Source of the DNA: a virus
DNA length: 64,000 bases
Strand: one strand, 5' to 3'
IMG/VR virus record: IMGVR_UViG_3300036846_001176
Coordinates: 40,560-104,559 of that record
The translations under genes were made by a program, and so were the position numbers. The notes beneath the pieces are model-generated. The model made no database searches, was not told where the DNA came from, and saw only the letters and a list, made by a program, of their open reading frames with translations. Shown piece by piece: positions 1 through 64,000 of this stretch (position 1 is its first letter; each line of letters starts with the position of its first letter).

Positions 1-1
1 C

Positions 2-262
2 TACGCCGATCCGCCCTCCGACGCGCACCACCTGAAGTTCCAGCAGCCTCGGGCGATGAGCCTGAAAGCCGGCGACCAATGGACGGTGCCGCTCTGTCGG
101 CGCTGTCACACCCTCGTTGAGCTCGCCGGCGACGAGGCCGGATGGTGGCGTTCCCTCGAAATCGATCCTATCCCGCTGGCGACCGAATTGTGGCAGCTTT
201 CGCTGGAACGAACCGGAGGAACGGTCGATGGATCTGCACCTACAGGAACCAGCGGTGGTTGA
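2..262 (+). CDS. HNH/DUF968-like nuclease, C-terminal part
   Basis: The open frame runs in from the left edge, so the N-terminus is missing. The visible part reads SDAHHLKF, then a central stretch ending in PLCRRCHTL and GDEAGWWRSL. The paired His (HH), the CRRCH motif and the GDE-x-x-WW tail are typical of phage HNH-fold proteins of the DUF968 type, which usually sit near recombination or packaging genes. A zinc-binding nuclease or recombination accessory role is therefore likely, but the catalytic region upstream is outside the window. The next gene starts inside its 3' end (position 228). An internal ATG at 56 exists but would cut away the HH motif, so it is not the real start. Confidence 0.7.
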   Translation, partial: YADPPSDAHHLKFQQPRAMSLKAGDQWTVPLCRRCHTLVELAGDEAGWWRSLEIDPIPLATELWQLSLERTGGTVDGSAPTGTSGG

Positions 263-413
263 GCGGACGATCTTCGTCGAACAGGGCGACGGACCCAATC
301 AGCAGATGAAGGTGGTCGTCACCGGCGCCTTCGACGCCACCATGCTCGAGGCGCTGGCCAACTTCGTGACCCGCCAGAAGCGGCGCATGGGCCGCCAGGA
401 GAAACCGTCGTGA
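228..413 (+). CDS. small phage protein of unknown function
   Basis: 61 residues starting MDLHLQEPAVVERTIF. I chose the ATG at 228 because GGAGGA lies at 215-220, seven bases upstream; an in-frame ATG at 117 lacks such a site and would give an N-terminus unlike phage protein composition. The product is a short mixed alpha/beta protein with a basic tail (RQKRRMGRQ). It overlaps the preceding HNH-like gene by 35 bases and the following gene by 4, so it is translated as part of the same operon. I do not recognise its family. Confidence 0.65.
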   Translation: MDLHLQEPAVVERTIFVEQGDGPNQQMKVVVTGAFDATMLEALANFVTRQKRRMGRQEKPS

Positions 414-592
414 CGATTATTCTGGTCATCCTGATCATTCTGCTCGTCTGCGGTGGTGGTTGGGGCTATCGCGCCGGCTGGTACGGCGGCCCTGCTGGCG
501 GCTTTGGCGGCCCCGTCGGCATCATCCTGGTGGTCGTGCTGCTCCTGCTGATCTTCGGCGCCATCGGCGGCCCGCATTATCATTGGTGGTAA
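410..592 (+). CDS. small membrane protein with two hydrophobic segments
   Basis: 60 residues, GTG start overlapping the previous stop (GTGA). Residues 2-14 are almost purely Ile/Leu/Val and residues 37-52 form a second hydrophobic stretch, separated by a Gly/Tyr/Trp-rich linker (GYRAGWYGG). This two-helix layout resembles small DUF3309-type membrane peptides; that is a resemblance only. It could sit in the host inner membrane. A holin role cannot be excluded, but no endolysin is adjacent, which argues against it. The next gene begins at the base after its stop codon. Confidence 0.6.
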   Translation: MTIILVILIILLVCGGGWGYRAGWYGGPAGGFGGPVGIILVVVLLLLIFGAIGGPHYHWW

Positions 593-922
593 ATGCCCTA
601 CGTCATGGAAATCGCCGCTGATCCGGTGCCGCTCAACGATGACGACCAGGCCAAGCACCTGATCGATCTGGTGAGGGGCCGAGCGCCCATGCGCTTCCTC
701 AAGCGCTTCGATCCGGAGGCAAATGGCGGCCTGGGCGAGGTGGTCATGACCAACGACCTCACCCAGGCCATGCTGTTCCAATCCGTCGGGGATGTCCTGT
801 CGCTGTGGAACACCCAGTCCGCCACTGTCCCGTTCCGTGATGACGGCAAGCCGAACAAGCCGATGACCGCCTTCACCATCTCCCCGCGCCAGGTCACGGC
901 GCATCGGACCGGCTTTGTCTGA
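593..922 (+). CDS. conserved-looking hypothetical protein
   Basis: 109 residues beginning MPYVMEIAADPVPLNDDD. It starts immediately after the stop of the small membrane gene. The protein is soluble and balanced in charge, with an Arg-rich central segment (RGRAPMRFLKRF) and a C-terminal part rich in small polar residues. No motif that I recognise. Position between the HNH-like gene and the portal gene suggests a minor packaging or head role, but nothing in the sequence shows this. Confidence 0.6.
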   Translation: MPYVMEIAADPVPLNDDDQAKHLIDLVRGRAPMRFLKRFDPEANGGLGEVVMTNDLTQAMLFQSVGDVLSLWNTQSATVPFRDDGKPNKPMTAFTISPRQVTAHRTGFV

Positions 923-1091
923 GCCGAAACCCGACAGCGCCGAGGCGCTGCCGTTCCCGCTGTCGGGTCGTCCGCGCTGTGCCAAACGCCCCCATTTGGA
1001 ATGCATCGACGGGTGTGAATACGGCCTGGCGGGCCCGTGCGGGCACGATGCGGCCGGCGTCCCCACTGTTGAAATGACCGGAACCGCGTGA
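915..1091 (+). CDS. possible Cys-rich micro-protein with TTG start
   Basis: An open frame of 58 codons from a TTG at 915 that overlaps the previous stop (920-922). The product has four Cys in the pattern C-x8-C-x3-C-x8-C (residues about 22-44), as in small zinc-binding proteins. There is no ATG or GTG in frame upstream, and the Shine-Dalgarno site is weak, so the start is uncertain. The frame covers an otherwise empty stretch between two genes in a densely packed operon. It may also be a chance open frame in GC-rich DNA. Confidence 0.35.
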   Translation: MSEPKPDSAEALPFPLSGRPRCAKRPHLECIDGCEYGLAGPCGHDAAGVPTVEMTGTA

Positions 1092-1098
1092 CTATGGT

Positions 1099-1134
1099 CC
1101 CCCCAGGGCCGGCGCTTGCCGGCGTTCCCGGGGG
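1099..1134 (+). other. GC-rich hairpin in intergenic gap
   Basis: CCCCC (1100-1104) can pair with GGGGG (1130-1134), GGG (1106-1108) with CCC (1127-1129) and an inner GCCGGC with GCCGGC around a GCTT loop. There is no T-run after it, so it is not a classic intrinsic terminator. It overlaps the ribosome-binding region of the next gene (ATG at 1144), so it could tune translation or protect the mRNA 5' end. Confidence 0.5.
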
Positions 1135-1143
1135 AAACCGCCG

Positions 1144-1425
1144 ATGCCGGACCCGCTTTATTCCGACCGCTGGACGCAGATGTTCCTCGTGACGCCCTCG
1201 CCTGGACCGCTCACCGGACCGAACCTGCCACAGCGTAATGCGCCAACGGGCAATGTGACCTCGGCCTCCGGCTTCATGGTCGATGTGGCTGGCACGGTCA
1301 CCATCGAGCCGCTGAACAGCACGGTCCCGGTGACCATCCCGGTGCAACCCGGCGTGCAGTACCACATCGCGTTCAAACGGCTGCTCGCGGTGGGCACCGT
1401 GACCACCGTGTGGGGCGCGCGCTAG
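1144..1425 (+). CDS. small beta-rich hypothetical protein before the portal
   Basis: 93 residues starting MPDPLYSDRW. The GGGGGAAA run at 1130-1137 serves as ribosome-binding site. The C-terminal half alternates Val/Thr/Ile (GTVTIEPLNSTVPVTIPV), which suggests a compact beta sandwich. It lies directly before the portal gene with no gap (portal GTG at 1426), so it is co-translated with it. Candidate roles are a head accessory or decoration protein; no family recognised. Confidence 0.65.
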   Translation: MPDPLYSDRWTQMFLVTPSPGPLTGPNLPQRNAPTGNVTSASGFMVDVAGTVTIEPLNSTVPVTIPVQPGVQYHIAFKRLLAVGTVTTVWGAR

Positions 1426-3219
1426 GTGGCGCTGACGCCATCATCCTGGCAGTCCCCCAACCGTCCCTGGAACGTGCCAGGCCTGAACCGCGACAATGCG
1501 CAATCACGGCCGATCGACCCAGGGTTGATCCAGCGGATTTCCGGCCAGGTGCGGAACTGGTTCGGCCTGAACCAACCGGGATCCACCGAGCTGCCATTCT
1601 TCCCGCCGGGGCGGCCGCTGGATCCGGTGGCGCCAGGCGCCGGTGGCCGGCGCTTCGACTATCCCACCAGCACCAATACGATCTACACGCCGCGGTCCTA
1701 CGAGCCGATCAGCTTCGACCTGCTGCGCTGCATCGCCGATCCGGCGCTGGGCGGCTACGACCTGATCCGGCTGGCGGTGGAAACCCGCAAAGACCAGATC
1801 GGCAACCTCAAGAAATCCATCCTGCCGCGCAAGACCAACGACATGGACACGCGGCCGAAGGCCGATGCGCGGTGCGAGAAGCTCGAGAAGATCTTCGAGC
1901 GGCCCGACGGCGAGACCGACTGGCAGCAATGGGTCGCGCAACTGACTGAGGAACACCTGGTCATCGATGCGGCGACGCTGATCCGCAAGAAGGCGCGCGA
2001 CGGGTCGACCATCGGCATCGAATTGATCGACGGCGCCACCATCAAGCCGCTGCTGAACTACGATGGCCGGATGCCGACCGAAGGCCCGGCATTCCAGCAG
2101 GTGCTGAAGGGCATCGTCGCAGCCGACTTTACCAAGGATGAGATGCTCTACGCGCCCAGAAACCGGCGCGTGCACAAGGTCTACGGCATGAGCTGCGTCG
2201 AGCAGGTGCTGGTGACGGTGAACATCGGCCTGCGGCGCCAGGCGCAGCAGCTTGCCTACTTCACTGACGGCACCATCCCCGACGCGGTCTGGCAGGTGCC
2301 GACGACCTGGTCGACGCAGCAGATCGCCGAGTTCCAGGCCTACTGGGACACCATCGTCAACGATGCGGTAACGCGGCGTAAAATGCGCTTTGCCCCGGGC
2401 GGCGTGACGCCGGTGATGACGCGGCCGCCGGAGGCGTTGGTCGATCAGTTCGACGAGTGGCTGGCCCGCATCATCGCGTTTGCCTTCTCGCTCCCGCCGA
2501 CCCCGTTCGTGCGCCTGGTCAACCGCGCGACCGGCGAGACGATGTACGAGGAGGCGCTGCAGGAAGGCCTGATGCCGCTGATGCAGTGGATCAAGGGCCT
2601 GATCGACAGCATCATCAAGAACTGGTTCGGCTTCGACGACATCGAGATGGTCTGGGACGATGTGCGCAAGATCGACCCGGCCGAGAAAGAGCAGCGCGAC
2701 GTCGTCCTGGCCAACGAGGGCGCGATCAGCCTCGACGACATCCGCTCCGAGCGCGGCATGGAGCCGCTGGGCGTTCCGGCGTTCATCAAGGGCATCGGCC
2801 CGATGGGCTTTATGAGCATCGAGGGCGTCAAAAAGGTCATCGCCAACGGGTGGGACGTCACCGGCCTGCCGCAGGTTCAGCCGGGGATGGAAGGCGCCGG
2901 CGTAGCTGGTGCTGGCCCTGACGGCCAGAACGTCGACCAACTCGTCGAAGGCCTGCCGCCAGAGATCCTCGAGGCGCTGGGGATCGATCCCACCGAGGTT
3001 GGCGGGGGCGCCCTGGCGCAGCAGGCCGCGCCCGGTGGCACCGACTTCGGCGGCGGCACCCAGACCGGGCCACCGCCGGACAGCGCCGGCGATCAGGTCA
3101 CCTCGCCTGGCGGCAACGTCGTGCCGTTCCACCAGCATCCCGGCGTGCGCGCGGCCCTGGCCGAAGGCGAGCGGCAGGCGCGGCATCATGCAGCGAGGAT
3201 GAAGGGCGGCCAGCGATGA
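1426..3219 (+). CDS. phage portal protein
   Basis: 597 residues, GTG start abutting the previous stop. The portal dodecamer forms the DNA entry channel of the prohead and binds terminase. Typical features are an N-terminal disordered Pro-rich part, a segment with ALGGYDLIRLAVETRKDQI (about residues 105-123), the region with SLPPTPFVRL (about residues 356-365) and the clip/stem region with MPLMQWIKGLIDSII and EIEMVWDD-like residues. After residue 470 comes a Gly/Pro-rich tail ending in HQHPGVRAALAEGERQARHH. Length fits large siphophage portals. It overlaps the next gene by four bases (ATGA). Confidence 0.9.
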   Translation: MALTPSSWQSPNRPWNVPGLNRDNAQSRPIDPGLIQRISGQVRNWFGLNQPGSTELPFFPPGRPLDPVAPGAGGRRFDYPTSTNTIYTPRSYEPISFDLLRCIADPALGGYDLIRLAVETRKDQIGNLKKSILPRKTNDMDTRPKADARCEKLEKIFERPDGETDWQQWVAQLTEEHLVIDAATLIRKKARDGSTIGIELIDGATIKPLLNYDGRMPTEGPAFQQVLKGIVAADFTKDEMLYAPRNRRVHKVYGMSCVEQVLVTVNIGLRRQAQQLAYFTDGTIPDAVWQVPTTWSTQQIAEFQAYWDTIVNDAVTRRKMRFAPGGVTPVMTRPPEALVDQFDEWLARIIAFAFSLPPTPFVRLVNRATGETMYEEALQEGLMPLMQWIKGLIDSIIKNWFGFDDIEMVWDDVRKIDPAEKEQRDVVLANEGAISLDDIRSERGMEPLGVPAFIKGIGPMGFMSIEGVKKVIANGWDVTGLPQVQPGMEGAGVAGAGPDGQNVDQLVEGLPPEILEALGIDPTEVGGGALAQQAAPGGTDFGGGTQTGPPPDSAGDQVTSPGGNVVPFHQHPGVRAALAEGERQARHHAARMKGGQR

Positions 3220-3833
3220 GCGAGCCGGTCATGAAGCTGGTGGGGATCGTCGTCAACATTGGCGAATACCAGCAGATCTTCGACATCCGGGACTTGAGCG
3301 TCCAGGAGGGGTTGTGGATCGTCTATCAGCTGAACCAGCGGATCTATCAGCTGCAGAAGCTGCGGTCGCCGAACAGCAAGATCATTTACCCGGGCGGCAA
3401 GAAGCGGGACATGCAGTTGCTGCCCGCGCTGATCGAGGAGCGAAAGCTCGGCGAGATTTTCGAAAACGGAGATCTTCGCAGGATCGAGCTGAAGACCGAG
3501 AACTGGCAGTGGTCGCAGACCGGCAACGTCTGCGTTGAGCACGAAAGCTACGGTCGCCCGTCCGGCATCGCGGCAACCGATGCGACGTGCTGGACGCAGC
3601 AATTGTGCCGTGATGGCAAGACGCTGCTCTGGCTGATGTTTCCCCACGCGTCGTTGCTGGCGTTGGTGGAGCAGGCCAAGCGTAACCGCGGCAAGCGAGA
3701 AGGCGGTGATGACCATCAGTCGAAGATGACGGTGGTGCCGCTGTCGGAAATCCTGCGCTGGCTGCGCGGATCCTCCTCATGGTCGCTGACCTCGCCGTGG
3801 CAGTACGGTCGCTGCGCGCACTGCGGAAAATGA
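3216..3833 (+). CDS. PD-(D/E)XK-type nuclease-like protein
   Basis: 205 residues. Residues 85-120 read GDLRRIELKTEN, then TGNVCVEHES and GRPSGIAATDA. An acidic residue (D86), an E-x-K pair (E91, K93), and a following TGN-x-x-x-E strand with GRPSGI are the layout of the PD-(D/E)XK nuclease core found in phage resolvase-like proteins. A CxxC pair (C200, C203) lies at the extreme C-terminus. It starts inside the portal stop (ATGA overlap), so it is made with the portal. A role in trimming or resolving DNA during packaging is inference from position. The alternative is a degenerate, non-catalytic member. Confidence 0.55.
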   Translation: MSEPVMKLVGIVVNIGEYQQIFDIRDLSVQEGLWIVYQLNQRIYQLQKLRSPNSKIIYPGGKKRDMQLLPALIEERKLGEIFENGDLRRIELKTENWQWSQTGNVCVEHESYGRPSGIAATDATCWTQQLCRDGKTLLWLMFPHASLLALVEQAKRNRGKREGGDDHQSKMTVVPLSEILRWLRGSSSWSLTSPWQYGRCAHCGK

Positions 3834-3836
3834 GCC

Positions 3837-6773
3837 ATGGTGTTAAAGCGTGACACCAAGCCACTGACCGAGGCCGAGCACCGCCAGCGACAGGAGGCGG
3901 CCGAGGCGTCGGCCAAGGCCAGGCACCGCGCGGAAACCGCGCCGTCGGTGCAGCAGGGCTCGACCGGCACCCCCTCTCGCGCAGCCGTCGGATTATTCCG
4001 CCAGGGCCAGTCGCGTCCCGGCGGCGGCCGGGCCGGGGGTGGCCTGTGGGACACCCGCACCTCCGAGGCGACGCTCGGCTCGGTCAACGCTCGTTTCCGG
4101 CTGCACTTTCCGGACGCCTACCGCGGTGAGCCACACGAACTGGCGCCGCCGGTCAAAGGGCGCCCGCTGGTGGCCGAAGGCCTGGGCGAGCCGATGCCGG
4201 GCAAGAAGATCGGCGGCTCGCGCTACCGGGCCGTGGGCGCGCAGCTCCACCGCGACCTGGTGATCGAGAACCCCGGCACCTTCACCGAGGCGCTCCGCCA
4301 CCCGAAGATGCGGGAGATCCTGCAGCGCTCGATTGGTGTGGTGCGTGAGCACCAGGCGGGCACCGTCGAGCGGGGCTACAAGGAGCGCCTGATCCCGCCG
4401 ACGACGCCGAGGGGGCTGGCGGCGCGGGCCTACAAGCACGCCGCCCTGATGGCCCTGCACCGGGCGGGCGTCGGCGATTACGACTTCCACATGGATCCGG
4501 AGGCCAAGCGGCAGTTCCGCGGGCTCGAGCGGTTCATGCGATTTGCGCATAGGCGGGTGTTCGACCGGCTGCACACCGAGGCGCCGGCGGCGACGTACGA
4601 GCCCTTCAAGCAGCAATTCGGCCAGCCCTTCCGGTCTCGCAAGCGGGGACGACTGATGGACGTGCCACGGTATCGCATGAGGCCCAACGAGAGATTTGTG
4701 AAGCTGGCCAAGGGCTGGACCAACGCGACAGGGGTGATCCACTCCCCCGGGCGCGGCCCGACCGATCAGGGCGACCAGGGTCACCAGCCGATCGACGTCA
4801 CACGTGAAACATTGGACAGGATTGCTGGCGCATCCCGCAAGCTGCGGTTCAGCCCCAAACTGCACGTGAAGCACGCCGCCCGCCAGGTCGAGCACCACCT
4901 GCTCGGCAAGCGCTGGGACAACACCAAGCACCCTCGTGAGCACACCGGGCAGTTCGCTTCCAAGACCGCCGAGCGGGTCGGCGGCTTTGCCGGGGGTGGT
5001 GTGGGCGCAGCCGGCGGCACCTATCTCGGCTACCGCCACGGCGCGGACGCCGGCGCCTGGCTGGGCCGCAAGACCGGCATCGCCTATGGCCGGGCAGCTG
5101 ACGCCATCCGCGGCAAACGCGGCATTGCCTCGCAGGCCGCCGAGAGCGCCGAAATGGCGGGCGCCAGGATCGGCCGCCACCTAGGCCACAACCGCGGCAT
5201 GCTGCTCGGCGCCGCGCTGGTCGGCATCCCGTCGGCGCTGGCCGGTCGGTATGTCGGGGCCAAGCTCGACCGGCTGCTCAGCCGCCGGCGGGCCAAAAAG
5301 GCTGGCAAGCTCGAGCAGTGGCGCCGGCTCAACGAGGGCATCTCGGTACGACCAACCTCGCGGAAGCAACTCAAGCACGCCTTCCGCAACGCCCGGAGTG
5401 CCAGCGGCAAGATCGGCGCCGCGCATGCGTTCGTTCGCGGCGAGCTCGGCAAGAGGGCGTCTGCAGCGCAAATAGCTCCACCGATCGCTTTTGCGATGCA
5501 GCCGGACCCGGAACTGCGCAAGGTCAGCGGCAGCTTCTCGCTGTCCGACCCGTTCTCCGAGCCACAGTTTGGCGACTACACCTCGAGCCCGGCCATGATG
5601 CTGCGCCGCGCCATGCGCCCGCGCATGCGCCACCGCCGCGCCACCCTGCGGCTCAACACCCAGCGCGGCCTGCGCCATGCGCTGTCCGGCGGCGTTACCC
5701 GTCAGGAGCGCTGGCAGCTCGGTGCCGGTAGCGGCTTCGGCAAGGGTGAGGCGCTGGACAAGTCGTTTGGCTCGATCGCCGGGTCGGCCATCAAGCTCGG
5801 CACAAAAGTTGGTCGCGGACTTGGTCGCGGTGCCGTCCGCGCCGGCCAGGAAGCCAAGGCGACCTGGAAGGAAGAGGGCATCAAGTCGGCGCTCGCTCCC
5901 GCCCACGTGGCGGGCCGGATGGCCGGCGCCGCGGTCGGGGGCGCGCGCGGAGCCAAGATCGGCGGCGCGGCCGGGCTGGCCTCCGACTACGTGCCGCTTG
6001 CCTACACGGCGTACAGTCTTGGTCGCCAAGCCATGAAGCCGCCGGAGCCAAAGCCGCTCGGCAAGGGCGTCATCGGCGATGCCGCCAACCTTGGTCGGCG
6101 GATCTCGAGCCGGGTGTTCGCCCATCCGCGCGTGGTTGCCGCGGTGGACGAGGCCAGGGCACTCGGCGGCCTTATGCCGAAAACGCATGGCTACCGCTTG
6201 GGCCGCACGATGGGCGCCGCGATCGGCGGCGAGCGTGGCGCCAGGATCGGCGGCCATGTTGGTCGTGCTGCCGGCCTGGCGCCGGTTGCGCTGGTCGGGG
6301 GCGGCCTGATCGCCAGCCGCAAGAAGCGCGACGAAGCGATCAACGAGAAGATCAAGCAGTTCCAGCACGTGGCCGATCCGCTGCTTGGCAAGGCGTTCGG
6401 CCCTGCGACGATCGTCCGCGCCGTGCACAAACCGATCGCGGCGCTTTCGCGTCATATCGTTCGGGGCGCGCGCAAGCATCCCGCGATCGCCGGCTTGGCG
6501 GCCGGTGCCGCGGCATTGCCGGCGGCGCATTACCTGCAGCGCCATCCCGGCGAGCGGACGATGATGGGCGCCGTTGCCGGCGGTCTCCTGGCTGCCCGGC
6601 TCTCGCGCGGACGCAGCGCGGCGAAGTTGCTAAGATCAGGGATCGGTAAGGTTCGGGCCTCGCGGACGGCTGTCGCCGCGGGTGCAGCGTTGGGAGGAGC
6701 GACAGCGGCATCCGCAGGTGTGCTCGGTCGGCATAACCGGTTCGAGGATCTGCCCAATCCCGCCAACCCTTAG
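3837..6773 (+). CDS. giant Gly-zipper virion-associated protein A
   Basis: 978 residues. It opens with a charged motif, LTEAEHRQRQEAAE (residues 10-23), which recurs in the head morphogenesis protein downstream. The first 360 residues are basic and globular-looking. At about residue 364 comes KHPREHTGQFASK, then a series of Gly/Ala-zipper stretches (about 380-420, 440-475, 690-730, 785-825, 880-925, 940-965) separated by Arg/Lys-rich linkers. Such segments can insert into or bind membranes. It sits between portal and capsid, so it is probably a minor head or ejected internal protein. I recognise no enzymatic domain. The next gene starts after an AGGAGG site. Confidence 0.75.
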   Translation: MVLKRDTKPLTEAEHRQRQEAAEASAKARHRAETAPSVQQGSTGTPSRAAVGLFRQGQSRPGGGRAGGGLWDTRTSEATLGSVNARFRLHFPDAYRGEPHELAPPVKGRPLVAEGLGEPMPGKKIGGSRYRAVGAQLHRDLVIENPGTFTEALRHPKMREILQRSIGVVREHQAGTVERGYKERLIPPTTPRGLAARAYKHAALMALHRAGVGDYDFHMDPEAKRQFRGLERFMRFAHRRVFDRLHTEAPAATYEPFKQQFGQPFRSRKRGRLMDVPRYRMRPNERFVKLAKGWTNATGVIHSPGRGPTDQGDQGHQPIDVTRETLDRIAGASRKLRFSPKLHVKHAARQVEHHLLGKRWDNTKHPREHTGQFASKTAERVGGFAGGGVGAAGGTYLGYRHGADAGAWLGRKTGIAYGRAADAIRGKRGIASQAAESAEMAGARIGRHLGHNRGMLLGAALVGIPSALAGRYVGAKLDRLLSRRRAKKAGKLEQWRRLNEGISVRPTSRKQLKHAFRNARSASGKIGAAHAFVRGELGKRASAAQIAPPIAFAMQPDPELRKVSGSFSLSDPFSEPQFGDYTSSPAMMLRRAMRPRMRHRRATLRLNTQRGLRHALSGGVTRQERWQLGAGSGFGKGEALDKSFGSIAGSAIKLGTKVGRGLGRGAVRAGQEAKATWKEEGIKSALAPAHVAGRMAGAAVGGARGAKIGGAAGLASDYVPLAYTAYSLGRQAMKPPEPKPLGKGVIGDAANLGRRISSRVFAHPRVVAAVDEARALGGLMPKTHGYRLGRTMGAAIGGERGARIGGHVGRAAGLAPVALVGGGLIASRKKRDEAINEKIKQFQHVADPLLGKAFGPATIVRAVHKPIAALSRHIVRGARKHPAIAGLAAGAAALPAAHYLQRHPGERTMMGAVAGGLLAARLSRGRSAAKLLRSGIGKVRASRTAVAAGAALGGATAASAGVLGRHNRFEDLPNPANP

Positions 6774-6785
6774 TAGGAGGCTCCT

Positions 6786-7316
6786 ATGGCTACCGCCATG
6801 CTTCTCGCTCCGACCGCCAACGCCCCGTACCTGACGCGGCTCGGCAATACCTACACGGCCGACGAATACGGCGTGATCCGCGACGTGCCGTCAGGCACCG
6901 AGGTGACCGATCTGCAGTCGATGGGCTGCTCGCTGGTCCAGCCAGGTCGCTACCCGATCTTCGCGCTGAGCGGTGCGGACATGACCAAGACCACCGACCA
7001 GCAATTCTCCAGCACGCTTGGTCCGGCCAACTGGTATTCGCTTTCCAAGGTCGTCATCACCGGCGCCACCGGGCCGATCACGTCGGTGGTCGGCGGCATC
7101 TACACCCAGCCGGAAAAGGGTGGCGAAGCGGTGGTGGCTGATGGCCAGAACTTCGCGTTGGATGGCGCCACCGAGGGCGAGATGGTGGTGGCAACACTGG
7201 CACCGATCTGCGCCACGCAGTGCTTCAAGGGGCCGCTCTACCTGTCGCTGAGCACGCCGCTGAGCGAGCACGAAACCTGCGACATCTTCGTCTACGGCGA
7301 CGTGATGGCGCTGTAG
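6786..7316 (+). CDS. structural-looking protein, possible head decoration
   Basis: 176 residues, ATG preceded by TAGGAGG (6773-6779), one of the strongest ribosome-binding sites in the window, so it may be made in quantity. Composition is beta-rich with many Thr, Val and Gly (VVITGATGPITSVVGGIYT) and no long helix. The strong site and position within the head module make a decoration or cement protein plausible. I see no motif that decides this. The SD and the bases just before the ATG form a short palindrome, AGGAGGCTCCT. Confidence 0.65.
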   Translation: MATAMLLAPTANAPYLTRLGNTYTADEYGVIRDVPSGTEVTDLQSMGCSLVQPGRYPIFALSGADMTKTTDQQFSSTLGPANWYSLSKVVITGATGPITSVVGGIYTQPEKGGEAVVADGQNFALDGATEGEMVVATLAPICATQCFKGPLYLSLSTPLSEHETCDIFVYGDVMAL

Positions 7317-7355
7317 GCGCCGCAACCAACCGATCGAGCCAACAAGGAGATCGCG

Positions 7356-7760
7356 ATGAGTGGAACCCGAACCGGCACGCAGCCGCCTGCCGCACCTCCG
7401 CCGCCCGCCACGCCACCCGCTGCCACTCAGCCTGCCGGCCAGACGCAGGCCCAGGTAGAGGGCGATGCGCGCGAAGCACAGGGCCAGGGCAGTGGCGCAC
7501 CAACCAACGGCAACGGCGCACCAACCAACGGCTCCGATGCAACAGGCAACCTGGAAGAGCGGCTGAACAAAGGCCTCGAGCGCATCACCGCGTTCCTCGA
7601 CAAGGCCGCGGCGAGCGCCCGCGGCGAAGAGGAAGAGGAACCGGCCGAGGCTAAGCTCCGCAGGGAAGCCATGGACCGGCTGGAGAAGGTCATGGCGCAC
7701 CTGAACGCCGCGTCGATGGAGCTTGGCCAACTCCGCAGCAAGATCGGCTCGACCCAGTAG
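7356..7760 (+). CDS. Pro/Ala/Gln-rich protein with C-terminal coiled coil
   Basis: 134 residues; AAGGAG lies upstream of the ATG. Residues 1-65 are low-complexity Pro, Ala, Gln, Thr and Gly with a short internal duplication (GAPTNGNGAPTNGS). Residues 66-134 are charged and helical (LEERLNKGLERITAFLDKAA, then LRREAMDRLEKVMAHLN), with heptad spacing. The plan of disordered head plus coiled coil is common in scaffolding or assembly factors, but the true scaffold candidate here is the gene before the capsid protein. Function unknown. Confidence 0.65.
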   Translation: MSGTRTGTQPPAAPPPPATPPAATQPAGQTQAQVEGDAREAQGQGSGAPTNGNGAPTNGSDATGNLEERLNKGLERITAFLDKAAASARGEEEEEPAEAKLRREAMDRLEKVMAHLNAASMELGQLRSKIGSTQ

Positions 7761-7762
7761 CC

Positions 7763-8182
7763 ATGGCCGATCCGCCCAAACCCGCGCCACCAGCACGGGT
7801 CGCCGCCACCGCCGGCGATCGGGGCTATGTGCCTGACTTCGATCCCGGCAAATCGAGCCTGACCGGCGAGAAGGTCCAGGTTGTCCCGGTGATGCAGCGC
7901 CAGGGCGACGTGGCCTCGCCGGCCATGGTCGAGGGCATCACGATCCGCCCGGCCAAGGTGATGACCGCCGCCGAGGCGCGCAACACCATGGCGCGCATCA
8001 TCACCGACATGCTGGTGTGGATCGACGGCTGGCCGCACGACCTTCACGGCGAAGAGGCCTATGTGCTGGAGATCTTCCGGGAGATCGCCACGCGGCGGAA
8101 ACTGCGCACCCAGGCGGGGTTGCACGACCAGGACATCGTGGCCGACGACATCGACAAAGCGCACTACGAGCCAAAGCCATGA
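7763..8182 (+). CDS. hypothetical head-module protein
   Basis: 139 residues starting MADPPKPAPPARVAAT. The first 45 residues are Pro/Gly-rich; the rest looks like a helical domain with AEARNTMARIITDMLVWIDGW and a conserved-looking ending with DIVADDIDKAHYEP. It begins three bases after the preceding gene and overlaps the next micro-ORF by four bases (ATGA). No family recognised; the arrangement implies co-translation with its neighbours. Confidence 0.6.
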   Translation: MADPPKPAPPARVAATAGDRGYVPDFDPGKSSLTGEKVQVVPVMQRQGDVASPAMVEGITIRPAKVMTAAEARNTMARIITDMLVWIDGWPHDLHGEEAYVLEIFREIATRRKLRTQAGLHDQDIVADDIDKAHYEPKP

Positions 8183-8247
8183 ACGTCGTCGTTGTCCTGC
8201 TCGGGGTGATCATCGTCATGCTGGTGCGCTATCACGTCGCCTGGTAG
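8179..8247 (+). CDS. 22-residue membrane micro-peptide
   Basis: A short open frame (MNVVVVLLGVIIVMLVRYHV and two more residues) that starts in the stop of the previous gene (ATGA). It is a single hydrophobic helix with a short polar end. The overlap and almost pure aliphatic content support a real translated micro-peptide, for example one that anchors or modulates a membrane event. At this length, chance cannot be excluded. Confidence 0.4.
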   Translation: MNVVVVLLGVIIVMLVRYHVAW

Positions 8248-8251
8248 GCGT

Positions 8252-8392
8252 CTGTTCCACTGGCTACGCCATCTGCTGCACCTCCAGCCGATCGAGGTCG
8301 TCACGGAGCGGCGCAACGGTGATCTCTGGATCGGCGCGCGCTGCGTGATCTGCGGCCGCACCGCGGGCTGGCATCACGCGCGGTTTCGCTGA
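8252..8392 (+). CDS. possible small CxxC protein without a standard start
   Basis: An open frame ending at 8392 encodes LFHWLRHLLHLQPIEVVTER, then GDLWIGARCVICGRTAGWHH. The CVIC pair and the protein-like sequence look like a real zinc-knuckle peptide. However, no ATG, GTG or TTG exists in frame after the upstream in-frame TGA; the only candidates are CTG at 8252 or coupling to the preceding micro-ORF. It might therefore be a remnant or use a rare start. Confidence 0.35.
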   Translation: MFHWLRHLLHLQPIEVVTERRNGDLWIGARCVICGRTAGWHHARFR

Positions 8393-8400
8393 CCGCTGCC

Positions 8401-8422
8401 GGTCGGGGGATCAATCCCGACC
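8401..8422 (+). other. perfect 7-bp inverted repeat
   Basis: GGTCGGG (8401-8407) and CCCGACC (8416-8422) pair perfectly around an 8-base loop. It lies in the 200-bp gap before the head morphogenesis gene. There is no T-run behind it, so it is more likely an operator-like site or an RNA hairpin than a terminator. Confidence 0.45.
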
Positions 8423-8554
8423 TCCCATGTTGGATTTTCACGGGACCGCGCCGGCCGGCCTTTCCTGGTCCGCACTGCCAGGCGGTATCGGCCGACACGA
8501 GGCAGTGGTGGAATGTTGCAATCATTAGAGCTTTCCGGCAAAACTTGACCCAAT

Positions 8555-8577
8555 GCGGCCAGAGAGCCGCTTTTTTT
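8555..8577 (+). terminator. intrinsic terminator before head morphogenesis gene
   Basis: Stem GCGGC (8555-8559) and GCCGC (8566-8570), six-base loop, then seven T (8571-8577). It is a clear Rho-independent form. It covers the ATG at 8553, so that ATG is unlikely to be a start. It would end or attenuate transcripts from the portal side and implies readthrough, antitermination or a new promoter nearby. Confidence 0.75.
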
Positions 8578-8594
8578 GTGGGGAACCGCCGACG

Positions 8595-10697
8595 TTGCTT
8601 CTTGCCAAGCATACGCCCGGGCAACCTCTCTCAGAAGCTGAACACCGCCAGCGGCGCGAGGCCGCGCGCGCGCGATGGGCGGCAGCCGGCAAGACTGCGG
8701 CGATCGGCGCGGTCGGCGGCGGCCTCATCGGTGGCTTCCGCGGCGCTATCCTGAGTGGTGGCAGCGAACGCGCAGCGTCCCTCGCAGCGAGCGCCGAAGG
8801 CCTGCGCCAAGCCTATGTCGCGCGCGCTGCCGAGGAAGCCAGGCGCCGCGACAAGCGCGATGTCGTCCAGCGCTTTTACGAACGCCAGATGCGCCAGACG
8901 CCGGAAGCCGAGGCGCAGACCACGCTGGCCGAGGCGATCGAAAGCCTGCGCAACCCCTATGCCCGCGCCCAGCGACCGGCGCGGCGCCCGGTACGCGAGC
9001 CGCCGATCGTCGGCAACACCACCAACCACCTGGTCTATACGCGCCTGGTCTGGAAGGCCGAGCGCAATCTGAAGCTCGCCCGCAACAAGATCGAGGCTCT
9101 GGTGCGGGCCAACATGGCCGCCGGCGACGACCGCGAGGCGGCCGAAGCGGAACCGACCGTGCGCAGACTGCGCGTCGAACTCGCCTCGACCGAACGCGAA
9201 CTCAAAGACCTCAAGCGGCTGCGGGATCGGGCCGCCACCATCCAGTCGCGTGCCGAGCACACCCGTACGCCGACCAGGCGGCGCGGCAAGGAGATCGCCG
9301 AGCCGAAGACCCAGCGGGTGAAGGCGAACGTGGTGCGCCAGACCCGGGGTGGCGAAAAGGAGGAGATCGAGGCCGGCCGCGGCCGCACGGAACGCGCGGA
9401 TCTACGGGCCGAACTGGAGCGCCGGCTTGCCCAGCACGACATCAAAACCGAGCGCTTCAAGGCAGCCGCCGAGCGGCGCACCATCACCGAGACCGCCGAG
9501 GCGGTACGGCAGAACCTGCTGTCCGGCCATTACCACTCGCAGATCCTGCGCCGGGCCGGCCGGGGCGCGCTGATCGGTGCCGTCGCCGGCCTGACCACCG
9601 CCGGGGTGGCCCTGCTCGCGCATCACGTGGCGACCGCCGGGCGTCGCCGGGCCACCGCTGTGCATAACCCTGTGGGTCCCGTGCATAAAACCGGGGACCT
9701 CCCGCATAATCCGGGCATGTCGCTTTTTGCTCCCTCATTTGAGGGGCCGAAAAGTGACATGCTCGCCAAGGCCGAGCCGCCGCGCGACACGCCGGAAGGC
9801 CAGATGGGCCCCGATCTGGCGGGCGTCTATCGCCGCTGGATCGACCGTCTGCTCGGCCATGGCGATGACCCGGTCAATATCGGCGACGGCCTGGTCGAGG
9901 CGCTCGGCCCGGGCATCACCGAGGCCTTTGCCCAGGGCCTGATCACCCCGCCGATCACCGGGCCCGAGCATCCGGACTATCGCATCGATGTCGACTTCGA
10001 CCTGCTGAACCCGGCGCAGTTGCGCCACATCGCCGAATACAGCCTCGACCGCATCGTCGAGTTGACCGACGCCCAGCGCGAGACCATCCGCGACGCGCTG
10101 CGCGAGCAGAGCGTGCTGCAGGGTATCGGCCCCAAGGACGTCGCCCGCACCATCAAGGAAGCGATCGGCCTGACCACCTACCAGCGTGGCGTGGTCGCGT
10201 CCTTCCGCCGGCAGCTCGAGCAGCTCGATCCGCGCGCGCTGGAGCGCCAGCTCCGCGACAAGCGCTACGACCGCACGCTGTCGGCGGCGATCGCGGCCAA
10301 CACGCCGCTCAGCGCCGAGCAGATCGACACCATGGTCGATGCCTACCATCGCAAGATGCTGGCGCTGCGGTCGCAGACCATCGCCCGCACCGAGGCGCTG
10401 CGTGCCACCTCCTACGGCGGCCTGGCGCGCGCGCAGGAGGTGCTCGACCGGCATCCCGAGCTCGAGGTGACCAAGAAGTGGCTGGCCACCGAGGATAACC
10501 GCACGCGGCCCACCCACCGCGACCTCGATGGTCGCGAGGTCGACGGCATGCTCGGGCATTTCGTGACCAGCGCCGGCCATCCGATCCGCTGGCCGCTCGA
10601 TGAGACCGCGCCGGCCGACGAGGTCATCAATTGCCGCTGCACCCTTCGCTACATCTTCAAGCCGAAGCGGGGCCAGCAACTGGCCGTCAACGCTTAA
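8595..10697 (+). CDS. head morphogenesis protein (Mu gpF / SPP1 gp7-like) with long N-terminal extension
   Basis: About 700 residues. I chose TTG at 8595 over ATG at 8553 because the latter lies in a terminator stem, GGGGA precedes the TTG, and the resulting N-terminus (LLLAKHTPGQPLSEAEHRQR) aligns with that of the giant protein at 3837 (MVLKRDTKPLTEAEHRQR). A Gly-zipper follows (about residues 33-57); the middle is highly charged helix; a hydrophobic segment sits near 320-345. The C-terminus from about 593 (TIARTEALRATSYGGLARAQ, then EVINCRCTLRY) is the Mu-F minor head domain that works with portal and scaffold in prohead assembly. Family members are usually 250-500 residues, so the front part is extra. 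Confidence 0.85.
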   Translation: MLLAKHTPGQPLSEAEHRQRREAARARWAAAGKTAAIGAVGGGLIGGFRGAILSGGSERAASLAASAEGLRQAYVARAAEEARRRDKRDVVQRFYERQMRQTPEAEAQTTLAEAIESLRNPYARAQRPARRPVREPPIVGNTTNHLVYTRLVWKAERNLKLARNKIEALVRANMAAGDDREAAEAEPTVRRLRVELASTERELKDLKRLRDRAATIQSRAEHTRTPTRRRGKEIAEPKTQRVKANVVRQTRGGEKEEIEAGRGRTERADLRAELERRLAQHDIKTERFKAAAERRTITETAEAVRQNLLSGHYHSQILRRAGRGALIGAVAGLTTAGVALLAHHVATAGRRRATAVHNPVGPVHKTGDLPHNPGMSLFAPSFEGPKSDMLAKAEPPRDTPEGQMGPDLAGVYRRWIDRLLGHGDDPVNIGDGLVEALGPGITEAFAQGLITPPITGPEHPDYRIDVDFDLLNPAQLRHIAEYSLDRIVELTDAQRETIRDALREQSVLQGIGPKDVARTIKEAIGLTTYQRGVVASFRRQLEQLDPRALERQLRDKRYDRTLSAAIAANTPLSAEQIDTMVDAYHRKMLALRSQTIARTEALRATSYGGLARAQEVLDRHPELEVTKKWLATEDNRTRPTHRDLDGREVDGMLGHFVTSAGHPIRWPLDETAPADEVINCRCTLRYIFKPKRGQQLAVNA

Positions 10698-10710
10698 TCA
10701 GGAGAGAGCC

Positions 10711-12279
10711 ATGGCAGTCGATCCCGCCCAGATCCAGGCCACCCTCGATGGCGAACTGGCCAAGTTCGTCGAAGCCGCCGGCAGTCCCGAGCGCCAGGCA
10801 GAGGTGCTGATCAAGATCGGCTTCTACCGCCAGGAACTCGCCAAGCAGGCCGACATGCTGTCGAGCGTCGATGACGATCTCGCCATCGAGGTGGCCGAGC
10901 AGTGGTTCGGCGAGGGCGACGAGTTGCTCAAGCGGGCGGTGTGGAATGCCTCGGCGGGCTCTGAGGAAATCCCGCTGCGCAAGCAGGCGCCGGTGCCGGA
11001 GGCCGAGCAGGCGCTCGCCAAGATGGTCGACGAGTGCCAGACCGACAACGCCCGCGCGCTGCTGCTGCACAAGATCGGCAGCTACACGCGCGAGATGAAC
11101 GACATGGTCGATGCGCTGCAGGGCCAGCCCGATGCGCGGGTCAACGAAGTGGTGACCGCGTGGCTGACCGCCGATCCCGGTGAGACGGCGTTGAAGAAGA
11201 ACGTGCTCACCGCGGGCATGCCATCGTCCGGCAGGCGCCTCTACGGCAACGGCGTCGATGGCGATGGCGATCCGGTCAAGGAGACGATCGGCAACGCCTC
11301 AAGCCATGTCGGCAATGAGCTCGACGGCAGCGAGAAGGGTTCCGATCAGGCCATCCGGCGGACAATTCCGCGACGTCCGACCGGTGAGGGAGCGGGGAAG
11401 CGGGTTCGTGGCAGCTTCCCCGCACCCAACCAGCGTGACGGCGAAACGCCGAGCCCTGGCTCGGGTCCGAACGACACCGGCGACGGTGGCGTCAATCCCG
11501 AGATCATCCGCCGCAAGGGCACCACGGGCGGCCTTGGCAGCGTGAAGGGCGCCGATGCCGAGAGCAACGCGACGGTCACGCAGGACAGCACCCATGGCAC
11601 GAACCAGTGGGGCGGTCAGAGCGGCGGCAAGAACCGCAAGCGGAGCAACGAGAGCGACCAGGGCGTGCACACCGCGCAGAAGGCCGAGTTCATCGCCGAC
11701 CTGATGAAGATCGCGCCGGACGAGATGGTCGATGCGATCCTCGAGCTACCGGAAGATGACCAGGACCTCGCCGCCGGCGTAGCCGCCAACCATGCGGCGG
11801 ACCTGCTGGCCTGGACGGGCCTAGTGCCTGAGGGTGGGCTTGCCAAGCGGGCGCTCGATGCCTCCGTCACCGAATGGCTGGAGGAGGATCCCGACCAGAT
11901 CCAGCTGAAGAAGTGGGTGGCCGAGGCGTTGACCACCGCCGAGGAAATCCCGCTCGATCTCGGCAAGGCGATCATCGAATGGGAGCCGGCGGGGCCGCAG
12001 TTCACGGTGCGGCGCGAGGTCGGCAAGAGCGAGGTCGGGGGCGGATTGCGGAAGCTCGGTCCCGGCGGCCAGTTGGCACGCACTGCGGCGATCGTAACGG
12101 GCGCGCATTTGGGCGCCGGTGCGGCGGTCGGTGCTGCTGTCGCTGCCGGCCACAAATTCAAGAAGGCGCCGAAGCACACGCTCGCCCATCATCTCGGCTA
12201 CAGCATGCTGTTCAACCCGGTCGCCTACGGCGGCTATCGAGCAGGTCGCGCGATCGGTCAGCGCCCGCGGGGGGATTAA
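10711..12279 (+). CDS. repeat-containing head-module protein with Gly-zipper tail
   Basis: 522 residues from ATG 10711, which has AGGAGA upstream; the longer frame from 10600 is overlap with the previous gene. Three related helical units share a WL/WF-x-x-DP/GD core, LKK or LLK, and EEIPL (near residues 65-90, 150-170 and 388-415). A low-complexity Gly/Ser/Asn region follows the second unit. The last 70 residues hold a Gly/Ala-zipper and KHTLAHHLGYSMLF with AYGGYRAGRA, a pattern found again in the next protein (KHHLLYTATLGPAYGGYLAG). It contains ELPEDDQD, shared with the scaffold-like protein at 20894. Likely a minor virion protein. Confidence 0.7.
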   Translation: MAVDPAQIQATLDGELAKFVEAAGSPERQAEVLIKIGFYRQELAKQADMLSSVDDDLAIEVAEQWFGEGDELLKRAVWNASAGSEEIPLRKQAPVPEAEQALAKMVDECQTDNARALLLHKIGSYTREMNDMVDALQGQPDARVNEVVTAWLTADPGETALKKNVLTAGMPSSGRRLYGNGVDGDGDPVKETIGNASSHVGNELDGSEKGSDQAIRRTIPRRPTGEGAGKRVRGSFPAPNQRDGETPSPGSGPNDTGDGGVNPEIIRRKGTTGGLGSVKGADAESNATVTQDSTHGTNQWGGQSGGKNRKRSNESDQGVHTAQKAEFIADLMKIAPDEMVDAILELPEDDQDLAAGVAANHAADLLAWTGLVPEGGLAKRALDASVTEWLEEDPDQIQLKKWVAEALTTAEEIPLDLGKAIIEWEPAGPQFTVRREVGKSEVGGGLRKLGPGGQLARTAAIVTGAHLGAGAAVGAAVAAGHKFKKAPKHTLAHHLGYSMLFNPVAYGGYRAGRAIGQRPRGD

Positions 12280-12285
12280 CCCGCC

Positions 12286-15200
12286 ATGGACGGCTTCACC
12301 TTCTTCCTGCCGCTGACCAAGGCGGATCAAGAGAAGCGCCTGGTCTGGGGCCGTGCGGCCGTCGAGGAACCCGACAAGTCGCGCGAGATCATGGACTACA
12401 CATCGGCCAAGCCGGAGTTCCAGAAATGGAGCGACGGCTACGCCAAGGCCACGCTCGGCAAGAGCTTCGGCAACGTGCGCGCGATGCACAACCCGAGGCA
12501 CCTGGCCGGCAAGATCGCTGAGATCATCTACAACGATCAGGCCAAGGCGGTGGATGTCTGCGTCAAAGTGCTGGACCCGGTCGACTGGCAGAAGGTCGAG
12601 GAGGGTGGCTACACCGGGTTCAGCATCGGCGGCGGGTATTTGAAAAAGTGGACCGACCAGCCCTCCGGCTGCACGCGCTACACGCCCCGCATCCAGGAGA
12701 TCAGCTTCGTCGACAGTCCGTGCATTCCTTCGGCGCGGATCATGGAGATGCAGAAGCAGGACGGCTCGACCGAAGAGGTGCGCTTGCGCGGTGTCGCGCG
12801 CTCGTTTGCCGAGCTGCTGCCACCACCGACGTTCGGCGATCTGCATAAGTCAGGAGGAGCGTGGCGCCATCTGGCTGCCGGCGCTGTGGGTGAAACCGCC
12901 GGCAGTGCCGCAGGCTCGATGATTGGCGGGGAAAACATCGGCTCCAACATTGGCGGACAGCTCGGTGGTGCGGCTGGTAGTGCAATCGGGTCAGCCTTCG
13001 GCCCGGTTGGCACGTTTGCGGGTGGGACGCTCGGGAGCCTTGCCGGCTCAGCGATCGGCGGCGCGATCAGCGGTGGCAAGAAGAAAAAGCCGAAGGTGCC
13101 GGATCCAGACGACGATGACGACGACATGGGCAAGGCCGGCTATTCCGGCATGCGCGGCGTCACCGGCATCGTGCGGCCGCCGAAGAAGCTTCGTCCGGGT
13201 GGCAGCATGTTCAAGATCCATCCCGGCATCATCCGCGCGGCCGCGACCGGTGCGCTGCATGGCGCCAAGATCGCGCGCCGCTATGCGCCGCATGCCGCTC
13301 TCATTGGCGCAACCCTTGGCGGCAAGGCTGCCTTCCATGCCTCGCGCCGCATCGGTGGCCGCATTGCCGACCGCATGATGGAGGCCAATGTCCGCCGCGC
13401 CCGGATCTTCGAGGGCATGCACGGGCACTGGCACAAGCCTGGGCCGCCCTCATCGAGCAGGGCGCTGGTGGTGCATGGCGCCAGTACGCACGACTTTGCC
13501 AGGCGGTTGAGCGAGAAGCAGATGCACCACCTGCTCGCCGGTGCGGGAGCTGCGATGATCGGCGGCGCTGGGGTGGGCGGGGCCACTGGCTATTTCGGCA
13601 CTAGGCATGCCAGCCGGCGCGCGGAGCGGGCGCTGACGCCGCGACCACGGCGCATCGCGCGCAAGCAGGAATTGATCGATCGACTGAGCAAGGCGGCTGC
13701 GCCCTCGGTGGCGCGCCGAGGGGCGCGGCTGGCAGCGGAAGCCGCTGCTCTCGGTCTTGGTGTCGGCGTTGGCGCCGCGGCGGCCAATAGGTTCCACGCG
13801 CCGGAGCCGAAGCCCTGGAAGCACCACCTACTCTATACCGCGACGCTCGGGCCAGCCTATGGCGGGTATCTCGCCGGCCGCTACACCGCCGGCTTTCGCG
13901 ATCGAAAGCCGGACACCGAGGTCACCAAGGCCGAGTACGAAGGCTCAGCCGCGGATGAGCGCGAGGACCGGCGTGGCGCGCGTCGCATGGGCATGACGCT
14001 CGCCCAGTACGAGCGCACGGCGCGCGATCGGCGCGAGGACGCTGCCGGTGAGCGCCGGATGGGCAAGGCAGCGCTTGGTGGGTATCAGCAGGGCTATGAC
14101 GACGCGGAGAACGCTGCCGAGGGCACCGAGTTGGCCAATAGCGCGTTCCGCACAGCCGGCAATTTGTACGGCAAGTTGACCGGCAAAAAGCCGGCGCCGG
14201 GCACACAGGGCGCCGTCGAGAAGGTTTCGTTCGGCGCTGTTGCACCAACGCTGCGCACGATCGGCCGGAGCCTCCGTGCCGCACCACTGAAGACGACACG
14301 CCAGTTGGGCGGAGCGGCGGTTGGCCTGGCCGGACGCGCCGCCCGGCGCAATCCTGCGGCCACCTTCGCGGCCGGCGGCCTGACCGGTGCCGCGCTGGCG
14401 CCGTCAGGCAAACGCGAGGACGAAGCGCAGAAGTCCGAACTGGTCGACCTCGAGCAGCTGCGCAAGAACATCCTGCTGCAGGACGACAACACGGTGAGCC
14501 AGTGGCGCGCCGCGCGCTCCGATCAGTGGGAGCCCTCGCACGCGCTCGACTTCAGCTATCACGATCCGAACGACCCGCATCAGGTGATGGCCGGCATGCC
14601 GGCGCAGGCCAAGGGACCGATGGAGCTCGCCGAGCCGATGGGCGACATGGCCAAGGCGACCTCGCCCGAGCAGCGCGCGAAAATTCACCAGACCATGCAC
14701 GAGTTCAAGCATGGCCAGTTGCATTCGTTCCGCGCCGGCGTGCCGAAGCGGAAGATGCCGAAGGTGGCCAACCGCAAGCAGGCGATCGCCATTGCGCTCA
14801 ACCAGGCGCGTCGGATGGGCAAAGGCGAGGATCCGATTTTCGTTGCCGCGCTGACCGATCGGCTGGAAAAGGCAAGCGCCACACGTGGGAAACTCGCCGC
14901 TCCCGATGAGCCAGGCAGCTACACGCACCGCAAGCCGGGTGGTGGAACTGCGTTGGAAAGGCTCGGCATACATCCAAGGCAGCTAGCGAACGCCGCTGCC
15001 AGAACGGGGGCCGAGTATGCCATGCCGCATGCGACGCTTGCCAATCACCCTGCTATGCATGCCGCGTACAGTGCCATGTATAACGCTGGCGCCGGCATGG
15101 CTGCGGGAAGAGCGGCAGGTCATCTGGCCAGCACTCTCCATCTGACCTCGCCGATCGCGCAGCATGCCGCCGCCGAACTTTCCGCCACGGTCGAACGGCG

Positions 15201-16107
15201 GATGAAAAACCGCACGATGGAGAGCTCGCTCTCGCATCTCTCGCCGAAGGAACGCGAGCAGCGGGTGGCCGCGGCCAAGGCGCGGTGGCGCAAGGAAGGC
15301 CACCTCGACATGGAGGAGTACCACGACACACTGCACCGGCACGCCTCCGAGGCGCTGCTCGGGCGCGAGAACAAGATGGCGCGCGTCAGCCAGGAGGCCG
15401 AGCACTTCTGGCAGAACGTGCATCACGCGCACGAAGCCTACGACACGATGAAGCCACACACCGAGGAAGGCTCGCACATCATGATGGAGATCCCGCGGTC
15501 CGGCGGGATGCTGCACAACCCATCAGGCATCGGCCTCGAGCACTTCAGTCGCTTCGGTCGGCCCAAGCACAAGATCTACCTCATGCACCCCGACGAGGTG
15601 GGTGACTGGATCAAGAAGCACGGCAAGGATGCCGGTGTGAACAAGGCAGCGCCCTATGGCGTGGTCGAGCATTGGGATGAGCTGAACGAGGTGTCCGAAC
15701 TCACCAACGAACAGCTCGAAAAGATATTTGGCTCCTCGCTGATTGCCGCCGGCGCGAAACGCCTGATCGGCAGCCGGATCGGCCAGGCCGTGGGCGCCAC
15801 CGCCAAGGATGTCGGCTCGCGCGTGGCCAGCAGCAGGGTCGGCCAGGCGGTGGGTGATACCGCCAGCGATGTCGGCAGCCGCATCGCCGCCAGCCCAGGC
15901 GGGCAAAAGGTCGCCGACGCTGCCAGCAACCTCAAAGGCCGGATCATCGGTCTGACCGCCCATCCAGCGTATCAGAGCACAGCAAGCGCGCTAAGCAGTC
16001 CGATGGGGCGTGCTGGGGTCAATGCGGCCGGGGCTGCCGCGGCTGGGTATGGTCTAGGACGCATGACGGGCGGCAGCAGCAAACCCGACGACGACGACGA
16101 CCAGTGA
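12286..16107 (+). CDS. XkdF-like prohead protease domain fused to giant Gly-zipper protein B
   Basis: 1273 residues. Residues 1-160 match the XkdF-type phage protease/maturation family: FFLPLTKADQEKRLVWGRA, DKSREIMDY, FGNVRAMHNPRHLAGK, GYTGFSIGGGYLKKW, EISFVDSPCIPSA. Such proteins are normally 200-400 residues. Here about 1100 residues follow: a Gly-zipper (about 200-265), several more hydrophobic stretches, a DUF6496-like patch near 800-850 (TMHEFKHGQL, then NRKQAIAIALNQAR), the motif LSPKEREQRVAAAKARW near 984, and three 20-residue tandem repeats (1162-1221). If the protease acts as usual, it would cleave scaffold and itself, releasing the long tail into the head. The stop overlaps the next GTG start. 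Confidence 0.75.
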   Translation: MDGFTFFLPLTKADQEKRLVWGRAAVEEPDKSREIMDYTSAKPEFQKWSDGYAKATLGKSFGNVRAMHNPRHLAGKIAEIIYNDQAKAVDVCVKVLDPVDWQKVEEGGYTGFSIGGGYLKKWTDQPSGCTRYTPRIQEISFVDSPCIPSARIMEMQKQDGSTEEVRLRGVARSFAELLPPPTFGDLHKSGGAWRHLAAGAVGETAGSAAGSMIGGENIGSNIGGQLGGAAGSAIGSAFGPVGTFAGGTLGSLAGSAIGGAISGGKKKKPKVPDPDDDDDDMGKAGYSGMRGVTGIVRPPKKLRPGGSMFKIHPGIIRAAATGALHGAKIARRYAPHAALIGATLGGKAAFHASRRIGGRIADRMMEANVRRARIFEGMHGHWHKPGPPSSSRALVVHGASTHDFARRLSEKQMHHLLAGAGAAMIGGAGVGGATGYFGTRHASRRAERALTPRPRRIARKQELIDRLSKAAAPSVARRGARLAAEAAALGLGVGVGAAAANRFHAPEPKPWKHHLLYTATLGPAYGGYLAGRYTAGFRDRKPDTEVTKAEYEGSAADEREDRRGARRMGMTLAQYERTARDRREDAAGERRMGKAALGGYQQGYDDAENAAEGTELANSAFRTAGNLYGKLTGKKPAPGTQGAVEKVSFGAVAPTLRTIGRSLRAAPLKTTRQLGGAAVGLAGRAARRNPAATFAAGGLTGAALAPSGKREDEAQKSELVDLEQLRKNILLQDDNTVSQWRAARSDQWEPSHALDFSYHDPNDPHQVMAGMPAQAKGPMELAEPMGDMAKATSPEQRAKIHQTMHEFKHGQLHSFRAGVPKRKMPKVANRKQAIAIALNQARRMGKGEDPIFVAALTDRLEKASATRGKLAAPDEPGSYTHRKPGGGTALERLGIHPRQLANAAARTGAEYAMPHATLANHPAMHAAYSAMYNAGAGMAAGRAAGHLASTLHLTSPIAQHAAAELSATVERRMKNRTMESSLSHLSPKEREQRVAAAKARWRKEGHLDMEEYHDTLHRHASEALLGRENKMARVSQEAEHFWQNVHHAHEAYDTMKPHTEEGSHIMMEIPRSGGMLHNPSGIGLEHFSRFGRPKHKIYLMHPDEVGDWIKKHGKDAGVNKAAPYGVVEHWDELNEVSELTNEQLEKIFGSSLIAAGAKRLIGSRIGQAVGATAKDVGSRVASSRVGQAVGDTASDVGSRIAASPGGQKVADAASNLKGRIIGLTAHPAYQSTASALSSPMGRAGVNAAGAAAAGYGLGRMTGGSSKPDDDDDQ
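15771..15950 (+). repeat. three tandem 60-bp units inside the protease-fusion gene
   Basis: Units at 15771-15830, 15831-15890 and 15891-15950 encode SRIGQAVGATAKDVGSRVAS, SRVGQAVGDTASDVGSRIAA and a diverged third copy beginning SPGGQKVADAASN. The first two are close in DNA sequence, the third has drifted. The pattern (GQ-x-V-x-x-x-A-x-D-V-G-S-R) suggests an amphipathic helical repeat. Confidence 0.75.
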
Positions 16108-19100
16108 GCGGGCCCGTGTTCAATCCGGCGATCATCGAGACACTGCGCAAGCGCGTGGCGGCGCATAACGAGATCGTCGCCGGCCATCCGGATCATCAGG
16201 TCAAGCTCACGCGGGTGAAGAAGCTCTACAAGCGCTGGCACTCGGGTCCGAACCCCGCCGGGCACGCGCTGGCCATGATCGATGGGCGCCTGCTGACCTT
16301 GCAGACCCAGGCGCTAGGCACGCTGGCCAAGGCGCGCGAGCCGTTCGATCCCGGCCGCCACCCGCGCGGCCGCGGCGGACGGTTCAGCGGCGGTGGTGGC
16401 GATGACGGCGATGGCGGCCAGCCGCCGGCGCCAGTTCCGTCCGACGATCCTCTGCTGCAGGCAGCGCAGACCCAGATCATCCCGGAAACCCGCTACAGCG
16501 TGATCTGGCCGAAGATCCTCGGCGCAGCTGGCCTTGCCGTCGGCGCGGGGGTTGGCGCGGTGGCCGATACAAGACTGCCCGGCCAGGGCGGCGGCAGCGT
16601 GCCGGATCGCATAGCTACCCACGTGCTCGAGCGCGTCGGCCGCGGCGGTGGCAAGCTCAGCGGGCGCGTTGCGGCGCTGCTCGCGGTGCGGCTGCCGATC
16701 CGCATGGCGCGCGGCGTGATCGGCCGGATCAACCGTGATTACAGCATGGCGATCCCGCGGCCGCGGGCCGGCACCGAAGTGCGCTATCGGGCTGCCATCA
16801 GGGATGTGGGCGGCAAGGTCGGGGCATGGACCGGTCGCACCCTGGGCAACACCATGTCCTACCAATCGCTGCCGGCCGGCTACACGCGCCGCCTCGCCGA
16901 ATTCGAAAGCAACGGCTCGCCGATCGCCGGCCACATCGCCGGCGGCATCGTCGGTATGGCGGTCCCTGGCCTGCCGATCGCCATGCGCCTGCACGACTGG
17001 CAGGAAGAGGCGGGCCCCTACATGGACACGGCGTTCCCGCGGCGCGTGCAGAAAGCCGTAGACGACCTCTGGAACGCACCCGAGGTGCTGGCCAAGCAGG
17101 CGGAACTGCTGGCGCTCGCCGGGGTGCCGGAATTGCGCAAAAGCGACGGTGCGCTCGACCTCGACCAACTGGAAAAGGCGATAGGCACGCAGGCGCTGCG
17201 CGGGCTGTTCAGCGTCATCCGCCGGCCACCGTCGATTTCCGGGATGTTCCGCCGGCCTGCCGCTGCGGCGGCGGCGGCAGCGGGAGGACCGGATACCGGC
17301 GCCTATCATGCCGCTGCCGGGGCGTTCGGGCGAGTGCGACCGCATGTCGCGGTGCCCAACAACCGCCTGGCGCGCGCGCTCTACATGGCCGGCCATGGGG
17401 TGGCGATTGCCGGCGCCGGCGCCGGTGTCGGCGCGCTGACCGGTGCCGGGCTGGCAGCGTTCGCCTCCGAGCATCCGCGCGATCCGCATACCGGGCAGTT
17501 CCGCACCAAGGGGCAGGCGGCGATCGCCGGGGCCAAGCGTGGCGCGCTGATCGGTGCCGGGATCGGCCTGACCGGCGGCGCGATCGCGGCCACCCAGGCG
17601 CAGCGCCGGCTGCTGCGCGAGGCCATCGAGCGGCTGCGCGGGCGCGCCACCACCAAGGTGACCACCGACGGCGTCACCAAAGACGTCAACCTGCACCAGC
17701 AGGCGCACGAGGAGGCCCAGGCCGCGGCGCGCACGGCCTACGCGCATCAGTTCCACGATGAGCACCGACTGGGCCGGCAGCGCATTCCGGCGGCCGCCGC
17801 CAACGTGACCGGCGAGGACCACATCAAGCACATCGGCGCCGAACTGCAGCGCCACGCCGTTGAGACCTTCATGGCCGAGAAGGGCACGGCGATGCAGGCC
17901 GGTGCCAAGGTCTGGTATCGCCATCAACTCGAGGCCGGCTTCGAGGCCGCGGTCAGACGCGCGTTCGGCGAACTGCCCAAGGGGCAGCGCAGCATTCCGC
18001 GCAAGACGAAGTTCGGCACGCTGTTCGATGCGATCGACAAGCGCAAGCTGAAGCCCAATCAGCGCAAGCTCTGGAACAGCCTGGTCATCACCCGCCGCAA
18101 GGGCCTCAAGGACATCGAGGACGTCTATCGGGGCCGTTCCAGGGAGGTGCAGCGGCATGGCGCGACGTTGGGTCGGGAGATGCGCGAGCACGCGCATCTG
18201 ACCGAGGTCTTGCCGACGATTTCCCATGACTGGGCGGCGCTGAAGAATTCCGAGCCGACGCTCGAGCAGATCCGCGAGTTCGCCAAGACGACGATGGGTC
18301 ACACCGTGCGCTCGCAGAGCGTCGAGACCGCGATCGAGGAGGTCGACCACCGCATTCCGACCTGGCTGGAGGGTGCGACCGTCCGGCATACCGCGCTTGG
18401 GACCCAGATCGAACAGGACAAGGCAGCCTACAACGCGCTGAAGGCGGCGGCCGACCAGGGGTTCGATCCGCAGGAAGCGCAGACCATCGAGAACCCGTTC
18501 TCGACCAACAAGAAGAACCGGATGTTCGAGCCGCTGATCGGCGACATCCCGGGGCACCTGCAGAGGCTGCGCGAGGCAGCGGTCAAGCCGTTCCACGACG
18601 CGTTGGCAGCCGAGGTCGCGGCCGCGCACGGGCATCTCGGCGAGATGATCGACGCGACCGAAGCCTCGCTGCAGGCGCGCGCGACGGATCCCGGCGTGAT
18701 CGAGCGGATGGCGCCCAAGATCATGGCGGCGATGGCGGGGCGCATGAAGCAGGCGGCGATCGACACCGCCAACCTGGCACGCGCGCACCGCGACAGCCTG
18801 TCCGGCACGATGCGCGACATCTACGACCAGGTGTATGTTCACACCAATCCGACCAACGCCTGGGCGTCGGCCAAGAAGATGGCGATGAACGCCGCCGATT
18901 ATGGCGAGAAAATCGGCGACTGGGTGCGCCGCAACCACAAGATGATCTGGGGGCTGATCGGCATCGGCACCGCGGTCGGGGTCATCGACATGACCGCGCC
19001 GCGCGGCAAGCGGCTCAATATGCCGCGGCGGCCGAAGGACATGGACGTCGTCTTCGAGGTGCCCGATCCGATCAAGCGGCCGGGCGAGGCGCTCTACGGG

Positions 19101-20897
19101 CTGTCCTATCGCGACACCAAGAACCGCGAGAAGTTCCTCTGGGGCACGCATATCCGCAACCGCGAAGGCACCGATTACGCGGACATTCCGCCGGGCGCCG
19201 AAGTCGAGCGGATAAAGGGCTCGCTGCGCAACTTCAGTGGCAGCGGTGGCGGCAAGATCAACGTGCAGGACGAGGCCGTGGTGCGGAAGGCCATGGCAGC
19301 GGTGGGCGCGAAGCTGAAAAAGGGCGGGCCGCCAGGGTTTGAGTTCGAGCACCGCGATCCGAACCAGACCGACGGTGACGCCAACCGCGCCGGCCAGGAG
19401 ATCACCAACGCGCTCAACCGGACGCATATCCGCGAGAACCTGCGCAACGTGAAGGGCGACGAGGCGCACCCCGACGCCGACCCGTTCTGGCACTCGCTGG
19501 CGCAGATCTTTACCGGTGAGGGCAGCGGGCTCATGACGCTGCGGCAGCGCGCCGGCCTGCTGTTCGGCTTCCAGGACGTCAAGGCCAACCAACTCCGCCG
19601 CGGCATCCTGCCGAACGCATCAGCCTACCAGGGAAGCGACGCCACAAAGGTCGTTCCCGAGATCAGGAAGCTCATCAATATCGGCCGCTTGGCACCGCGC
19701 AACGCCGAGGAATACGGCAACATGCGACGGCTGATCTGGATGAGCGGTCAGCGTGGTGTCGGCGGAAACGTGCAGAACAGCCTGGTCCAGGATCTGAACA
19801 GGGTCTGGACCAGGGCGCATCACAGCAATCCGCCGACCGAGGTCAGCGCTGCGACCACGCCGCCGCCAGGGGCGGCTGCCTCGCATCAGGCCAGGTTCGA
19901 GACGGAGTTCGTCAACATCCTCGACAGCATGCCGCAAGAAGATCGCCCGCTGATGTGGCACGACGAACGGGATTTCCACGACGAGCTCTCGCAGATGTAC
20001 ATGTCCGAACGCACGCGCAGTCATGCGGCCGGGCAGGACGACAATACCGCGCACCGCCATGCGATGGAGGTGATCAACGAGGCGCTCGACCGGTATCGCA
20101 CCGTCGAACAGGCCGAACCGCTCGGCGATCTCTACAAGATGTTCGGCCTGACCAAGCTGCTGCCCGACCATCATCGCCAGCGCATGGGCCTGCCGCCGAT
20201 TTCCGGCGCCTCCAGCGAGCAGCGCCTCGCTCAGCCGCAACCAGCTTCGCCGGGGCCGATGCAGCCCGAGGAGTTCGCCCACCAGCGGCCGCCCGAGAGC
20301 CCGGGTATGGCGCCGACGCAGCCGTCGCGCCCGTCGGGGACAGCGCACGTCCTTGGCCAGGTCGGCTCCTACGGCCTGTCGCAGGCCGGCTACGATGCGG
20401 TGCGTCATCTCACCGCGCATTTCATGCCGTCCGGCGGGATGGTCAGCCGGGCGATGAAGATCGGCCTGAACACCATCGGCGGCGGTGTCGGTGGTGGGGC
20501 ATTGGGCGAAGCCGGCGGCCACGCGATTGGCCGCGCCATGGGCGACTATTCGCCGCAGCAGCGGCCCGACGACACCGGGACCATGGTCGGCCAGACGACC
20601 GGCACCCTGGCCCAGGTCGGCTTCAACATGGCGGCCCCGCGCATTGGCCGCTCGGCGGTCGGCCAGGCCATGCGGCGCGGTGTCACCGGCACCGTCGCGC
20701 GCGTGCTCGGCGGCGCGGTCGGCACGATGGCTGATCCCTGGATCGGGCCATCGGGTACACTCATCGGCGCGACGCTGGCCGGCGCCCTGGCCGACGAGGG
20801 GGCGGACATCCTCTACCGCCACCTTCACCACTACGGCGAGCATGTGCCGCAACATGCGCTCAAGACCCTCGGCCACCAGCGGCAGTCCGCGACATGA
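16104..20897 (+). CDS. giant virion-associated protein C
   Basis: 1597 residues, GTG start overlapping the preceding stop (GTGA). The N-terminal 60 residues are basic and helical (IIETLRKRVAAHNEI). At about 80-94 lies FDPGRHPRGRGGRFSGGGG, and at about 457-470 HPRDPHTGQFRTKGQ, both followed by Gly/Ala-zipper helices (such as HGVAIAGAGAGVGALTGAGL). The centre (about 550-950) is long charged helix; residues about 955-965 hold a hydrophobic stretch (MIWGLIGIGTAVGVIDM). The C-terminal third is Pro/Gln-rich, then Gly-rich. I recognise no enzyme domain. Size, position and membrane-like segments suggest an internal protein delivered with DNA. The next gene starts in its stop codon. Confidence 0.75.
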   Translation: MSGPVFNPAIIETLRKRVAAHNEIVAGHPDHQVKLTRVKKLYKRWHSGPNPAGHALAMIDGRLLTLQTQALGTLAKAREPFDPGRHPRGRGGRFSGGGGDDGDGGQPPAPVPSDDPLLQAAQTQIIPETRYSVIWPKILGAAGLAVGAGVGAVADTRLPGQGGGSVPDRIATHVLERVGRGGGKLSGRVAALLAVRLPIRMARGVIGRINRDYSMAIPRPRAGTEVRYRAAIRDVGGKVGAWTGRTLGNTMSYQSLPAGYTRRLAEFESNGSPIAGHIAGGIVGMAVPGLPIAMRLHDWQEEAGPYMDTAFPRRVQKAVDDLWNAPEVLAKQAELLALAGVPELRKSDGALDLDQLEKAIGTQALRGLFSVIRRPPSISGMFRRPAAAAAAAAGGPDTGAYHAAAGAFGRVRPHVAVPNNRLARALYMAGHGVAIAGAGAGVGALTGAGLAAFASEHPRDPHTGQFRTKGQAAIAGAKRGALIGAGIGLTGGAIAATQAQRRLLREAIERLRGRATTKVTTDGVTKDVNLHQQAHEEAQAAARTAYAHQFHDEHRLGRQRIPAAAANVTGEDHIKHIGAELQRHAVETFMAEKGTAMQAGAKVWYRHQLEAGFEAAVRRAFGELPKGQRSIPRKTKFGTLFDAIDKRKLKPNQRKLWNSLVITRRKGLKDIEDVYRGRSREVQRHGATLGREMREHAHLTEVLPTISHDWAALKNSEPTLEQIREFAKTTMGHTVRSQSVETAIEEVDHRIPTWLEGATVRHTALGTQIEQDKAAYNALKAAADQGFDPQEAQTIENPFSTNKKNRMFEPLIGDIPGHLQRLREAAVKPFHDALAAEVAAAHGHLGEMIDATEASLQARATDPGVIERMAPKIMAAMAGRMKQAAIDTANLARAHRDSLSGTMRDIYDQVYVHTNPTNAWASAKKMAMNAADYGEKIGDWVRRNHKMIWGLIGIGTAVGVIDMTAPRGKRLNMPRRPKDMDVVFEVPDPIKRPGEALYGLSYRDTKNREKFLWGTHIRNREGTDYADIPPGAEVERIKGSLRNFSGSGGGKINVQDEAVVRKAMAAVGAKLKKGGPPGFEFEHRDPNQTDGDANRAGQEITNALNRTHIRENLRNVKGDEAHPDADPFWHSLAQIFTGEGSGLMTLRQRAGLLFGFQDVKANQLRRGILPNASAYQGSDATKVVPEIRKLINIGRLAPRNAEEYGNMRRLIWMSGQRGVGGNVQNSLVQDLNRVWTRAHHSNPPTEVSAATTPPPGAAASHQARFETEFVNILDSMPQEDRPLMWHDERDFHDELSQMYMSERTRSHAAGQDDNTAHRHAMEVINEALDRYRTVEQAEPLGDLYKMFGLTKLLPDHHRQRMGLPPISGASSEQRLAQPQPASPGPMQPEEFAHQRPPESPGMAPTQPSRPSGTAHVLGQVGSYGLSQAGYDAVRHLTAHFMPSGGMVSRAMKIGLNTIGGGVGGGALGEAGGHAIGRAMGDYSPQQRPDDTGTMVGQTTGTLAQVGFNMAAPRIGRSAVGQAMRRGVTGTVARVLGGAVGTMADPWIGPSGTLIGATLAGALADEGADILYRHLHHYGEHVPQHALKTLGHQRQSAT

Positions 20898-22447
20898 GCG
20901 GCGCCGGTGGCGGCATGACGACCGGTCCCGGAGGGTCGGGAGGCGGCTTCGCCCAGAGTTCGAACCCATTCGGGGGACTGAACAACACCGACCTGCGGCC
21001 CGGCCGCCGCAGACGACGTCAGCTGCTCAACACATCCTGGGTCACGCGCACAAAGGAGCCTGCCATGCGCAAGGATGTAGCTACCCTCGTCGACACGCTC
21101 CGCGACAGCGTGGCTGGTATCGTCGCGTCCGGTGCGCCGGACATGGATCAGTTGCTGACCAAGAGCTTCGGCGAGTTCGGCGAAGCGCTCGGCGGCCAAC
21201 TCGAGGAGGAATACGGCCCCGATCCCGAGCCGATCGGCGAAGGCCTCGACCATATCGCGCTGTTCGCCAACGGCCTCGCCAAGATGGCCGACAACATCGC
21301 CGCGATCAAAGGCGACGAGGACGTGCCGCTGCTCGACCGCTTCATCGATCATGGCGCGCTGGTGCTGAAGCAACTGGCCAACGACACCGCCGAACTGCCG
21401 GAGGACGACCAGGACATCGGCCGCGCCGAGGCCTCCGGCGAGTTGGTGAAGATCGAGGGCAGCTGGGGCGAGATGCTGGTGAAGAGCCAGTTGCCGGAGG
21501 AATACGCGGCCTATCTGACTGAGCCGCTCGACGTGCTGACCGAGATGGCGACGCTCGGCACCAGCCTCGTCGAGGACGCGCGCGACATGGCCGACGCGCT
21601 CCTGAAGCAGGACCCGGAGAGCATCCCGGAGGAACTGGTCGACGCGTTGCCGCTGGTGTTCGAGAAGGCCGACAACCCGTTCCGGCGGAAGCGGCCCGAC
21701 GATGCCCGCGACGGCGGCGGCCAGGACGACGATCCCGATGATGGTCAGGATGACCAGCCGCAGGGCGGTGGCCGTCAAGCTGGCCCGCCGGGCCAGGGCG
21801 GTGGTCGTCAGGTTGGTCCGCCGGGCCAGGGCGCGCCTGGACAGGACCCGGGTGACCAGGGCGGCGCGCCGGGCGACGACATGCCGCAGAACCCGGTCGA
21901 GACCATCACCAAGCTCGCCTCGATCATCGTGGTGATCGCCGGCTCGATGCAGCAGGCGATGGGCGGCGACATGGCAGGCCAGCAGGACCAGGCCGGCGGC
22001 CAGGGCGCCGATATTCGCAATGTCGGGTTGCAGCGCGGCGAGCCGTTGCTCGATCAGCCGCTGGCGAAGATCTTCGCCGGCGAGGCCGAGATCAACGCGC
22101 CTGGCATTGGCCAGATGACGCTGTTCGGCGCGATCGAGGAACTCGCCAAGCTGCAAGACGCGGTGCCGGATCTGCGGAAGCAACTCGGCCAGAAAGACGA
22201 GGCATTCCGGTTGCTGAAGCAGCGCTTCGACGAACTGGCCGGCCAGCCGGTGCCGTCGCGTGGTGCGGCCAAGCCGGTCGCCGTCTCGAAGGGCGAGGAC
22301 ATGGGCGGCGGCGTGCCGTCGGTCGAGGCCGACGTGGCAACGCTGGAGAAATTGGCCAAGGAGGGCGGCGAGGGCGGCGCCGCCGCGAAATTCCTGATCG
22401 GCCGCGTGCACCAGGCTGGCGGTTCGCCGCTGGTTCCGCCAAACTAG
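20894..22447 (+). CDS. acidic scaffold-like protein before the capsid gene
   Basis: 517 residues from ATG 20894 (ATGA overlap), or 460 from ATG 21065, which has the strong site AAAGGAG six bases upstream; the second start may be the main one, and both could be used. The body is acidic and helical (FGEFGEALGGQLEEEYG, LPEDDQDIGRAE), the centre (about 255-330) is Gln/Gly/Asp-rich and probably disordered, and the C-terminus is helical with LRKQLGQKDEAFRLLKQRF. Placement immediately before the major capsid gene and an acidic, coiled composition fit a scaffolding protein. No homologous family is evident to me. Confidence 0.7.
   Translation: MSGAGGGMTTGPGGSGGGFAQSSNPFGGLNNTDLRPGRRRRRQLLNTSWVTRTKEPAMRKDVATLVDTLRDSVAGIVASGAPDMDQLLTKSFGEFGEALGGQLEEEYGPDPEPIGEGLDHIALFANGLAKMADNIAAIKGDEDVPLLDRFIDHGALVLKQLANDTAELPEDDQDIGRAEASGELVKIEGSWGEMLVKSQLPEEYAAYLTEPLDVLTEMATLGTSLVEDARDMADALLKQDPESIPEELVDALPLVFEKADNPFRRKRPDDARDGGGQDDDPDDGQDDQPQGGGRQAGPPGQGGGRQVGPPGQGAPGQDPGDQGGAPGDDMPQNPVETITKLASIIVVIAGSMQQAMGGDMAGQQDQAGGQGADIRNVGLQRGEPLLDQPLAKIFAGEAEINAPGIGQMTLFGAIEELAKLQDAVPDLRKQLGQKDEAFRLLKQRFDELAGQPVPSRGAAKPVAVSKGEDMGGGVPSVEADVATLEKLAKEGGEGGAAAKFLIGRVHQAGGSPLVPPN
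21052..21058 (+). promoter_or_regulatory. strong internal Shine-Dalgarno site
   Basis: AAAGGAG six bases before ATG 21065, in frame within the scaffold-like gene. It supports a shorter product lacking the 57-residue Gly/Arg-rich leader, possibly in addition to the long form. Confidence 0.6.
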
Positions 22448-22472
22448 AACCTCGCTAGACACAAACCCCCTT

Positions 22473-22502
22473 GGGCCGCTCTGCCGGGCGGCCCGTTTTT
22501 TT
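22473..22502 (+). terminator. strong intrinsic terminator after the scaffold-like gene
   Basis: GGGCCGC (22473-22479) pairs perfectly with GCGGCCC (22488-22494), eight-base loop, then a G and seven T (22496-22502). It separates the head assembly transcript from the capsid transcript, so the capsid gene probably has its own promoter in the following gap. Confidence 0.85.
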
Positions 22503-22766
22503 CACTTGAAATGAGTGTCGCGTTCTGAAAACGCTGTGCCTTGGTGTTGAGCAGCACCTATTGGCCCGGTTCGCCCGCGGGATGGCCGCATGCCTGTTGC
22601 GTGCGGACCGGGTCATACACGCTCCCGTCTGTCGGTCTGAGCAACCGGCGCTGCCCTTTCCTCATGCCGCGGGGCACGGCGACCCGATGATCTGACGCAC
22701 CGGCGCATGCGCGCTGGTCTGCCCGTTACACGCCGCGGATTGCGGGCGCGGCGGGATCTCTTATCC
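22503..22766 (+). promoter_or_regulatory. 264-bp leader of the capsid gene with nested inverted repeats
   Basis: No convincing gene. CCCGGT (22565-22570) can pair with ACCGGG (22607-22612), enclosing CCCGCGGG (a palindrome) and a hairpin CCGCATGC (22586-22593) / GCGTGCGG (22599-22606) with one G-U pair. Because a terminator lies upstream and the highly expressed capsid gene downstream, a promoter and a structured 5' leader are expected here. I do not see a clean -35/-10 pair of the sigma-70 type. Confidence 0.5.
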
Positions 22767-24275
22767 ATGTCAGGTAGCGTCTCAGAGAGCGTACGCCTTG
22801 TACGCGACATGATGGCGTCGAACGCGACAGGCGTCGGCGCATCTCCACTGGCCAAAGCGTTTCTCCAACCGACCACCGCGACCACGGGTCTTCAGGTTTA
22901 CGACCTTGAAGCGCCCGCCAAATTGCTCTATCCGGTGCTCACACCGTTGCGTAACAAAATCCCCCGCGTGGGCGGTGGACGTGGTATCCAGGCTAACTGG
23001 CGTGCAATTACAGCTATCAATACCAGCAATATCAGTGCTGGTCTTGGCCAGGGTAACCGCGGCGGCGTGATGGACCAGACCATCAAAGAATACTTCGCAG
23101 CCTATCGCGGAATTGGCCTGGACAACTACGTCACCTTCGAAGCCGACATGAGCGCCGAAGGCTTCCAGGATCTGAAGTCGACCGCGGTGCAGAGCTTGCT
23201 CCGCGCGCTGATGATCCAGGAAGAGCGCATCCTGCTCGGCGGCAACGGCATCACCGGGCTCGGCACCACGCCGACACCGACGGTGACCGCGATCGGCTCG
23301 GGCGGCGCGATCGGCACCGGTATCACCGTGCAGGTCGGCTGCGTCGCGCTGACCATGGAAGGCAAGCGGCTCTCGACGATGGGCGCCGGCGTGCCGCAGC
23401 AGATCAGCCGCACCAACGCCGACGGCTCGACCGACGTCTATGGCGGCGGCGCGGGCGGTCCCTCGGCCATCGGCTCGGTCGCCACCTCGGCCGCCGGTTC
23501 GTCGATCTCGGCGCACGTCGCGCCGGTGGTCGGCGCGTTCGGCTATGCCTGGTATCTCGGCACCGCCGGCACCCAGTACCTCGTCGCGATCACCTCGATC
23601 AACTCGATGCTGTACACCACGGCGCTGCCGGCCACGGGGCAGCAGTTCTCCACCATCGCCGGCGACAACTCGGTCAATCAGTTGGTGTTCGACGGGTTTT
23701 CGGCCATCGCGGCCAAGCCCGGCTCCGGCGCGTACTGGGCGGCCATGCCGACCGGCACCGACGGTATCGGCACGCCGCTGACCGCCGACGGCGCGGGCGG
23801 CATCGTCGAGATCGACAGCGCGCTGCAGTCGTTCTGGGACAACTACCGGCTCAGCCCCGACGAGATGTGGGTATCGTCTCAGGAGCAGAATTACTTTCGC
23901 AAGAAGGTGCTGATGGCGCCATCGGCCACCGTGCCGCTGTCGCGCTTCACCATCGCCACCTCGCAGGACCGGGTGCGCGGCGGTTCGTCGGTGCGTGGCT
24001 ACCTGAACCCGTTCGGCATGGGCCAGGCGCAGGAGATCCCGATCCGCCTGCATCCCGACATGCCGCCGGGCAACGTCCTGTTCACCACGTCCGAGTTGCC
24101 GTACGCCCTGAATGACGTGACGAACGTGTATCAGGTTCGCACACGGAAGGACTATTACCAGATCGAGTGGCCGCTCAGGACCCGCAAATATGAGTACGGT
24201 TGCTACAGTGACGAAGTGCTTCAGCACTACTTCCCGCCGAGCTTGGGTTTCATAACGAATATCGCGCCGGGCTAG
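22767..24275 (+). CDS. major capsid protein
   Basis: 502 residues from ATG 22767 (a longer frame opens at 22707, but its first 20 codons read like non-coding Arg-rich sequence). Capsid-type features: an N-terminal arm (LAKAFLQPTTATTGLQVYDL), the long helix with LQSLLRALMIQEERILLGGN-like sequence (about residues 150-170), a beta-rich insertion of about 120 residues with Gly/Ser/Thr, and a C-terminal domain with SSQEQNYFRKKVL, VRGYLNPFG and RTRKDYYQIEWPLRTRKYEY. This order fits HK97-fold capsid proteins. The insertion may form a surface domain. It follows its own terminator and structured leader. Confidence 0.85.
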   Translation: MSGSVSESVRLVRDMMASNATGVGASPLAKAFLQPTTATTGLQVYDLEAPAKLLYPVLTPLRNKIPRVGGGRGIQANWRAITAINTSNISAGLGQGNRGGVMDQTIKEYFAAYRGIGLDNYVTFEADMSAEGFQDLKSTAVQSLLRALMIQEERILLGGNGITGLGTTPTPTVTAIGSGGAIGTGITVQVGCVALTMEGKRLSTMGAGVPQQISRTNADGSTDVYGGGAGGPSAIGSVATSAAGSSISAHVAPVVGAFGYAWYLGTAGTQYLVAITSINSMLYTTALPATGQQFSTIAGDNSVNQLVFDGFSAIAAKPGSGAYWAAMPTGTDGIGTPLTADGAGGIVEIDSALQSFWDNYRLSPDEMWVSSQEQNYFRKKVLMAPSATVPLSRFTIATSQDRVRGGSSVRGYLNPFGMGQAQEIPIRLHPDMPPGNVLFTTSELPYALNDVTNVYQVRTRKDYYQIEWPLRTRKYEYGCYSDEVLQHYFPPSLGFITNIAPG

Positions 24276-24291
24276 CTGCGCGGTTAGGGTT

Positions 24292-24333
24292 TGGCGGGGC
24301 GCGTGGGGCTTCCTCCCCCTCAGCGTCCCGCCA
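24292..24333 (+). other. long GC-rich hairpin after the capsid gene
   Basis: TGGCGGGGCGC (24292-24302) pairs with GCGTCCCGCCA (24323-24333) with one G-U pair, and an inner GGGG with CCCC. No T-run follows. In many phages such hairpins behind the capsid gene stabilise its mRNA or reduce downstream expression; that role is inference here. Confidence 0.55.
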
Positions 24334-24356
24334 GACCCGCTCAAGGAGCCACAGCG

Positions 24357-24620
24357 ATGCCGCAGTACTATCAACTGCCCGATCCCAACGTCACCGCGAT
24401 CTCGGTCGACGGCTTCGAGCACAAGGTCAATCCGACCTCGGGCCTGCTCGAGGTGGAGATGCTGACGCCCAACCTGGTGAACGACCTGGTGGTGGTGCGG
24501 GGCGCGATCCTGGTCGAGCCCGGCGAGGTCGAGAAATACACCGCCGACCGGGCGGCCGCGCAGAAGGTCATGGCCGAGGCGAAGGCACCCCCACCCGCCG
24601 GCAAGGCCAGAAGCGGCTGA
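24357..24620 (+). CDS. small protein downstream of capsid gene
   Basis: 87 residues beginning MPQYYQLPDPNVTAISVDG; AAGGAG precedes ATG 24357, which decides the start over an upstream ATG at 24291 that lies in the hairpin. It has a small beta domain and an Ala/Lys/Pro-rich tail. Position between capsid and connector genes suggests a head-completion or adaptor protein. No family recognised. Confidence 0.7.
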   Translation: MPQYYQLPDPNVTAISVDGFEHKVNPTSGLLEVEMLTPNLVNDLVVVRGAILVEPGEVEKYTADRAAAQKVMAEAKAPPPAGKARSG

Positions 24621-24621
24621 C

Positions 24622-25260
24622 ATGACCAGCTGGATCACGTCCGACGATATGAAGGCCTACCTCTGCGACGACACGATGGACGACGCGACCGCGCAGAAGA
24701 TCGCCGACGCCGCGACCGGCGCGGTGCAGGACTTCATCGTCCATGACCTCGAGCAGAACACCTTCACGGAGTTCTACACGACGAACAACACCGATTACAT
24801 CCTGCTCACCAACTTTCCGGTGGTCAGCATCGCTTCGGTGCAGATCACCGGGATCGGCGTGATCCAGCCCTTTACCATCGCCAATTTCGGCAGCTCGAAC
24901 GGCGGCTGGGTGATGGACGATCCCTACCTGTCACGGAAGCTGCGCTTTGCCGGCTACGGCAAGCTGCCGCGCTGCCAGATGCCGAACGTGCTAGTCACCT
25001 ACACCGCCGGCTACCCGATTGGCACACCACCCGACGTGAAATCGAGCCCGTTCTTCGTCGGCACCGGCATCCCCACCGCGGTCGACGAGGCGCTCAAGCT
25101 GACCGGCGCGGCCATCTACAACGCCCAGGCGGCGGACCCGAACCTTGCCGCCGAGAGCACGGTGGGTGTCTTCTCCGGGCAGTTCTACGCCACCGGCGTG
25201 GGTGCCGTGCCGCCCGGCGCGCGCTCACTGCTCGAGCCCTACATCTTCTACGCGCCATGA
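24622..25260 (+). CDS. head-tail connector (gp6/gp15-like adaptor)
   Basis: 212 residues. The N-terminus (WITSDDMKAYLCDDTMDDATAQ-type) is the short helical start common to HK97 gp6/SPP1 gp15-type adaptors that dock under the portal. The middle has a strand-loop region (TDYILLTNFPVVSIASVQIT) and VLVTYTAGYPIG, also typical of these adaptors, in which a Y-x-A-G-Y turn precedes the final helices. It follows the small post-capsid gene by one base and precedes the other neck proteins, matching conserved head-to-tail gene order. Confidence 0.8.
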   Translation: MTSWITSDDMKAYLCDDTMDDATAQKIADAATGAVQDFIVHDLEQNTFTEFYTTNNTDYILLTNFPVVSIASVQITGIGVIQPFTIANFGSSNGGWVMDDPYLSRKLRFAGYGKLPRCQMPNVLVTYTAGYPIGTPPDVKSSPFFVGTGIPTAVDEALKLTGAAIYNAQAADPNLAAESTVGVFSGQFYATGVGAVPPGARSLLEPYIFYAP

Positions 25261-25269
25261 GGCCCGCCC

Positions 25270-25974
25270 ATGGTCTGCCGTAACCGCTACGTTCAGAACC
25301 GCGTCGCCGTCCGCATGAAGCAGCGCGGCGAGCCGATCATCCTGCGCAGCGTCTCGATGCTGAACGGCCCCGAGCCGTTCCGGAACCCGCCCGACCTGTC
25401 GGACGACATCACCGTGACCGCCGGATCCATCACCAACGGTCAGGCGTTCATCGGCCTCGCCGGATCGACCATCACCGGGCGCCTGGTGCCGGGCGATCAG
25501 ATCCTGCTCGCCGATGTCCTGGCGACGACGCTCACCGTGCTGGCCATGCCGGACTGGGTGGCCACCGACGTCGATGGCATCCCCGAGGTCGATGCCAACG
25601 GCGATCCGGTGGTCGGCGAGCCGCTGATTTACTATTCGGACACGCTAGCCGCCGAGAACGGCTTCCCGGTGATCGCGGTCGAGGGGGTGGCTGATCCGAC
25701 CACCCTGCTCGATGCCGCGGTGGACGACATCGTCTTCGCCGCCGACCAGACCTGCTACGGCATCCAGATGTCGCGCCAGCAGATGGTCGAGATGGGCTGG
25801 GTGGAGATGGACAGCATCGGTGTCCAGTTGGCTGCGCAGGGCCTCGGGGACCTGCAGCCCAAGGTCAACGACCAGTTGATCTTCGGCGCCACCAACGACA
25901 TCCGCTCGATCATGTCGATCAACCGCCGCGCGATTGGCGGGGTGGCGTTCACGTTGCAGATCCAGGCGCGCTGA
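25270..25974 (+). CDS. neck or head-closure protein
   Basis: 234 residues starting MVCRNRYVQNRVAVRMKQRG. The N-terminal basic helix and RGEPIILR resemble stopper/head-closure proteins that plug the connector after packaging. A central part holds a small beta domain with ITGRLVPGDQILLAD; the C-terminus (NDQLIFGATNDIRSIMSINR) resembles the strand of stopper-type proteins. It lies between the adaptor and the HK97 gp10-like protein, exactly where a stopper is expected. Assignment is by order and general shape. Confidence 0.6.
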   Translation: MVCRNRYVQNRVAVRMKQRGEPIILRSVSMLNGPEPFRNPPDLSDDITVTAGSITNGQAFIGLAGSTITGRLVPGDQILLADVLATTLTVLAMPDWVATDVDGIPEVDANGDPVVGEPLIYYSDTLAAENGFPVIAVEGVADPTTLLDAAVDDIVFAADQTCYGIQMSRQQMVEMGWVEMDSIGVQLAAQGLGDLQPKVNDQLIFGATNDIRSIMSINRRAIGGVAFTLQIQAR

Positions 25975-25977
25975 TGC

Positions 25978-26397
25978 ATGCCGCCCGCCGACTTCTCCGT
26001 CAGTGTCGAGCGCTGGGTGAACCAGCGGCGCCCGCACGCCGAGGAGATCCGCATCGCGATCGCCGTGGAACTGGTGAACCGGGTGAAGGAACTGACGCCG
26101 GTCGACACCGGCTTCCTGCGCAGCAACTGGACGGCCATCAAAGCGGGCGATGCTCTGCCGATCGCCGGTGCCGTCCCGGATCCGCAAACCGCGTTGGCCG
26201 GCCTGACGCCGCGCGACCGGATCACGATCATCAATCCGACCCGTTACGCGAGGCGCATCAATTACGGCTTCGTCGGCGAGGACAGCGCCGGGCGGCACTA
26301 CCACCAGCAGGGCGCTCACATGCTCGAACAAGCCATGGCCGAGCTGCCGCAGATCGCCGAGCGGGTGCTCGCGCGTTACCAGCAGCCCGAGCGATGA
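25978..26397 (+). CDS. HK97 gp10-like tail completion protein
   Basis: 139 residues. The start of the domain reads VELVNRVKELTPVDTGFLRSNW; the TPVDTGxLRxxW motif is the hallmark of HK97 gp10-type neck/tail completion proteins. The remainder has NPTRYARRINYGF and a His-containing end of the sheet, then a final helix (MLEQAMAELPQIAERVL). It follows the stopper-like gene by three bases and precedes the tail terminator, in standard siphophage order. Confidence 0.85.
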   Translation: MPPADFSVSVERWVNQRRPHAEEIRIAIAVELVNRVKELTPVDTGFLRSNWTAIKAGDALPIAGAVPDPQTALAGLTPRDRITIINPTRYARRINYGFVGEDSAGRHYHQQGAHMLEQAMAELPQIAERVLARYQQPER

Positions 26398-26400
26398 GCC

Positions 26401-26835
26401 ATGGGCGCTGATATCCAACTCAGATATTTCGACGACGCGTTGAACGGCCTGCTCGCGGCCGCGCCGATCCCTGGCATTCCGCCCGAGCAGATCGCGTGGC
26501 CCGAAAAGACGTTCGTTCCGACCAAAGGACGACCCTACCTGCGCCCCGAAATGGCAGCCCGCCTGCGCCGGCCGATGGGCGTCGGGGCCGACAGCGTTCA
26601 GGAATGGACCGGAACGTTTCAGATCAGCGTGATGGTGCCACGCGACACCGGCACCCGGCTACAGAACGAAATCGCGTCGGCGCTGCTCCACGCCTACCCA
26701 CGCGGCCACTCGGTCACCACCCCGCAGGGGATCCTGGTGATCATCGTTTCGACGACGGTGCCTGCGGCAGTACCGTACGCCGACTGGATCAATTTGCCGG
26801 TCCAGATCGCGTGGTTCGCGCACGAGCCCCCTTAA
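26401..26835 (+). CDS. tail terminator protein (DUF4128-like)
   Basis: 144 residues. IAWPEKTFVPTKGRPYLRP near residue 40 and the later strand with WTGTFQISVMVPRDTGT fit the DUF4128/phage minor tail U-type terminators, which cap the tail tube and join it to the neck. Length fits the family. It starts three bases after the completion protein and lies just before the tail tube gene. Confidence 0.8.
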   Translation: MGADIQLRYFDDALNGLLAAAPIPGIPPEQIAWPEKTFVPTKGRPYLRPEMAARLRRPMGVGADSVQEWTGTFQISVMVPRDTGTRLQNEIASALLHAYPRGHSVTTPQGILVIIVSTTVPAAVPYADWINLPVQIAWFAHEPP

Positions 26836-26855
26836 CAAGCTGACGGAGACAGGCG

Positions 26856-28058
26856 ATGCCGACATTCGCAACTGGCGTAGCAAAACAAGTGGCCATCGCC
26901 GCCGAGGTGACCGAGGGCGTCAATCCCGTCACCGGCGGGAAATACCTGCGCCGCGTGTCCTCCGACCTGGCGATGAACAAGGACACCTACGAGAGCCAGG
27001 AAATCCTGGTCTCGCAGCAGATCCGCGACGCCCGCCACGGCGTGCACCGCCCGCAGGGCACCTTCGCCGGCCAGGTCTCGCCCGGGTCGTTCAACGACTT
27101 CTGGGAAGGCATCCTGCGCAACAACTTCATCGCCGGATCCTCGATGGGGCCGTCCAGCCTCGATCTCGATCCAGTAGCCGGCACGCTGACCCTGACCGGC
27201 GGCGGGTTGCTGGCCGCCGGCTTCAAGCGCCACGACGTGTTCCGGGTCACCGGGGCGGGCGCGCCGAACATCGCGATCAACAACGCCAACCTGCGGATCA
27301 CCGACCTGACCGATACGGTGATCACCAGCCGCGACATCCCGAAGATCACCGGCCTGACCGCCGGCTCGCTGGCCGGCATCACGGTCAAGGTGGTCGGCAA
27401 GAAGGTGTTCATGCCGCCCATCGGCGCGCTCTACAAGTCGTTCTCGATCGAGCACTACTTCAGCGATATCGGCCAGTCCGAACTGTTCGTCGGCTGCAAG
27501 TTCGGCCAGACCTCGATCGCGCTGCCGGCCACCGGGCTGGTGACCTTCAGCTCGCAGGTGATCGGCATGGACATGGTCCAGTCGCCCACCCAGCAGCTGA
27601 CCGCGCCGGCGCCGACCACCACCTCGACGTCGCTCGCCGCGGTCAACGGCCTGGTCGAATACAACGACCAGGACGTGGCGATCATCACCGGAATGAACAT
27701 CCAGCTGAACGGTGCGCTCGGCGCCGATCCGGTGGTGGGCAGCAACATCGTGCCGCACATCTTCCAGGGGCGGTTCCGGGTCACCGGCAACATGACCGCG
27801 CTCTTCATGGACGAGACGATGTTCAACACCTTCCTCAATGAGACCGAGGTTGGTGTCACCTTGATGCTGACCATGGGCTCGGGACCGAACGCGGACTTCA
27901 TGAATTTCATGATGCCGCGCGTGAAGCTGATGGGCTCGACCAAGTCGGATAGCGACATGGCGCTGATCCAGACCTTCAACTTCTCGGCCTTGGAGAACGT
28001 CACCTTCGAGCCGAACGGCGACATGAGCACCTTTGTGATCCAGGACAGCCTTGCGTGA
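26856..28058 (+). CDS. major tail tube protein
   Basis: 400 residues; GGAG lies before the ATG, and position after the terminator gene is standard. It begins with the conserved-looking N-terminus of siphophage tube proteins ([15 protein letters not shown], then [16 protein letters not shown]) and continues with a long beta-rich body. Sequences such as [20 protein letters not shown] and the [11 protein letters not shown] strand fit the tube fold. At 400 residues it is larger than minimal tube proteins and may carry an extra surface domain. It forms stacked hexamers around the tape measure. Its stop overlaps the next GTG start. Confidence 0.85.
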
Positions 28059-30616
28059 TTTCAGGGCCGGACCCGGACGAGGAAGCGGCCGGTAGCGCCG
28101 AGCCGGCTGGCGAGCCGGCTCCCGAAACACCGACCCAGCACGTTGGGCCCATTGTTCAGCCGAGCGCGCCGATGTCGCGCCCGGCGGCGTGGGTCGGCGA
28201 TGGCGTGGCGCTGCCGCACTGGCTGACCGCCGGCGCCGTCCCGATCGACCCGACCATCATCACCGGTCAGGACCGCATGCTCCTCGAGCATGGCGAGGAC
28301 TACACCCGGTATTACTGCACCCTTGATGATCTCGGGGGATTTGGCGGCGGCGGAACCGGCCCGCGCGGGCCGCCGGGTCCGCCCGGACCGCTCGGGCCGG
28401 TAGGCCCGCAAGGCGCGCAAGGCCTCACCGGTGCCACTGGGATGACCGGCCTGGCCGGCCAGACCGGGCCGCAGGGCGCGACCGGCCTGCAAGGCCCACA
28501 AGGGCCGCAGGGCAACCCTGGACCGACCGGACCGCAGGGGATCGATGGCCCCGCCGGCATCACAGGGCCGCCGGGTCCGGTGGGGCCGGCAGGGCCGCAA
28601 GGTGCCACCGGGTTGACCGGTGCGGAGGGACCGGAAGGGCCGGTTGGTCCGCCGGGTGCGGGCGCGCAAGGGGATCCCGGACCGACCGGGCCGCAAGGCG
28701 ATGTCGGCCCACCAGGTGCCACCGGGCCACAAGGGGCGCCCGGTCCGATCGGTGCGACCGGCCTCGCGGGACCGAAAGGCGATCCCGGCTCGCCAGGACT
28801 GACGGGTCCACCTGGTCCGCAGGGCGACCCCGGGCCGACTGGCCCGCAAGGCAATGTCGGACCGCCGGGTGCCACAGGCGCTGACGGAGCGACGGGTCCG
28901 ATCGGCCCGACGGGTGCCACCGGGCTGACTGGCGCCGATGGTCCTGCTGGCGCCCAGGGCCCGCCTGGCACGGGCGCGCAGGGGGATCCCGGGCCGATCG
29001 GGCCGCAAGGGATCGACGGACCGCCTGGTGCGACCGGGCCTGCCGGCCCTCCCGGACCGACCGGCGCCACCGGCCTGACCGGCGTACAGGGCAACGACGG
29101 CCCCGCGGGTTTGACCGGGCCCGCGGGACCGCAGGGCGATCCTGGCCCGGCTGGGCCGCAGGGCGCTACGGGTCCTGCCGGGCCTATCGGTGCCGATGGT
29201 CCGGCTGGTCCTCAAGGACCGACCGGCGCCACCGGATTGACCGGGCCTGCCGGACCTGTCGGGCCCGCGGGACCACAAGGGCCACCCGGAACCGGCGACG
29301 GCACAGGGACGGAGGGTCCGCCCGGACCCGCTGGACCGCAGGGCGATCCTGGACCAGCAGGGCCCACGGGGCCTATCGGCCCAACCGGCGCGACCGGTCT
29401 CACTGGGGCACAGGGCAACGATGGCCCTCAGGGGCCGGCGGGTCCGACCGGTGCCACCGGCGCGCAAGGGCCAGCCGGACCAGCGGGGGCGCAAGGCGAC
29501 GTCGGCCCGGCGGGATCGCAGGGCGACGCTGGACCAGTTGGCCCGACCGGCGCCACCGGATTGACCGGCGTGGCCGGTCCTGCGGGTCCGCAGGGGCCGC
29601 CCGGCGTCGGCACCCAGGGCGATCCTGGACCGGCCGGTCCGCAGGGGATCGATGGACCACCCGGCGCCACTGGCCCAGCGGGACCAGCAGGCCAGACCGG
29701 CGCGACCGGCCTGACTGGCGCGCAAGGCAACAATGGACCCCAAGGGCCAGTTGGTCCGACCGGCGCCACCGGGGCGCAGGGGCTTACGGGACCGAAGGGC
29801 GATCAGGGTCTGACAGGGGCGACGGGTGCGGTCGGTGCGACCGGACCGGCCGGCCCGACTGGCGCGACGGGTGCCACCGGGGTGGCCGGTCCTGCGGGTC
29901 CACAAGGGCCGCCCGGCACCGGCATACAGGGACCAGTTGGACCGGCAGGCCCACAGGGGATCGATGGCCCAGCAGGCGCCACGGGTCCGGCCGGCCCAAT
30001 TGGTTTAACCGGTGCCACTGGCCTGACCGGCGCAAAGGGCGATCCTGGCGCCACCGGGCCGCAGGGAGTGAAGGGCGATACGGGTGCCACCGGCGCAACC
30101 GGATCGCAGGGGGTGCAAGGCCCGCAAGGCGTGCAGGGCACGACAGGCGCCACCGGGCCCGCGGGGCCGACCGGCGCCACCGGCTTAACCGGACCTGTCG
30201 GGCCACAAGGGCCGCAGGGACCGCAGGGCGATCCCGCACAGATCATCGCCGGCAACGGCTTGACCATGACCGGCAGCACGATCGACGTGGTCGGCACCGC
30301 CAACCGGATCGTGGTTGCCGCGGACAGCATCGATATTGCCAGCACCTATGTCGGGCAGACCTCGATCACCACCGTCGGCACGATCGGCACCGGCACGTGG
30401 CAGGGCACCGTGGTCGGCGTGCCGTATGGCGGATCGGGAGCGACGACGCTAAGCGGCTACCTGAAGGGCAATGGCACGGCGGCGTTCACCGGCGTTAGCA
30501 GCATTCCGAACACCGACGTCAGCGGGCTCGGCTCGATGAGCACGCAAGGCGCGGGTGCGGTGGCAATCACCGGCGGCACAATCGATGGGGTCACGCTGGA
30601 CGGCGGCGTGTTTTAG
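28055..30616 (+). CDS. collagen-like tail fibre
   Basis: 853 residues, GTG start in the previous stop. Residues 1-98 are a Pro/Glu-rich leader plus a small domain ([14 protein letters not shown]). About residues 99-726 are Gly-X-Y triplets, more than 200 of them, dominated by GPQ, GPA, GAT and GPT, and interrupted about every 30-60 residues by GTGAQ-type kinks. The last 120 residues are a beta-rich tail ([20 protein letters not shown]) as found in phage fibre trimers. It would form a collagen-like triple helix on a tail fibre. Bacteria lack prolyl hydroxylase for stability, so high Pro/Thr content is expected. Confidence 0.85.
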
Positions 30617-30618
30617 CG

Positions 30619-32667
30619 ATGACGGACGTCCTGCGCATTAAGCGACGGCTGACGGGCGCGGCGGGCGCGCCATCGGCACTGGCCAACGCCGAGCTTGCCT
30701 ACAACGAGCTCGACGACACGCTCTATTACGGCAAGGGCGGCAGCGCGGCCGCGGCGGCCAGCATCCTGGCCATCGCGGGGCCCGGCAAATTTGCCACCCT
30801 GCTCTCGCCGGGGTTCGGCGGTGTACCAACCGCGCCCACTGCGGCGCCTGGCACCAACACGACGCAGCTCGCAACGACCGCCTTCGTTATCGCCAACGCT
30901 TCGGCGGGCGCAAATTTCGGCGCACCACCGCCGATCGGCAATGTGACGCCGAACACCGGTGCGTTCACCACGATCAATGCGAGCGGGCGCGTCACGCTCG
31001 CGATCGCGACCGCCAACACAAACAGTCCATCGCTGACATTCCAGACGGCCGGCAACGGCACCGATGCGAACATCTGGGATTTCAATATCCAAGGCCTGGC
31101 GCTCTACGGCCGTTTGATCAACGACGCCTACGGCGTTGCCACCAACTGGCTCACCGTCACCCGTTCCGGCATGACGGTCAGCAGCATCTCGCTGAACGGT
31201 GCGCTGTACGTCAACAACGCGACCATCCAGCAGCTTGCCGCGACGGCGCCGTTGCTTCGGCATAACGTCAGCAACGGCGCCGCCGACGCCAAGATCTTCG
31301 ACGTCGTTACCCAGACTGGCAGCACCATCCTTCGTTTTGTGAACGACACCGGCGCGCAGGCTTACAACTGGCTGGTTGCCTACCGCTCGGGCTACACCTG
31401 CACGTCGCTCGTGCTCACCGCGTCGGCGATCACGCTCAGCGGCCCCACGACAGTGGCGGGAGCCCTCGCAAGCACCAGCACCATCGGCGTCTCCAGCAAC
31501 GGCGGCGCGAACGGCTACGCCACCTTGCAGCCGGGCGACGCCTCGCACAGCGGCTACGTAGCGTTCTGGAATACTGCCGGCACGCGCGTGGGCTACATCG
31601 GCTTTGTCGTCGCCGGCGGCTTGATTAATTTCAACGCTTCCGAAGGCGGTACCACCGGGGTAACCCTCACGGGCAACCTCGGTGTCAGCGGCACCGCGAC
31701 CATCGCCGGGACTTTTACCGCCAACGCCGGCTCAATCCTCCAAGCGTCCATCTCACACAACGTCGCCGGCACCGTGATGTACAGCCAGTACGTCACCAAC
31801 GGCGCCGCCGACGCCAAATACGCAGAGATCTATACGAACAGCGCCAGCACGACCGTCTGGCGTTTCATGAACGACGCCTACAACGCGGGCTACGCGTGGA
31901 TGCAGGTCGGCCGCGCTGGCTACCAATGCAATAGCATTTCGTTCACCAGCACGGGCAACATCACCCTCAACTGCCCGAACGTCATGCCCAGCACCAACAT
32001 CCTCGTCGGCGCCGCAGTGTATTTTGGCTATGCGACATACGGCGCGTCCTACATCACCAACGATGCCACCTACGGCTACTTCAATTGGATGTCGAACTAT
32101 TATTTCCGCATGAACCGCGGCACCGGCATCACCGAATGGATCGGCGCCGGCGCCGTCATCCTGACGCTGTACCCCGCGGGCGGCCTCTACGCAGCCGGCT
32201 CGCAGCCGGGCTCGCTCAGCAACATCTCGGTCTTCTATAACGGTGGCGTCGCGAACGGCTGGTCCAATGCCGTCAACTGGGCATGGAACAGCGCGCAGGG
32301 CCTCATCGGGTCGGCTTTCTACGCGAGCTCCGACCGGCGACTGAAGAGTGACATCCGGCCGATCGAAGACGCGATCGCCCTGGCGTGGATCCAGCAGGCG
32401 CGCCCGGTCACCTTCGTGAAGGAAGGCCGGGCCAGCAGCGGCTTCATCGCCCAGGAAGAGCTGGAAACCGTGCGCGGCGCCTCGGTCACCTTCATCGACA
32501 GTCCGGATCCGCTATTCGCCGAAGGCGACGGCCGCGTGCCGCCCGGCATCAAGCTGCTGAAGAACTACGAAGATGATATCGCCTACATCACCCGCGCAAT
32601 GCAGATCATGATGGCGGAGAACGCGGCAATGGCCGCGCGCATTGCAACGCTGGAGGCGCGCCTCTGA
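30619..32667 (+). CDS. tail fibre with S74 chaperone domain
   Basis: 682 residues. The N-terminus (LRIKRRLTGAAGAPSALANA, then ELAYNELDDTLYYGKG) is a widespread fibre attachment module. The middle has three related units of about 60 residues (near 149, 213 and 393), each with an N-G-A-A-D-A or T-D-A-N start, an R-x-x-N-D core and a Y/T-rich beta part. The C-terminus (from about 568) has SDRRLKSDIRPIEDAI, the Ser-Lys catalytic signature of Peptidase_S74, an intramolecular chaperone that cleaves itself off after trimer folding, and ends in a coiled coil. It follows the collagen-like gene by two bases. Confidence 0.9.
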   Translation: MTDVLRIKRRLTGAAGAPSALANAELAYNELDDTLYYGKGGSAAAAASILAIAGPGKFATLLSPGFGGVPTAPTAAPGTNTTQLATTAFVIANASAGANFGAPPPIGNVTPNTGAFTTINASGRVTLAIATANTNSPSLTFQTAGNGTDANIWDFNIQGLALYGRLINDAYGVATNWLTVTRSGMTVSSISLNGALYVNNATIQQLAATAPLLRHNVSNGAADAKIFDVVTQTGSTILRFVNDTGAQAYNWLVAYRSGYTCTSLVLTASAITLSGPTTVAGALASTSTIGVSSNGGANGYATLQPGDASHSGYVAFWNTAGTRVGYIGFVVAGGLINFNASEGGTTGVTLTGNLGVSGTATIAGTFTANAGSILQASISHNVAGTVMYSQYVTNGAADAKYAEIYTNSASTTVWRFMNDAYNAGYAWMQVGRAGYQCNSISFTSTGNITLNCPNVMPSTNILVGAAVYFGYATYGASYITNDATYGYFNWMSNYYFRMNRGTGITEWIGAGAVILTLYPAGGLYAAGSQPGSLSNISVFYNGGVANGWSNAVNWAWNSAQGLIGSAFYASSDRRLKSDIRPIEDAIALAWIQQARPVTFVKEGRASSGFIAQEELETVRGASVTFIDSPDPLFAEGDGRVPPGIKLLKNYEDDIAYITRAMQIMMAENAAMAARIATLEARL

Positions 32668-33038
32668 TGGCCGAATATTCCCACAGCCACATGGACGACT
32701 GGGTGGTGCACAACGAGCAAGGCTCGCTCGTGCCGATCACCGACCCGGACTACGTGGCCTGGCTCGAAGCCGGCGGCGTGCCCGATCCCTATGTTCCGCT
32801 CCCGGACAACATAACGCCGAACCCGATGGACAACCCGCATTTCAGGCTCGACACCGGCGTCCAAGGCGCAGTGACGGCATGGAACGCAAACACGCCACAG
32901 GCCGCGCCAGGCGGTGGCGGCGGTGGCCAGGGCGGGCTGTCGGTCGAGGAACGGCTGACCAGGCTGGAAGCCAGCCTCACCGCCATGGCACAAGGGCAGG
33001 GACTGTCCACCAACGCCCCCGTCACCATGAAGACATGA
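32667..33038 (+). CDS. small fibre-cassette protein with Gly linker and coiled coil
   Basis: 123 residues; ATG overlaps the previous stop (TGATG). Residues 1-80 are a small acidic domain (HMDDWVVHNEQGSL, DYVAWLEAGG), then a GGGGGG linker, then a helix (LSVEERLTRLEASLTAMA). It resembles small fibre assembly or adaptor proteins by position and size only. Translation is coupled to the S74 fibre gene. Confidence 0.65.
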   Translation: MAEYSHSHMDDWVVHNEQGSLVPITDPDYVAWLEAGGVPDPYVPLPDNITPNPMDNPHFRLDTGVQGAVTAWNANTPQAAPGGGGGGQGGLSVEERLTRLEASLTAMAQGQGLSTNAPVTMKT

Positions 33039-33045
33039 GGCACCG

Positions 33046-33261
33046 ATGCAACCGCAGCCGATCCAGATCGAAGCCACGCAGGAGATGACGATCACCCTGC
33101 AGGCGCAGGAGTGGCAGATCGTCATGGAGGCCCTGGCCGAACGGCCATTCAAGATAGCGGCCCCGCTGATCCAGAAGTTCAACCAGCAGTTCGAGGCCGT
33201 GACCCAGCCGGCCGCGCCAAAGACCAACGGCGCCCAGGACCCGGCAGCTCCGCCGCACTGA
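33046..33261 (+). CDS. small helical protein of the fibre cassette
   Basis: 71 residues. An N-terminal polar helix is followed by QAQEWQIVMEALAERPFKIA and a helix ending in FNQQFEAV, then a Pro/Ala tail. The EWQ-x-V-x-x-ALAE-x-P pattern occurs in many small phage proteins of unknown role. Its stop overlaps the start of the next gene (TGATG). Confidence 0.65.
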   Translation: MQPQPIQIEATQEMTITLQAQEWQIVMEALAERPFKIAAPLIQKFNQQFEAVTQPAAPKTNGAQDPAAPPH

Positions 33262-34778
33262 TGGCCGACTGGTACGTCTCCTCGGTGAATTACAATACGC
33301 TGCCGGTGTGGCAGGCCTCGACGCCCTATGCCGTTGGCCAGATCATCCGCCCCACCGCGCCGCAGGCCTACCGGCTCTACCCGCAGCGCTGCACCGTGGC
33401 GGGAACCTCCGCAGCGACCGAACCGACCTGGCCCACCACAATTGGCGGAACCGTGGTTTCCGGTGGCGCCACGTTCCAGAACATCCACTCCCAGGTGACG
33501 GCCTGGGGCTGGAATGCCGCGACCGGCAATCTCTACACATTGTCACAGTCAGGTGGCGGCGGCCCGGTGGCGGGGGACCGGATTTTTGTCGCGAACGATC
33601 ACGCCGACAGTTTTTCAGCAACCTATCTGCAACTGGCTCCCGCCGGCGCCGGCACCACTCTGGTCATTTCCGTCAACCGCGCCGGCAACGTGCCACCGAC
33701 GGTGGCCGACGAAGTCGCTGGCGCCACCATCACCCTGACGGCCGCCAACAACGTACTCGACTGCGTGTCGAACATGTACTGGCAGGGGTTCACCATAAAC
33801 TGCCAAGGGACCGCGGCGGTCTTTCTGCTTTATACCGGCCAGAAACAGAACTACTTCAGGAACTGTGCCTTCATCCTTGGCGCCAGCATGACCCGTATCG
33901 ACGTCGATAACCCCGGTCGGGTGGTGTTCGACAACACGACGGTGCAGTTCGGCGCCACCACCCAGTATATCGGCGCCACCGCCGGATATCCGTTCGATTT
34001 TCTCTGGATCAACACGCCAGCGGCGATCCAGGGCGGCATCATACCGGCGGCATTGTTCTTAAAAGGCGCGGGCTCTAACGGCTCCAACCTCTTCACATGT
34101 CGCGGGGTTGACCTGAGCGCTGTCACCGGATCGCTGGTCAATTCTGCAACAAGCGGCAGCTACTCGAAGGTGCTTTTCGACAGCTGCCTGATCGCGCCAG
34201 GGGTTGTCCGCCTCGGTCCTACCTTCTCCGCCACGCCGACCGATGAGGCCGAACTGATCAATTGCTTTGACGGCGCCAGCATCCTCAACGAGCGCCATAC
34301 CTGGGCGGGCGATCTGACGCTCAACCGCTCCACGGTCATGGTCGGCGGCGCGCAGGACGATCTTGGCATCTATTCCATGCAGATGGTTTCCTCGTCGCGG
34401 ACCGATCGCCTTGGCGTGCCGCTGAGCAGCTTCTGGCTCGATGTCGAGAACACCCAGCTCAACACGACGCGCACCGCGACCATCGAGTTCATTTCCAGCC
34501 TCGCCCTGAACAGCGGCGATATCAGCGTGCTGCTGGAATTCCAGCCGACCGCCGGTTCGTCGGCGGCGGGGTTCGTCAACTCGGCACCCTCGCCGCTCAG
34601 CACGCTGGTCGTTCTCGCGACATCGTCGGCAGCCTGGAACAACCAGCCGGCCACGCCGGTCAGGCAGAACATCGCGCTCAACTTCACGCCGCGGCAGGCC
34701 GGGCGGTTGCGCGCGCAGGTGCGTCTTGCCAGGCCATCGACCACGGTGTGGGTCAACCCGATCATCGTGGTGACCTGA
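33261..34778 (+). CDS. tail-associated beta-helix-like protein, copy 1
   Basis: 505 residues starting MADWYVSSVNYNTLPVWQAS. The front module (YAVGQIIRPTAPQAYRLYPQ, then TTIGGTVVSGGATFQNI) is found at the head of many phage tail proteins and probably forms a small beta domain. The rest is rich in Asn/Thr/Gly strands (LINTP, VTGSLVNSATSGSYSKVLFD), as in beta-solenoids. The last 30 residues (GRLRAQVRLARPSTTVWVNP) recur in the next gene. I see no carbohydrate-active residues. It probably binds or decorates the fibre or capsid. ATG 33261 is chosen because a longer frame from 33111 overlaps the preceding gene. Confidence 0.75.
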   Translation: MADWYVSSVNYNTLPVWQASTPYAVGQIIRPTAPQAYRLYPQRCTVAGTSAATEPTWPTTIGGTVVSGGATFQNIHSQVTAWGWNAATGNLYTLSQSGGGGPVAGDRIFVANDHADSFSATYLQLAPAGAGTTLVISVNRAGNVPPTVADEVAGATITLTAANNVLDCVSNMYWQGFTINCQGTAAVFLLYTGQKQNYFRNCAFILGASMTRIDVDNPGRVVFDNTTVQFGATTQYIGATAGYPFDFLWINTPAAIQGGIIPAALFLKGAGSNGSNLFTCRGVDLSAVTGSLVNSATSGSYSKVLFDSCLIAPGVVRLGPTFSATPTDEAELINCFDGASILNERHTWAGDLTLNRSTVMVGGAQDDLGIYSMQMVSSSRTDRLGVPLSSFWLDVENTQLNTTRTATIEFISSLALNSGDISVLLEFQPTAGSSAAGFVNSAPSPLSTLVVLATSSAAWNNQPATPVRQNIALNFTPRQAGRLRAQVRLARPSTTVWVNPIIVVT

Positions 34779-36289
34779 TGGCCGACTGGTACGTCTCCAG
34801 CGCGAATTACAACGCCTTGCCGGTCTGGGTGGCCTCGACGGCGTACAGCGTCGGGCAGATCGTCCGCCCGACCGCGCCGGTCGCCTTTCAGCAGAACCCG
34901 CAGCGTTGCACCGTGGCTGGCACGACGGCTGCCACCGAGCCCAGTTGGAATACCACGATCGGCGGAACCACCGTCTCGGGCGGCGCCACGTTTACCAATA
35001 TCGGCGGCCAGAGCGCGTCCTGGGGCTGGAACGCCGCGTTCGGCAACATCGTCTCGCCGTCCTACAACGGTGCCAATCGATTATCGGTCGGCGATCGGGT
35101 GTTCATCGCCAGCGATCACGTCGAAACACTGAGCAACGGCCTTTACTTAGGCCCCCAAGGCTCCGGAACCATACAAGCCATCTCGGTCAACCGTGCCGGT
35201 GCCATCCCGCCAGCCGCCGCCGACGAACTGGCCGGCGCCACCTTGACCATTTCCGCCGGTATCCTTGAGTGCTACTGCAACAATTATTGGCAGGGCATCA
35301 CCTTCAACTGGACGGGCACCACCATCTACCTCGCCAGTGGCGGCAACAAGCTGCACTACTTCAAGAACTGCAAACTCACCTTAGCCGCGTCTTGCGGCCG
35401 GATCGGCACCAACAACCCGGTCAGGATCATCCTCGACAACACCACGGTGCAGTTCGGCGCCACCACCCAGGGCTTTGTCGTGGGAAGCAGCTATCAATAC
35501 GAACTACTCTGGCTGAACACCCCCGCGGCAATCGTAGGACCGACGCTGCCTGCGATGCTGTTCGGCACAACCGCTGGTAATGCCTCCCCGAGCTTCACCT
35601 GCCGCGGTGTCGACCTCAGCGCCGTCACCGGCTCGCTGTTCAACCCGACGGGTGGTGCCTCGTCGAACAAGCTGTTGTTCGAGGGTTGTCGGATCGCGCC
35701 GGGCGTCGTGCGCTACGGCCCGAACGGCATCGTCTCCACCACGAACCCCTCCGACGAAGTCGACCTGGTCAACTGCTTCGACGGCACCTCTGTCATCACC
35801 GAGCGTCACACCTATTCCGGCGATGTCACCACTGACCGGCTCACCACCATGGCCGGCGGCGCGCAGGACGATAACGGCAACTATTCACTGAAGCTGGTGT
35901 CTCGCGCCACCACCGACCGCTTTGGTGCACCACTCGACAGCTTCTGGTTCGATATCGAGAACGCCGTCGTTGGCGGGACGCATTTCGCGTACATCGAGTT
36001 CATCGCCTCGCTGACGCTGACCACCTCCGATATCCATGTGCTGGTGGAATATCTCGGCACCGCAGGATCGACACTGGCAAACTTTGCCTCATCGCTACCG
36101 CCAGTCCTCTCGACCGTGGTCGCGGCAGCAGGATCAACGGCCATCTGGGTCAATCCCCCCAGCACCCCGTTCGCACAGCGCCTCGCGGTACAGTTCAGTC
36201 CGTTCCAGGCGGGCCGGCTGCGCGCGCAGGTGCGGCTTGGCCGGCCCTCGACCACCATCTGGGTCAACCCGCAGATCATCGTCAACTGA
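34778..36289 (+). CDS. tail-associated beta-helix-like protein, copy 2
   Basis: 503 residues, paralogue of the preceding gene: both start MADWYVSS, share TAPVAFQ/TAPQAYR front modules, strand patterns such as FTCRGVDLSAVTGSL, the D-L/E-L-V/I-NCFDG region with ERHTYSG/ERHTWAG, and GRLRAQVRLGRPSTTIWVNP at the end. The two genes overlap stop-to-start (TGATG), so tandem duplication is the simple explanation. Differences lie mostly in central strands, as expected if the pair has diverged for different ligands. Confidence 0.75.
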   Translation: MADWYVSSANYNALPVWVASTAYSVGQIVRPTAPVAFQQNPQRCTVAGTTAATEPSWNTTIGGTTVSGGATFTNIGGQSASWGWNAAFGNIVSPSYNGANRLSVGDRVFIASDHVETLSNGLYLGPQGSGTIQAISVNRAGAIPPAAADELAGATLTISAGILECYCNNYWQGITFNWTGTTIYLASGGNKLHYFKNCKLTLAASCGRIGTNNPVRIILDNTTVQFGATTQGFVVGSSYQYELLWLNTPAAIVGPTLPAMLFGTTAGNASPSFTCRGVDLSAVTGSLFNPTGGASSNKLLFEGCRIAPGVVRYGPNGIVSTTNPSDEVDLVNCFDGTSVITERHTYSGDVTTDRLTTMAGGAQDDNGNYSLKLVSRATTDRFGAPLDSFWFDIENAVVGGTHFAYIEFIASLTLTTSDIHVLVEYLGTAGSTLANFASSLPPVLSTVVAAAGSTAIWVNPPSTPFAQRLAVQFSPFQAGRLRAQVRLGRPSTTIWVNPQIIVN

Positions 36290-36302
36290 AAGAACCCGCC
36301 CG

Positions 36303-36434
36303 ATGCATCACCAGGTTCGCTTCGCCCTCGACCATCCGGTCTATGACCCGCAGCGCCAGATCATCCCGGGCCACTACTGGCGCATCGCGCACGACTTCAG
36401 CGCCTGTCTCACCGTCAACATCGGCCAGCAATGA
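36303..36434 (+). CDS. first part of a small protein cut by an in-frame TGA
   Basis: 43 codons starting MHHQVRFALDHPVYDPQRQI and ending VNIGQQ, then TGA at 36432-36434. The same reading frame continues from GTG 36435 with VYAGGRPLFQLSLAAQDLKH. The two parts read like one small domain, so this may be a nonsense-interrupted gene, a readthrough case, or two coupled genes. Alone, this piece has no recognised function. Confidence 0.55.
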   Translation: MHHQVRFALDHPVYDPQRQIIPGHYWRIAHDFSACLTVNIGQQ

Positions 36435-36749
36435 GTGGTCTATGCCGGCGGTCGTCCACTGTTTCAGCTCAGCCTGGCCGCCCAGGACCTGAAGCACGGA
36501 TGTCCCCGACCAGTGCTCAGTCTGAGCCTGACCAAGCGACGTGAAATGGACCATCTGCGCGACACCGTGTTTCGCGGCATCGGCACCGACGAACCGGTCA
36601 TCGAGGAGGACCTGCAGCGCATGGCCGGCGAGCTCCGCATGGATCCTGGCATGATCGTCTCCCGCCAGTGGCGCAAGCCGCTGCGCATCGACGAGATCGC
36701 CCAGATGGCCGACACGCCCGAAGTGCGTGCCAGGCCTGGCCGTCCCTGA
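36435..36749 (+). CDS. second part of the same reading frame, GTG start
   Basis: 104 residues from GTG 36435, which directly follows the TGA of the preceding frame and lies in the same frame. Sequence: VYAGGRPLFQLSLAAQDLKH, a basic middle (SLTKRREMDHLRDTVFR) and a helix-rich end (DEPVIEEDLQRMAGELRMDP). No recognised family. If translated separately it depends on coupling to the upstream stop; if by readthrough, it forms a 148-residue fusion. Confidence 0.55.
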   Translation: MVYAGGRPLFQLSLAAQDLKHGCPRPVLSLSLTKRREMDHLRDTVFRGIGTDEPVIEEDLQRMAGELRMDPGMIVSRQWRKPLRIDEIAQMADTPEVRARPGRP

Positions 36750-37021
36750 TGCCGGGAGACCCCCCCGCCAAGGCGCCTGCCAACGGCCATGGCAATGGCC
36801 GCAACGGCGGCCTGTGGGGGGCGGTCAGCCGCGTCGGGCAGTTGCTGATCGGCTCGCTGCCGCCGGCCTTCCTGGTGCTCGTGCTGCTGAACCTGGTGTT
36901 CCTCGCCCAGGTGCTGTGGTTCGTTGACCACAACCTCGAAGCGCGCAACGAACTGATCAACAAGATGGTCGACCGCTGCTTCCTGATGATCAAAGTCCAG
37001 CCGCCTGGAGGAGCGCCATGA
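36749..37021 (+). CDS. single-span membrane protein
   Basis: 90 residues from ATG 36749 (TGATG overlap). A Pro/Gly/Asn-rich N-terminal 22 residues, then one hydrophobic helix (about residues 33-59) containing PPAFLVLVLLNLVFLAQVLW, then a charged C-terminal helix (NLEARNELINKMVDRCF). This N-in/C-out layout recurs in phage membrane proteins near fibre genes. A lysis-related role is possible, but there is no endolysin beside it. The next gene overlaps by four bases. Confidence 0.65.
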   Translation: MPGDPPAKAPANGHGNGRNGGLWGAVSRVGQLLIGSLPPAFLVLVLLNLVFLAQVLWFVDHNLEARNELINKMVDRCFLMIKVQPPGGAP

Positions 37022-37227
37022 GCGAGAGCGATGTCTACGCCTACGAGCGCCCGCTGAAGGAGCCCGGCGAGGACGGCCAGCCCTGGGGCTTCATCGACGC
37101 GGCCGGCGTCTGGCACCGGCTTCCCAAGACGCCGATGCTGCTCTCGGCGCTCGGGCCGCCGCCGTTCGATGTCGTGCTGCCGTCCGGCGAGGTCCGCCAC
37201 GTGGTGCACGAGCCAAAGCTGTTGTAA
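37018..37227 (+). CDS. small hypothetical protein ending the fibre cassette
   Basis: 69 residues starting MSESDVYAYERPLKEPG. A compact beta-rich sequence with WGFIDAAGVWHRLP and FDVVLPSGEVRHVVHEP. It overlaps the membrane-protein gene by four bases and is the last gene before a 361-bp non-coding block. Function unknown. Confidence 0.65.
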   Translation: MSESDVYAYERPLKEPGEDGQPWGFIDAAGVWHRLPKTPMLLSALGPPPFDVVLPSGEVRHVVHEPKLL

Positions 37228-37236
37228 TTCCGTATC

Positions 37237-37265
37237 TTGTAACAATTGTAACGAATACCAATATC
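37237..37265 (+). promoter_or_regulatory. weak promoter candidate
   Basis: TTGTAA at 37237-37242 and AATATC at 37260-37265 are 17 bases apart and lie in an AT-rich patch unusual here. The -10 match is poor. TTGTAAC also appears as a close direct repeat (37237 and 37246), so these bases may instead be a regulator-binding site. Confidence 0.25.
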
Positions 37266-37488
37266 TACGGCGTTGCGATTGTCGCAGCCAACCGTCACGA
37301 CTTAAGTCTATGTACGCCCTCGGGCTATGTCGCCGGATTGACCACCGGCTTGGGAGGGAATTACGTACTGGGACGGAGGGGTCGCTGCGCAAGCGGAGAC
37401 CCTTGGCGCCGAGCAGACTTTCTTAAATTCCTCGGAATTGGTCCAGCGCATGCACGCGCTGCTAGGTAGCTGTGGCGATCACAACAGA

Positions 37489-37519
37489 AGCCCTGTCGCT
37501 CTACAGCGGCAGGGCTTTT
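37489..37519 (+). terminator. intrinsic terminator in the non-coding block
   Basis: AGCCCTG-T-CGC (from 37489) pairs with GCG-G-CAGGGCT (ending 37516) around a short loop, followed by TTTT (37516-37519) and further T-rich bases. It would end the fibre-cassette transcript and any RNA started in the block. Confidence 0.75.
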
Positions 37520-37588
37520 CCGTTTCCGGCGCATTGTGCGCCGGGGTGATCAGCCCCCACCAGGGGAGTTCGAAACGGAAACCACCCT

Positions 37589-37825
37589 ATGAAACCGTAC
37601 GAAACCGTTGATGAGAATGGGGTCAAAACCATTCACACGGCGTGTGGCGCATTCACGGAAGCAACGCCCTTCATGGGCGTCGGTGACAGGTATCACTATT
37701 GCTACCACACCGTCGATCTCGACACCGGTGAAGTCTACACCGGCCGTCGTTCCACGCGGAGGCTCAATGACCCTTACCAGGGATCGGGAGCCAGATTGAA
37801 GGCCAGGAGCAAGCCGGATGCGTAA
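37589..37825 (+). CDS. GIY-YIG-like N-terminal fragment
   Basis: 78 residues. From residue 35 it reads YHYCYHTVDLDTGEVYTGRR, then STRRLNDPYQGSGARLK. The Y-x-Y-x-T-x-x-x-x-G-x-x-Y-x-G-x-x-ST pattern, with L-N-D-x-Y-x-GSG after it, is the start of the GIY-YIG catalytic module in phage homing endonucleases (Y37, Y39, Y50, G52, R54). The domain stops before the helix that carries the metal-binding Glu, so it is probably inactive or a remnant, unless it was recruited as a DNA-binding piece. The stop overlaps the next gene by eight bases. Confidence 0.6.
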   Translation: MKPYETVDENGVKTIHTACGAFTEATPFMGVGDRYHYCYHTVDLDTGEVYTGRRSTRRLNDPYQGSGARLKARSKPDA

Positions 37826-38087
37826 GCGCAACCGGGTTACCTACAAAACCAGCTTCCATCCATGCGCTGCGCGGGCTGGACTGCAGGAACGGAAAAACAT
37901 CCGTGCCTTGCGGCAAGCCAATCCCGATTTCTGCCTGAACGAGCACGATGCCTCGTCAGGCAGCATCGACGATGACACCATGCAGTATGCCGCTGCACTC
38001 GCAAACGCCTATGAAAACGACAGTGTCGTAGACAGGCTAGGCAGCCTGATTGCCGACGTCCTCGGACGTCGCCGACAGCTCGTTTGA
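37818..38087 (+). CDS. hypothetical protein beside the GIY-YIG fragment
   Basis: 89 residues starting MRKRNRVTYKTSFHPCAARA. A basic N-terminus and an acidic C-terminal part (GSIDDDTMQYAAALANAYEN). It overlaps the GIY-YIG fragment by eight bases and is followed by a terminator, so the two form a small unit between terminators. I do not recognise it; it does not look like the missing nuclease part. Its 3' end contains a DNA palindrome, CGACGTCC-TC-GGACGTCG. Confidence 0.55.
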   Translation: MRKRNRVTYKTSFHPCAARAGLQERKNIRALRQANPDFCLNEHDASSGSIDDDTMQYAAALANAYENDSVVDRLGSLIADVLGRRRQLV

Positions 38088-38091
38088 ACCA

Positions 38092-38123
38092 CCCCCATCG
38101 CCCTAGCCGGCGGTGGGGGTTTT
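38092..38123 (+). terminator. intrinsic terminator before the tail assembly genes
   Basis: CCCCCA (38092-38097) pairs with TGGGGG (38114-38119) and TCGCC with GGCGG inside, six-base loop, then TTTT (38120-38123). It closes the GIY-YIG unit. The downstream chaperone and tape measure genes therefore need another promoter or antitermination. Confidence 0.75.
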
Positions 38124-38207
38124 CGTTTGTACGCCGCGTGTGGCCAGTTGCTCTTGAGGCTGGCAGGTAGCCGTGGTTCAGTCCGGCCGTCACACGGAGG
38201 GGAAACC

Positions 38208-38438
38208 ATGAGCGGCACGGGTGAGGATCCGCTCGCCGGCTTCCCGGCCATCGGTCAGTACGAGCTGGTGCCGGAACCGGGCGAGCCTGGGTACGAGGAG
38301 CCGGAGACACTTGCGGCGCCGGACAGCGACGAACCGCTGATGGCGTTCGAGGATGATCCGGAAGCCGAGGGCGACGACGGCGACGTCATCGATCCCGACA
38401 GCGAGGATCCGTTCGGCGACGAGGAGGGGCAGGAATAG
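38208..38438 (+). CDS. small highly acidic protein
   Basis: 76 residues from ATG 38208; GGAGGGG lies a few bases upstream, which decides against the upstream ATG at 38127. About 40% Asp/Glu, with Pro and Gly (PEPGEPGYEEPETL, then DDPEAEGDDGDVID). It is probably disordered. It lies directly before the tail assembly chaperone, two bases away. It could mimic DNA charge or act as an assembly factor; no family is evident. Confidence 0.65.
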   Translation: MSGTGEDPLAGFPAIGQYELVPEPGEPGYEEPETLAAPDSDEPLMAFEDDPEAEGDDGDVIDPDSEDPFGDEEGQE

Positions 38439-38440
38439 CC

Positions 38441-38956
38441 ATGGCCGTCAACGGACATGCCAAGTTCAGCTTGGTCAGCATCATGCCGGTGCGCGCCAAC
38501 GACGGCGCCGAGATGTTCATTCGCCATCCGGTCACCTTCGATCTGATGCGCAACGCCGACGACACACCGGCCTCGATCACCATCCGCGGCCAGTCCTCGC
38601 GGGCGTTCCGCGACACCGTTCTGGCGATGAACCGCAAGCGCGCGGCAACCCGCATGACCGACGACGAGGTGCGCAGCCAGGAGCATATCTACGACACCGA
38701 CACCGAGCTCCTGGTCGCCTGCACCGTCGGCTGGAACTTCGACGAACTGGCGCCCGACGAACCGCTGCCCTACTCGGAGGAGAATGCCCGCGCCCTGTGG
38801 ACCGATGACCGGTTCAGCAACCTTCGCTTCCAGGCGATCCAGTTCATGCTGAACAACGGAAATTTTTTGCCAGTGCCTCCCGCGCTATCGAGCGCTATGC
38901 CCGATACCAGTTCCGTCTCCACAAGCCCCTCCCCGGACCGGCTGGCGGCGGAGTAG
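38441..38956 (+). CDS. tail assembly chaperone, short product (G-type)
   Basis: 171 residues starting MAVNGHAKFSLVSIMPVRAN. The position before the tape measure and the second overlapping frame are the signature of siphophage tail assembly chaperones, which coat the tape measure during tail building. The short product keeps zero frame to TAG 38956. A slippery run at 38860-38869 lets some ribosomes slip back one base and enter the frame that ends at 39285, giving a G-T type fusion. Conserved-looking parts include DPFRHPVTFDL-like sequence (FIRHPVTFDLMRN) and WNFDELAPDE. Confidence 0.8.
   Translation: MAVNGHAKFSLVSIMPVRANDGAEMFIRHPVTFDLMRNADDTPASITIRGQSSRAFRDTVLAMNRKRAATRMTDDEVRSQEHIYDTDTELLVACTVGWNFDELAPDEPLPYSEENARALWTDDRFSNLRFQAIQFMLNNGNFLPVPPALSSAMPDTSSVSTSPSPDRLAAE
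38860..38869 (+). promoter_or_regulatory. -1 ribosomal frameshift slippery site
   Basis: The zero-frame codons are GGA AAT TTT TTG. Both A-AAT-TTT (38860-38866) and T-TTT-TTG (38863-38869) fit the X-XXY-YYZ rule for backward slippage. Reading shifts into the open frame that runs to 39285. Confidence 0.8.
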
Positions 38957-39285
38957 TCGCCGACGCCATCGCCAAGTACCGGCAGTACACCGGTAAGCCG
39001 CACAAGATCGAATTGCTGGCGCCGCCGATGCCGCGGCAGCTGCTCTACATCTACGAGTGGTTCAACCTCATCTCGCGCGGCCGCAAGGAGATCGCCGCAC
39101 TGACCTGGGGCGAGATCGATGCCTGGGCCCGGCTACAACAGGTAGAGTTAGAGCCCTATGAGATCGACATCATCTTGAGGCTGGACCGGGTCTGGCTCAA
39201 GGTGTGCTCGGAGAAAGGTAACCCCTTTGATGAGATAAGCGATGAGCAACAAGAGACGGAACTGGCGCGGCAGGCGAACGCCTAA
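38866..39285 (+). CDS. tail assembly chaperone, frameshift extension (T-type)
   Basis: The -1 frame is open from the slip site to TAA 39285 and adds about 139 residues to the short product (fusion about 281 residues). The extension reads FFASASRAIERYARYQF, then later LLYIYEWFNLISRGRKEIAA, TWGEIDAWARLQQVELEP and EIDIILRLDRVWLK. The W-x-E-I-x-A-W-x-R-L-x-x-V-x-L-E-P-x-E-I pattern is the usual T-part of such chaperones. A TTG at 39013 could start it separately, but no strong site precedes it. The HNH gene overlaps its last 44 bases. Confidence 0.8.
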   Translation, partial: FASASRAIERYARYQFRLHKPLPGPAGGGVVADAIAKYRQYTGKPHKIELLAPPMPRQLLYIYEWFNLISRGRKEIAALTWGEIDAWARLQQVELEPYEIDIILRLDRVWLKVCSEKGNPFDEISDEQQETELARQANA

Positions 39286-39739
39286 GTCAGAAACCCAGCT
39301 CTTCTGGGGGATGGTAGACGTCAAAGGCCGAGATGAGTGCTGGCCGTGGCGAGGAAAACTTTATGGCACGGGTCAATACGGCATGTTCGCCAGAAAGGTC
39401 GATGAGAAGTGGCAGACCGTCTCCGCTCACAGGCTTAGTTTCGAATTAACAAAAGGTCCTATCCCCAAGGGTCTTCAGATCTGTCACTCCTGCGATTTTG
39501 GTCCTTGCTGCAATCCGCAGCATCTCTTCGTTGGAACGCAGACCGACAACATCATAGACATGTTCGACAAAGAGCGGGGAAATGCGAAGTTAACTAAGCA
39601 GGCTGTGTCTGAAATTCGCCAGTCTCATCGTAGCCTTCCATCGACTGATACGGTGCGACGTCTTGCCAGGAAACACCTGGTTCACCCAAGGACAATCCGG
39701 AACGTCATCAACGTCCAAACCTGGGCGCACCTGCCATGA
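39242..39739 (+). CDS. free-standing HNH homing endonuclease
   Basis: 165 residues. CWPWRGKLYGTGQYGMF (about residues 33-49), HRLSFELTKGPIPKGLQICH (63-82), CDFGPCCNPQHLFVGTQTDN (84-103) form the HNH_3-type nuclease core, with His63, His82, His94 and Cys81/84/89/90 for metal and zinc binding. The C-terminus (GNAKLTKQAVSEIRQSHRSL, then TVRRLARKHLVHPRTIRNVI) is a helix-turn-helix DNA-binding tail. Its DNA has a lower GC content and more A/T-ending codons than neighbours, a sign of transfer. It overlaps the chaperone end by 44 bases and the tape measure start by four, so it is a mobile gene lodged between two essential genes. Confidence 0.85.
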   Translation: MSNKRRNWRGRRTPKSETQLFWGMVDVKGRDECWPWRGKLYGTGQYGMFARKVDEKWQTVSAHRLSFELTKGPIPKGLQICHSCDFGPCCNPQHLFVGTQTDNIIDMFDKERGNAKLTKQAVSEIRQSHRSLPSTDTVRRLARKHLVHPRTIRNVINVQTWAHLP

Positions 39740-42700
39740 GCGATCGCGCGCCGCTGTCATTTGACATCGACAGCACCAGCGCCCAGCGCGCCGTCTCCGT
39801 GCTGCAGACGCTGGTCACCCAGGCGCAGGCCGCGGTCGCCACCACGACGCAACTGGCGCAGGCCCAGGGCCAGCTCACCACCTCCTACGCGCAACAGGCC
39901 TCCGAGATTTCGCGACTGGCCGATGCCACCCGCAATTACGGCGGCACGCTCAACGGCCTCGTCTCTCAGCTGAACCAGCTGCGCACCGCGGTGACGTCGG
40001 CCTCCGGCGGCAACCTGTTCTCCGGCTATGCGCGCATGCTGAACGAGGCGCAGGCCGTCGCCGCTCAGCTCAACACCTCGGTCGAGGGCATCGACCGGTT
40101 CATCTCCAAGGCCCGCCAGCTCAACATCACCTCGCAGGATCTGGCGACCGGCCTCGGCCGCATCACCGATGCGCTGAAAGGACAGTCGGCGGCCGGGATC
40201 AACGCCAACGTCATGCTCGCGCAGCTCGGCGTGAACATGAGCGGCGTCTCGCCGAACCAGCCGAACCTGATCCTGCAGCGCATCCAGGACAGCCTGCGCC
40301 AGATCCAGGATCCGACGCTGCAGGTGCAGATGGCCCAGCGGGTGATGGGGCCGGCGTTCACCGCGCAGGACACCCAGCAACTCGTCCGCCAGCCCTACAT
40401 CCCCTACTGGCAACAGCAGGAGCAGAACCGTCGCGCCAACGACCGCGCGAACATCGATGCGCAGCAGGTCACTGCCCAGCGGTTGACGATGGAGCACCGC
40501 CAGCGGGCCGACGAACTGGCCGACCTGCAATCGCGGTTCACCCGCTTCGGCGGCTTCTTCGGCCGCGCCGGGGTCACCGACTTCCTCGCCAATCCCTTCG
40601 TCACCAACAACGAACTGCTGCGGCAATACCGCGAGATCGCCAGCCGTCCCGAGAGCCAGCGGGCACCCAATGAGCGCTTCGGCGAAATGGGCCGCCAGGC
40701 CTATGAGCGAAGCGACATTGCGCGCATCACCCGCAACTTCGCCTCCGGCGGGTTCACCTCCAGCCAGGGCGAGATCGAGGCGCGGTTCGATAAGGACCTC
40801 GATGACGTCGGGCGCATCCAGGCGACCATCAACGAGATCAAGCGCACCTGGCAGAACCTCGGCGGCAACTATCAGCGGCTCACCCCGGAGCAGATCCAGA
40901 CCGCGCTGACGCCGATAGAACTCAGGGAGCGTCAGCGCCAGGCCGGCGACACGCTGGCAACCTCGTTCGGCGATGCCAGGGTCTCGAACATCGTCCGGCT
41001 GCAGGACCTGGCAGAGGTCGACCAGGGCAATCAGCGGGAACTCTACAACCGCGCTTATGGCGGCCCGGGCTTTGCGCCCGGCGAGGGTGAGCGGCAGTAC
41101 CGCTACGGACAAACCCGCCGGCAGACCGAACTCGAGGATCTGCGCCGGCCGGAAGCGGGGGCGCTGCGGGACGCCAACTTCCGCCGCTACATCCAGGGTC
41201 TGGCGCCTGGCGACCGGGCGCGCGCGATCGCCGGTGCGGCGTACTATCGCGGCCAGACCGGCAATGAGTTCGTGCCGGGCGAGGGCGCCGGCGCGGATGC
41301 CGCCTACCAGAGCCCGGACCTTTCAGACAGAGCGCGGGCCGCCGGGCGGACGCTCGAGCGGGAAGGCCAGATCGGCCTGCGCGCGGCCGATACCGAGCAG
41401 ACCCAGCAGACCATCCAGCTGCAGAAGGAACTCGCCCAGGCGCTGACCGGCACCCGGGCGGCAGCGGAAGACGCGCTGCGCGCCTGGAATGCCTACCTCG
41501 CCGCGCAATCCAACAACGGCGATGCCGAGACCCGCAACCTGGCCGCCCAGCACGCGGTCACCGCGGCGATGTCGCAGCGCATCACCCAGGGCCAGGCCCT
41601 GGTGCGCCAGCAGCAGCAGGAAAACACCGTCGCCGCGCAGCGCGCCGCCGACGCCTCGCGCTACGCCACCGCCGATCCGGTCACCCGCGCCGCCTTCATG
41701 GCCGCCTCCGGCGTCGATGCCCAGGTGCAGCGGGCGATCTTCGCCGGCCAGCTCCAGGATCCTACCGGCGGCCGCGTCGCGGTGCGCGACGCCAATGGCC
41801 GGATCACCCGGTACGACGACGTCCGTCTGTCGGACGACGAACGGCGCCGCGCCGAGCAGACCAACGCGGAATACCGCCGCGGCCTCTTTTCGCAGCAGGC
41901 CGCCGAAGGGGCGGGTGCTGCCGCCGCGCAGGCCACCGGCATCGTCTCGGCCACTCAGACCGGCGCGCGCACCGCTGCACTGATGGGCCAGGGCTACACC
42001 GCCCAGCAGGCCGAGGAACGCGCGACCTCCGAGCAGAAGCTCGCCGAAGCCGCCGGCGCTGCGCAGAAGGCGATGGAGGAAACCGCCAACGCCACCGACC
42101 AGGTCGGCAAGAGCGCCCATGAGGCTGCCGAGCAGAACCTGCACACCGTGCAGGCCGAGCAGCAGCGCCTGGAAAGCCTGACCCGCCAGCTCGATGCCCA
42201 ACGCGCCATCGTCGCGGTGATGGAACAGACGCGCCAGATCATGGAGGACACCAACCGCACCATCAACGACATGAAGATCGGCGACGCCTTCCGTCAGGCG
42301 GCCGACGAGTTGCAGCGGTTGATCCAGCCGATCCTCAATGCCCCCGGCGTCACCGGCGGCGGCGGCGAGGCGCAGATCTCCGGCGTCTACGGCGTCGTGT
42401 CCGGCCAGGAGACCGGCGGCGGTCGCACCGGCACAGGCAGCAACCTGGTCAACCAGCCGCTGCCCGGGCAGAAGCCCTCCAGCGCCAGCGGCTATTTCCA
42501 GATCGTCGATAGCACCTGGCAGGAATATGCCAAGAAGGCCGGCGTCGATACCACGCAGTATCCGCGCGCGATCATGGCGCCGCCCGACGTGCAGGCGCAC
42601 GTCGCCTCGCTCATTCCGCTTGGTGCCTGGAGGAGCTCGGTTCCCGGCAAGCCGGGTGCTGCCGACATCATCGTCCAGCAGCATCCCAACGTGAACTTCG

Positions 42701-45700
42701 GCATGCCACTCGGCCAGGTGGCGACCACGCTGGGCCAGCCAATGCTGCCGACCATCACGACGACCAGGGCGGGCACGCCGGTGACGGTGACCGGCGGGCA
42801 GCCGGCCTTGCCATCGGTCTCGCTCAGCATCGAGGACATCCGCCGTCTGGTGGAGCGCGGCGAGCATCTGAAGCACGGCGACTACGGCCTGCAGGACCCC
42901 GACATCGACACGATCAATCGCTCCGTCGATGAGGTCAGGCGCAAGCGGCAGGTCGGCATCCAATACACGACGCAGCAACTGACCGAACAGGTCGACCGCG
43001 AGTTGGCCGCGCAGGGTGGCCGGATCCGCATCCTCCAGGGCGGCGGTGGTGCTGGCGAGGCCGCTCGCGTCGTCACCCGTCCGCCAGGGTTGACCGATGC
43101 CGAATGGGATCAGCGCCGGGCGCAGGAACAGCGCCGTGTCGTCGGTGGCCAGCAGACCGAAGCCGCCGGCGATGCCGCCCGGCGTGCCGACGAGATACGC
43201 CGCCTGCAAGAGCAACAGCGCGCCTACACCGGCACGATCGCCGAGCAGATCGCCGCCCAGCGCGACCTGACAGCCGCCGAGCAGGCGCACCAGGAGGTGC
43301 AGAAGGTCGGCTCAGGCATCCTCAACGAGGCCGATGAGCGAAGCCGCAATTTCGTCGCCAACCTCGCCAAGGAGACCGATGAAGTCCGCGCATCGACGGC
43401 GGAGATGCAGCGCCAGCGGTCCGGCATGGAAGCTGCCGCGGATGCCGCCAAGTTCGGCCCCGGTGCCGAGCAGAAGGCCGCCGAACTCAAGCATATCACC
43501 GACGAAATCGAGAGCCTGCAGATCCGCCTGCAAACCGCCAACGAGGCGGAAAGGAAGGGCATCGAGGACGCGATCACGGGCTACCAGCGCAAGGCGCAGG
43601 CGATCGAAGAGACCTCCCTCGCCGCGGCCAAGCAGCGTACCGCCGAGGAAGCCTATCGGCAGTCGACGCAGAACCAGGACCAGATGGCGACCAACGCGCT
43701 GGGTCCGTTTGCCACCCAGCTCGACATCCGCCGCACCCAGCGCTGGATGGGCGTCGCCCGCGAGTTCGCCGAACACCCCGGCCTCGAGCAGACACAGGCC
43801 GGCCAGGAGCGGATTTCCGCCGCCCGCGCGGCCGACGAGATCGACAAGCAGACCGAGAGCATGAACGAGCTGCGCCAGGCGGCGCAGTCAGCGGGCGATG
43901 CCATGGAGCAGGCCTTCACGGCGGTCGCCAACCGCTCGGAGACCGCCGGCCAGGCGGTCCACAACCTGGTCGGTTCGCTCAACCAGATCGCGCTCAAGAC
44001 CTTCGTCATCAAGCCGTTCGAAAAGGCGATGGGCTCGCTGTTCGGCGACATCTTCGGCAGCGGCGACACGCCGAGCGGCTCATCGGGCGGCAAGACCGAC
44101 AACACGGTGTTCGGCATCGCCCATCGGCTGATGAGCGGCGGCGGGGGGGCGGGCGCCGGCAGCGGCGGCAGCAGCACCACCGCGACGGCCGACGAGGACT
44201 GGATCAGCCGGGGCTGGCATTACCTATTCGGCCGCAAGGGCTCGGGCGGCCAGGGCACGACGGGCGTGCCGACCGACATCGCCAGCGCCGGCAAGACACT
44301 GGCCGATGCCGGGGTCGGCGGCACCGGCGGTGGCAAGACGGAGACGGCTCTGCTGGCGGCTGCGCAGCCGGTCTACGTGGTCAACTGGCCGACCTCGCTC
44401 GGGGGAACGGGAACCGGCGCCGGCACCACCGCGGGCAACGCCACGGGCGGCGGTATGGGCAGTGGCGGCGTTGGCGGGGCGGCGGGCGACAAGGCCCTCG
44501 CTGACGACCTGGCGCGGCGCGGCGGCAACGTCATCTCGCAGCGCACCGGCATCCCGCCCGAGAACATCACCACCAACGGCGTGCCGCTAAGGGGCGGCGG
44601 CACGGCCACCACGGGCGACGGCATCCCGATCAAGCCTTACCCGCAGCCCGATGACGTCACCAGCGGCGGCGGAAGCGGTGGTGGCGGGACCGATGGTGGC
44701 GGCGGGGCGGCCACCTCGTCCTCGCCCGGCTGGTTCATGCCGAGCGGACAAAGTGGCCAGCAGTACTATGACCTGAGCCCGCCCGCCTGGAACTGGCAAC
44801 CGAGTGCCGGGGATACCGGAACCGGCGGTGACAGCGGCGCCTCGCAGCAGGACCTCAAGGACCAACTCGACCAATTCCACCGCGACACCCTGAGCTCGAA
44901 CGACAACGCCCCACCGGACGACGGCTCTTATGCCGGCCTGATGAGCGTCGCCAACGACAATGCCACCGGCGCCGACGTCTCCGCCGCCAGCGGCGGCTGG
45001 GACGCCTCGGGCGACCAGACCAGCTGGGACACCTCGGGCGGCGGCAACGCCCGCACCATCCAGCTCGGCGGCGGCCCGCGCGTGTCGCGCAACTACAGCG
45101 GCACCGAACTCGACGCCGGCATCTACGGCCTCGGCCAGCTCGGCCGGGCGGTTCCGGCGGTCGGCGGCGCCAGCGCCAGCATCGGCGGCGCCAACGTCAA
45201 CATCTTCTCCGGCATCATGGACGTGCTGAAGGCGGGCTCGGCGCAGGAGAAGTCGGACGCCGCCCACAGCGGCGGCACGGCAGGCGGCAGCGTCGGTGGC
45301 AGTGCGAGCGGCTCCAGCAGTTCCAGCCCCGGCCTGCTCTCGGAGATCTTCGGCCATGCCGGCGGCATCACCGGCTGGGCGACCGACAAGATCCTCGGCA
45401 AGGGCATGTACGAGCGCGGCGGGTTGATCGGCATGCTCAGCCGCGACATCCAGGGCAAGGGCGGCGACAAGGCGGCCGACGCGATCAAGACCGGCGGCAC
45501 CACGCCGGCCGGCAGCAGCAAGGTGACGACCCAGGACCTCGCCACCACCCAGAAGGCGATGGCCGACGCCAAGGACGACAACACGGTCGGCAGCGGCACC
45601 GACACGGCCACCACCGACACCAGCGCGGCCGGGGTAGCGCTCTACGACGATCCCACGAGCACCGGCGGTGATGGCGGCGACGGCGGCGGCTGGGGCGACG

Positions 45701-46152
45701 ACAGCACCTTCAGCGGCGGTGACTTCGGCGGCGACGTCGGCGGCGGCGGGGACTTCGGTGGTGGCGACTTCGGCGGTGGGGGTGGGGGCGACCTCGGCGG
45801 CGGCTGGGGCGACGACAGCACCTTCGCCCTCGGTGGCATCCCGCGCAGCGGCCTGGCAGGCCTGCGCAACACCATCGTCGAGGCGCCCACCGTGTTCCGC
45901 TTCGCCGGCGGCGGCCGCACCGGCATGGCCGGCGAGGCAGGCGCCGAAGCCATCCTGCCGCTCAAGCGCGACGGCTCAGGCCGGCTCGGCGTCTCGGCCG
46001 GCGCCTTCGGCGGCGGCAACGGCGGCGACAATCACTTCCACACCTGGAACATCCAGACGCCGAGCCCCGAGAGCTTCATGCGCAGCCGCAACCAGGTCGA
46101 GGCGGCCATGACCCTCTCGATGAGCAAGGCCAGGGCCCGCAACAACCAGTAG
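39736..46152 (+). CDS. tape measure protein with transglycosylase-like domain
   Basis: 2138 residues, the largest gene here. Long helical N-terminal region with heptads (SAQRAVSVLQTLVTQAQAAV, then QLNQLRTAVTSAS), matching tape measure proteins that set tail length. Near residues 880-965, GVVSGQETGGG and SASGYFQIVDSTWQEYAKKA form an SLT/transglycosylase-like fold; the Glu in SGQETGG is the expected catalytic acid. A later Gly-rich low-complexity region (about 1450-2050) follows the helices, and the end (AGEAGAEAILPLKRDGSG) is the conserved tape measure C-terminus. By the usual 0.15 nm per helical residue, the maximum tail length is near 320 nm, less if the Gly-rich part is not helical. Confidence 0.9.
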   Translation: MSDRAPLSFDIDSTSAQRAVSVLQTLVTQAQAAVATTTQLAQAQGQLTTSYAQQASEISRLADATRNYGGTLNGLVSQLNQLRTAVTSASGGNLFSGYARMLNEAQAVAAQLNTSVEGIDRFISKARQLNITSQDLATGLGRITDALKGQSAAGINANVMLAQLGVNMSGVSPNQPNLILQRIQDSLRQIQDPTLQVQMAQRVMGPAFTAQDTQQLVRQPYIPYWQQQEQNRRANDRANIDAQQVTAQRLTMEHRQRADELADLQSRFTRFGGFFGRAGVTDFLANPFVTNNELLRQYREIASRPESQRAPNERFGEMGRQAYERSDIARITRNFASGGFTSSQGEIEARFDKDLDDVGRIQATINEIKRTWQNLGGNYQRLTPEQIQTALTPIELRERQRQAGDTLATSFGDARVSNIVRLQDLAEVDQGNQRELYNRAYGGPGFAPGEGERQYRYGQTRRQTELEDLRRPEAGALRDANFRRYIQGLAPGDRARAIAGAAYYRGQTGNEFVPGEGAGADAAYQSPDLSDRARAAGRTLEREGQIGLRAADTEQTQQTIQLQKELAQALTGTRAAAEDALRAWNAYLAAQSNNGDAETRNLAAQHAVTAAMSQRITQGQALVRQQQQENTVAAQRAADASRYATADPVTRAAFMAASGVDAQVQRAIFAGQLQDPTGGRVAVRDANGRITRYDDVRLSDDERRRAEQTNAEYRRGLFSQQAAEGAGAAAAQATGIVSATQTGARTAALMGQGYTAQQAEERATSEQKLAEAAGAAQKAMEETANATDQVGKSAHEAAEQNLHTVQAEQQRLESLTRQLDAQRAIVAVMEQTRQIMEDTNRTINDMKIGDAFRQAADELQRLIQPILNAPGVTGGGGEAQISGVYGVVSGQETGGGRTGTGSNLVNQPLPGQKPSSASGYFQIVDSTWQEYAKKAGVDTTQYPRAIMAPPDVQAHVASLIPLGAWRSSVPGKPGAADIIVQQHPNVNFGMPLGQVATTLGQPMLPTITTTRAGTPVTVTGGQPALPSVSLSIEDIRRLVERGEHLKHGDYGLQDPDIDTINRSVDEVRRKRQVGIQYTTQQLTEQVDRELAAQGGRIRILQGGGGAGEAARVVTRPPGLTDAEWDQRRAQEQRRVVGGQQTEAAGDAARRADEIRRLQEQQRAYTGTIAEQIAAQRDLTAAEQAHQEVQKVGSGILNEADERSRNFVANLAKETDEVRASTAEMQRQRSGMEAAADAAKFGPGAEQKAAELKHITDEIESLQIRLQTANEAERKGIEDAITGYQRKAQAIEETSLAAAKQRTAEEAYRQSTQNQDQMATNALGPFATQLDIRRTQRWMGVAREFAEHPGLEQTQAGQERISAARAADEIDKQTESMNELRQAAQSAGDAMEQAFTAVANRSETAGQAVHNLVGSLNQIALKTFVIKPFEKAMGSLFGDIFGSGDTPSGSSGGKTDNTVFGIAHRLMSGGGGAGAGSGGSSTTATADEDWISRGWHYLFGRKGSGGQGTTGVPTDIASAGKTLADAGVGGTGGGKTETALLAAAQPVYVVNWPTSLGGTGTGAGTTAGNATGGGMGSGGVGGAAGDKALADDLARRGGNVISQRTGIPPENITTNGVPLRGGGTATTGDGIPIKPYPQPDDVTSGGGSGGGGTDGGGGAATSSSPGWFMPSGQSGQQYYDLSPPAWNWQPSAGDTGTGGDSGASQQDLKDQLDQFHRDTLSSNDNAPPDDGSYAGLMSVANDNATGADVSAASGGWDASGDQTSWDTSGGGNARTIQLGGGPRVSRNYSGTELDAGIYGLGQLGRAVPAVGGASASIGGANVNIFSGIMDVLKAGSAQEKSDAAHSGGTAGGSVGGSASGSSSSSPGLLSEIFGHAGGITGWATDKILGKGMYERGGLIGMLSRDIQGKGGDKAADAIKTGGTTPAGSSKVTTQDLATTQKAMADAKDDNTVGSGTDTATTDTSAAGVALYDDPTSTGGDGGDGGGWGDDSTFSGGDFGGDVGGGGDFGGGDFGGGGGGDLGGGWGDDSTFALGGIPRSGLAGLRNTIVEAPTVFRFAGGGRTGMAGEAGAEAILPLKRDGSGRLGVSAGAFGGGNGGDNHFHTWNIQTPSPESFMRSRNQVEAAMTLSMSKARARNNQ

Positions 46153-46163
46153 AGACGAATGGC

Positions 46164-46817
46164 ATGGGCGTCAGCTTCGATGAGGTGCAGTTTCCGTCCT
46201 CGATCAGCCAGGGCGCGGTCGGTGGCATGCGCTTCTCCACCACCGTCATCAGCCTCAGTTCCGGCTCCGAGCACCGCAACATCAACTGGTCGGCCTCGCG
46301 CGGCAAATGGGACGTCAAGCACGGGCTGAAAACGCAGTTCCAGATCGAGCAACTCATCGACTTCTTCGCCGCGCGATACGGGCGCGCCTACGGGTTTCGC
46401 TTCAAGGACTGGATCGATTACCGGGTGCCACGCTGGGAGTACGCGCCGGGCGATCTGTTTCCGATCCCGATCATGTTCACGACAGATGGCCATACGCCAT
46501 CGTTCCAGATCACCAAGTTCTACGGCGACGTGAACCGCGGCTACCTACGGATCATCCAAAAACCTGTGAGCGGCTCGGTGGTAGTGCTGCGCAACGGCGC
46601 GCAGATCCTGCCGCCGCAATGGTCGGTCGACGTCACGACTGGCATCGTCACGCTGGCCGCCTCGATCTACACGACGGTGGGCACGCAGATCGGGCTCGCG
46701 TGTGAGTTCGACGTGCCCGTTCGCTTCGACACCGACGAGATGCAGACCACCATCACGACGACGGAGATTTATAGCTGGGACGCCGTGCCGATCGTCGAAA
46801 TCCGCGAGATCAACTGA
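46164..46817 (+). CDS. distal tail protein, DUF2460 (GTA gp12-like)
   Basis: 217 residues. SQGAVGGMRFSTTVISLSSG and the later HGLKTQFQIEQLIDFFAARYG, YGFRFKDWIDYR are the conserved core of DUF2460, the distal tail protein of gene transfer agents and related phages. The FRFKDWIDY segment is nearly diagnostic. It caps the tube and carries the tip. It comes 11 bases after the tape measure and before a short repeat array; the three following genes complete the GTA-like tip set. Confidence 0.9.
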   Translation: MGVSFDEVQFPSSISQGAVGGMRFSTTVISLSSGSEHRNINWSASRGKWDVKHGLKTQFQIEQLIDFFAARYGRAYGFRFKDWIDYRVPRWEYAPGDLFPIPIMFTTDGHTPSFQITKFYGDVNRGYLRIIQKPVSGSVVVLRNGAQILPPQWSVDVTTGIVTLAASIYTTVGTQIGLACEFDVPVRFDTDEMQTTITTTEIYSWDAVPIVEIREIN

Positions 46818-46854
46818 TGCCGGGACCTTACGATCACCGGCATCAGTTTCACGC

Positions 46855-46904
46855 CTGCCATGCCCCGCCGTGTCATGCCTTGTCGTGCCACGCCGAGCCG
46901 GGCC
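46855..46904 (+). repeat. pentanucleotide NNGCC array, 10 units
   Basis: CTGCC ATGCC CCGCC GTGTC, then ATGCC TTGTC GTGCC ACGCC, then GAGCC GGGCC: ten units of period five with positions 3-5 kept as G-C/T-C. A 41-codon frame (46817-46942, His/Cys-rich because of the period) passes through it but is probably not a gene. A second array with the same rule lies at 59764-59818. Confidence 0.7.
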
Positions 46905-46944
46905 GTATGATTACTAAGCCCACCACGATGGACGGTCAATAGCG

Positions 46945-48291
46945 ATGCCAAAAACCATCTCCGTCGCCTTGAAGGCCCACATCGCGCAGACCGTGACGAC
47001 GCTCGCCACGTGCTGGCGGATCGTGCGCAACGATGGCGCAACGTTCGGGTTCACGACGCATGATGCAGACTTGTTCATCCTCGGCGTGCCGTACCTGTCG
47101 GTCTCGGGGTTTTCGGCGGGGGCGATCCAATCGGGCACCACCGGGCAGGTCGATAACTTGCAGACGCTGGGCTATTTTTCTGACACCGGCGTCCGGGTGC
47201 AGGATGTCAAGAACCGCCTGTTCGACTACGCAACGGTGTTTTTGTTTATGGTGAATTGGCGCGACCTGACCATGGGTCAGATCAACATGCGCCGCGGCTG
47301 GCTGGGCGAGACGGTGGTGGCGCCGAACGGCGCGTTTGCCGCCGAGCTGCGCGGCATCAACCAGGCGCTGGTGCAGGAGTTCGGCAACTTCTTCAGCCCG
47401 CTCTGCCGCAACGACCTGGGCGACATGCACTGCCAGGTGCCGATCCTGGCGGCGAAGTGGATCCCGAGCTGGCCGGTCGGCACGGGCACGCATATGAGCC
47501 AGATGACCGCGACCACCGACGAGACCCGGATCGCGGTCTATGTCGCGACGAATTCCGGCACCACCTGGTCGACCGAGCCGATCTGGAACCCGGCCGTCGG
47601 CTCATTGACGAATGACAATGACATTGTCTGGCAGTCGATCGAGCCGATCCGCAAGATCGCCTACGCGACGCAGGCGATCGACCAGCACAACTTCCTGTCG
47701 ACGCCCCTAGTGGCGGCGGCCACCATCGGCAACACCGCGCAGATCTCGATCACCAACGACGTCTCACGGGGATCGGCCATCGAGTTCTCCGACGGCATCA
47801 ACAGCTGGAGCCTGAGCTTCTACGACGACATGAAGCGCGCCAACGCGGTCGGCTACATCGCCACTCTCCTGCCGACGTCGGGGCTTAATTTCAGCTACAC
47901 CGGCGTGCTCGGGCCGGACAGCTACTACAACATCCAGATCACCAACCTGAACAGCCAGAAGGGCAGCGTCACCAAGACCGGCGACATCCTTGGCGCTATC
48001 GTGATCGACAATTTCGGCGACGCCTACCTCGATGCCGGCACGATCACCTGGGACACCGGCTTCAATGCCGGGGTGACGGTCGAGCTCAAGACGTACAACC
48101 CGACCGCGCAGCAGGTGACCACCTATCTCGGCCTGATGATGCCGGTGACCGCGGGCGACCGGTTCTTCTACTACCCGGGCTGCGACAAGCGGCGCGACAC
48201 CTGCGTCAAGAAGTTCAACAACATCCGGAATTTCCGTGGCGAGCCCGACATCCCCGGCATCGACAAGATGCTGTCCTATCCGGACAGTTGA
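46945..48291 (+). CDS. baseplate hub protein, DUF2163 (GTA gp13-like)
   Basis: 448 residues. The N-terminus (KAHIAQTVTTLATCWRI, then GATFGFTTHDADL) and the C-terminus (YYPGCDKRRDTCVKKFNNIR) are typical of DUF2163 hub proteins, which bind zinc or iron-sulfur through their end Cys. Between about residues 172 and 240 lies an insertion (SQMTATTDETRIAVYVATNS, then STEPIWNPAVG) that lengthens it beyond the usual 290-300 residues. It sits between the distal tail gene and the NlpC/P60 gene, as in gene transfer agents. Confidence 0.85.
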   Translation: MPKTISVALKAHIAQTVTTLATCWRIVRNDGATFGFTTHDADLFILGVPYLSVSGFSAGAIQSGTTGQVDNLQTLGYFSDTGVRVQDVKNRLFDYATVFLFMVNWRDLTMGQINMRRGWLGETVVAPNGAFAAELRGINQALVQEFGNFFSPLCRNDLGDMHCQVPILAAKWIPSWPVGTGTHMSQMTATTDETRIAVYVATNSGTTWSTEPIWNPAVGSLTNDNDIVWQSIEPIRKIAYATQAIDQHNFLSTPLVAAATIGNTAQISITNDVSRGSAIEFSDGINSWSLSFYDDMKRANAVGYIATLLPTSGLNFSYTGVLGPDSYYNIQITNLNSQKGSVTKTGDILGAIVIDNFGDAYLDAGTITWDTGFNAGVTVELKTYNPTAQQVTTYLGLMMPVTAGDRFFYYPGCDKRRDTCVKKFNNIRNFRGEPDIPGIDKMLSYPDS

Positions 48292-48293
48292 GC

Positions 48294-48722
48294 ATGACGC
48301 GCAACGACATCGTCGAACAAGCGCGCGAGTACCTGTTCGTGCCGTTCCTGCCACGCGGCCGCTCGAAGCGAGGCCTCGACTGCCTGGGCCTCGCCTGCGT
48401 CATCGCCGACCATTTCAGGGTGCACTATGTTGACATGCCGGACTACGACCAGCAGCCGCATCCCAACCGCATGCTGCTGACGATCATGCGGCAGTTCCTC
48501 AAGCCGATGCCGATCGATGGCGAGCTGACCGGCTGCCTGGGCGTCTTCGCCATGGTGCGGCTACCCTGCCATATCGGCTTCTTCAGCATGCAGCGTGACC
48601 GACAGTACGTGATCCACACGCGCGTCGACTGCGGCGTGGCCGAGGAGCTCTACGACGCCGACGTGGCGAAATCGCAGTTCCGGGTGATCTCGGTGCACGC
48701 GTTCCCTGAGATGGAGGTCTGA
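48294..48722 (+). CDS. NlpC/P60-type cell wall peptidase of the tail tip
   Basis: 142 residues from ATG 48294 (a TTG two codons earlier is also possible). Catalytic Cys30 lies in GLDCLGLAC; His93 in LPCHIGFF and a second His108 in YVIHTRV complete the Cys-His-His/polar triad of NlpC/P60 peptidases. In phages and gene transfer agents the protein cuts peptidoglycan cross-links during entry. It is small enough to fit the tip and starts two bases after the hub gene. Confidence 0.9.
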   Translation: MTRNDIVEQAREYLFVPFLPRGRSKRGLDCLGLACVIADHFRVHYVDMPDYDQQPHPNRMLLTIMRQFLKPMPIDGELTGCLGVFAMVRLPCHIGFFSMQRDRQYVIHTRVDCGVAEELYDADVAKSQFRVISVHAFPEMEV

Positions 48723-48725
48723 TCG

Positions 48726-51700
48726 ATGGGCAGCCAGATCGGCTCCAGCGCCTTCGGCATGGCCGGCCACATGCTGGGCGGATTTTTGGGCGGCCCGATC
48801 GGCGGCGCGATCGGCGGCATGGCCGGCGGCATCATCGGCTCGCTGCTGTTCGGGCGCAAGAACAAGCCGATGGTGCCCGACGTGCAGCTCATGAACTCGG
48901 CGTATGGCAAGCCGATCCCGATCGTCTACGGCAAGATGCGGCTGCCGGCCAATATGATCTGGCAGACCGACATCGAAACCAAGGAGCACAGCGTCGGCAA
49001 GGGGATGGGCGGGCAGAGCGCCTACAGCTACTTCCAGAGCGCCGCCCTGGCGTTCTGCGAGGGCCCGGTCGATTTCCTCAAGCTCTATCTCGATGGCCGG
49101 CTGTTCGTCGACCAGACGGTGCTCTATCCGGTCGAGCAGACGAAATACAAGTTCATGCTGCGCGGCTATATCGGCGACGAGACCCAGGTGGCCGACCCGG
49201 CCATGGTGCAATGGGTGGCGCTGCATGCGCTGCCGTGGAACTCATGCCCGGATTATCACGGTCTCGCCTACCTGACCTTCATCCGGCCGGACCTCACGCA
49301 TTTCGGCAACCGGTTTCCGCAGGTCACCTGCATCGTGCAGTCCAACCCGAAGCACTTCACCAAGTTCCAGCAACTCGTCCGCTACACCACCGACTACTTT
49401 ATCGTCGCCTACCTGTTCAGCAACGGGCAAAGCATCGCGGTCGACTGGGTGCGTGGCGCGGTTTACACGCTGATGGCACCCAACGGCGTATCCTTCATGC
49501 CGGTGAAAGGCTGGGGGATCGCCACCTTCAACGTCTATCTCGGCGCGCAGACGCAGTTTGCCGACTGGGACCACATCTTCTTCGGCGGCGGCCTCTATCC
49601 GGAAGGCACCGGTGGGGTCAATGCCATCACCTGCACCCAGGGTGGCCGGATCTACGGCTGGAGTTGGTCCACCGGCGTCATCTTCTCGATCAACCCGAAC
49701 ACCATGGTGTTCGACGGCGAATACACCCAGGTGGACCTGCACGGCGGCTGGGAGCTCTCGCAACTGCAGGGCTTCGAACTGGTCACGCCGATCGGCTCGA
49801 TGGAGATGCTGATCGGCCTTATCCCGGGGAAGGGTGTTGTCATTATCAACCCGTTGACCCGGGCCCAGAGCGGCATCCTGCCGCACCGTTTCACCAGTTC
49901 GTATGCCACGTTCTGGCTCAGTGTCGCTTTCGCCATCGGCCATCAGGACACCATCTCGGGCACGGTCGATATCTGGTATGTCGTCGGCCACGCGGGCGAC
50001 CCCGACCAGGGGACCTATATCTACAAGGGCGTCGTCAATTCATCCGATCCATCGGGGCTGGAGATCTGGCCGTGGGAGGAAGTTGGTGTTCTGACGCCGC
50101 AGGACTTCGGCGCCCCGCCGGGTCCGGTCACGACGTGGCAGCCAGGCTACGACAACGTGTTCTATTACGATGCGGATGACAGCATCGTTGTCTGTTTAAA
50201 CAGCCCGTTTCAGGCGGTTTGCAAATTCACCAACAATGTCGGCGCTGGCTGGCGTCTGACCGGCGGCACGCTCGGTTGGTATAACCCGCAGGCCGACACC
50301 TCGCTTGGCTACCTGCCGGTCACCGGCGGCGGCGTGTTCGCGCTGATTTTCGCTGAACTCGACAACACCAGCCTGTGGGAGAACGTCGATCTCGGGACCG
50401 GCAAGATCACGCCGAGCCCGGTCAACTACAGCGGCGCCGATGCCACGCCGAACATCATGTTTGCCAGGTCGGGGCAGATCGAATTCTCGCAGAGCTATGG
50501 CGACTTCGTGCTCTACCAGGGCTGGACGGACGGTGAAATCCACATCGCCTACCTGCTGCGCCAGGCCACCAACCGGGTGAAGGTGGGCGACATCATCACC
50601 GACATCTGCGGCCGCGTCGGCGTCACGCCCGACATGATCGATGTGACGCAGATCGACAGCTACGAGACCACCGGCTACTGCATCCAGGAGGCCAAATCCG
50701 CCGGTGCGGCCATCGCCGACCTGCTGCACGTCTATCAGATCGACATGGTCGAGAGCGACTTCCGGCTGAAGTTCCTGCCGCGTGGCCTGCCGGTGGTGGC
50801 CAGCATCCCGCAGAGCGACCTCGGCTCGGTCGACGAGAAAGACCCCTCGCAGTACTGGCGGGTCAAGGAAGCGCAGCAGCAGGAACTGCCGATCCAGCTC
50901 GTGCTGCGGTTTCAGGATCCCGACCTCGATTTCCAGTCAGGCGCCACCTATGCCAAGCGCATCGAGCTGCCGGTGCCCACCGCCTGGTCGAAGCGGCGGA
51001 TGAACATTGATCTTCCCGTCATCGTCAACAACACCGAGGCGCGCGGCATCGCTGAGAAGTGGCTCTACACGATGTGGGCCGAGCGCGACACGGTGGAGAC
51101 CGTGCTGCCGTGGAAATACCTGTTCCTCGATCCGGCGGACAATGTGAACGTCCTGCTGGACAACGGCGACTTCAACGTCATCCGCATCGAGGAGCAGAAC
51201 ATCGGCGCCGACCTCTCGATCCGCGTCCATGGCGCGTTCGAGGACCTCAACGTCTACAACCCGGCGCCGCATTTGCTGGGCGCCATCACTGGGTTTCAGC
51301 AGCAGATCGTCCAGGCCGCGCCGTTTGCCGAATTCCTGCAATGGAACACCCCGCTCCTGCAGGACGCCGACGACACCGGCGGGGCGTCGATGCGGATCTA
51401 TTACGCGGCGGGCGCCTACACCAACGGCTGGGTCAGCGGCGAGCTCTGGCGCTCGGTCGACAACTCGGCCACCTGGGAGGACTTCGCCGGGATGCCGACC
51501 GCCGCGGCCTGGGGGCACTCGATCACCCAGCTTGGCGATACGCCCTCGCGGTTTGCCACCGACATCGTCAACACGGTGACCATCCAGCTCATCTCCGGGG
51601 CGACCCTGCTGTCGTGCACCTACGACCAGATGCTGAGCGGGGCGAACGCCGGGCTGCTCGCCGGCGAGGTGATCCAGTTCCAGACGGTCACCCACAACGA

Positions 51701-52304
51701 CGACGGCACGGTGACGCTGTCGAACATCCTGCGCGGCCGGCGTGGCACCGAGTATGCCTGCGCCGTGCATGCCATCGGAGACGTGTTCGTCTCGCTGGTG
51801 CTCGGCACTATCGGCGGCCGCACGCTGAGCCTGCCGGAACGCAACACCCAGGAGCTCTGGAAGCTGGTGCCGACCGGGCGGGTGATGGACCAGACGCCGA
51901 CCGACGCCTTCACCTATCGCGGCTATGACCTGATGCCTTACGCGCCAGTGTTCGCCAAGCGCACCCCGAGCGGGGCCGACCTGCGGCTCAGCTGGACCCG
52001 GCGCACCCGGCTTGCCGGCCTCCTGATGGACGGCACCGACACCGCCCCGCTCGCCGAGACCAGTGAGGCCTACGAGGTCTATCTGCTGACCAGCGTGGCT
52101 GACGTGCCTAATTTCAACCCCGACAACCCGGCCTCCTACAAGCGCGCCTTCACCGGGCTGGCCGCGCCGAACGTGCTCTACACCGCGGCCATGCAGGCGG
52201 CGGATGGCTGGGATCCGACGCAGACGCTCTATCCGGTGATCTATCAGCTCTCCGGCGTGATCGGCCGGGGGTTCCCGGGCACCTTCACCTTGCCGGCCAA
52301 GTAG
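48726..52304 (+). CDS. tail tip/host-specificity protein (GTA gp15/TipJ-like)
   Basis: 1192 residues. The first 45 residues are a Gly-zipper (GGPIGGAIGGMAGGIIGSLL) that could insert into a membrane. The following part (NKPMVPDVQLMNSAYGKPIP, YGKMRLPANMIWQTDI) matches tail tip proteins. A central beta-rich region of about 500 residues includes motifs such as ISYDFTS-free strands and IADLLHVYQID; the end has INNTEARGIAEKWLYTMWAE and a receptor-like C-terminus with FTYRGYDLMPYAPVFAKR. It follows the peptidase by three bases. The protein likely forms the needle tip and may bind the receptor. Confidence 0.85.
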   Translation: MGSQIGSSAFGMAGHMLGGFLGGPIGGAIGGMAGGIIGSLLFGRKNKPMVPDVQLMNSAYGKPIPIVYGKMRLPANMIWQTDIETKEHSVGKGMGGQSAYSYFQSAALAFCEGPVDFLKLYLDGRLFVDQTVLYPVEQTKYKFMLRGYIGDETQVADPAMVQWVALHALPWNSCPDYHGLAYLTFIRPDLTHFGNRFPQVTCIVQSNPKHFTKFQQLVRYTTDYFIVAYLFSNGQSIAVDWVRGAVYTLMAPNGVSFMPVKGWGIATFNVYLGAQTQFADWDHIFFGGGLYPEGTGGVNAITCTQGGRIYGWSWSTGVIFSINPNTMVFDGEYTQVDLHGGWELSQLQGFELVTPIGSMEMLIGLIPGKGVVIINPLTRAQSGILPHRFTSSYATFWLSVAFAIGHQDTISGTVDIWYVVGHAGDPDQGTYIYKGVVNSSDPSGLEIWPWEEVGVLTPQDFGAPPGPVTTWQPGYDNVFYYDADDSIVVCLNSPFQAVCKFTNNVGAGWRLTGGTLGWYNPQADTSLGYLPVTGGGVFALIFAELDNTSLWENVDLGTGKITPSPVNYSGADATPNIMFARSGQIEFSQSYGDFVLYQGWTDGEIHIAYLLRQATNRVKVGDIITDICGRVGVTPDMIDVTQIDSYETTGYCIQEAKSAGAAIADLLHVYQIDMVESDFRLKFLPRGLPVVASIPQSDLGSVDEKDPSQYWRVKEAQQQELPIQLVLRFQDPDLDFQSGATYAKRIELPVPTAWSKRRMNIDLPVIVNNTEARGIAEKWLYTMWAERDTVETVLPWKYLFLDPADNVNVLLDNGDFNVIRIEEQNIGADLSIRVHGAFEDLNVYNPAPHLLGAITGFQQQIVQAAPFAEFLQWNTPLLQDADDTGGASMRIYYAAGAYTNGWVSGELWRSVDNSATWEDFAGMPTAAAWGHSITQLGDTPSRFATDIVNTVTIQLISGATLLSCTYDQMLSGANAGLLAGEVIQFQTVTHNDDGTVTLSNILRGRRGTEYACAVHAIGDVFVSLVLGTIGGRTLSLPERNTQELWKLVPTGRVMDQTPTDAFTYRGYDLMPYAPVFAKRTPSGADLRLSWTRRTRLAGLLMDGTDTAPLAETSEAYEVYLLTSVADVPNFNPDNPASYKRAFTGLAAPNVLYTAAMQAADGWDPTQTLYPVIYQLSGVIGRGFPGTFTLPAK

Positions 52305-52313
52305 GAGGCCTCG

Positions 52314-53453
52314 ATGGCCGTATCGCCGATCCTGGAGATCCCGCAGCTCGCACCGACGCAGATCGACAAGGTGCCGGCGATCAACGACGATTTCGTCGCC
52401 CTCGAGGCGGCGTTCAACGCGCAGTTGCCGATCAGTTTCTCGGCCGGGCCGGTGACGCTGACCTTCGGCCAGTTCAGTCGCAACGAGGTGTTCATCGTCT
52501 CCGGGCTGACCGCGCTGCAGAAGCTGACCGTCCCGCTGAAGACGCCGACCGGGAATTTGCCGGCCTACCGCGTCTTCATGGTGCAGAACCAGTCCTCCGC
52601 CTGGTCGCTGCAGGTGGGGGGCACCAGCGGGGCCGCAGTGACCATGCCGCCCGCCTCGGCGGCGATGCTGCAGTCGGACGGGGTCAACGTCACCGCCTAT
52701 GCGGTGGGCGCCGGCGGCGCGCCAGGCGGGGCGATCACCATCCTCACCGCGTTTGACACGTCGATCACCAACGCCGATCCCGGCAATGGCAAGCTGCGGC
52801 TCAACAGCGCGACGCAGAACACCGCGACCGCGATCTACATGGACCTGCTCGACTACAACGGCACCGACTGGACTTCGGTGCTGGACACGCTCGATCAGTC
52901 CTCCAGCACGGTGGATGGCCAGATCCGGCTGTGGAACACGCTCAATGCGGGACAGTGGATCGTGTTCAACATGACCGCGCGGTTTGCCCATACCGGCTAT
53001 CGCGAGTTTACCGTGACGCCGATCGGTGCGTCCTCGGCCAATCCGTTCAGCGCCGGGACGGTGCTGGGGTTCTCCTTCTCCCGCACCGGCGACAGCGGCC
53101 AGCCGGTGCTGACCACGGTGAACACCTGGACGGCGCGCCAGCACACCCCTCCGGTGACCTTGACCGACGGCGCGACCATCCCGGTCGACTTCGCGCTCGG
53201 CAACAATTTCGCGGTGACGCTGGGCGGTAACCGCACGCTGGCCAACCCGACCAACTGCGTCGCCGGCGACAACGGCAACATCGCGGTGCGCCAGGACACG
53301 ACCGGCGGCCGCACGCTGACCTTCGGGTCCAACTGGTTTCCGCTGGGTGGTTTGGTGGGCACGCTGACCACGGCACCGAACGCTTATGACATCGTCAGCT
53401 ATTATGCGATCTCGCCGACGCACATCACGTTCGGCATCCAGAACGTGGCATGA
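52314..53453 (+). CDS. tail protein with beta-rich C-terminal domain
   Basis: 379 residues; AGGAGG precedes the ATG. N-terminal part (LEIPQLAPTQIDKVPAIN, DDFVALEAAFNAQL) and middle (YRVFMVQNQSSAWSLQVGG) resemble phage fibre attachment modules. The last 90 residues (TIPVDFALGNNFAVTLGGNR, then IAVRQDTTGGRTLTFGSNW) are a beta domain common in phage fibre and decoration proteins. It directly follows the tip gene. Likely a tip-associated fibre or adaptor protein. Confidence 0.7.
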   Translation: MAVSPILEIPQLAPTQIDKVPAINDDFVALEAAFNAQLPISFSAGPVTLTFGQFSRNEVFIVSGLTALQKLTVPLKTPTGNLPAYRVFMVQNQSSAWSLQVGGTSGAAVTMPPASAAMLQSDGVNVTAYAVGAGGAPGGAITILTAFDTSITNADPGNGKLRLNSATQNTATAIYMDLLDYNGTDWTSVLDTLDQSSSTVDGQIRLWNTLNAGQWIVFNMTARFAHTGYREFTVTPIGASSANPFSAGTVLGFSFSRTGDSGQPVLTTVNTWTARQHTPPVTLTDGATIPVDFALGNNFAVTLGGNRTLANPTNCVAGDNGNIAVRQDTTGGRTLTFGSNWFPLGGLVGTLTTAPNAYDIVSYYAISPTHITFGIQNVA

Positions 53454-53465
53454 GGGAGAACGCCC

Positions 53466-54941
53466 ATGGTCAACTGGGTCTTCGGCGACGGGTTCGACCT
53501 CTACGCGGTGGCTGCCGACCTCACCGCAGGGTATTGGGACAGCGGGAGCGTTCTTGTCTCCCTCTCCCCCGGGCGCTTCGCCGGGAGCCGGTCGATCCAG
53601 AGCGCCAGTTCGGGACCCTACCTGGTCAAATCCTCGAACTCCAACGACACGATCCATCACATCGTCTGCGCTTACCAGCAGGCCTCGGTCTTAAGCGGCA
53701 CCAACCTCGGCTACTATTTCACGCTGGGTGACAGCGCTACGGCGCAAGTCTCGATTGTGTTCCGCCAGGATGGCGCGATCCTGCTGGTCGCGGGCGCACC
53801 AACCGGCACGGTGCTGGCGACCTATCCCAACGCGGTCACGCAGGCGAGTAGTTGGTTCGCCTTCGAATTAGAAGTGGTGATCCATGCGACGGCGGGATCC
53901 TTCACGGTGCGGCGCAACGGCAATCCCTCCAACGATTTCACCATAGGTTCGCTGCACACCGCCCAGACTGCCAACAACTACGCCAACCGGATCACCATCG
54001 GCGTCAACAACAGCATCGCCAGTATCTTCATCGATGATTTCCTGTGGCGCAGCGATGGCGCGGCGGTGCCGTTCGTGGGCGACATCCGCTGCTACACCCG
54101 CATGGCCGCGACGGATGCGTCCATCCAGTTTGCCGGGTCCGGCTCACGCGTCACAACGCTGGCGGGGAGTGGTGGAAATGGCGCAACGGCCAACACCGCC
54201 TACTACGAACCGGCCACCATCGCCTGGACCGGCACCATCAGCGCGGTGACCGTGGGGTTCTTTACGAACTTCACCGGCAACGTCAAATGCGCGCTGTTCA
54301 ACGATGCCGCCGGCGCGCCAGGCTCGCTGCTTGCCGCTGCGACGAACATCCTCACCAATCCCGCGGCGATCTCACAGCAATTCAACTTCAGTGGCGTGAA
54401 CGTCACCATCGGCCAGCGGATTTGGATCGGCATCTGCCCGGACACGACCAATGGGTCGAGCGTATTGACCGTGGTCGGCACACTCGCCCGTGCGACGTCG
54501 CCACCCTATGCGAGCTTCCCCGGAGCGATTTCCGGTTATACCCCAGGCAGCGGTGCCGGGACGTTTGCTTCGACGATCGTCTTCAGCCCGTTGCCGAACA
54601 GCATGCTGGTGGCCGAACCGCAGCAGGACGGGGCCAGCACCTATGTGTTCGACGCCACTGTCGGCGACATCGATCTCTACGGCATCGCATCACTGGCGCT
54701 GCCGCCGGTCACGACGGTCGCCACGACGGTGCGGGCATTCATGGAGAAATCCGATGCCGGCTCCCGCTCGGCGTCTGCCTTGATGAAATCCGGCGGCACG
54801 CTGGTCGCCACGCCGACGCAATTCGTGCAAACGACATGGGCCTGGTACTGGCGCACCGACCAGGTCGATCCGGCGACCGGCGCGGCCTGGACGGCAGCCG
54901 CGGTCGACAACGTCCAGGTCGGCCAGACGGTGGTGGCCTGA
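53466..54941 (+). CDS. LamG-like tail protein, copy 1
   Basis: 491 residues starting MVNWVFGDGFDLYAVAADLT; GGGAG lies upstream. The first 200 residues look like a concanavalin-type beta sandwich (LVKSSNSNDTIHHIVCAYQQ, ASSWFAFELEVVIHATAGSF, IDDFLWRSDG), a fold used for carbohydrate binding. A second beta domain follows. The C-terminus (WRTDQVDPATGAAWTAAAVD) is shared with the next gene. Position after the tip genes suggests a receptor-binding or decoration protein. Confidence 0.75.
   Translation: MVNWVFGDGFDLYAVAADLTAGYWDSGSVLVSLSPGRFAGSRSIQSASSGPYLVKSSNSNDTIHHIVCAYQQASVLSGTNLGYYFTLGDSATAQVSIVFRQDGAILLVAGAPTGTVLATYPNAVTQASSWFAFELEVVIHATAGSFTVRRNGNPSNDFTIGSLHTAQTANNYANRITIGVNNSIASIFIDDFLWRSDGAAVPFVGDIRCYTRMAATDASIQFAGSGSRVTTLAGSGGNGATANTAYYEPATIAWTGTISAVTVGFFTNFTGNVKCALFNDAAGAPGSLLAAATNILTNPAAISQQFNFSGVNVTIGQRIWIGICPDTTNGSSVLTVVGTLARATSPPYASFPGAISGYTPGSGAGTFASTIVFSPLPNSMLVAEPQQDGASTYVFDATVGDIDLYGIASLALPPVTTVATTVRAFMEKSDAGSRSASALMKSGGTLVATPTQFVQTTWAWYWRTDQVDPATGAAWTAAAVDNVQVGQTVVA
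54867..54898 (+). repeat. 32-bp direct repeat, left copy
   Basis: Identical to 56392-56423. Both lie at the same place in the two paralogues and encode DPATGAAWTAA. It marks a recent duplication or gene conversion and is a possible recombination point. Confidence 0.8.
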
Positions 54942-54942
54942 C

Positions 54943-56466
54943 ATGGTCAACTGGGTTTTCAGCGATAGCTTCGACCCCTACAACGTGACGGCTGACGCGG
55001 TTGCTGGCTACTGGGACAGCGGCAGCACGATCACCTGGAGCCTCTTTGCCGGGCGTTTCTCGGGCGGTCAGGCCGCGGGCGTAAGCGCCGCGACCGGTGC
55101 CGTGTGGCTGGTGAAATCCTCCAACTCCAACGACAACATCCATCACATCAACCTTGCCTTCCGCCAGACCGCGGTGCTGAGCGGCACCAACCTCGGTCTC
55201 TATCTGACATTGGGTGACGGGACGACGGCGCAATGTTCCATTGTGTTCAGATCGGACGGCGTAATCCTGCTGACCTCGGGGCTGCCGGGCGGCACGGTGC
55301 TGGCAACCTATGCGGGCGCGGTGCCCGCGCAGAACCTGTGGTTCAGCTTCGAATTCGAAGTGGTGATCCATAACACAGCCGGTTCCTTCAGCGTGCGCCG
55401 CAATGCTCGTTCGAGCAACGACTTTTCGGCTAGTTCGCTCAACACGCGGCCCGGCACCAATGCCTATGCCAACCGGCTATCGGTCGGGCACAACATCTTT
55501 GTAAACTCCCAAATGATCGATGATCTGCTGTGGCGCAGCGATGCCACGTCGGTGCCGTGGGTTGGCGACATCAGGTGCTATCTTCGGGTGCCGAACAACG
55601 ATGTGGCCGTGCAGTTCGCGAAAGGCACGTCGAGCATCAATCAGATCTATGTCAATAGCATAACCTATTCTGCCGGGCCGGTGGCAAACCAGATCTGGTC
55701 GGTCCCGATAGTGGCAGGCATAACCGGGCACGTCACCTCGCTGGTTGCGTACTTCACCTCAGCTTTGACCGGCCATGCCAACATGGCGGTCTACGACAAC
55801 AGCGGACCACCTGGGTTGAGCCCCGCGAACAACGGCAGTCCTGGCGCTCTTCTCGCGCAGTCAACGCAGTTGACCAACCCCGGAACAAGCGTACAGGTCT
55901 TCACGCTGGCCACGCCACTGCCCATCGTGAGGGGCACGCAGTACTGGATCGCCATGTTCGGTGATGCCGCATTCAACATCGCCGGATTTTCAGCCTACGC
56001 CTGCTCGCAGTTCAACGCGGCTTATTCCGCCGGCGCGTTTCCGTCGGCCATCAACAGTGCGCAGCTTTCCTCCACTCATAACGGATTTGGCTATATCGGA
56101 TGGAATGTGACGCCGGACAACGCGCAGTTGGTATCCGAAGTGCCGCAGGACACCAACACAACCCTCGTCTTCGATGCCGCGCCAGGCCATGCCGATTTCT
56201 ATAACCTCGTCGCACTTCCCGCGCCGTTTCCTGGCAGTGTCATCGCGACAACCATCCGAGGATTTGCCGCGAAAAGCGATGCCGGCGCGCGATCCGGCGC
56301 GTTGCAACTCAAGAGCGGCAGCACCACGGCGGCATCGCCAACCACGCTGCTGAGCACGTCGTTCAGTTGGCTATGGCGTACCGATCAGGTTGATCCGGCG
56401 ACCGGCGCGGCCTGGACGGCAGCGGCGGTGGATGCGCTGCAGATCGGCCCGACTGTCATCGCATGA
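54943..56466 (+). CDS. LamG-like tail protein, copy 2
   Basis: 507 residues, paralogue of the preceding gene. Both begin MVNWVF, share LVKSSNSNDNIHHI, VLSGTNLG, WFSFEFEVVIHNTAGSF, the IDDLLWRSDA segment and the C-terminal WRTDQVDPATGAAWTAAAVD. The starts differ in the linker after the first domain. It starts one base after the previous stop. Tandem duplication with divergence of binding loops is the likely origin. Confidence 0.75.
   Translation: MVNWVFSDSFDPYNVTADAVAGYWDSGSTITWSLFAGRFSGGQAAGVSAATGAVWLVKSSNSNDNIHHINLAFRQTAVLSGTNLGLYLTLGDGTTAQCSIVFRSDGVILLTSGLPGGTVLATYAGAVPAQNLWFSFEFEVVIHNTAGSFSVRRNARSSNDFSASSLNTRPGTNAYANRLSVGHNIFVNSQMIDDLLWRSDATSVPWVGDIRCYLRVPNNDVAVQFAKGTSSINQIYVNSITYSAGPVANQIWSVPIVAGITGHVTSLVAYFTSALTGHANMAVYDNSGPPGLSPANNGSPGALLAQSTQLTNPGTSVQVFTLATPLPIVRGTQYWIAMFGDAAFNIAGFSAYACSQFNAAYSAGAFPSAINSAQLSSTHNGFGYIGWNVTPDNAQLVSEVPQDTNTTLVFDAAPGHADFYNLVALPAPFPGSVIATTIRGFAAKSDAGARSGALQLKSGSTTAASPTTLLSTSFSWLWRTDQVDPATGAAWTAAAVDALQIGPTVIA
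56392..56423 (+). repeat. 32-bp direct repeat, right copy
   Basis: Second copy of the repeat at 54867-54898. The two copies are about 1.5 kb apart, so unequal recombination would delete or duplicate one gene unit. Confidence 0.8.
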
Positions 56467-58574
56467 GCGATGCCGTAGAGAGCACGGCCGTCGGCACTAT
56501 CGTCCTGCTTTGCGACTTCGATCAGGCCGGCCAGTTCGTCGATCGCTCGCTCTCCTTCCACGCCCTGGCGGGGGAAGGCACCACGGCCGTCTCCACGGCG
56601 CAGGCGCAGTTCGGTGTGTCCTCGCTGTTCGTCAGCACCACGAATGTCACGGCGAGCCGGGTCTATCAGACCGATACCAAAGTGGCCGACTGGCAGTTCG
56701 GCGGCAACCCGTTCACCATCGAGTGCTGGGTCTATCTGACCGCGGCTCCAGGATCCTCCACCCAAGGCTTCGTCACCCAGTTCGGTTTCAACACCAACCT
56801 CGGCTGGTTCCTCGGTTCGGTCGGCGGCCAGCTCGCGTTTTATTACTCGACCAACGGCGCCGACAATCCGTCGATCGGCGCTAACTGGACCCCGACGCTC
56901 AACACCTGGCACCACATCGCCGTCGACCGCGATGCCACCAACACCATCCGCGTCTACCTGGACGGCGCGGTCGTCGCCACGGGGTCGATCTCGGGATCGC
57001 TGTTCAGTTCGACCCAGGCGATGAACATCGGCAACGACAACAACCGCAACCGCGCCGTCACGGGCTACATCGACGAGGTCCGTATCACCAAGGGCGCCGC
57101 ACAGTATGGCGGCGCCTTCACCCCGCCGAGCTCACCGTTTCCAATCCCGACGATCACCTACACCACCTGGAACCCGAGCGATCTCGTTGCCGTCACGCTG
57201 AGCGGCACCAACAACAACACCGCGTCTCGCTCCGGCTCCGGCGCTGGCGGTGTTCGCACCATCGACCACCTTGGCAGCGGCAAACTCTATTTCGAATACC
57301 TCTGCACGACCTGGCCGAACAGCTCCGCTGTGGGTGTGGCGAATGCCGCGGCCAGCCTGACCCAATGGGGTGCGAACGCCGTAAACGCCTGCGTGGTTTA
57401 CGCCACCACCGGCAACATCTGGCTTGGCACGGCCTACACCGGTTTCAGCCTCGGCACACGTGCGAACGGCGACCTCATCGGGGTGGCACTCGACCTCGAC
57501 GACAACATGATCTGGTTCCGCGCTGGTGCCGCGGGCAATTGGAACGGCAGTCCAAGCGCCAACCCGGCCACCAATTCCGGTGGCATATCGATCGGCTCGA
57601 TCGCCAGCGGCATCGCGCTCTATGGCGTATTTGGTCACGTCGGCGCCACGGCCGTCATCACCGGCAATTTCGGTGACACCGCGTTCACCGGCGCCCTCCC
57701 GGCCGGCTTCACCAGCGGCTTCTGGGCCGGTCAGACATCGCCTACCAACGAACTGATCACCGAGGTCGTCGTCGAGGAATGGGCCGCCTCGAGCACGCCG
57801 GCCATGCAGCTCACCGAGGTGGTGGTCGAGGAATGGGCGCCGGTAATCCCGACGGCACTGCAATCGACCCAGGTCGGGCTGGAACAGTGGGGCAATGCCG
57901 TCCCGCCGGTCCTGCTGTCGACCCAGGTGGCGCTCGAGCACTGGGCCAGCGTCGCGCTCGGCCCGCCACCCGCGCTGCGATCCACCCAGGTCGCCGTCGA
58001 GCAGTGGATGTCGGTCGCCACCATCGCCTCGATCCAGCCGGTGGCCGGGCGGAGCTATGCGCTCAGCGCCGGGCGGGCCGGCGTTACCTCGGCGATCGTC
58101 CAGCAGACCACCACGCTGACCTATGCCGTCGGGCTGCCGGCCATCCTCGACGAAGCCTCCACGGTGCCGCCGGCCTTCGTCTCCCCGACCGGGCCGGCCT
58201 ATGTCATCTCCGCCGGGCGTGGCGGCCTGACCTCGGTCATCGTCCAGCAGACCACCACGCTGAGCTATGCGCTGACGCCGCCGGCGATCCTGGCTGAGGC
58301 GCCGATCGCGCCCTCGACCGGCGCGCCGACCACCACCGTCCACCTGGTGGGCGTCGCCGCCACCGGGGTCGCCGGGGTGGTGGTGGTCAGGATCCCACGG
58401 CTGGCGCTGGTCACCGGGGTATTCGCGACCGGCCATGCCGGGTCCATCCAGGCCTATGCCGGGCCGGCGGTGTTTGTCCCGGGCGTCTACGCGATCGGCG
58501 TGGCCGAGCCGGTCTTTGCGCTGGCCGGCGGCGTGGTCGAAAAGTTCACCTTCTTCATGGGGGGAGTTTTCTGA
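56463..58574 (+). CDS. LamG-like multidomain tail protein
   Basis: 703 residues, ATG overlapping the previous stop (ATGA). Residues 1-215 form a LamG/concanavalin domain (FTIECWVYLTAAPGSS, NTWHHIAVDRDATNTIRVYL, YIDEVRITKGAAQYGG). Residues 230-410 resemble a SPRY-like beta domain (GSGKLYFEYLCTTWPNSS, DLIGVALDLDDNMIWFRAG). Then five short units end in EW, QW or HW (such as LTEVVVEEWAP), and two longer repeats contain AGRAGVTSAIVQQTTTLTYA and AGRGGLTSVIVQQTTTLSYA. It probably binds surface glycans. The end (VVEKFTFFMGGVF) is hydrophobic. Confidence 0.75.
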   Translation: MSDAVESTAVGTIVLLCDFDQAGQFVDRSLSFHALAGEGTTAVSTAQAQFGVSSLFVSTTNVTASRVYQTDTKVADWQFGGNPFTIECWVYLTAAPGSSTQGFVTQFGFNTNLGWFLGSVGGQLAFYYSTNGADNPSIGANWTPTLNTWHHIAVDRDATNTIRVYLDGAVVATGSISGSLFSSTQAMNIGNDNNRNRAVTGYIDEVRITKGAAQYGGAFTPPSSPFPIPTITYTTWNPSDLVAVTLSGTNNNTASRSGSGAGGVRTIDHLGSGKLYFEYLCTTWPNSSAVGVANAAASLTQWGANAVNACVVYATTGNIWLGTAYTGFSLGTRANGDLIGVALDLDDNMIWFRAGAAGNWNGSPSANPATNSGGISIGSIASGIALYGVFGHVGATAVITGNFGDTAFTGALPAGFTSGFWAGQTSPTNELITEVVVEEWAASSTPAMQLTEVVVEEWAPVIPTALQSTQVGLEQWGNAVPPVLLSTQVALEHWASVALGPPPALRSTQVAVEQWMSVATIASIQPVAGRSYALSAGRAGVTSAIVQQTTTLTYAVGLPAILDEASTVPPAFVSPTGPAYVISAGRGGLTSVIVQQTTTLSYALTPPAILAEAPIAPSTGAPTTTVHLVGVAATGVAGVVVVRIPRLALVTGVFATGHAGSIQAYAGPAVFVPGVYAIGVAEPVFALAGGVVEKFTFFMGGVF

Positions 58575-58575
58575 G

Positions 58576-59037
58576 ATGTACAACCGCGTGCTGGTGACCG
58601 AAGGGGGCCCGCATCCCGCGGCCGACTGGGCGCTGGTTACCTGCGAGGACCTGGTGCCGCTCGACGGCATCCCCGCCGAACACCAGGCGCAGGGCGTCAT
58701 CCTCCGCGGCCGGCTGGTCGGCGTGCTGTCCGAGCACTACGAGCAGATCCAGACCGCCGAGCAGCAGGCGCTGCGCGACGACGAGGGCGCCTGCTTCCAG
58801 AGCGAACTCGAGGGGCATCCCGACTTCGGCCACCTGTTCAGCGAGATCCAGGCGGCCGCGCTCTACACCCCCTGGCAGGGCCACATCACCGGCACCGAGG
58901 TGATCGAAGCGATCCAGGGCGTGGTCACCGCGCATGTCCGCCATATCCGCCACGTCGAACGGCTCTGTCACGCCGACAGGACGCGGAGCGAGGCCGGCCT
59001 GGCCTATCGCGAGCGCCACGGCCTGCCGGCTCTCTAG
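58576..59037 (+). CDS. small hypothetical tail-module protein
   Basis: 153 residues starting MYNRVLVTEGGPHPAADWAL; the ATG follows the previous gene by one base. A helical protein with SEHYEQIQTAEQQALRDDEG and a basic, His-rich end (VVTAHVRHIRHVERLCHADR). No recognised family. It sits between the LamG-like protein and the last plus-strand gene and may be an accessory of the fibre set. Confidence 0.65.
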   Translation: MYNRVLVTEGGPHPAADWALVTCEDLVPLDGIPAEHQAQGVILRGRLVGVLSEHYEQIQTAEQQALRDDEGACFQSELEGHPDFGHLFSEIQAAALYTPWQGHITGTEVIEAIQGVVTAHVRHIRHVERLCHADRTRSEAGLAYRERHGLPAL

Positions 59038-59046
59038 GAGGCTCCC

Positions 59047-59733
59047 ATGGCCATCACGACCGCAATGCCGAGCAGCTTCAAGAGCGAGCTGTTCTCCGGC
59101 GCCCACTGCTTCGGCGCCACCGTCAACCTCACCGGCAACACCCACGCCAACGACACCATCGATGGCATCCCCAGCATGGTCGGGGTTTCGATCGGCATGA
59201 CCGTCAACGACGGCCTGATCGACCTGGTAAGCGGCCAGGTGGTGGCCGACATCATCGACGGCGCCACGGTGAAGATCTACCCGAACGCCAGCGGCAGCCA
59301 CACCGGCACGCCGCTGAGCTTCCAGGGCGACATCTTCAAGATCGCGCTGATCCGCCACGCCTGCGTCGGCACCTACGACGCCAACACGGTGAACTATGCC
59401 AGCCTGACCGCCAACACCGACGAGGTGTCCGGCACGGGCTACAGCGCCGGCGGGCTGGCGCTGTCCAACGTCTCGCCGGCGGTGAGCGGCTCGACGGCGT
59501 TCGTGACCTTCGGTGGCAGCGTGACCTGGACCTCGGCCAACATCGATGCCGACGGCTGCCTGATCTACAACACCAACAACCGGCTCGGCGGCGCCTCGGG
59601 CACCAACCTGACCGGCGCCGGACGGTGCTGCTACGTTGGCGACTTCGGCGGCCGCCAGACCGTGGCGAACGGCACCTTCACCATCGTCATGCCGTCGGGC
59701 GACGCGACGCATGCGATCCTGCGGCTGCAGTGA
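59047..59733 (+). CDS. beta-rich protein ending the plus-strand operon
   Basis: 228 residues; TAGGAGG precedes the ATG (the same strong site as at 6786). It reads MAITTAMPSSFKSELFSGAH, then strands such as TVNLTGNTHANDTIDGI, and ends with QTVANGTFTIVMPSGDATHA. Beta-rich, Gly/Thr-rich and moderately sized, as in phage decoration or tip-fibre proteins. The strong binding site suggests many copies. It is followed by a hairpin at 59735-59754. Confidence 0.7.
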   Translation: MAITTAMPSSFKSELFSGAHCFGATVNLTGNTHANDTIDGIPSMVGVSIGMTVNDGLIDLVSGQVVADIIDGATVKIYPNASGSHTGTPLSFQGDIFKIALIRHACVGTYDANTVNYASLTANTDEVSGTGYSAGGLALSNVSPAVSGSTAFVTFGGSVTWTSANIDADGCLIYNTNNRLGGASGTNLTGAGRCCYVGDFGGRQTVANGTFTIVMPSGDATHAILRLQ

Positions 59734-59734
59734 C

Positions 59735-59754
59735 CCTCCGGCCGAAGCCGGAGG
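59735..59754 (+). terminator. GC-rich hairpin at the end of the plus-strand block
   Basis: CCTCCGGC (59735-59742) pairs perfectly with GCCGGAGG (59747-59754) over a CGAA tetraloop, followed by ATCTTCT. The T-content behind it is moderate, so it may be a terminator or part of one. Its location two bases after the last plus-strand stop fits termination. Confidence 0.55.
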
Positions 59755-59763
59755 ATCTTCTGC

Positions 59764-59818
59764 CTGCCGCGCCCTGCCGGGCCAGGCCACGCCACGTCGT
59801 GCCAAGCCGTGCCCCGCC
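59764..59818 (+). repeat. pentanucleotide NNGCC array, 11 units
   Basis: Eleven units of five bases (CTGCC GCGCC CTGCC GGGCC, then AGGCC ACGCC ACGTC GTGCC, then AAGCC GTGCC CCGCC), same rule as at 46855-46904. It lies in the 150-bp gap between the convergent plus- and minus-strand blocks, where I see no gene. Confidence 0.7.
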
Positions 59819-59886
59819 TTGACGCGGCATATCGGAATGTGCCGCGTTTTAACGATCCTGTCCAGAGGAAGTCCTTTGAGGCTCTG

Positions 59887-60072
59887 TCAGGCGGGTTTTT
59901 GCGGCGGATACCAGCGCGCCCAGCACGCGCTGCAGGTCCACTCGCCGGCCTCCTCCGGGATCGGATAGCGTCCCTCGGTGAACGGCTGATCGCAGAAGTC
60001 GCATTTCTCCGGCAGGCCGCCGCGCAACGCCACGATCAGCTCGAACGCAGCCTGGTTGAAGTCGTCGGCCAT
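59887..60072 (-). CDS. zinc-ribbon micro-protein
   Basis: 61 residues from ATG 60072 (GGAGG a few bases upstream on the minus strand; a longer frame from 60114 runs into a terminator hairpin). Two Cys pairs, C24-x2-C27 and C47-x2-C50 (EKCDFC, WTCSAC), form a zinc ribbon. Zinc-ribbon mini-proteins of this kind often bind DNA or other proteins. It is the last gene of the minus-strand operon and lies behind the terminator at 60088-60122. Confidence 0.65.
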   Translation of the reverse strand: MADDFNQAAFELIVALRGGLPEKCDFCDQPFTEGRYPIPEEAGEWTCSACWARWYPPQKPA

Positions 60073-60087
60073 CCTGTCCTCCAACAC

Positions 60088-60122
60088 AAAACACCCCCAC
60101 AGGCGTGAGCCCATGGGGGTGT
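60088..60122 (-). terminator. intrinsic terminator on the minus strand
   Basis: On the minus strand, ACACCCCCA pairs with TGGGGGTGT and is followed by TTTTGTGTT. It ends transcripts of the YkgJ-like gene. Because the zinc-ribbon gene lies behind it, that gene may be read only by partial readthrough. Confidence 0.7.
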
Positions 60123-60125
60123 AAG

Positions 60126-60773
60126 TTAGCGGGACTTCTCCCGCGCGCGACGTTCCTCGGCATCAGCGAGGATCAGTCTTTCCAGCTCATTGCGCACGAC
60201 CGCCTTGCCGCCGCTGTGCTCGTGCCACTGCTTGTCGCGTGACAGCGAGGGCGGGCAGACGACGATCGCCTCTAGCGAGTTGAAGCGGATGATGGTCAGG
60301 CACTGATAGCTGGCGCCGACCATGTCGATGTAGCCGCGCATCTCCGGGGTGCGCCAGGCGTCGCGAAACGCCGGGTCAACCCAGATCTGCACCACCGGCA
60401 CCGCGACACCGTCGATGCCGACCGTGTCGGTCGTCATGTCGATGACGCAGTGCGAGCGGTCCGGCCGGGAGAGGCCGGCGGTGTCCGGATCGGTCAGCCA
60501 GCGGCAGCTCCACACACCGCAGCTCTCGGGGAAGCCGTGCTTGTGATACACGGCGCAGCCCTTGGCGTGCTTCTGGTGGCGGCAGCGTTCGCCGGCCGAC
60601 TTCCGGATCTCCGGCACCGGCACGAGCTTGCAGCAGGCCTGGCAGCCGCCGCAGCGGCGTCCGCCGGGTGGGCGGGCCTCCAGGGAATAGTCGCCCCCTG
60701 GAAGCAGCCGCGTGACCGTGCTGCCGGACAGCACCTCGAAGAGTTCCTCTCTGGTCACTTCGGGCTCAGCCAT
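60126..60773 (-). CDS. YkgJ-like Cys-cluster protein
   Basis: 215 residues from ATG 60773 (GGAG seven bases upstream). Eight Cys in two groups: C41-x2-C44-x2-C47-C48, then C64, C73, C85 and C90 (CGGCQACCK, RCRHQKHAKGCAVY, PESCGVWSC). This matches the YkgJ family of zinc or iron-sulfur binding proteins, whose function is poorly known. The C-terminal part (VIDMTTDTVGIDGVAVPVVQ, then a helical end) is not part of the cluster. It overlaps the preceding gene by eight bases and lies upstream of a terminator. Confidence 0.75.
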   Translation of the reverse strand: MAEPEVTREELFEVLSGSTVTRLLPGGDYSLEARPPGGRRCGGCQACCKLVPVPEIRKSAGERCRHQKHAKGCAVYHKHGFPESCGVWSCRWLTDPDTAGLSRPDRSHCVIDMTTDTVGIDGVAVPVVQIWVDPAFRDAWRTPEMRGYIDMVGASYQCLTIIRFNSLEAIVVCPPSLSRDKQWHEHSGGKAVVRNELERLILADAEERRAREKSR

Positions 60774-61035
60774 CGGTGTCTCCATCGATGGCCTTGCGCA
60801 GGTGCTGGCCGCGCTCGTCGGTGGACATGGTCCTGGCGCGCTGGACCGCGGCGGCAAACTTCACGCGTGAAACGTGACGCTTGGCCCAGCGGATCAGCAC
60901 CGTGCCGTTGCCCTTATCCTTGGCGGGCAGCGGTGGTGCGGTTCCCTCGGCGACCAGGATGCCGGCCGCGACGAATTCGAGGAGTACTTGCTCCACAAAC
61001 TCCGGCAGGTCGCCGTCCCAGGAGAGCCCGCTCAT
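60766..61035 (-). CDS. small hypothetical protein
   Basis: 89 residues starting MSGLSWDGDLPEFVEQVLLE. Helical N-terminus and a basic middle (IRWAKRHVSRVKFAAAVQRA). Overlaps its neighbours by four and eight bases, so it is part of one polycistronic unit. No recognised family. Confidence 0.65.
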   Translation of the reverse strand: MSGLSWDGDLPEFVEQVLLEFVAAGILVAEGTAPPLPAKDKGNGTVLIRWAKRHVSRVKFAAAVQRARTMSTDERGQHLRKAIDGDTDG

Positions 61036-61253
61036 AGCTCGCTCTCCGGGATCGGATCGTAGGCATCCTCGGCGATCGGAAACGGCTCATGGCCGAGCTC
61101 CACGCGCTTGGCGTTGAGGATGACCATGCACTCGCGGCAGAACGGCTCGCGCTTGCCGGTGACCGCCGCGGTCGACGGCACCCGGTGCGGGTTGAACGAA
61201 AACAGCTTGCCGCAGTTGATGCAGGGGCCGGTGGCATAGGCATAGCCGCTCAT
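61032..61253 (-). CDS. zinc-finger-like small protein
   Basis: 73 residues. C11-x2-C14 (PCINCGK) and C39-x2-C42 (FCREC) form a zinc-binding pair, with NPHRVPSTAAVTGKREP between them. The pattern resembles HNH-associated or treble-clef fingers but lacks the HNH catalytic His-Asn. It may bind nucleic acid. Four-base overlaps on both sides. Confidence 0.7.
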   Translation of the reverse strand: MSGYAYATGPCINCGKLFSFNPHRVPSTAAVTGKREPFCRECMVILNAKRVELGHEPFPIAEDAYDPIPESEL

Positions 61254-61516
61254 GGCGTGTCTCCCACGACCTTGAGGCGCAGCAACCGCAGCGCCTCGTT
61301 GAGCATCTCGTTGGTGGTCGCCTTGAGGGCGAACCGCGAGTACTCGAAGCCGAGCGCGTCGTCGTCCTGTTCGAAGCCGACGGCACGGAAGAACGCGTTC
61401 TCGGCGGCGATCTGCCGCTCGGTTCCCCAGTCGGCGTCGGTGATCGGCCGCGCGTCCTGCGCGAGCCGCTCGAACTCGGCCATCTGGGTAGCCGTGATCG
61501 TTGTGAGGGCGCTCAT
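61250..61516 (-). CDS. small hypothetical protein
   Basis: 88 residues starting MSALTTITATQMAEFERLAQ from ATG 61516, which overlaps the Xre-like stop by four bases; the longer frame from 61738 is overlap with that gene. Helical, with a central DADWGTERQIAAENAFFRAV and a basic end (LNEALRLLRLKVVG). Function unknown. Confidence 0.65.
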   Translation of the reverse strand: MSALTTITATQMAEFERLAQDARPITDADWGTERQIAAENAFFRAVGFEQDDDALGFEYSRFALKATTNEMLNEALRLLRLKVVGDTP

Positions 61517-61944
61517 GGCCGCTTGACCTGATAGACGAGCTTCATCGAGCCAACGGTGTTGCCGTTGATATCCATGAGCGGCGTCGAGAAGAGCCCGGAT
61601 TTTCGCCGAAATCGTCCGGCGGCTTCCGTGATGATCCGACTGACTTCGCCCAACGGGTCGTCGGCGAAGGCGTCGTTCTCGATGTTGATGGTAATGACCA
61701 GCGTTTGCGCGACGGTCGGTAGCGGTTTTCTCCGCCACAGGTCACGAACCTCCGGTCCGAGTAGGCCGGTCAGCCTCTCGATGGTTTCCATCCGTGGGTG
61801 TTGGACCGCGTCATTCTCCAGCAAGGTGATCGTGCTGACGGAGATACCGGTGCGCCGGCTGAGTTCGTTCTTGGATAGCGGGAACTCCTGATAAAGCGCG
61901 CGGAACTGCGCGCCCGGCGAGACCGGGTTGTCGGGTTTACGCAT
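61513..61944 (-). CDS. Xre-family-like transcription regulator
   Basis: 143 residues from ATG 61944, with AAAGGA a short way upstream; GTG 61989 would extend it into the previous gene. The helix-turn-helix (about residues 23-65) reads SKNELSRRTGISVSTITLLE, then ETIERLTGLLG, the classic Cro/CI fold. The C-terminal 75 residues (VAQTLVITINIENDAFADDP, then INGNTVGSMKLVYQV) form a small beta-rich domain, too short for a CI peptidase. It may control the minus-strand operon or the switch between growth phases. Confidence 0.8.
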   Translation of the reverse strand: MRKPDNPVSPGAQFRALYQEFPLSKNELSRRTGISVSTITLLENDAVQHPRMETIERLTGLLGPEVRDLWRRKPLPTVAQTLVITINIENDAFADDPLGEVSRIITEAAGRFRRKSGLFSTPLMDINGNTVGSMKLVYQVKRP

Positions 61945-61972
61945 GGTTGAGGTCCTTTGCGTGTTCGTGGCG

Positions 61973-62194
61973 TCAGGCATATTTGCCACCGCGTTTCGAT
62001 GGCGTTGCCCCCCTGACAGGGGTTTTGGCGCGGGCCGGCAGGTCCAGCCGGTTGGCCTTGGAGATCACGGCGTTCTTGGAAACGCCGAGCTCGCGGCCAA
62101 TCAGTGTGGTGGACCTGCCGGTGTCCCATAGCGCGCGCAGGCGCGCGATGAGGTCGTCGGACCAGGGCGTGTTCTTCAGGACCCGGGTCTTCAT
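61973..62194 (-). CDS. GcrA-like DNA-binding protein, short form
   Basis: 73 residues. WSDDLIARLRALWDTGRSTT (residues 11-30), then IGRELGVSKNAVISKANRLD (32-51) and LPARAK match the N-terminal helix-turn-helix of GcrA, the alphaproteobacterial cell-cycle regulator that recognises CcrM-methylated GANTC sites and works with sigma-70. Cellular GcrA is about 170 residues with a sigma-binding C-terminus; here only the DNA-binding half plus a basic tail (RGATPSKRGGKYA) remains. It could compete with or redirect host GcrA. Its start overlaps the stop of the gene before it by four bases. Confidence 0.8.
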   Translation of the reverse strand: MKTRVLKNTPWSDDLIARLRALWDTGRSTTLIGRELGVSKNAVISKANRLDLPARAKTPVRGATPSKRGGKYA

Positions 62195-62460
62195 GGCTTA
62201 CCGAGGTATTGGTAAACCTCGACGACGAGGCCTTTGTCGTCCACCACCTCGCCGTCATCACGAATGAAGCTGACGACGGTCCAGTGCAGGACGCCGGCGC
62301 GCATCAGCAGATGCCCGCCGTCTTTTCCCACGCACCACATCGTCACGGCGATCTTCTCGCCTTTCTCCAATTCGTAGGGTGGGATGCAGACGTGGACTTT
62401 GCCGACCTCGATCTCGCCGGCCTTGAGCCGGCGGCCGATCTCCGGGTTCTCACCGGTCAT
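62191..62460 (-). CDS. small beta-rich hypothetical protein
   Basis: 89 residues starting MTGENPEIGRRLKAGEIEVG from ATG 62460. The middle (KVHVCIPPYELEKGEKIAVT, then GHLLMRAGVLHWTVVSFIRD) is beta-rich with a single Cys. It overlaps neighbours by four and eleven bases. It precedes the GcrA-like gene in the same operon. I recognise no family. Confidence 0.6.
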   Translation of the reverse strand: MTGENPEIGRRLKAGEIEVGKVHVCIPPYELEKGEKIAVTMWCVGKDGGHLLMRAGVLHWTVVSFIRDDGEVVDDKGLVVEVYQYLGKP

Positions 62461-62875
62461 GGTCGGGATCCCGTAGCCGGCGGAGCGCCGTCTCGGCGGC
62501 CTTACCAATTTTGGTATCGGCAAAGCCGTTGACGCCCTCCACCGCATACTCAAGGGCGGCGCGGATCGCCCGCCATTCGAGCGGGCTGAACCGCGGTGGG
62601 ATCGGCCCCTTCTCCAGGAACTGCTCGAACAGCGTCTCGTCGATATCGCTGCCGCCTTCCTCGGAGCGGAACACCTGCAATTGGTTGTCCCAGCCATTGA
62701 GGTCGGCGAAGTGGCGATCGAGCAAGACGATAGCGATCGGCAGGCCTGGTGAGGCGTTTGGAAAAACCTCGGTCACGGTGCCGCAGGTTCCCTCGGGAAA
62801 CGTGCCCATGGGATGCGGCGCGACCAGTTGGATCGTGATGACCCGCTGGCCGATCGTGAAATCGGTGACCTTCAT
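62450..62875 (-). CDS. hypothetical protein with SH3-like start
   Basis: 141 residues. The N-terminal 55 residues (MKVTDFTIGQRVITIQ, then FPEGTCGTVTEVFPN and LPIAIVLLDRHFADL) look like a small SH3-like barrel. The C-terminal half is helical (PLEWRAIRAALEYAVEGVN). It overlaps neighbours by four to eleven bases. Possible DNA- or protein-binding adaptor; no certain family. Confidence 0.6.
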   Translation of the reverse strand: MKVTDFTIGQRVITIQLVAPHPMGTFPEGTCGTVTEVFPNASPGLPIAIVLLDRHFADLNGWDNQLQVFRSEEGGSDIDETLFEQFLEKGPIPPRFSPLEWRAIRAALEYAVEGVNGFADTKIGKAAETALRRLRDPDHDR

Positions 62876-63342
62876 GGTTCAGATCCTTTCGTTGAGGTTG
62901 GCCAGTCGTGACGCCTGAGCAGGCGCTCAACTGACCAGTTGTCAAAGATATCGGTGCTATCGCCGTTGTAGTCGGGCGGCTCCGTCAGCTGGGCCTCGGT
63001 GAGGCCTGGCCAACCGATGCACGTGCGGGCGAGCTTGCGCTCGTACCGCCGTATCTGTGGGAGCCGCTTGGCGATCGCCATCGGCCAGTGGATGGCCACC
63101 AGTTCCGCGAGCATTGCGCGGCCGGTGGGCCACTTGGTAAGCCGGGACGGGGCGAACCTCATCGGTGAGTTCCTGATGAAAAGGTTCACCTGTCCCTGGC
63201 AGTCGCCGATGGCCAATGCCCGCAGCCGCAGCAACTGTCCCATGTTGTTCCGCACCGCTTCGTGGGTGTGGGGCAGCATGGGCAGCCGCCGATACGACGG
63301 CGGGCGGTTGTGGCCGATGCCGGGGGGTGGACTATCATTCAT
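62872..63342 (-). CDS. hypothetical protein with GIGHNRPP motif
   Basis: 156 residues starting MNDSPPPGIGHNRPPSYRRL. The GIGHN-x-PP motif near the N-terminus is common in small proteins of alphaproteobacterial phages and mobile elements; its role is not known to me. The middle is basic (MRFAPSRLTKWPTGRAMLAE) and the C-terminus contains DWPTSTKG. Four- and eight-base overlaps to neighbours. Confidence 0.65.
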   Translation of the reverse strand: MNDSPPPGIGHNRPPSYRRLPMLPHTHEAVRNNMGQLLRLRALAIGDCQGQVNLFIRNSPMRFAPSRLTKWPTGRAMLAELVAIHWPMAIAKRLPQIRRYERKLARTCIGWPGLTEAQLTEPPDYNGDSTDIFDNWSVERLLRRHDWPTSTKGSEP

Positions 63343-63553
63343 CGTTCGCCTCCGGTTGGGGCACGCCGATATGCGTCGTCCATTCGTCTGGCGTGATGCC
63401 GGTCCGAATGAATTCGCGGAGCGGCGGTGCCAGGTTCGGAAACGCGTCCTGGAGCAGCCAGCCCGCCTTGTAGCGGGCCATCTCCTGTATGGTCACCGGA
63501 AGATCCATGGTGTGGGTCTTGCCGGTGAGCTGTGAGATGCGGGAGATGATCAT
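63335..63553 (-). CDS. small hypothetical protein
   Basis: 72 residues starting MIISRISQLTGKTHTMDLPV. The order of a small strand (ISRISQLTGKTHTMDLPVT), helix (QEMARYKAGWLLQDAFPNL) and PLREFIRTGITPDEW is a familiar small phage protein type (roughly, a strand with TMDLPVT, a QAG/KAG helix, and REF-x-x-TGIT-x-xEW), found in many phages without known role. It overlaps neighbours by four and eight bases. Confidence 0.7.
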   Translation of the reverse strand: MIISRISQLTGKTHTMDLPVTIQEMARYKAGWLLQDAFPNLAPPLREFIRTGITPDEWTTHIGVPQPEANDE

Positions 63554-63825
63554 GGCTTGCTCCGCGGATCGATCTGCTCGATCACGTAGCCAAGAAGGTC
63601 AGAAGCGTTGTGGTCGCCTAGCTTCAGGGAACGAGGGTTGATCACCCCATTGTTCATGTCCTGGCAAAGATCGACCAGCATGTCGACCACGGTGGTCAGC
63701 ATGTTCCAGCAGGTGAACGCCGATTGCGGATCCAGTTCGACCTTGTTCAGGCCGTCATAGAACTTCGGCGCATAGGTGCGCCGCAGGGCGATCAGGCGCT
63801 GCAGGTCAGGCGGCGGCCGGGTCAT
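63550..63825 (-). CDS. small helical hypothetical protein
   Basis: 91 residues from ATG 63825, with GGAGGGG just upstream. Helical (DLQRLIALRRTYAPKFYDGL, then AFTCWNMLTTVVDMLVDLCQ) with a hydrophobic central helix. It overlaps the next gene by four bases and the preceding partial gene by four. A protein-protein interaction role is possible; no family recognised. Confidence 0.65.
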   Translation of the reverse strand: MTRPPPDLQRLIALRRTYAPKFYDGLNKVELDPQSAFTCWNMLTTVVDMLVDLCQDMNNGVINPRSLKLGDHNASDLLGYVIEQIDPRSKP

Positions 63826-64000
63826 GACCGGCCCCTCCCTTTGGTCCGCTTGCGCCTCGTCCTTGGATCCGCTGGTCCGGAGCGTCGTGCCCATCGGTGG
63901 GTGCCGAGATGATAGAAGGCACCGAGCTTGATGGGGACCGGTATGTAGAACGGATCGATCGGCATTTCTGTCGTATCGTCGCCCTTGGCCTTGAACAGCC
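63822..64000 (-). CDS. partial gene at the right edge
   Basis: The frame enters from the right edge and ends at 63822, overlapping the next start (ATGA). The visible part reads LFKAKGDDTTEMPIDPFYIP, then IKLGAFYHLGTHRWARRS and a very basic tail (DPRTRRKRTKGRGRS). An internal ATG at 63965 could start a 47-residue form, but upstream sequence looks coding. Function unknown. Confidence 0.5.
   Translation of the reverse strand, partial: LFKAKGDDTTEMPIDPFYIPVPIKLGAFYHLGTHRWARRSGPADPRTRRKRTKGRGRS

Follow-up and report, generated by a model that had tools for sequence, protein, structure and literature searches.

The question raised by this locus is what five very large genes do between the portal and capsid genes of a long-tailed phage, and whether their products leave the head together with the DNA. 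The window, i.e. the whole stretch of 64,000 nucleotides analysed here (bases 40560-104559 of a 104,559-base record from a virus of bacteria), holds a siphophage-type module with portal, capsid, head-tail adaptor, tail terminator, tail tube, tape measure, and tail proteins. The five large genes occupy positions 3837-20897, and 19.5 kb lie between portal end and capsid start. The initial annotation, made from the sequence alone, took them for a set of internal Gly-zipper proteins that are processed in the prohead and ejected. On balance, we favour a reading in which the interval is an expanded head-cargo cassette: the portal-MuF/protease-scaffold/capsid order was split, and the giant proteins inside it would be packaged, cut at LxK motifs, and ejected. 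Protein transfer from head to cell, beyond that of DNA, is poorly known in long-tailed phages, and the cassette offers a testable picture of it.

An ancestral head cassette split open and filled

The five open reading frames have the expected places and lengths, i.e. 978 (P978), 714 (MuF protein), 522 (P522), 1273 (P1273, 12286-16107), and 1597 residues (P1597; Table 1). They had been located between portal/nuclease genes and the capsid gene, which holds for portal and capsid, but no nuclease was recognised near the portal; likewise, they do fill most of the stretch but share it with three small genes. The interval had also been contrasted with the usual 2-4 kb occupied by a protease and a scaffold. 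The expansion is real, yet protease and scaffold do not appear to be missing: an XkdF-like protease domain and a scaffold-like gene are present, and the former had been overlooked together with the MuF domain.

Table 1. Features of the head cassette and neighbouring genes, in window positions.
Feature	Position	Strand	Details
Portal protein	1426..3219	+	PF04860 E 1.7e-12; phrog_2662 E 1.9e-59
205-aa protein, function unknown	3216..3833	+	phrog_13596 E 7.8e-12; homologue in G001
P978	3837..6773	+	conserved core (about 100-335) and Gly-zipper segments 382-422, 629-653, 885-961
HPREHTGQF tag, P978	4929..4955	+	directly before a Gly zipper
Three small proteins (176, 134, 139 aa)	6786..8182	+	conserved among close relatives
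MuF protein, 714 aa	8553..10697	+	PF04233 E 7.6e-11; phrog_3517 E 8e-65
LAKA (404-407), candidate protease site	9762..9773	+	just ahead of MuF region; LxKA in four orthologues
MuF domain, residues 519-698	10107..10646	+	PF04233 43.2 bits, curated cut-off 29.6
P522	10711..12279	+	acidic, LxK-rich; zipper tail 12019-12276
XkdF-like prohead protease domain, P1273 N-terminus	12286..12780	+	phrog_9427 head maturation protease E 8.9e-6; phrog_21715 E 1.4e-9
Rest of P1273	12781..16107	+	zipper clusters, strongest at residues 206-267; DUF6496 at 798-846
P1597	16104..20897	+	conserved 77-residue N-terminal segment ending LAKA; C-terminal globular part
LAKA candidate site (74-77), then HPRGRGGRF tag (86-94), P1597	16323..16385	+
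Second P1597 tag, HPRDPHTGQF	17472..17501	+	directly before a zipper
Scaffold-like protein	20894..22447	+	C-terminal part matches C-terminal part of compact protease-scaffold gene
Major capsid protein	22707..24275	+	phrog_13692 E 3.4e-135
Conserved LxK-[AS] in capsid N-arm, L48-A51	22848-22859	+
Tape measure protein, 2138 aa	39736..46152	+	phrog_1716 E 7.9e-11

Phages with related capsids form two groups. The compact one (n=14) comprises Polewnik, Sonali, THSA-485A, MMB025, and the metagenomic or binned contigs G009, G010, G014-G018, G022, G023, and L096, and has the order portal(-MuF), one protease-scaffold gene, capsid, with 1.3-5.8 kb from portal end to capsid start. Compact portals often possess an extra C-terminal part (Sonali encodes an annotated portal-MuF fusion, Polewnik a larger portal gene), whereas the window portal has no C-terminal MuF domain. 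The Brevundimonas phages Polewnik and Strzyga share a related portal, protease-scaffold, and capsid in identical order with the window, but their portal-capsid gap is about 2 kb and without giant proteins.

The expanded group consists of six genomes including the window (G002/G003 being near-identical) with intervals of 19-31 kb: 19.5 kb in the window, about 21 in G001 (a circular assembly, judging from a 127-base overlap of its ends), 21.8 in G002/G003, about 29 in G004 (read across contig ends sharing no overlap, with circularity assumed), 19.4 in G024, and 30.5 in G025. Genes in relatives were called as longest non-overlapping open reading frames, and some start codons are approximate. A search of related phages for the same gene order had been proposed as a check, and largely the same order recurs in all six: portal, P978, MuF, P522, protease-zipper, P1597, scaffold, and capsid in the window, G001, G002/G003, and G004, and the expanded order with P522 not detectable in G024 and G025, whose capsids are about 50% identical. 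How the old cassette was opened can be traced in G014, where a single 364-aa protein matches both residues 1-170 of P1273 (E 5.7e-43) and residues 415-496 of the separate scaffold (E 8e-5), so that the old protease-scaffold gene must have been divided. The candidate protease domain of P1273 and the protease part of the compact gene are thus homologues, and the Polewnik protease-scaffold matches the window scaffold by profile (E 3e-5). Between the two parts now lie the rest of P1273 and P1597. Given the contrast in interval size and the largely conserved order, the ancestral portal-MuF/protease-scaffold/capsid cassette has been broken up, with large proteins now occupying the gaps.

Zipper helices and a candidate cleavage motif

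All five proteins had been described as rich in repeated Gly/Ala zippers. We counted GxxxG with a gap free of charged, polar, or Pro residues and compared the counts with shuffles of each protein, and with a stricter null of 40-residue block shuffles (n=1000) that preserves local Gly/Ala richness. Against whole-protein shuffles, observed and expected counts were 17/4.2 for P978, 5/0.7 for the MuF protein, 22/4.2 for P1273, and 21/4.4 for P1597. Block shuffling raised the expectation for P978, P1273, and P1597 to 6.3, 7.5, and 6.9, respectively, and the observed counts were reached in 0/1000 shuffles each; the excess in the MuF protein became borderline (15/1000). P522 has none (2 observed, 1.9 expected), and neither have portal and capsid. 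By both nulls together, three of the five proteins bear out the zipper claim, and a fourth does so in part. The tape measure is zipper-enriched as well (35/10.0 by whole-protein shuffle, 7/1000 local shuffles reaching the count), and as this is a separate gene and the giant genes sit in the head module, the latter do not encode tape measures. Only two segments of the large proteins pass a classical hydropathy threshold.

The net charge is positive in four of the five (+97, +23, +43, and +39), in keeping with Arg/Lys-rich linkers, but not in P522 (-14). Shared short modules are few inside the genome, with only P522 473-513 and P1273 493-532 reaching E 5e-4, and P978 and P1597 were rejected as relatives of each other on comparison. 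Across genomes, one zipper module has changed gene family, as P978 358-526 recurs within the G002 homologue of P1273 (E 1.4e-23). The picture of five equivalent zipper proteins does not hold either: the MuF protein and the protease belong to the usual head parts, here extended by zippers, and P522 is acidic, LxK-rich, and probably scaffold-like. The single zipper tail of P522 (residues 437-522) exists only in the window genome and is absent from its three relatives; a paralogy of P522 and the scaffold was unsupported (profile comparison E 0.11). The MuF protein combines an N-terminal extension carrying a zipper (49-65) and a hydrophobic segment (338-356) with the C-terminal MuF domain. The N-terminus of P1273 reaches 19.5 bits against PF14550 (S78_2), under the 24-bit curated cut-off, and DUF6496 is kept in all four P1273 homologues scanned. 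P1597 shows zipper regions at 141-155, 432-496, and 1459-1563, a long helical middle, and a hydrophobic segment at about 948-962, with 31-58% identity across genomes.

The tripeptide pattern LxK is strikingly frequent in part of the cassette. Observed and shuffled counts were 76/16.1 in the scaffold (z 17), 45/8.9 in P522 (z 13), 58/28 in P1273 (z 6.3), 69/35.5 in P1597 (z 6.1), and 29/17 in P978 (z 3), an enrichment that persists under local shuffles, while there is none over shuffles in the MuF protein (10/10.1), tail proteins (10/10), and the capsid (4/3.2). A hydrophobic residue stands at position -2 of conserved Lys columns in 6/11 cases in P1597, 7/9 in the scaffold, and 7/11 in P522, compared to 2/11 in the portal and 1/6 in the capsid; pooled with P1273, conserved Lys columns differ from conserved Arg columns (Fisher p 1e-4). 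Sites in P1597 coincide with boundaries, namely the end of the conserved N-terminal segment (74), a cluster at 315-344, and the start of a Pro-rich linker (1343). Moreover, LxK, usually followed by Ala or Ser, is found in the N-arm of most readable capsids of the family, ahead of the conserved YDLE-region segment. Cutting after Lys is not without precedent, since the HK97 capsid is processed between Lys103 and Ser104. These patterns make LxK a candidate cleavage site of the prohead protease in scaffold, giant proteins, and capsid N-arm, although a motif for helix formation or for binding may be the alternative. Restricting the pattern to LxK[AS]F was not kept, as most of the signal already resides in LxK.

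Enzyme domains in orthologues and a tag on portal-adjacent giants

The core of P978 (about 100-335) is constant among orthologues and the part downstream varies. In G004, the core is followed by an InPase domain (PF18823, E 1.7e-42) and zippers; in G025, the same slot holds a NUDIX domain (phrog_1198, E 3e-22); and in G024, zippers are not in excess. Phage polyvalent proteins, which are likely packaged in virions and injected, include InPase among their listed domains (PMC5512222). The two enzymes are the strongest sequence evidence that this slot holds delivered cargo. An ADP-ribosyltransferase-like stretch spotted by eye in the G004 homologue was unconfirmed by Pfam or PHROGs and remained unused. 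In the giant proteins of the window itself, no enzyme domain besides the P1273 protease domain was recognised with Pfam and PHROGs. Neither P978 nor P1597 had a match in the isolated-phage collection, and P1597 had none in the bacterial genomes searched; judging from these collections, the expanded clade has no isolated member. For the P978 core and P1597 560-1420, structure prediction gave models of low to medium confidence (mean pLDDT 58 for the former; mean pLDDT 68 and pTM 0.35 for the latter), without a significant fold match in the PDB. The best fold matches were coiled-coil and BAR proteins, which mean little.

Both P978 and P1597 carry a short tag, HPR[DG]xxGRF and close variants, found 16 times in the P1597 family (1.9 expected) and 5 times in the P978 family (0.9 expected), and not in the 9732 residues of the other window proteins. 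Most tags sit 11-14 residues after an LxK or immediately before a zipper. A DNA-pattern scan of viral contigs yielded 108 tag stretches, and the 78 matches listed in open frames had a median frame of 941 aa (many exceeding 1500 aa) and a median tag position of residue 16.5. Ten upstream neighbours of tagged genes, picked for distinctness and completeness when their identity was not yet known, all match portal-type families in PHROGs. A portal or MuF-like gene lies within 5 kb of 48 of the 62 tagged genes with at least 1 kb of upstream sequence, a count that is not independent since its reference set includes these ten. Tagged proteins of isolated phages include Streptomyces phage Gilgamesh gp48, a 4624-aa protein with the tag near its N-terminus, encoded between a portal-MuF fusion and the capsid, and Gordonia phage Boopy gp78, which likewise has the tag near its N-terminus and adjoins the portal. 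Thus, the tag is not special to the expanded clade but occurs on portal-adjacent giant genes of many other phages. On a slight search, we did not find it described in the literature.

How the giant proteins may be used

The candidate LxK sites, the InPase and NUDIX domains in the P978 slot, and the tag beside portals elsewhere together argue for head-packaged, processed cargo. The earlier idea of a head-internal, prohead-processed set gains indirect support from gene order, the MuF domain, LxK motifs at domain boundaries, and the enzymes of orthologues. The MuF protein, P978, P1273, and P1597 would be taken into the procapsid, possibly by MuF-portal binding, the N-terminal protease domain of P1273, and the N-terminal tags. 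There, the XkdF-like protease would cut scaffold, P522, and giant proteins after LxK, as the enrichment, conservation, and position of the motif suggest, and these cuts would free folded domains and Gly-zipper helical modules. The mature pieces may then exit with the DNA at infection; ejection of such large proteins is likely by analogy with MuF/SPP1 gp7 and polyvalent proteins. The most likely, if speculative, role of the zipper helices would be to bind to, or enter, the inner membrane and aid the passage of DNA or cargo domains alongside the zipper-rich tape measure. Inside the cell, the folded domains might work like polyvalent cargo, a role suggested by InPase and NUDIX in sister phages.

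The cassette can be regarded as a zipper-rich variant of MuF/polyvalent head cargo. SPP1 gp7 binds the portal, is thereby carried into the procapsid, and has a supporting role when infection starts (PMC6316719). Members of the MuF family (PF04233) are portal-adjacent or portal-fused, and the MuF gene of the window is located downstream of the portal in the same cassette, with fused counterparts in compact relatives. It differs in that the MuF domain lies C-terminally, behind a 430-residue zipper-bearing extension, and that P978 and the small genes separate it from the portal. No toxin domain was found C-terminal to MuF, which ends the protein, so it does not belong to the MuF-type polymorphic toxins. 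Like polyvalent proteins (Iyer et al. 2017, PMC5512222), which occupy a portal-terminase packaging neighbourhood and are likely packaged, the giants are very large and flanked by portal and head genes, and orthologues contain InPase or NUDIX. In contrast, what fills the giants of this genome is mostly Gly-zipper helices and not recognised enzymes, and candidate prohead-protease sites lie between the modules. Each large protein of the window has at most one recognised functional domain, the G004 orthologue combines core, InPase, and zippers, and domains of the polyvalent set were seen in the G004 (InPase) and G025 (NUDIX) orthologues. Head proteins of SPN3US lose N-terminal propeptides at the prohead-protease motif AxE (PMC10052503). 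Head-internal location and removal of N-terminal parts at a short motif, here predicted, are shared with SPN3US gp53/gp54 and with T4 internal proteins and Alt, but the motif is LxK, the sequences are unrelated, and the genome is of siphophage type with about 100 kb.

The best of the alternatives, which we regard as possible, is pure host-takeover cargo: the giants would be packaged polyvalent effectors and the zippers linkers or tail-unfolding aids without a membrane role. InPase and NUDIX in the P978 slot fit this, as do tagged portal-adjacent giants elsewhere that lack zippers and the neighbour of the tagged Boopy giant, gp80, which is an ADP-ribosyltransferase (PF03496, E 7e-18). It leaves aside, however, that the zippers of the window exceed local composition and resemble those of the tape measure, and that P1597 stays giant without a recognised enzyme in all relatives scanned.

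We consider it unlikely that the giants form an assembly core, i.e. an enlarged inner scaffold that sets a large head size, is digested by the protease, and is gone before or during packaging, with nothing ejected. In Alicyclobacillus phage MMB025, a 105-kb genome with a related capsid goes with a compact 2.1-kb interval, so a large genome does not require a giant core. The enzymes in orthologues and the conserved non-repetitive domains kept in P1597 and P978 point away from a core as well, even though LxK enrichment is strongest in the scaffold and P522, P522 weakly matches a solved scaffolding-protein fusion (E 0.012), and P1597 is flanked by the two parts of the former protease-scaffold gene.

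Doubtful, too, is an ejectosome in which zipper proteins form a trans-envelope conduit like T7 gp14-gp16 or P22 gp7/gp16/gp20. Those podophage ejection proteins (PMC8954989) are likewise large, helical, and thought to exit the head with DNA, and the Gly-zipper helices, the position beside the portal, and the similarity of the P1273 zipper region to a tape measure (phrog_167, E 2e-7) are compatible with a conduit. Yet the genome already encodes a long tail and a tape measure, the large proteins have few classical transmembrane helices, and no similarity to known ejection proteins was detected by fold, nor any convincing one in Pfam, PHROGs, or PDB sequences. Finally, functionless Gly/Ala-rich low-complexity drift in a genome of 66-70% G+C, where most proteins are rich in Gly and Ala, is very improbable. 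In three proteins the zippers outnumber those of shuffles that keep local composition, an excess is absent from most of the genome's other proteins, and gene order is kept across genomes whose P1597 proteins are 31-58% identical.

A bolder extension of the cargo reading, which we put forward as speculation with rather poor odds of being right, is that HPRxxxGRF serves long-tailed phages in general as a signal that loads giant injected proteins into the head, coupled to LxK cleavage by XkdF-type proteases, and that the Gly-zipper pieces of this clade form a membrane conduit, i.e. a head-carried siphophage ejectosome with exchangeable enzyme cargo. As to the cargo reading as such, the tag could locate portal-linked giant cargo in any phage genome, and, if this reading is right, many giant phage genes now without a name, as long as 4624 aa in an isolated Streptomyces phage, would become predicted head cargo through their tag and LxK sites. 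With regard to the biology of the virus itself, PADLOC returned nothing convincing, and host pointers come from relatives, namely Brevundimonas for Polewnik and Rhodospirillales for the binned contig L095.

Tagged and ADP-ribosyltransferase-bearing proteins near phage portals

The HPRxxxGRF-type tag of the P1597 and P978 families was also found on the giant protein gp48 of Streptomyces phage Gilgamesh, as HPRDSKGRF at approximately residues 37-45; a search for Pfam domains in gp48 found none. The gp78-gp80 region of Gordonia phage Boopy likewise holds a tag-bearing protein (734 aa) adjoining the portal, followed by a 1017-aa protein with a C-terminal ADP-ribosyltransferase domain (PF03496, E 7e-18). 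An ADP-ribosyltransferase match also occurs in a single 1208-aa protein of another compared sequence, L153.

Features of the window and of compared phage sequences
Feature	Location	Remarks
Gilgamesh gp48, 4624 aa	L102:11979-25853	portal-MuF fusion on one side, capsid on the other
Boopy gp78-gp80	L101:13123-18655	
1208-aa protein	L153:739-4365	matches in order: portal, MuF-type head morphogenesis, ADP-ribosyltransferase family phrog_3895
tRNA-Thr call (ARAGORN)	window 10986-11080 (-)	antisense within P522 gene
DUF6496 segment	window 14677-14823	within P1273
Antisense ORF, 1092 aa	window 16314-19592 (-)	opposite P1597
Collagen-like protein, 853 aa	window 28055-30616	directly after tail tube gene
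Tail-region protein, 491 aa	window 53466-54941	
195-aa ORF	window 60450-61037	
Capsid of relative G025	88267-89799	one in-frame TGA within match
Portal of G021	37964-39295	one in-frame TGA within match

Minor features of the window

The DUF6496 segment was retained in all four P1273 homologues scanned. The tRNA-Thr call is probably a false positive, and the long ORF opposite P1597 is a typical artefact of high-G+C coding sequence. Further downstream, the collagen-like protein carries triple-helix repeats in 12 stretches (30% Gly). The 491-aa protein contains three [LM]xK[AS] motifs, against 0.1 expected, despite its location among the tail genes. The 195-aa ORF shows an excess of small-residue zippers (z 7.8) and is strongly hydrophobic over residues 29-47; it possibly encodes a small membrane protein.

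In-frame TGA codons in compared sequences

The TGA codons in the G025 capsid and G021 portal may reflect sequencing error, recoding or broken copies.
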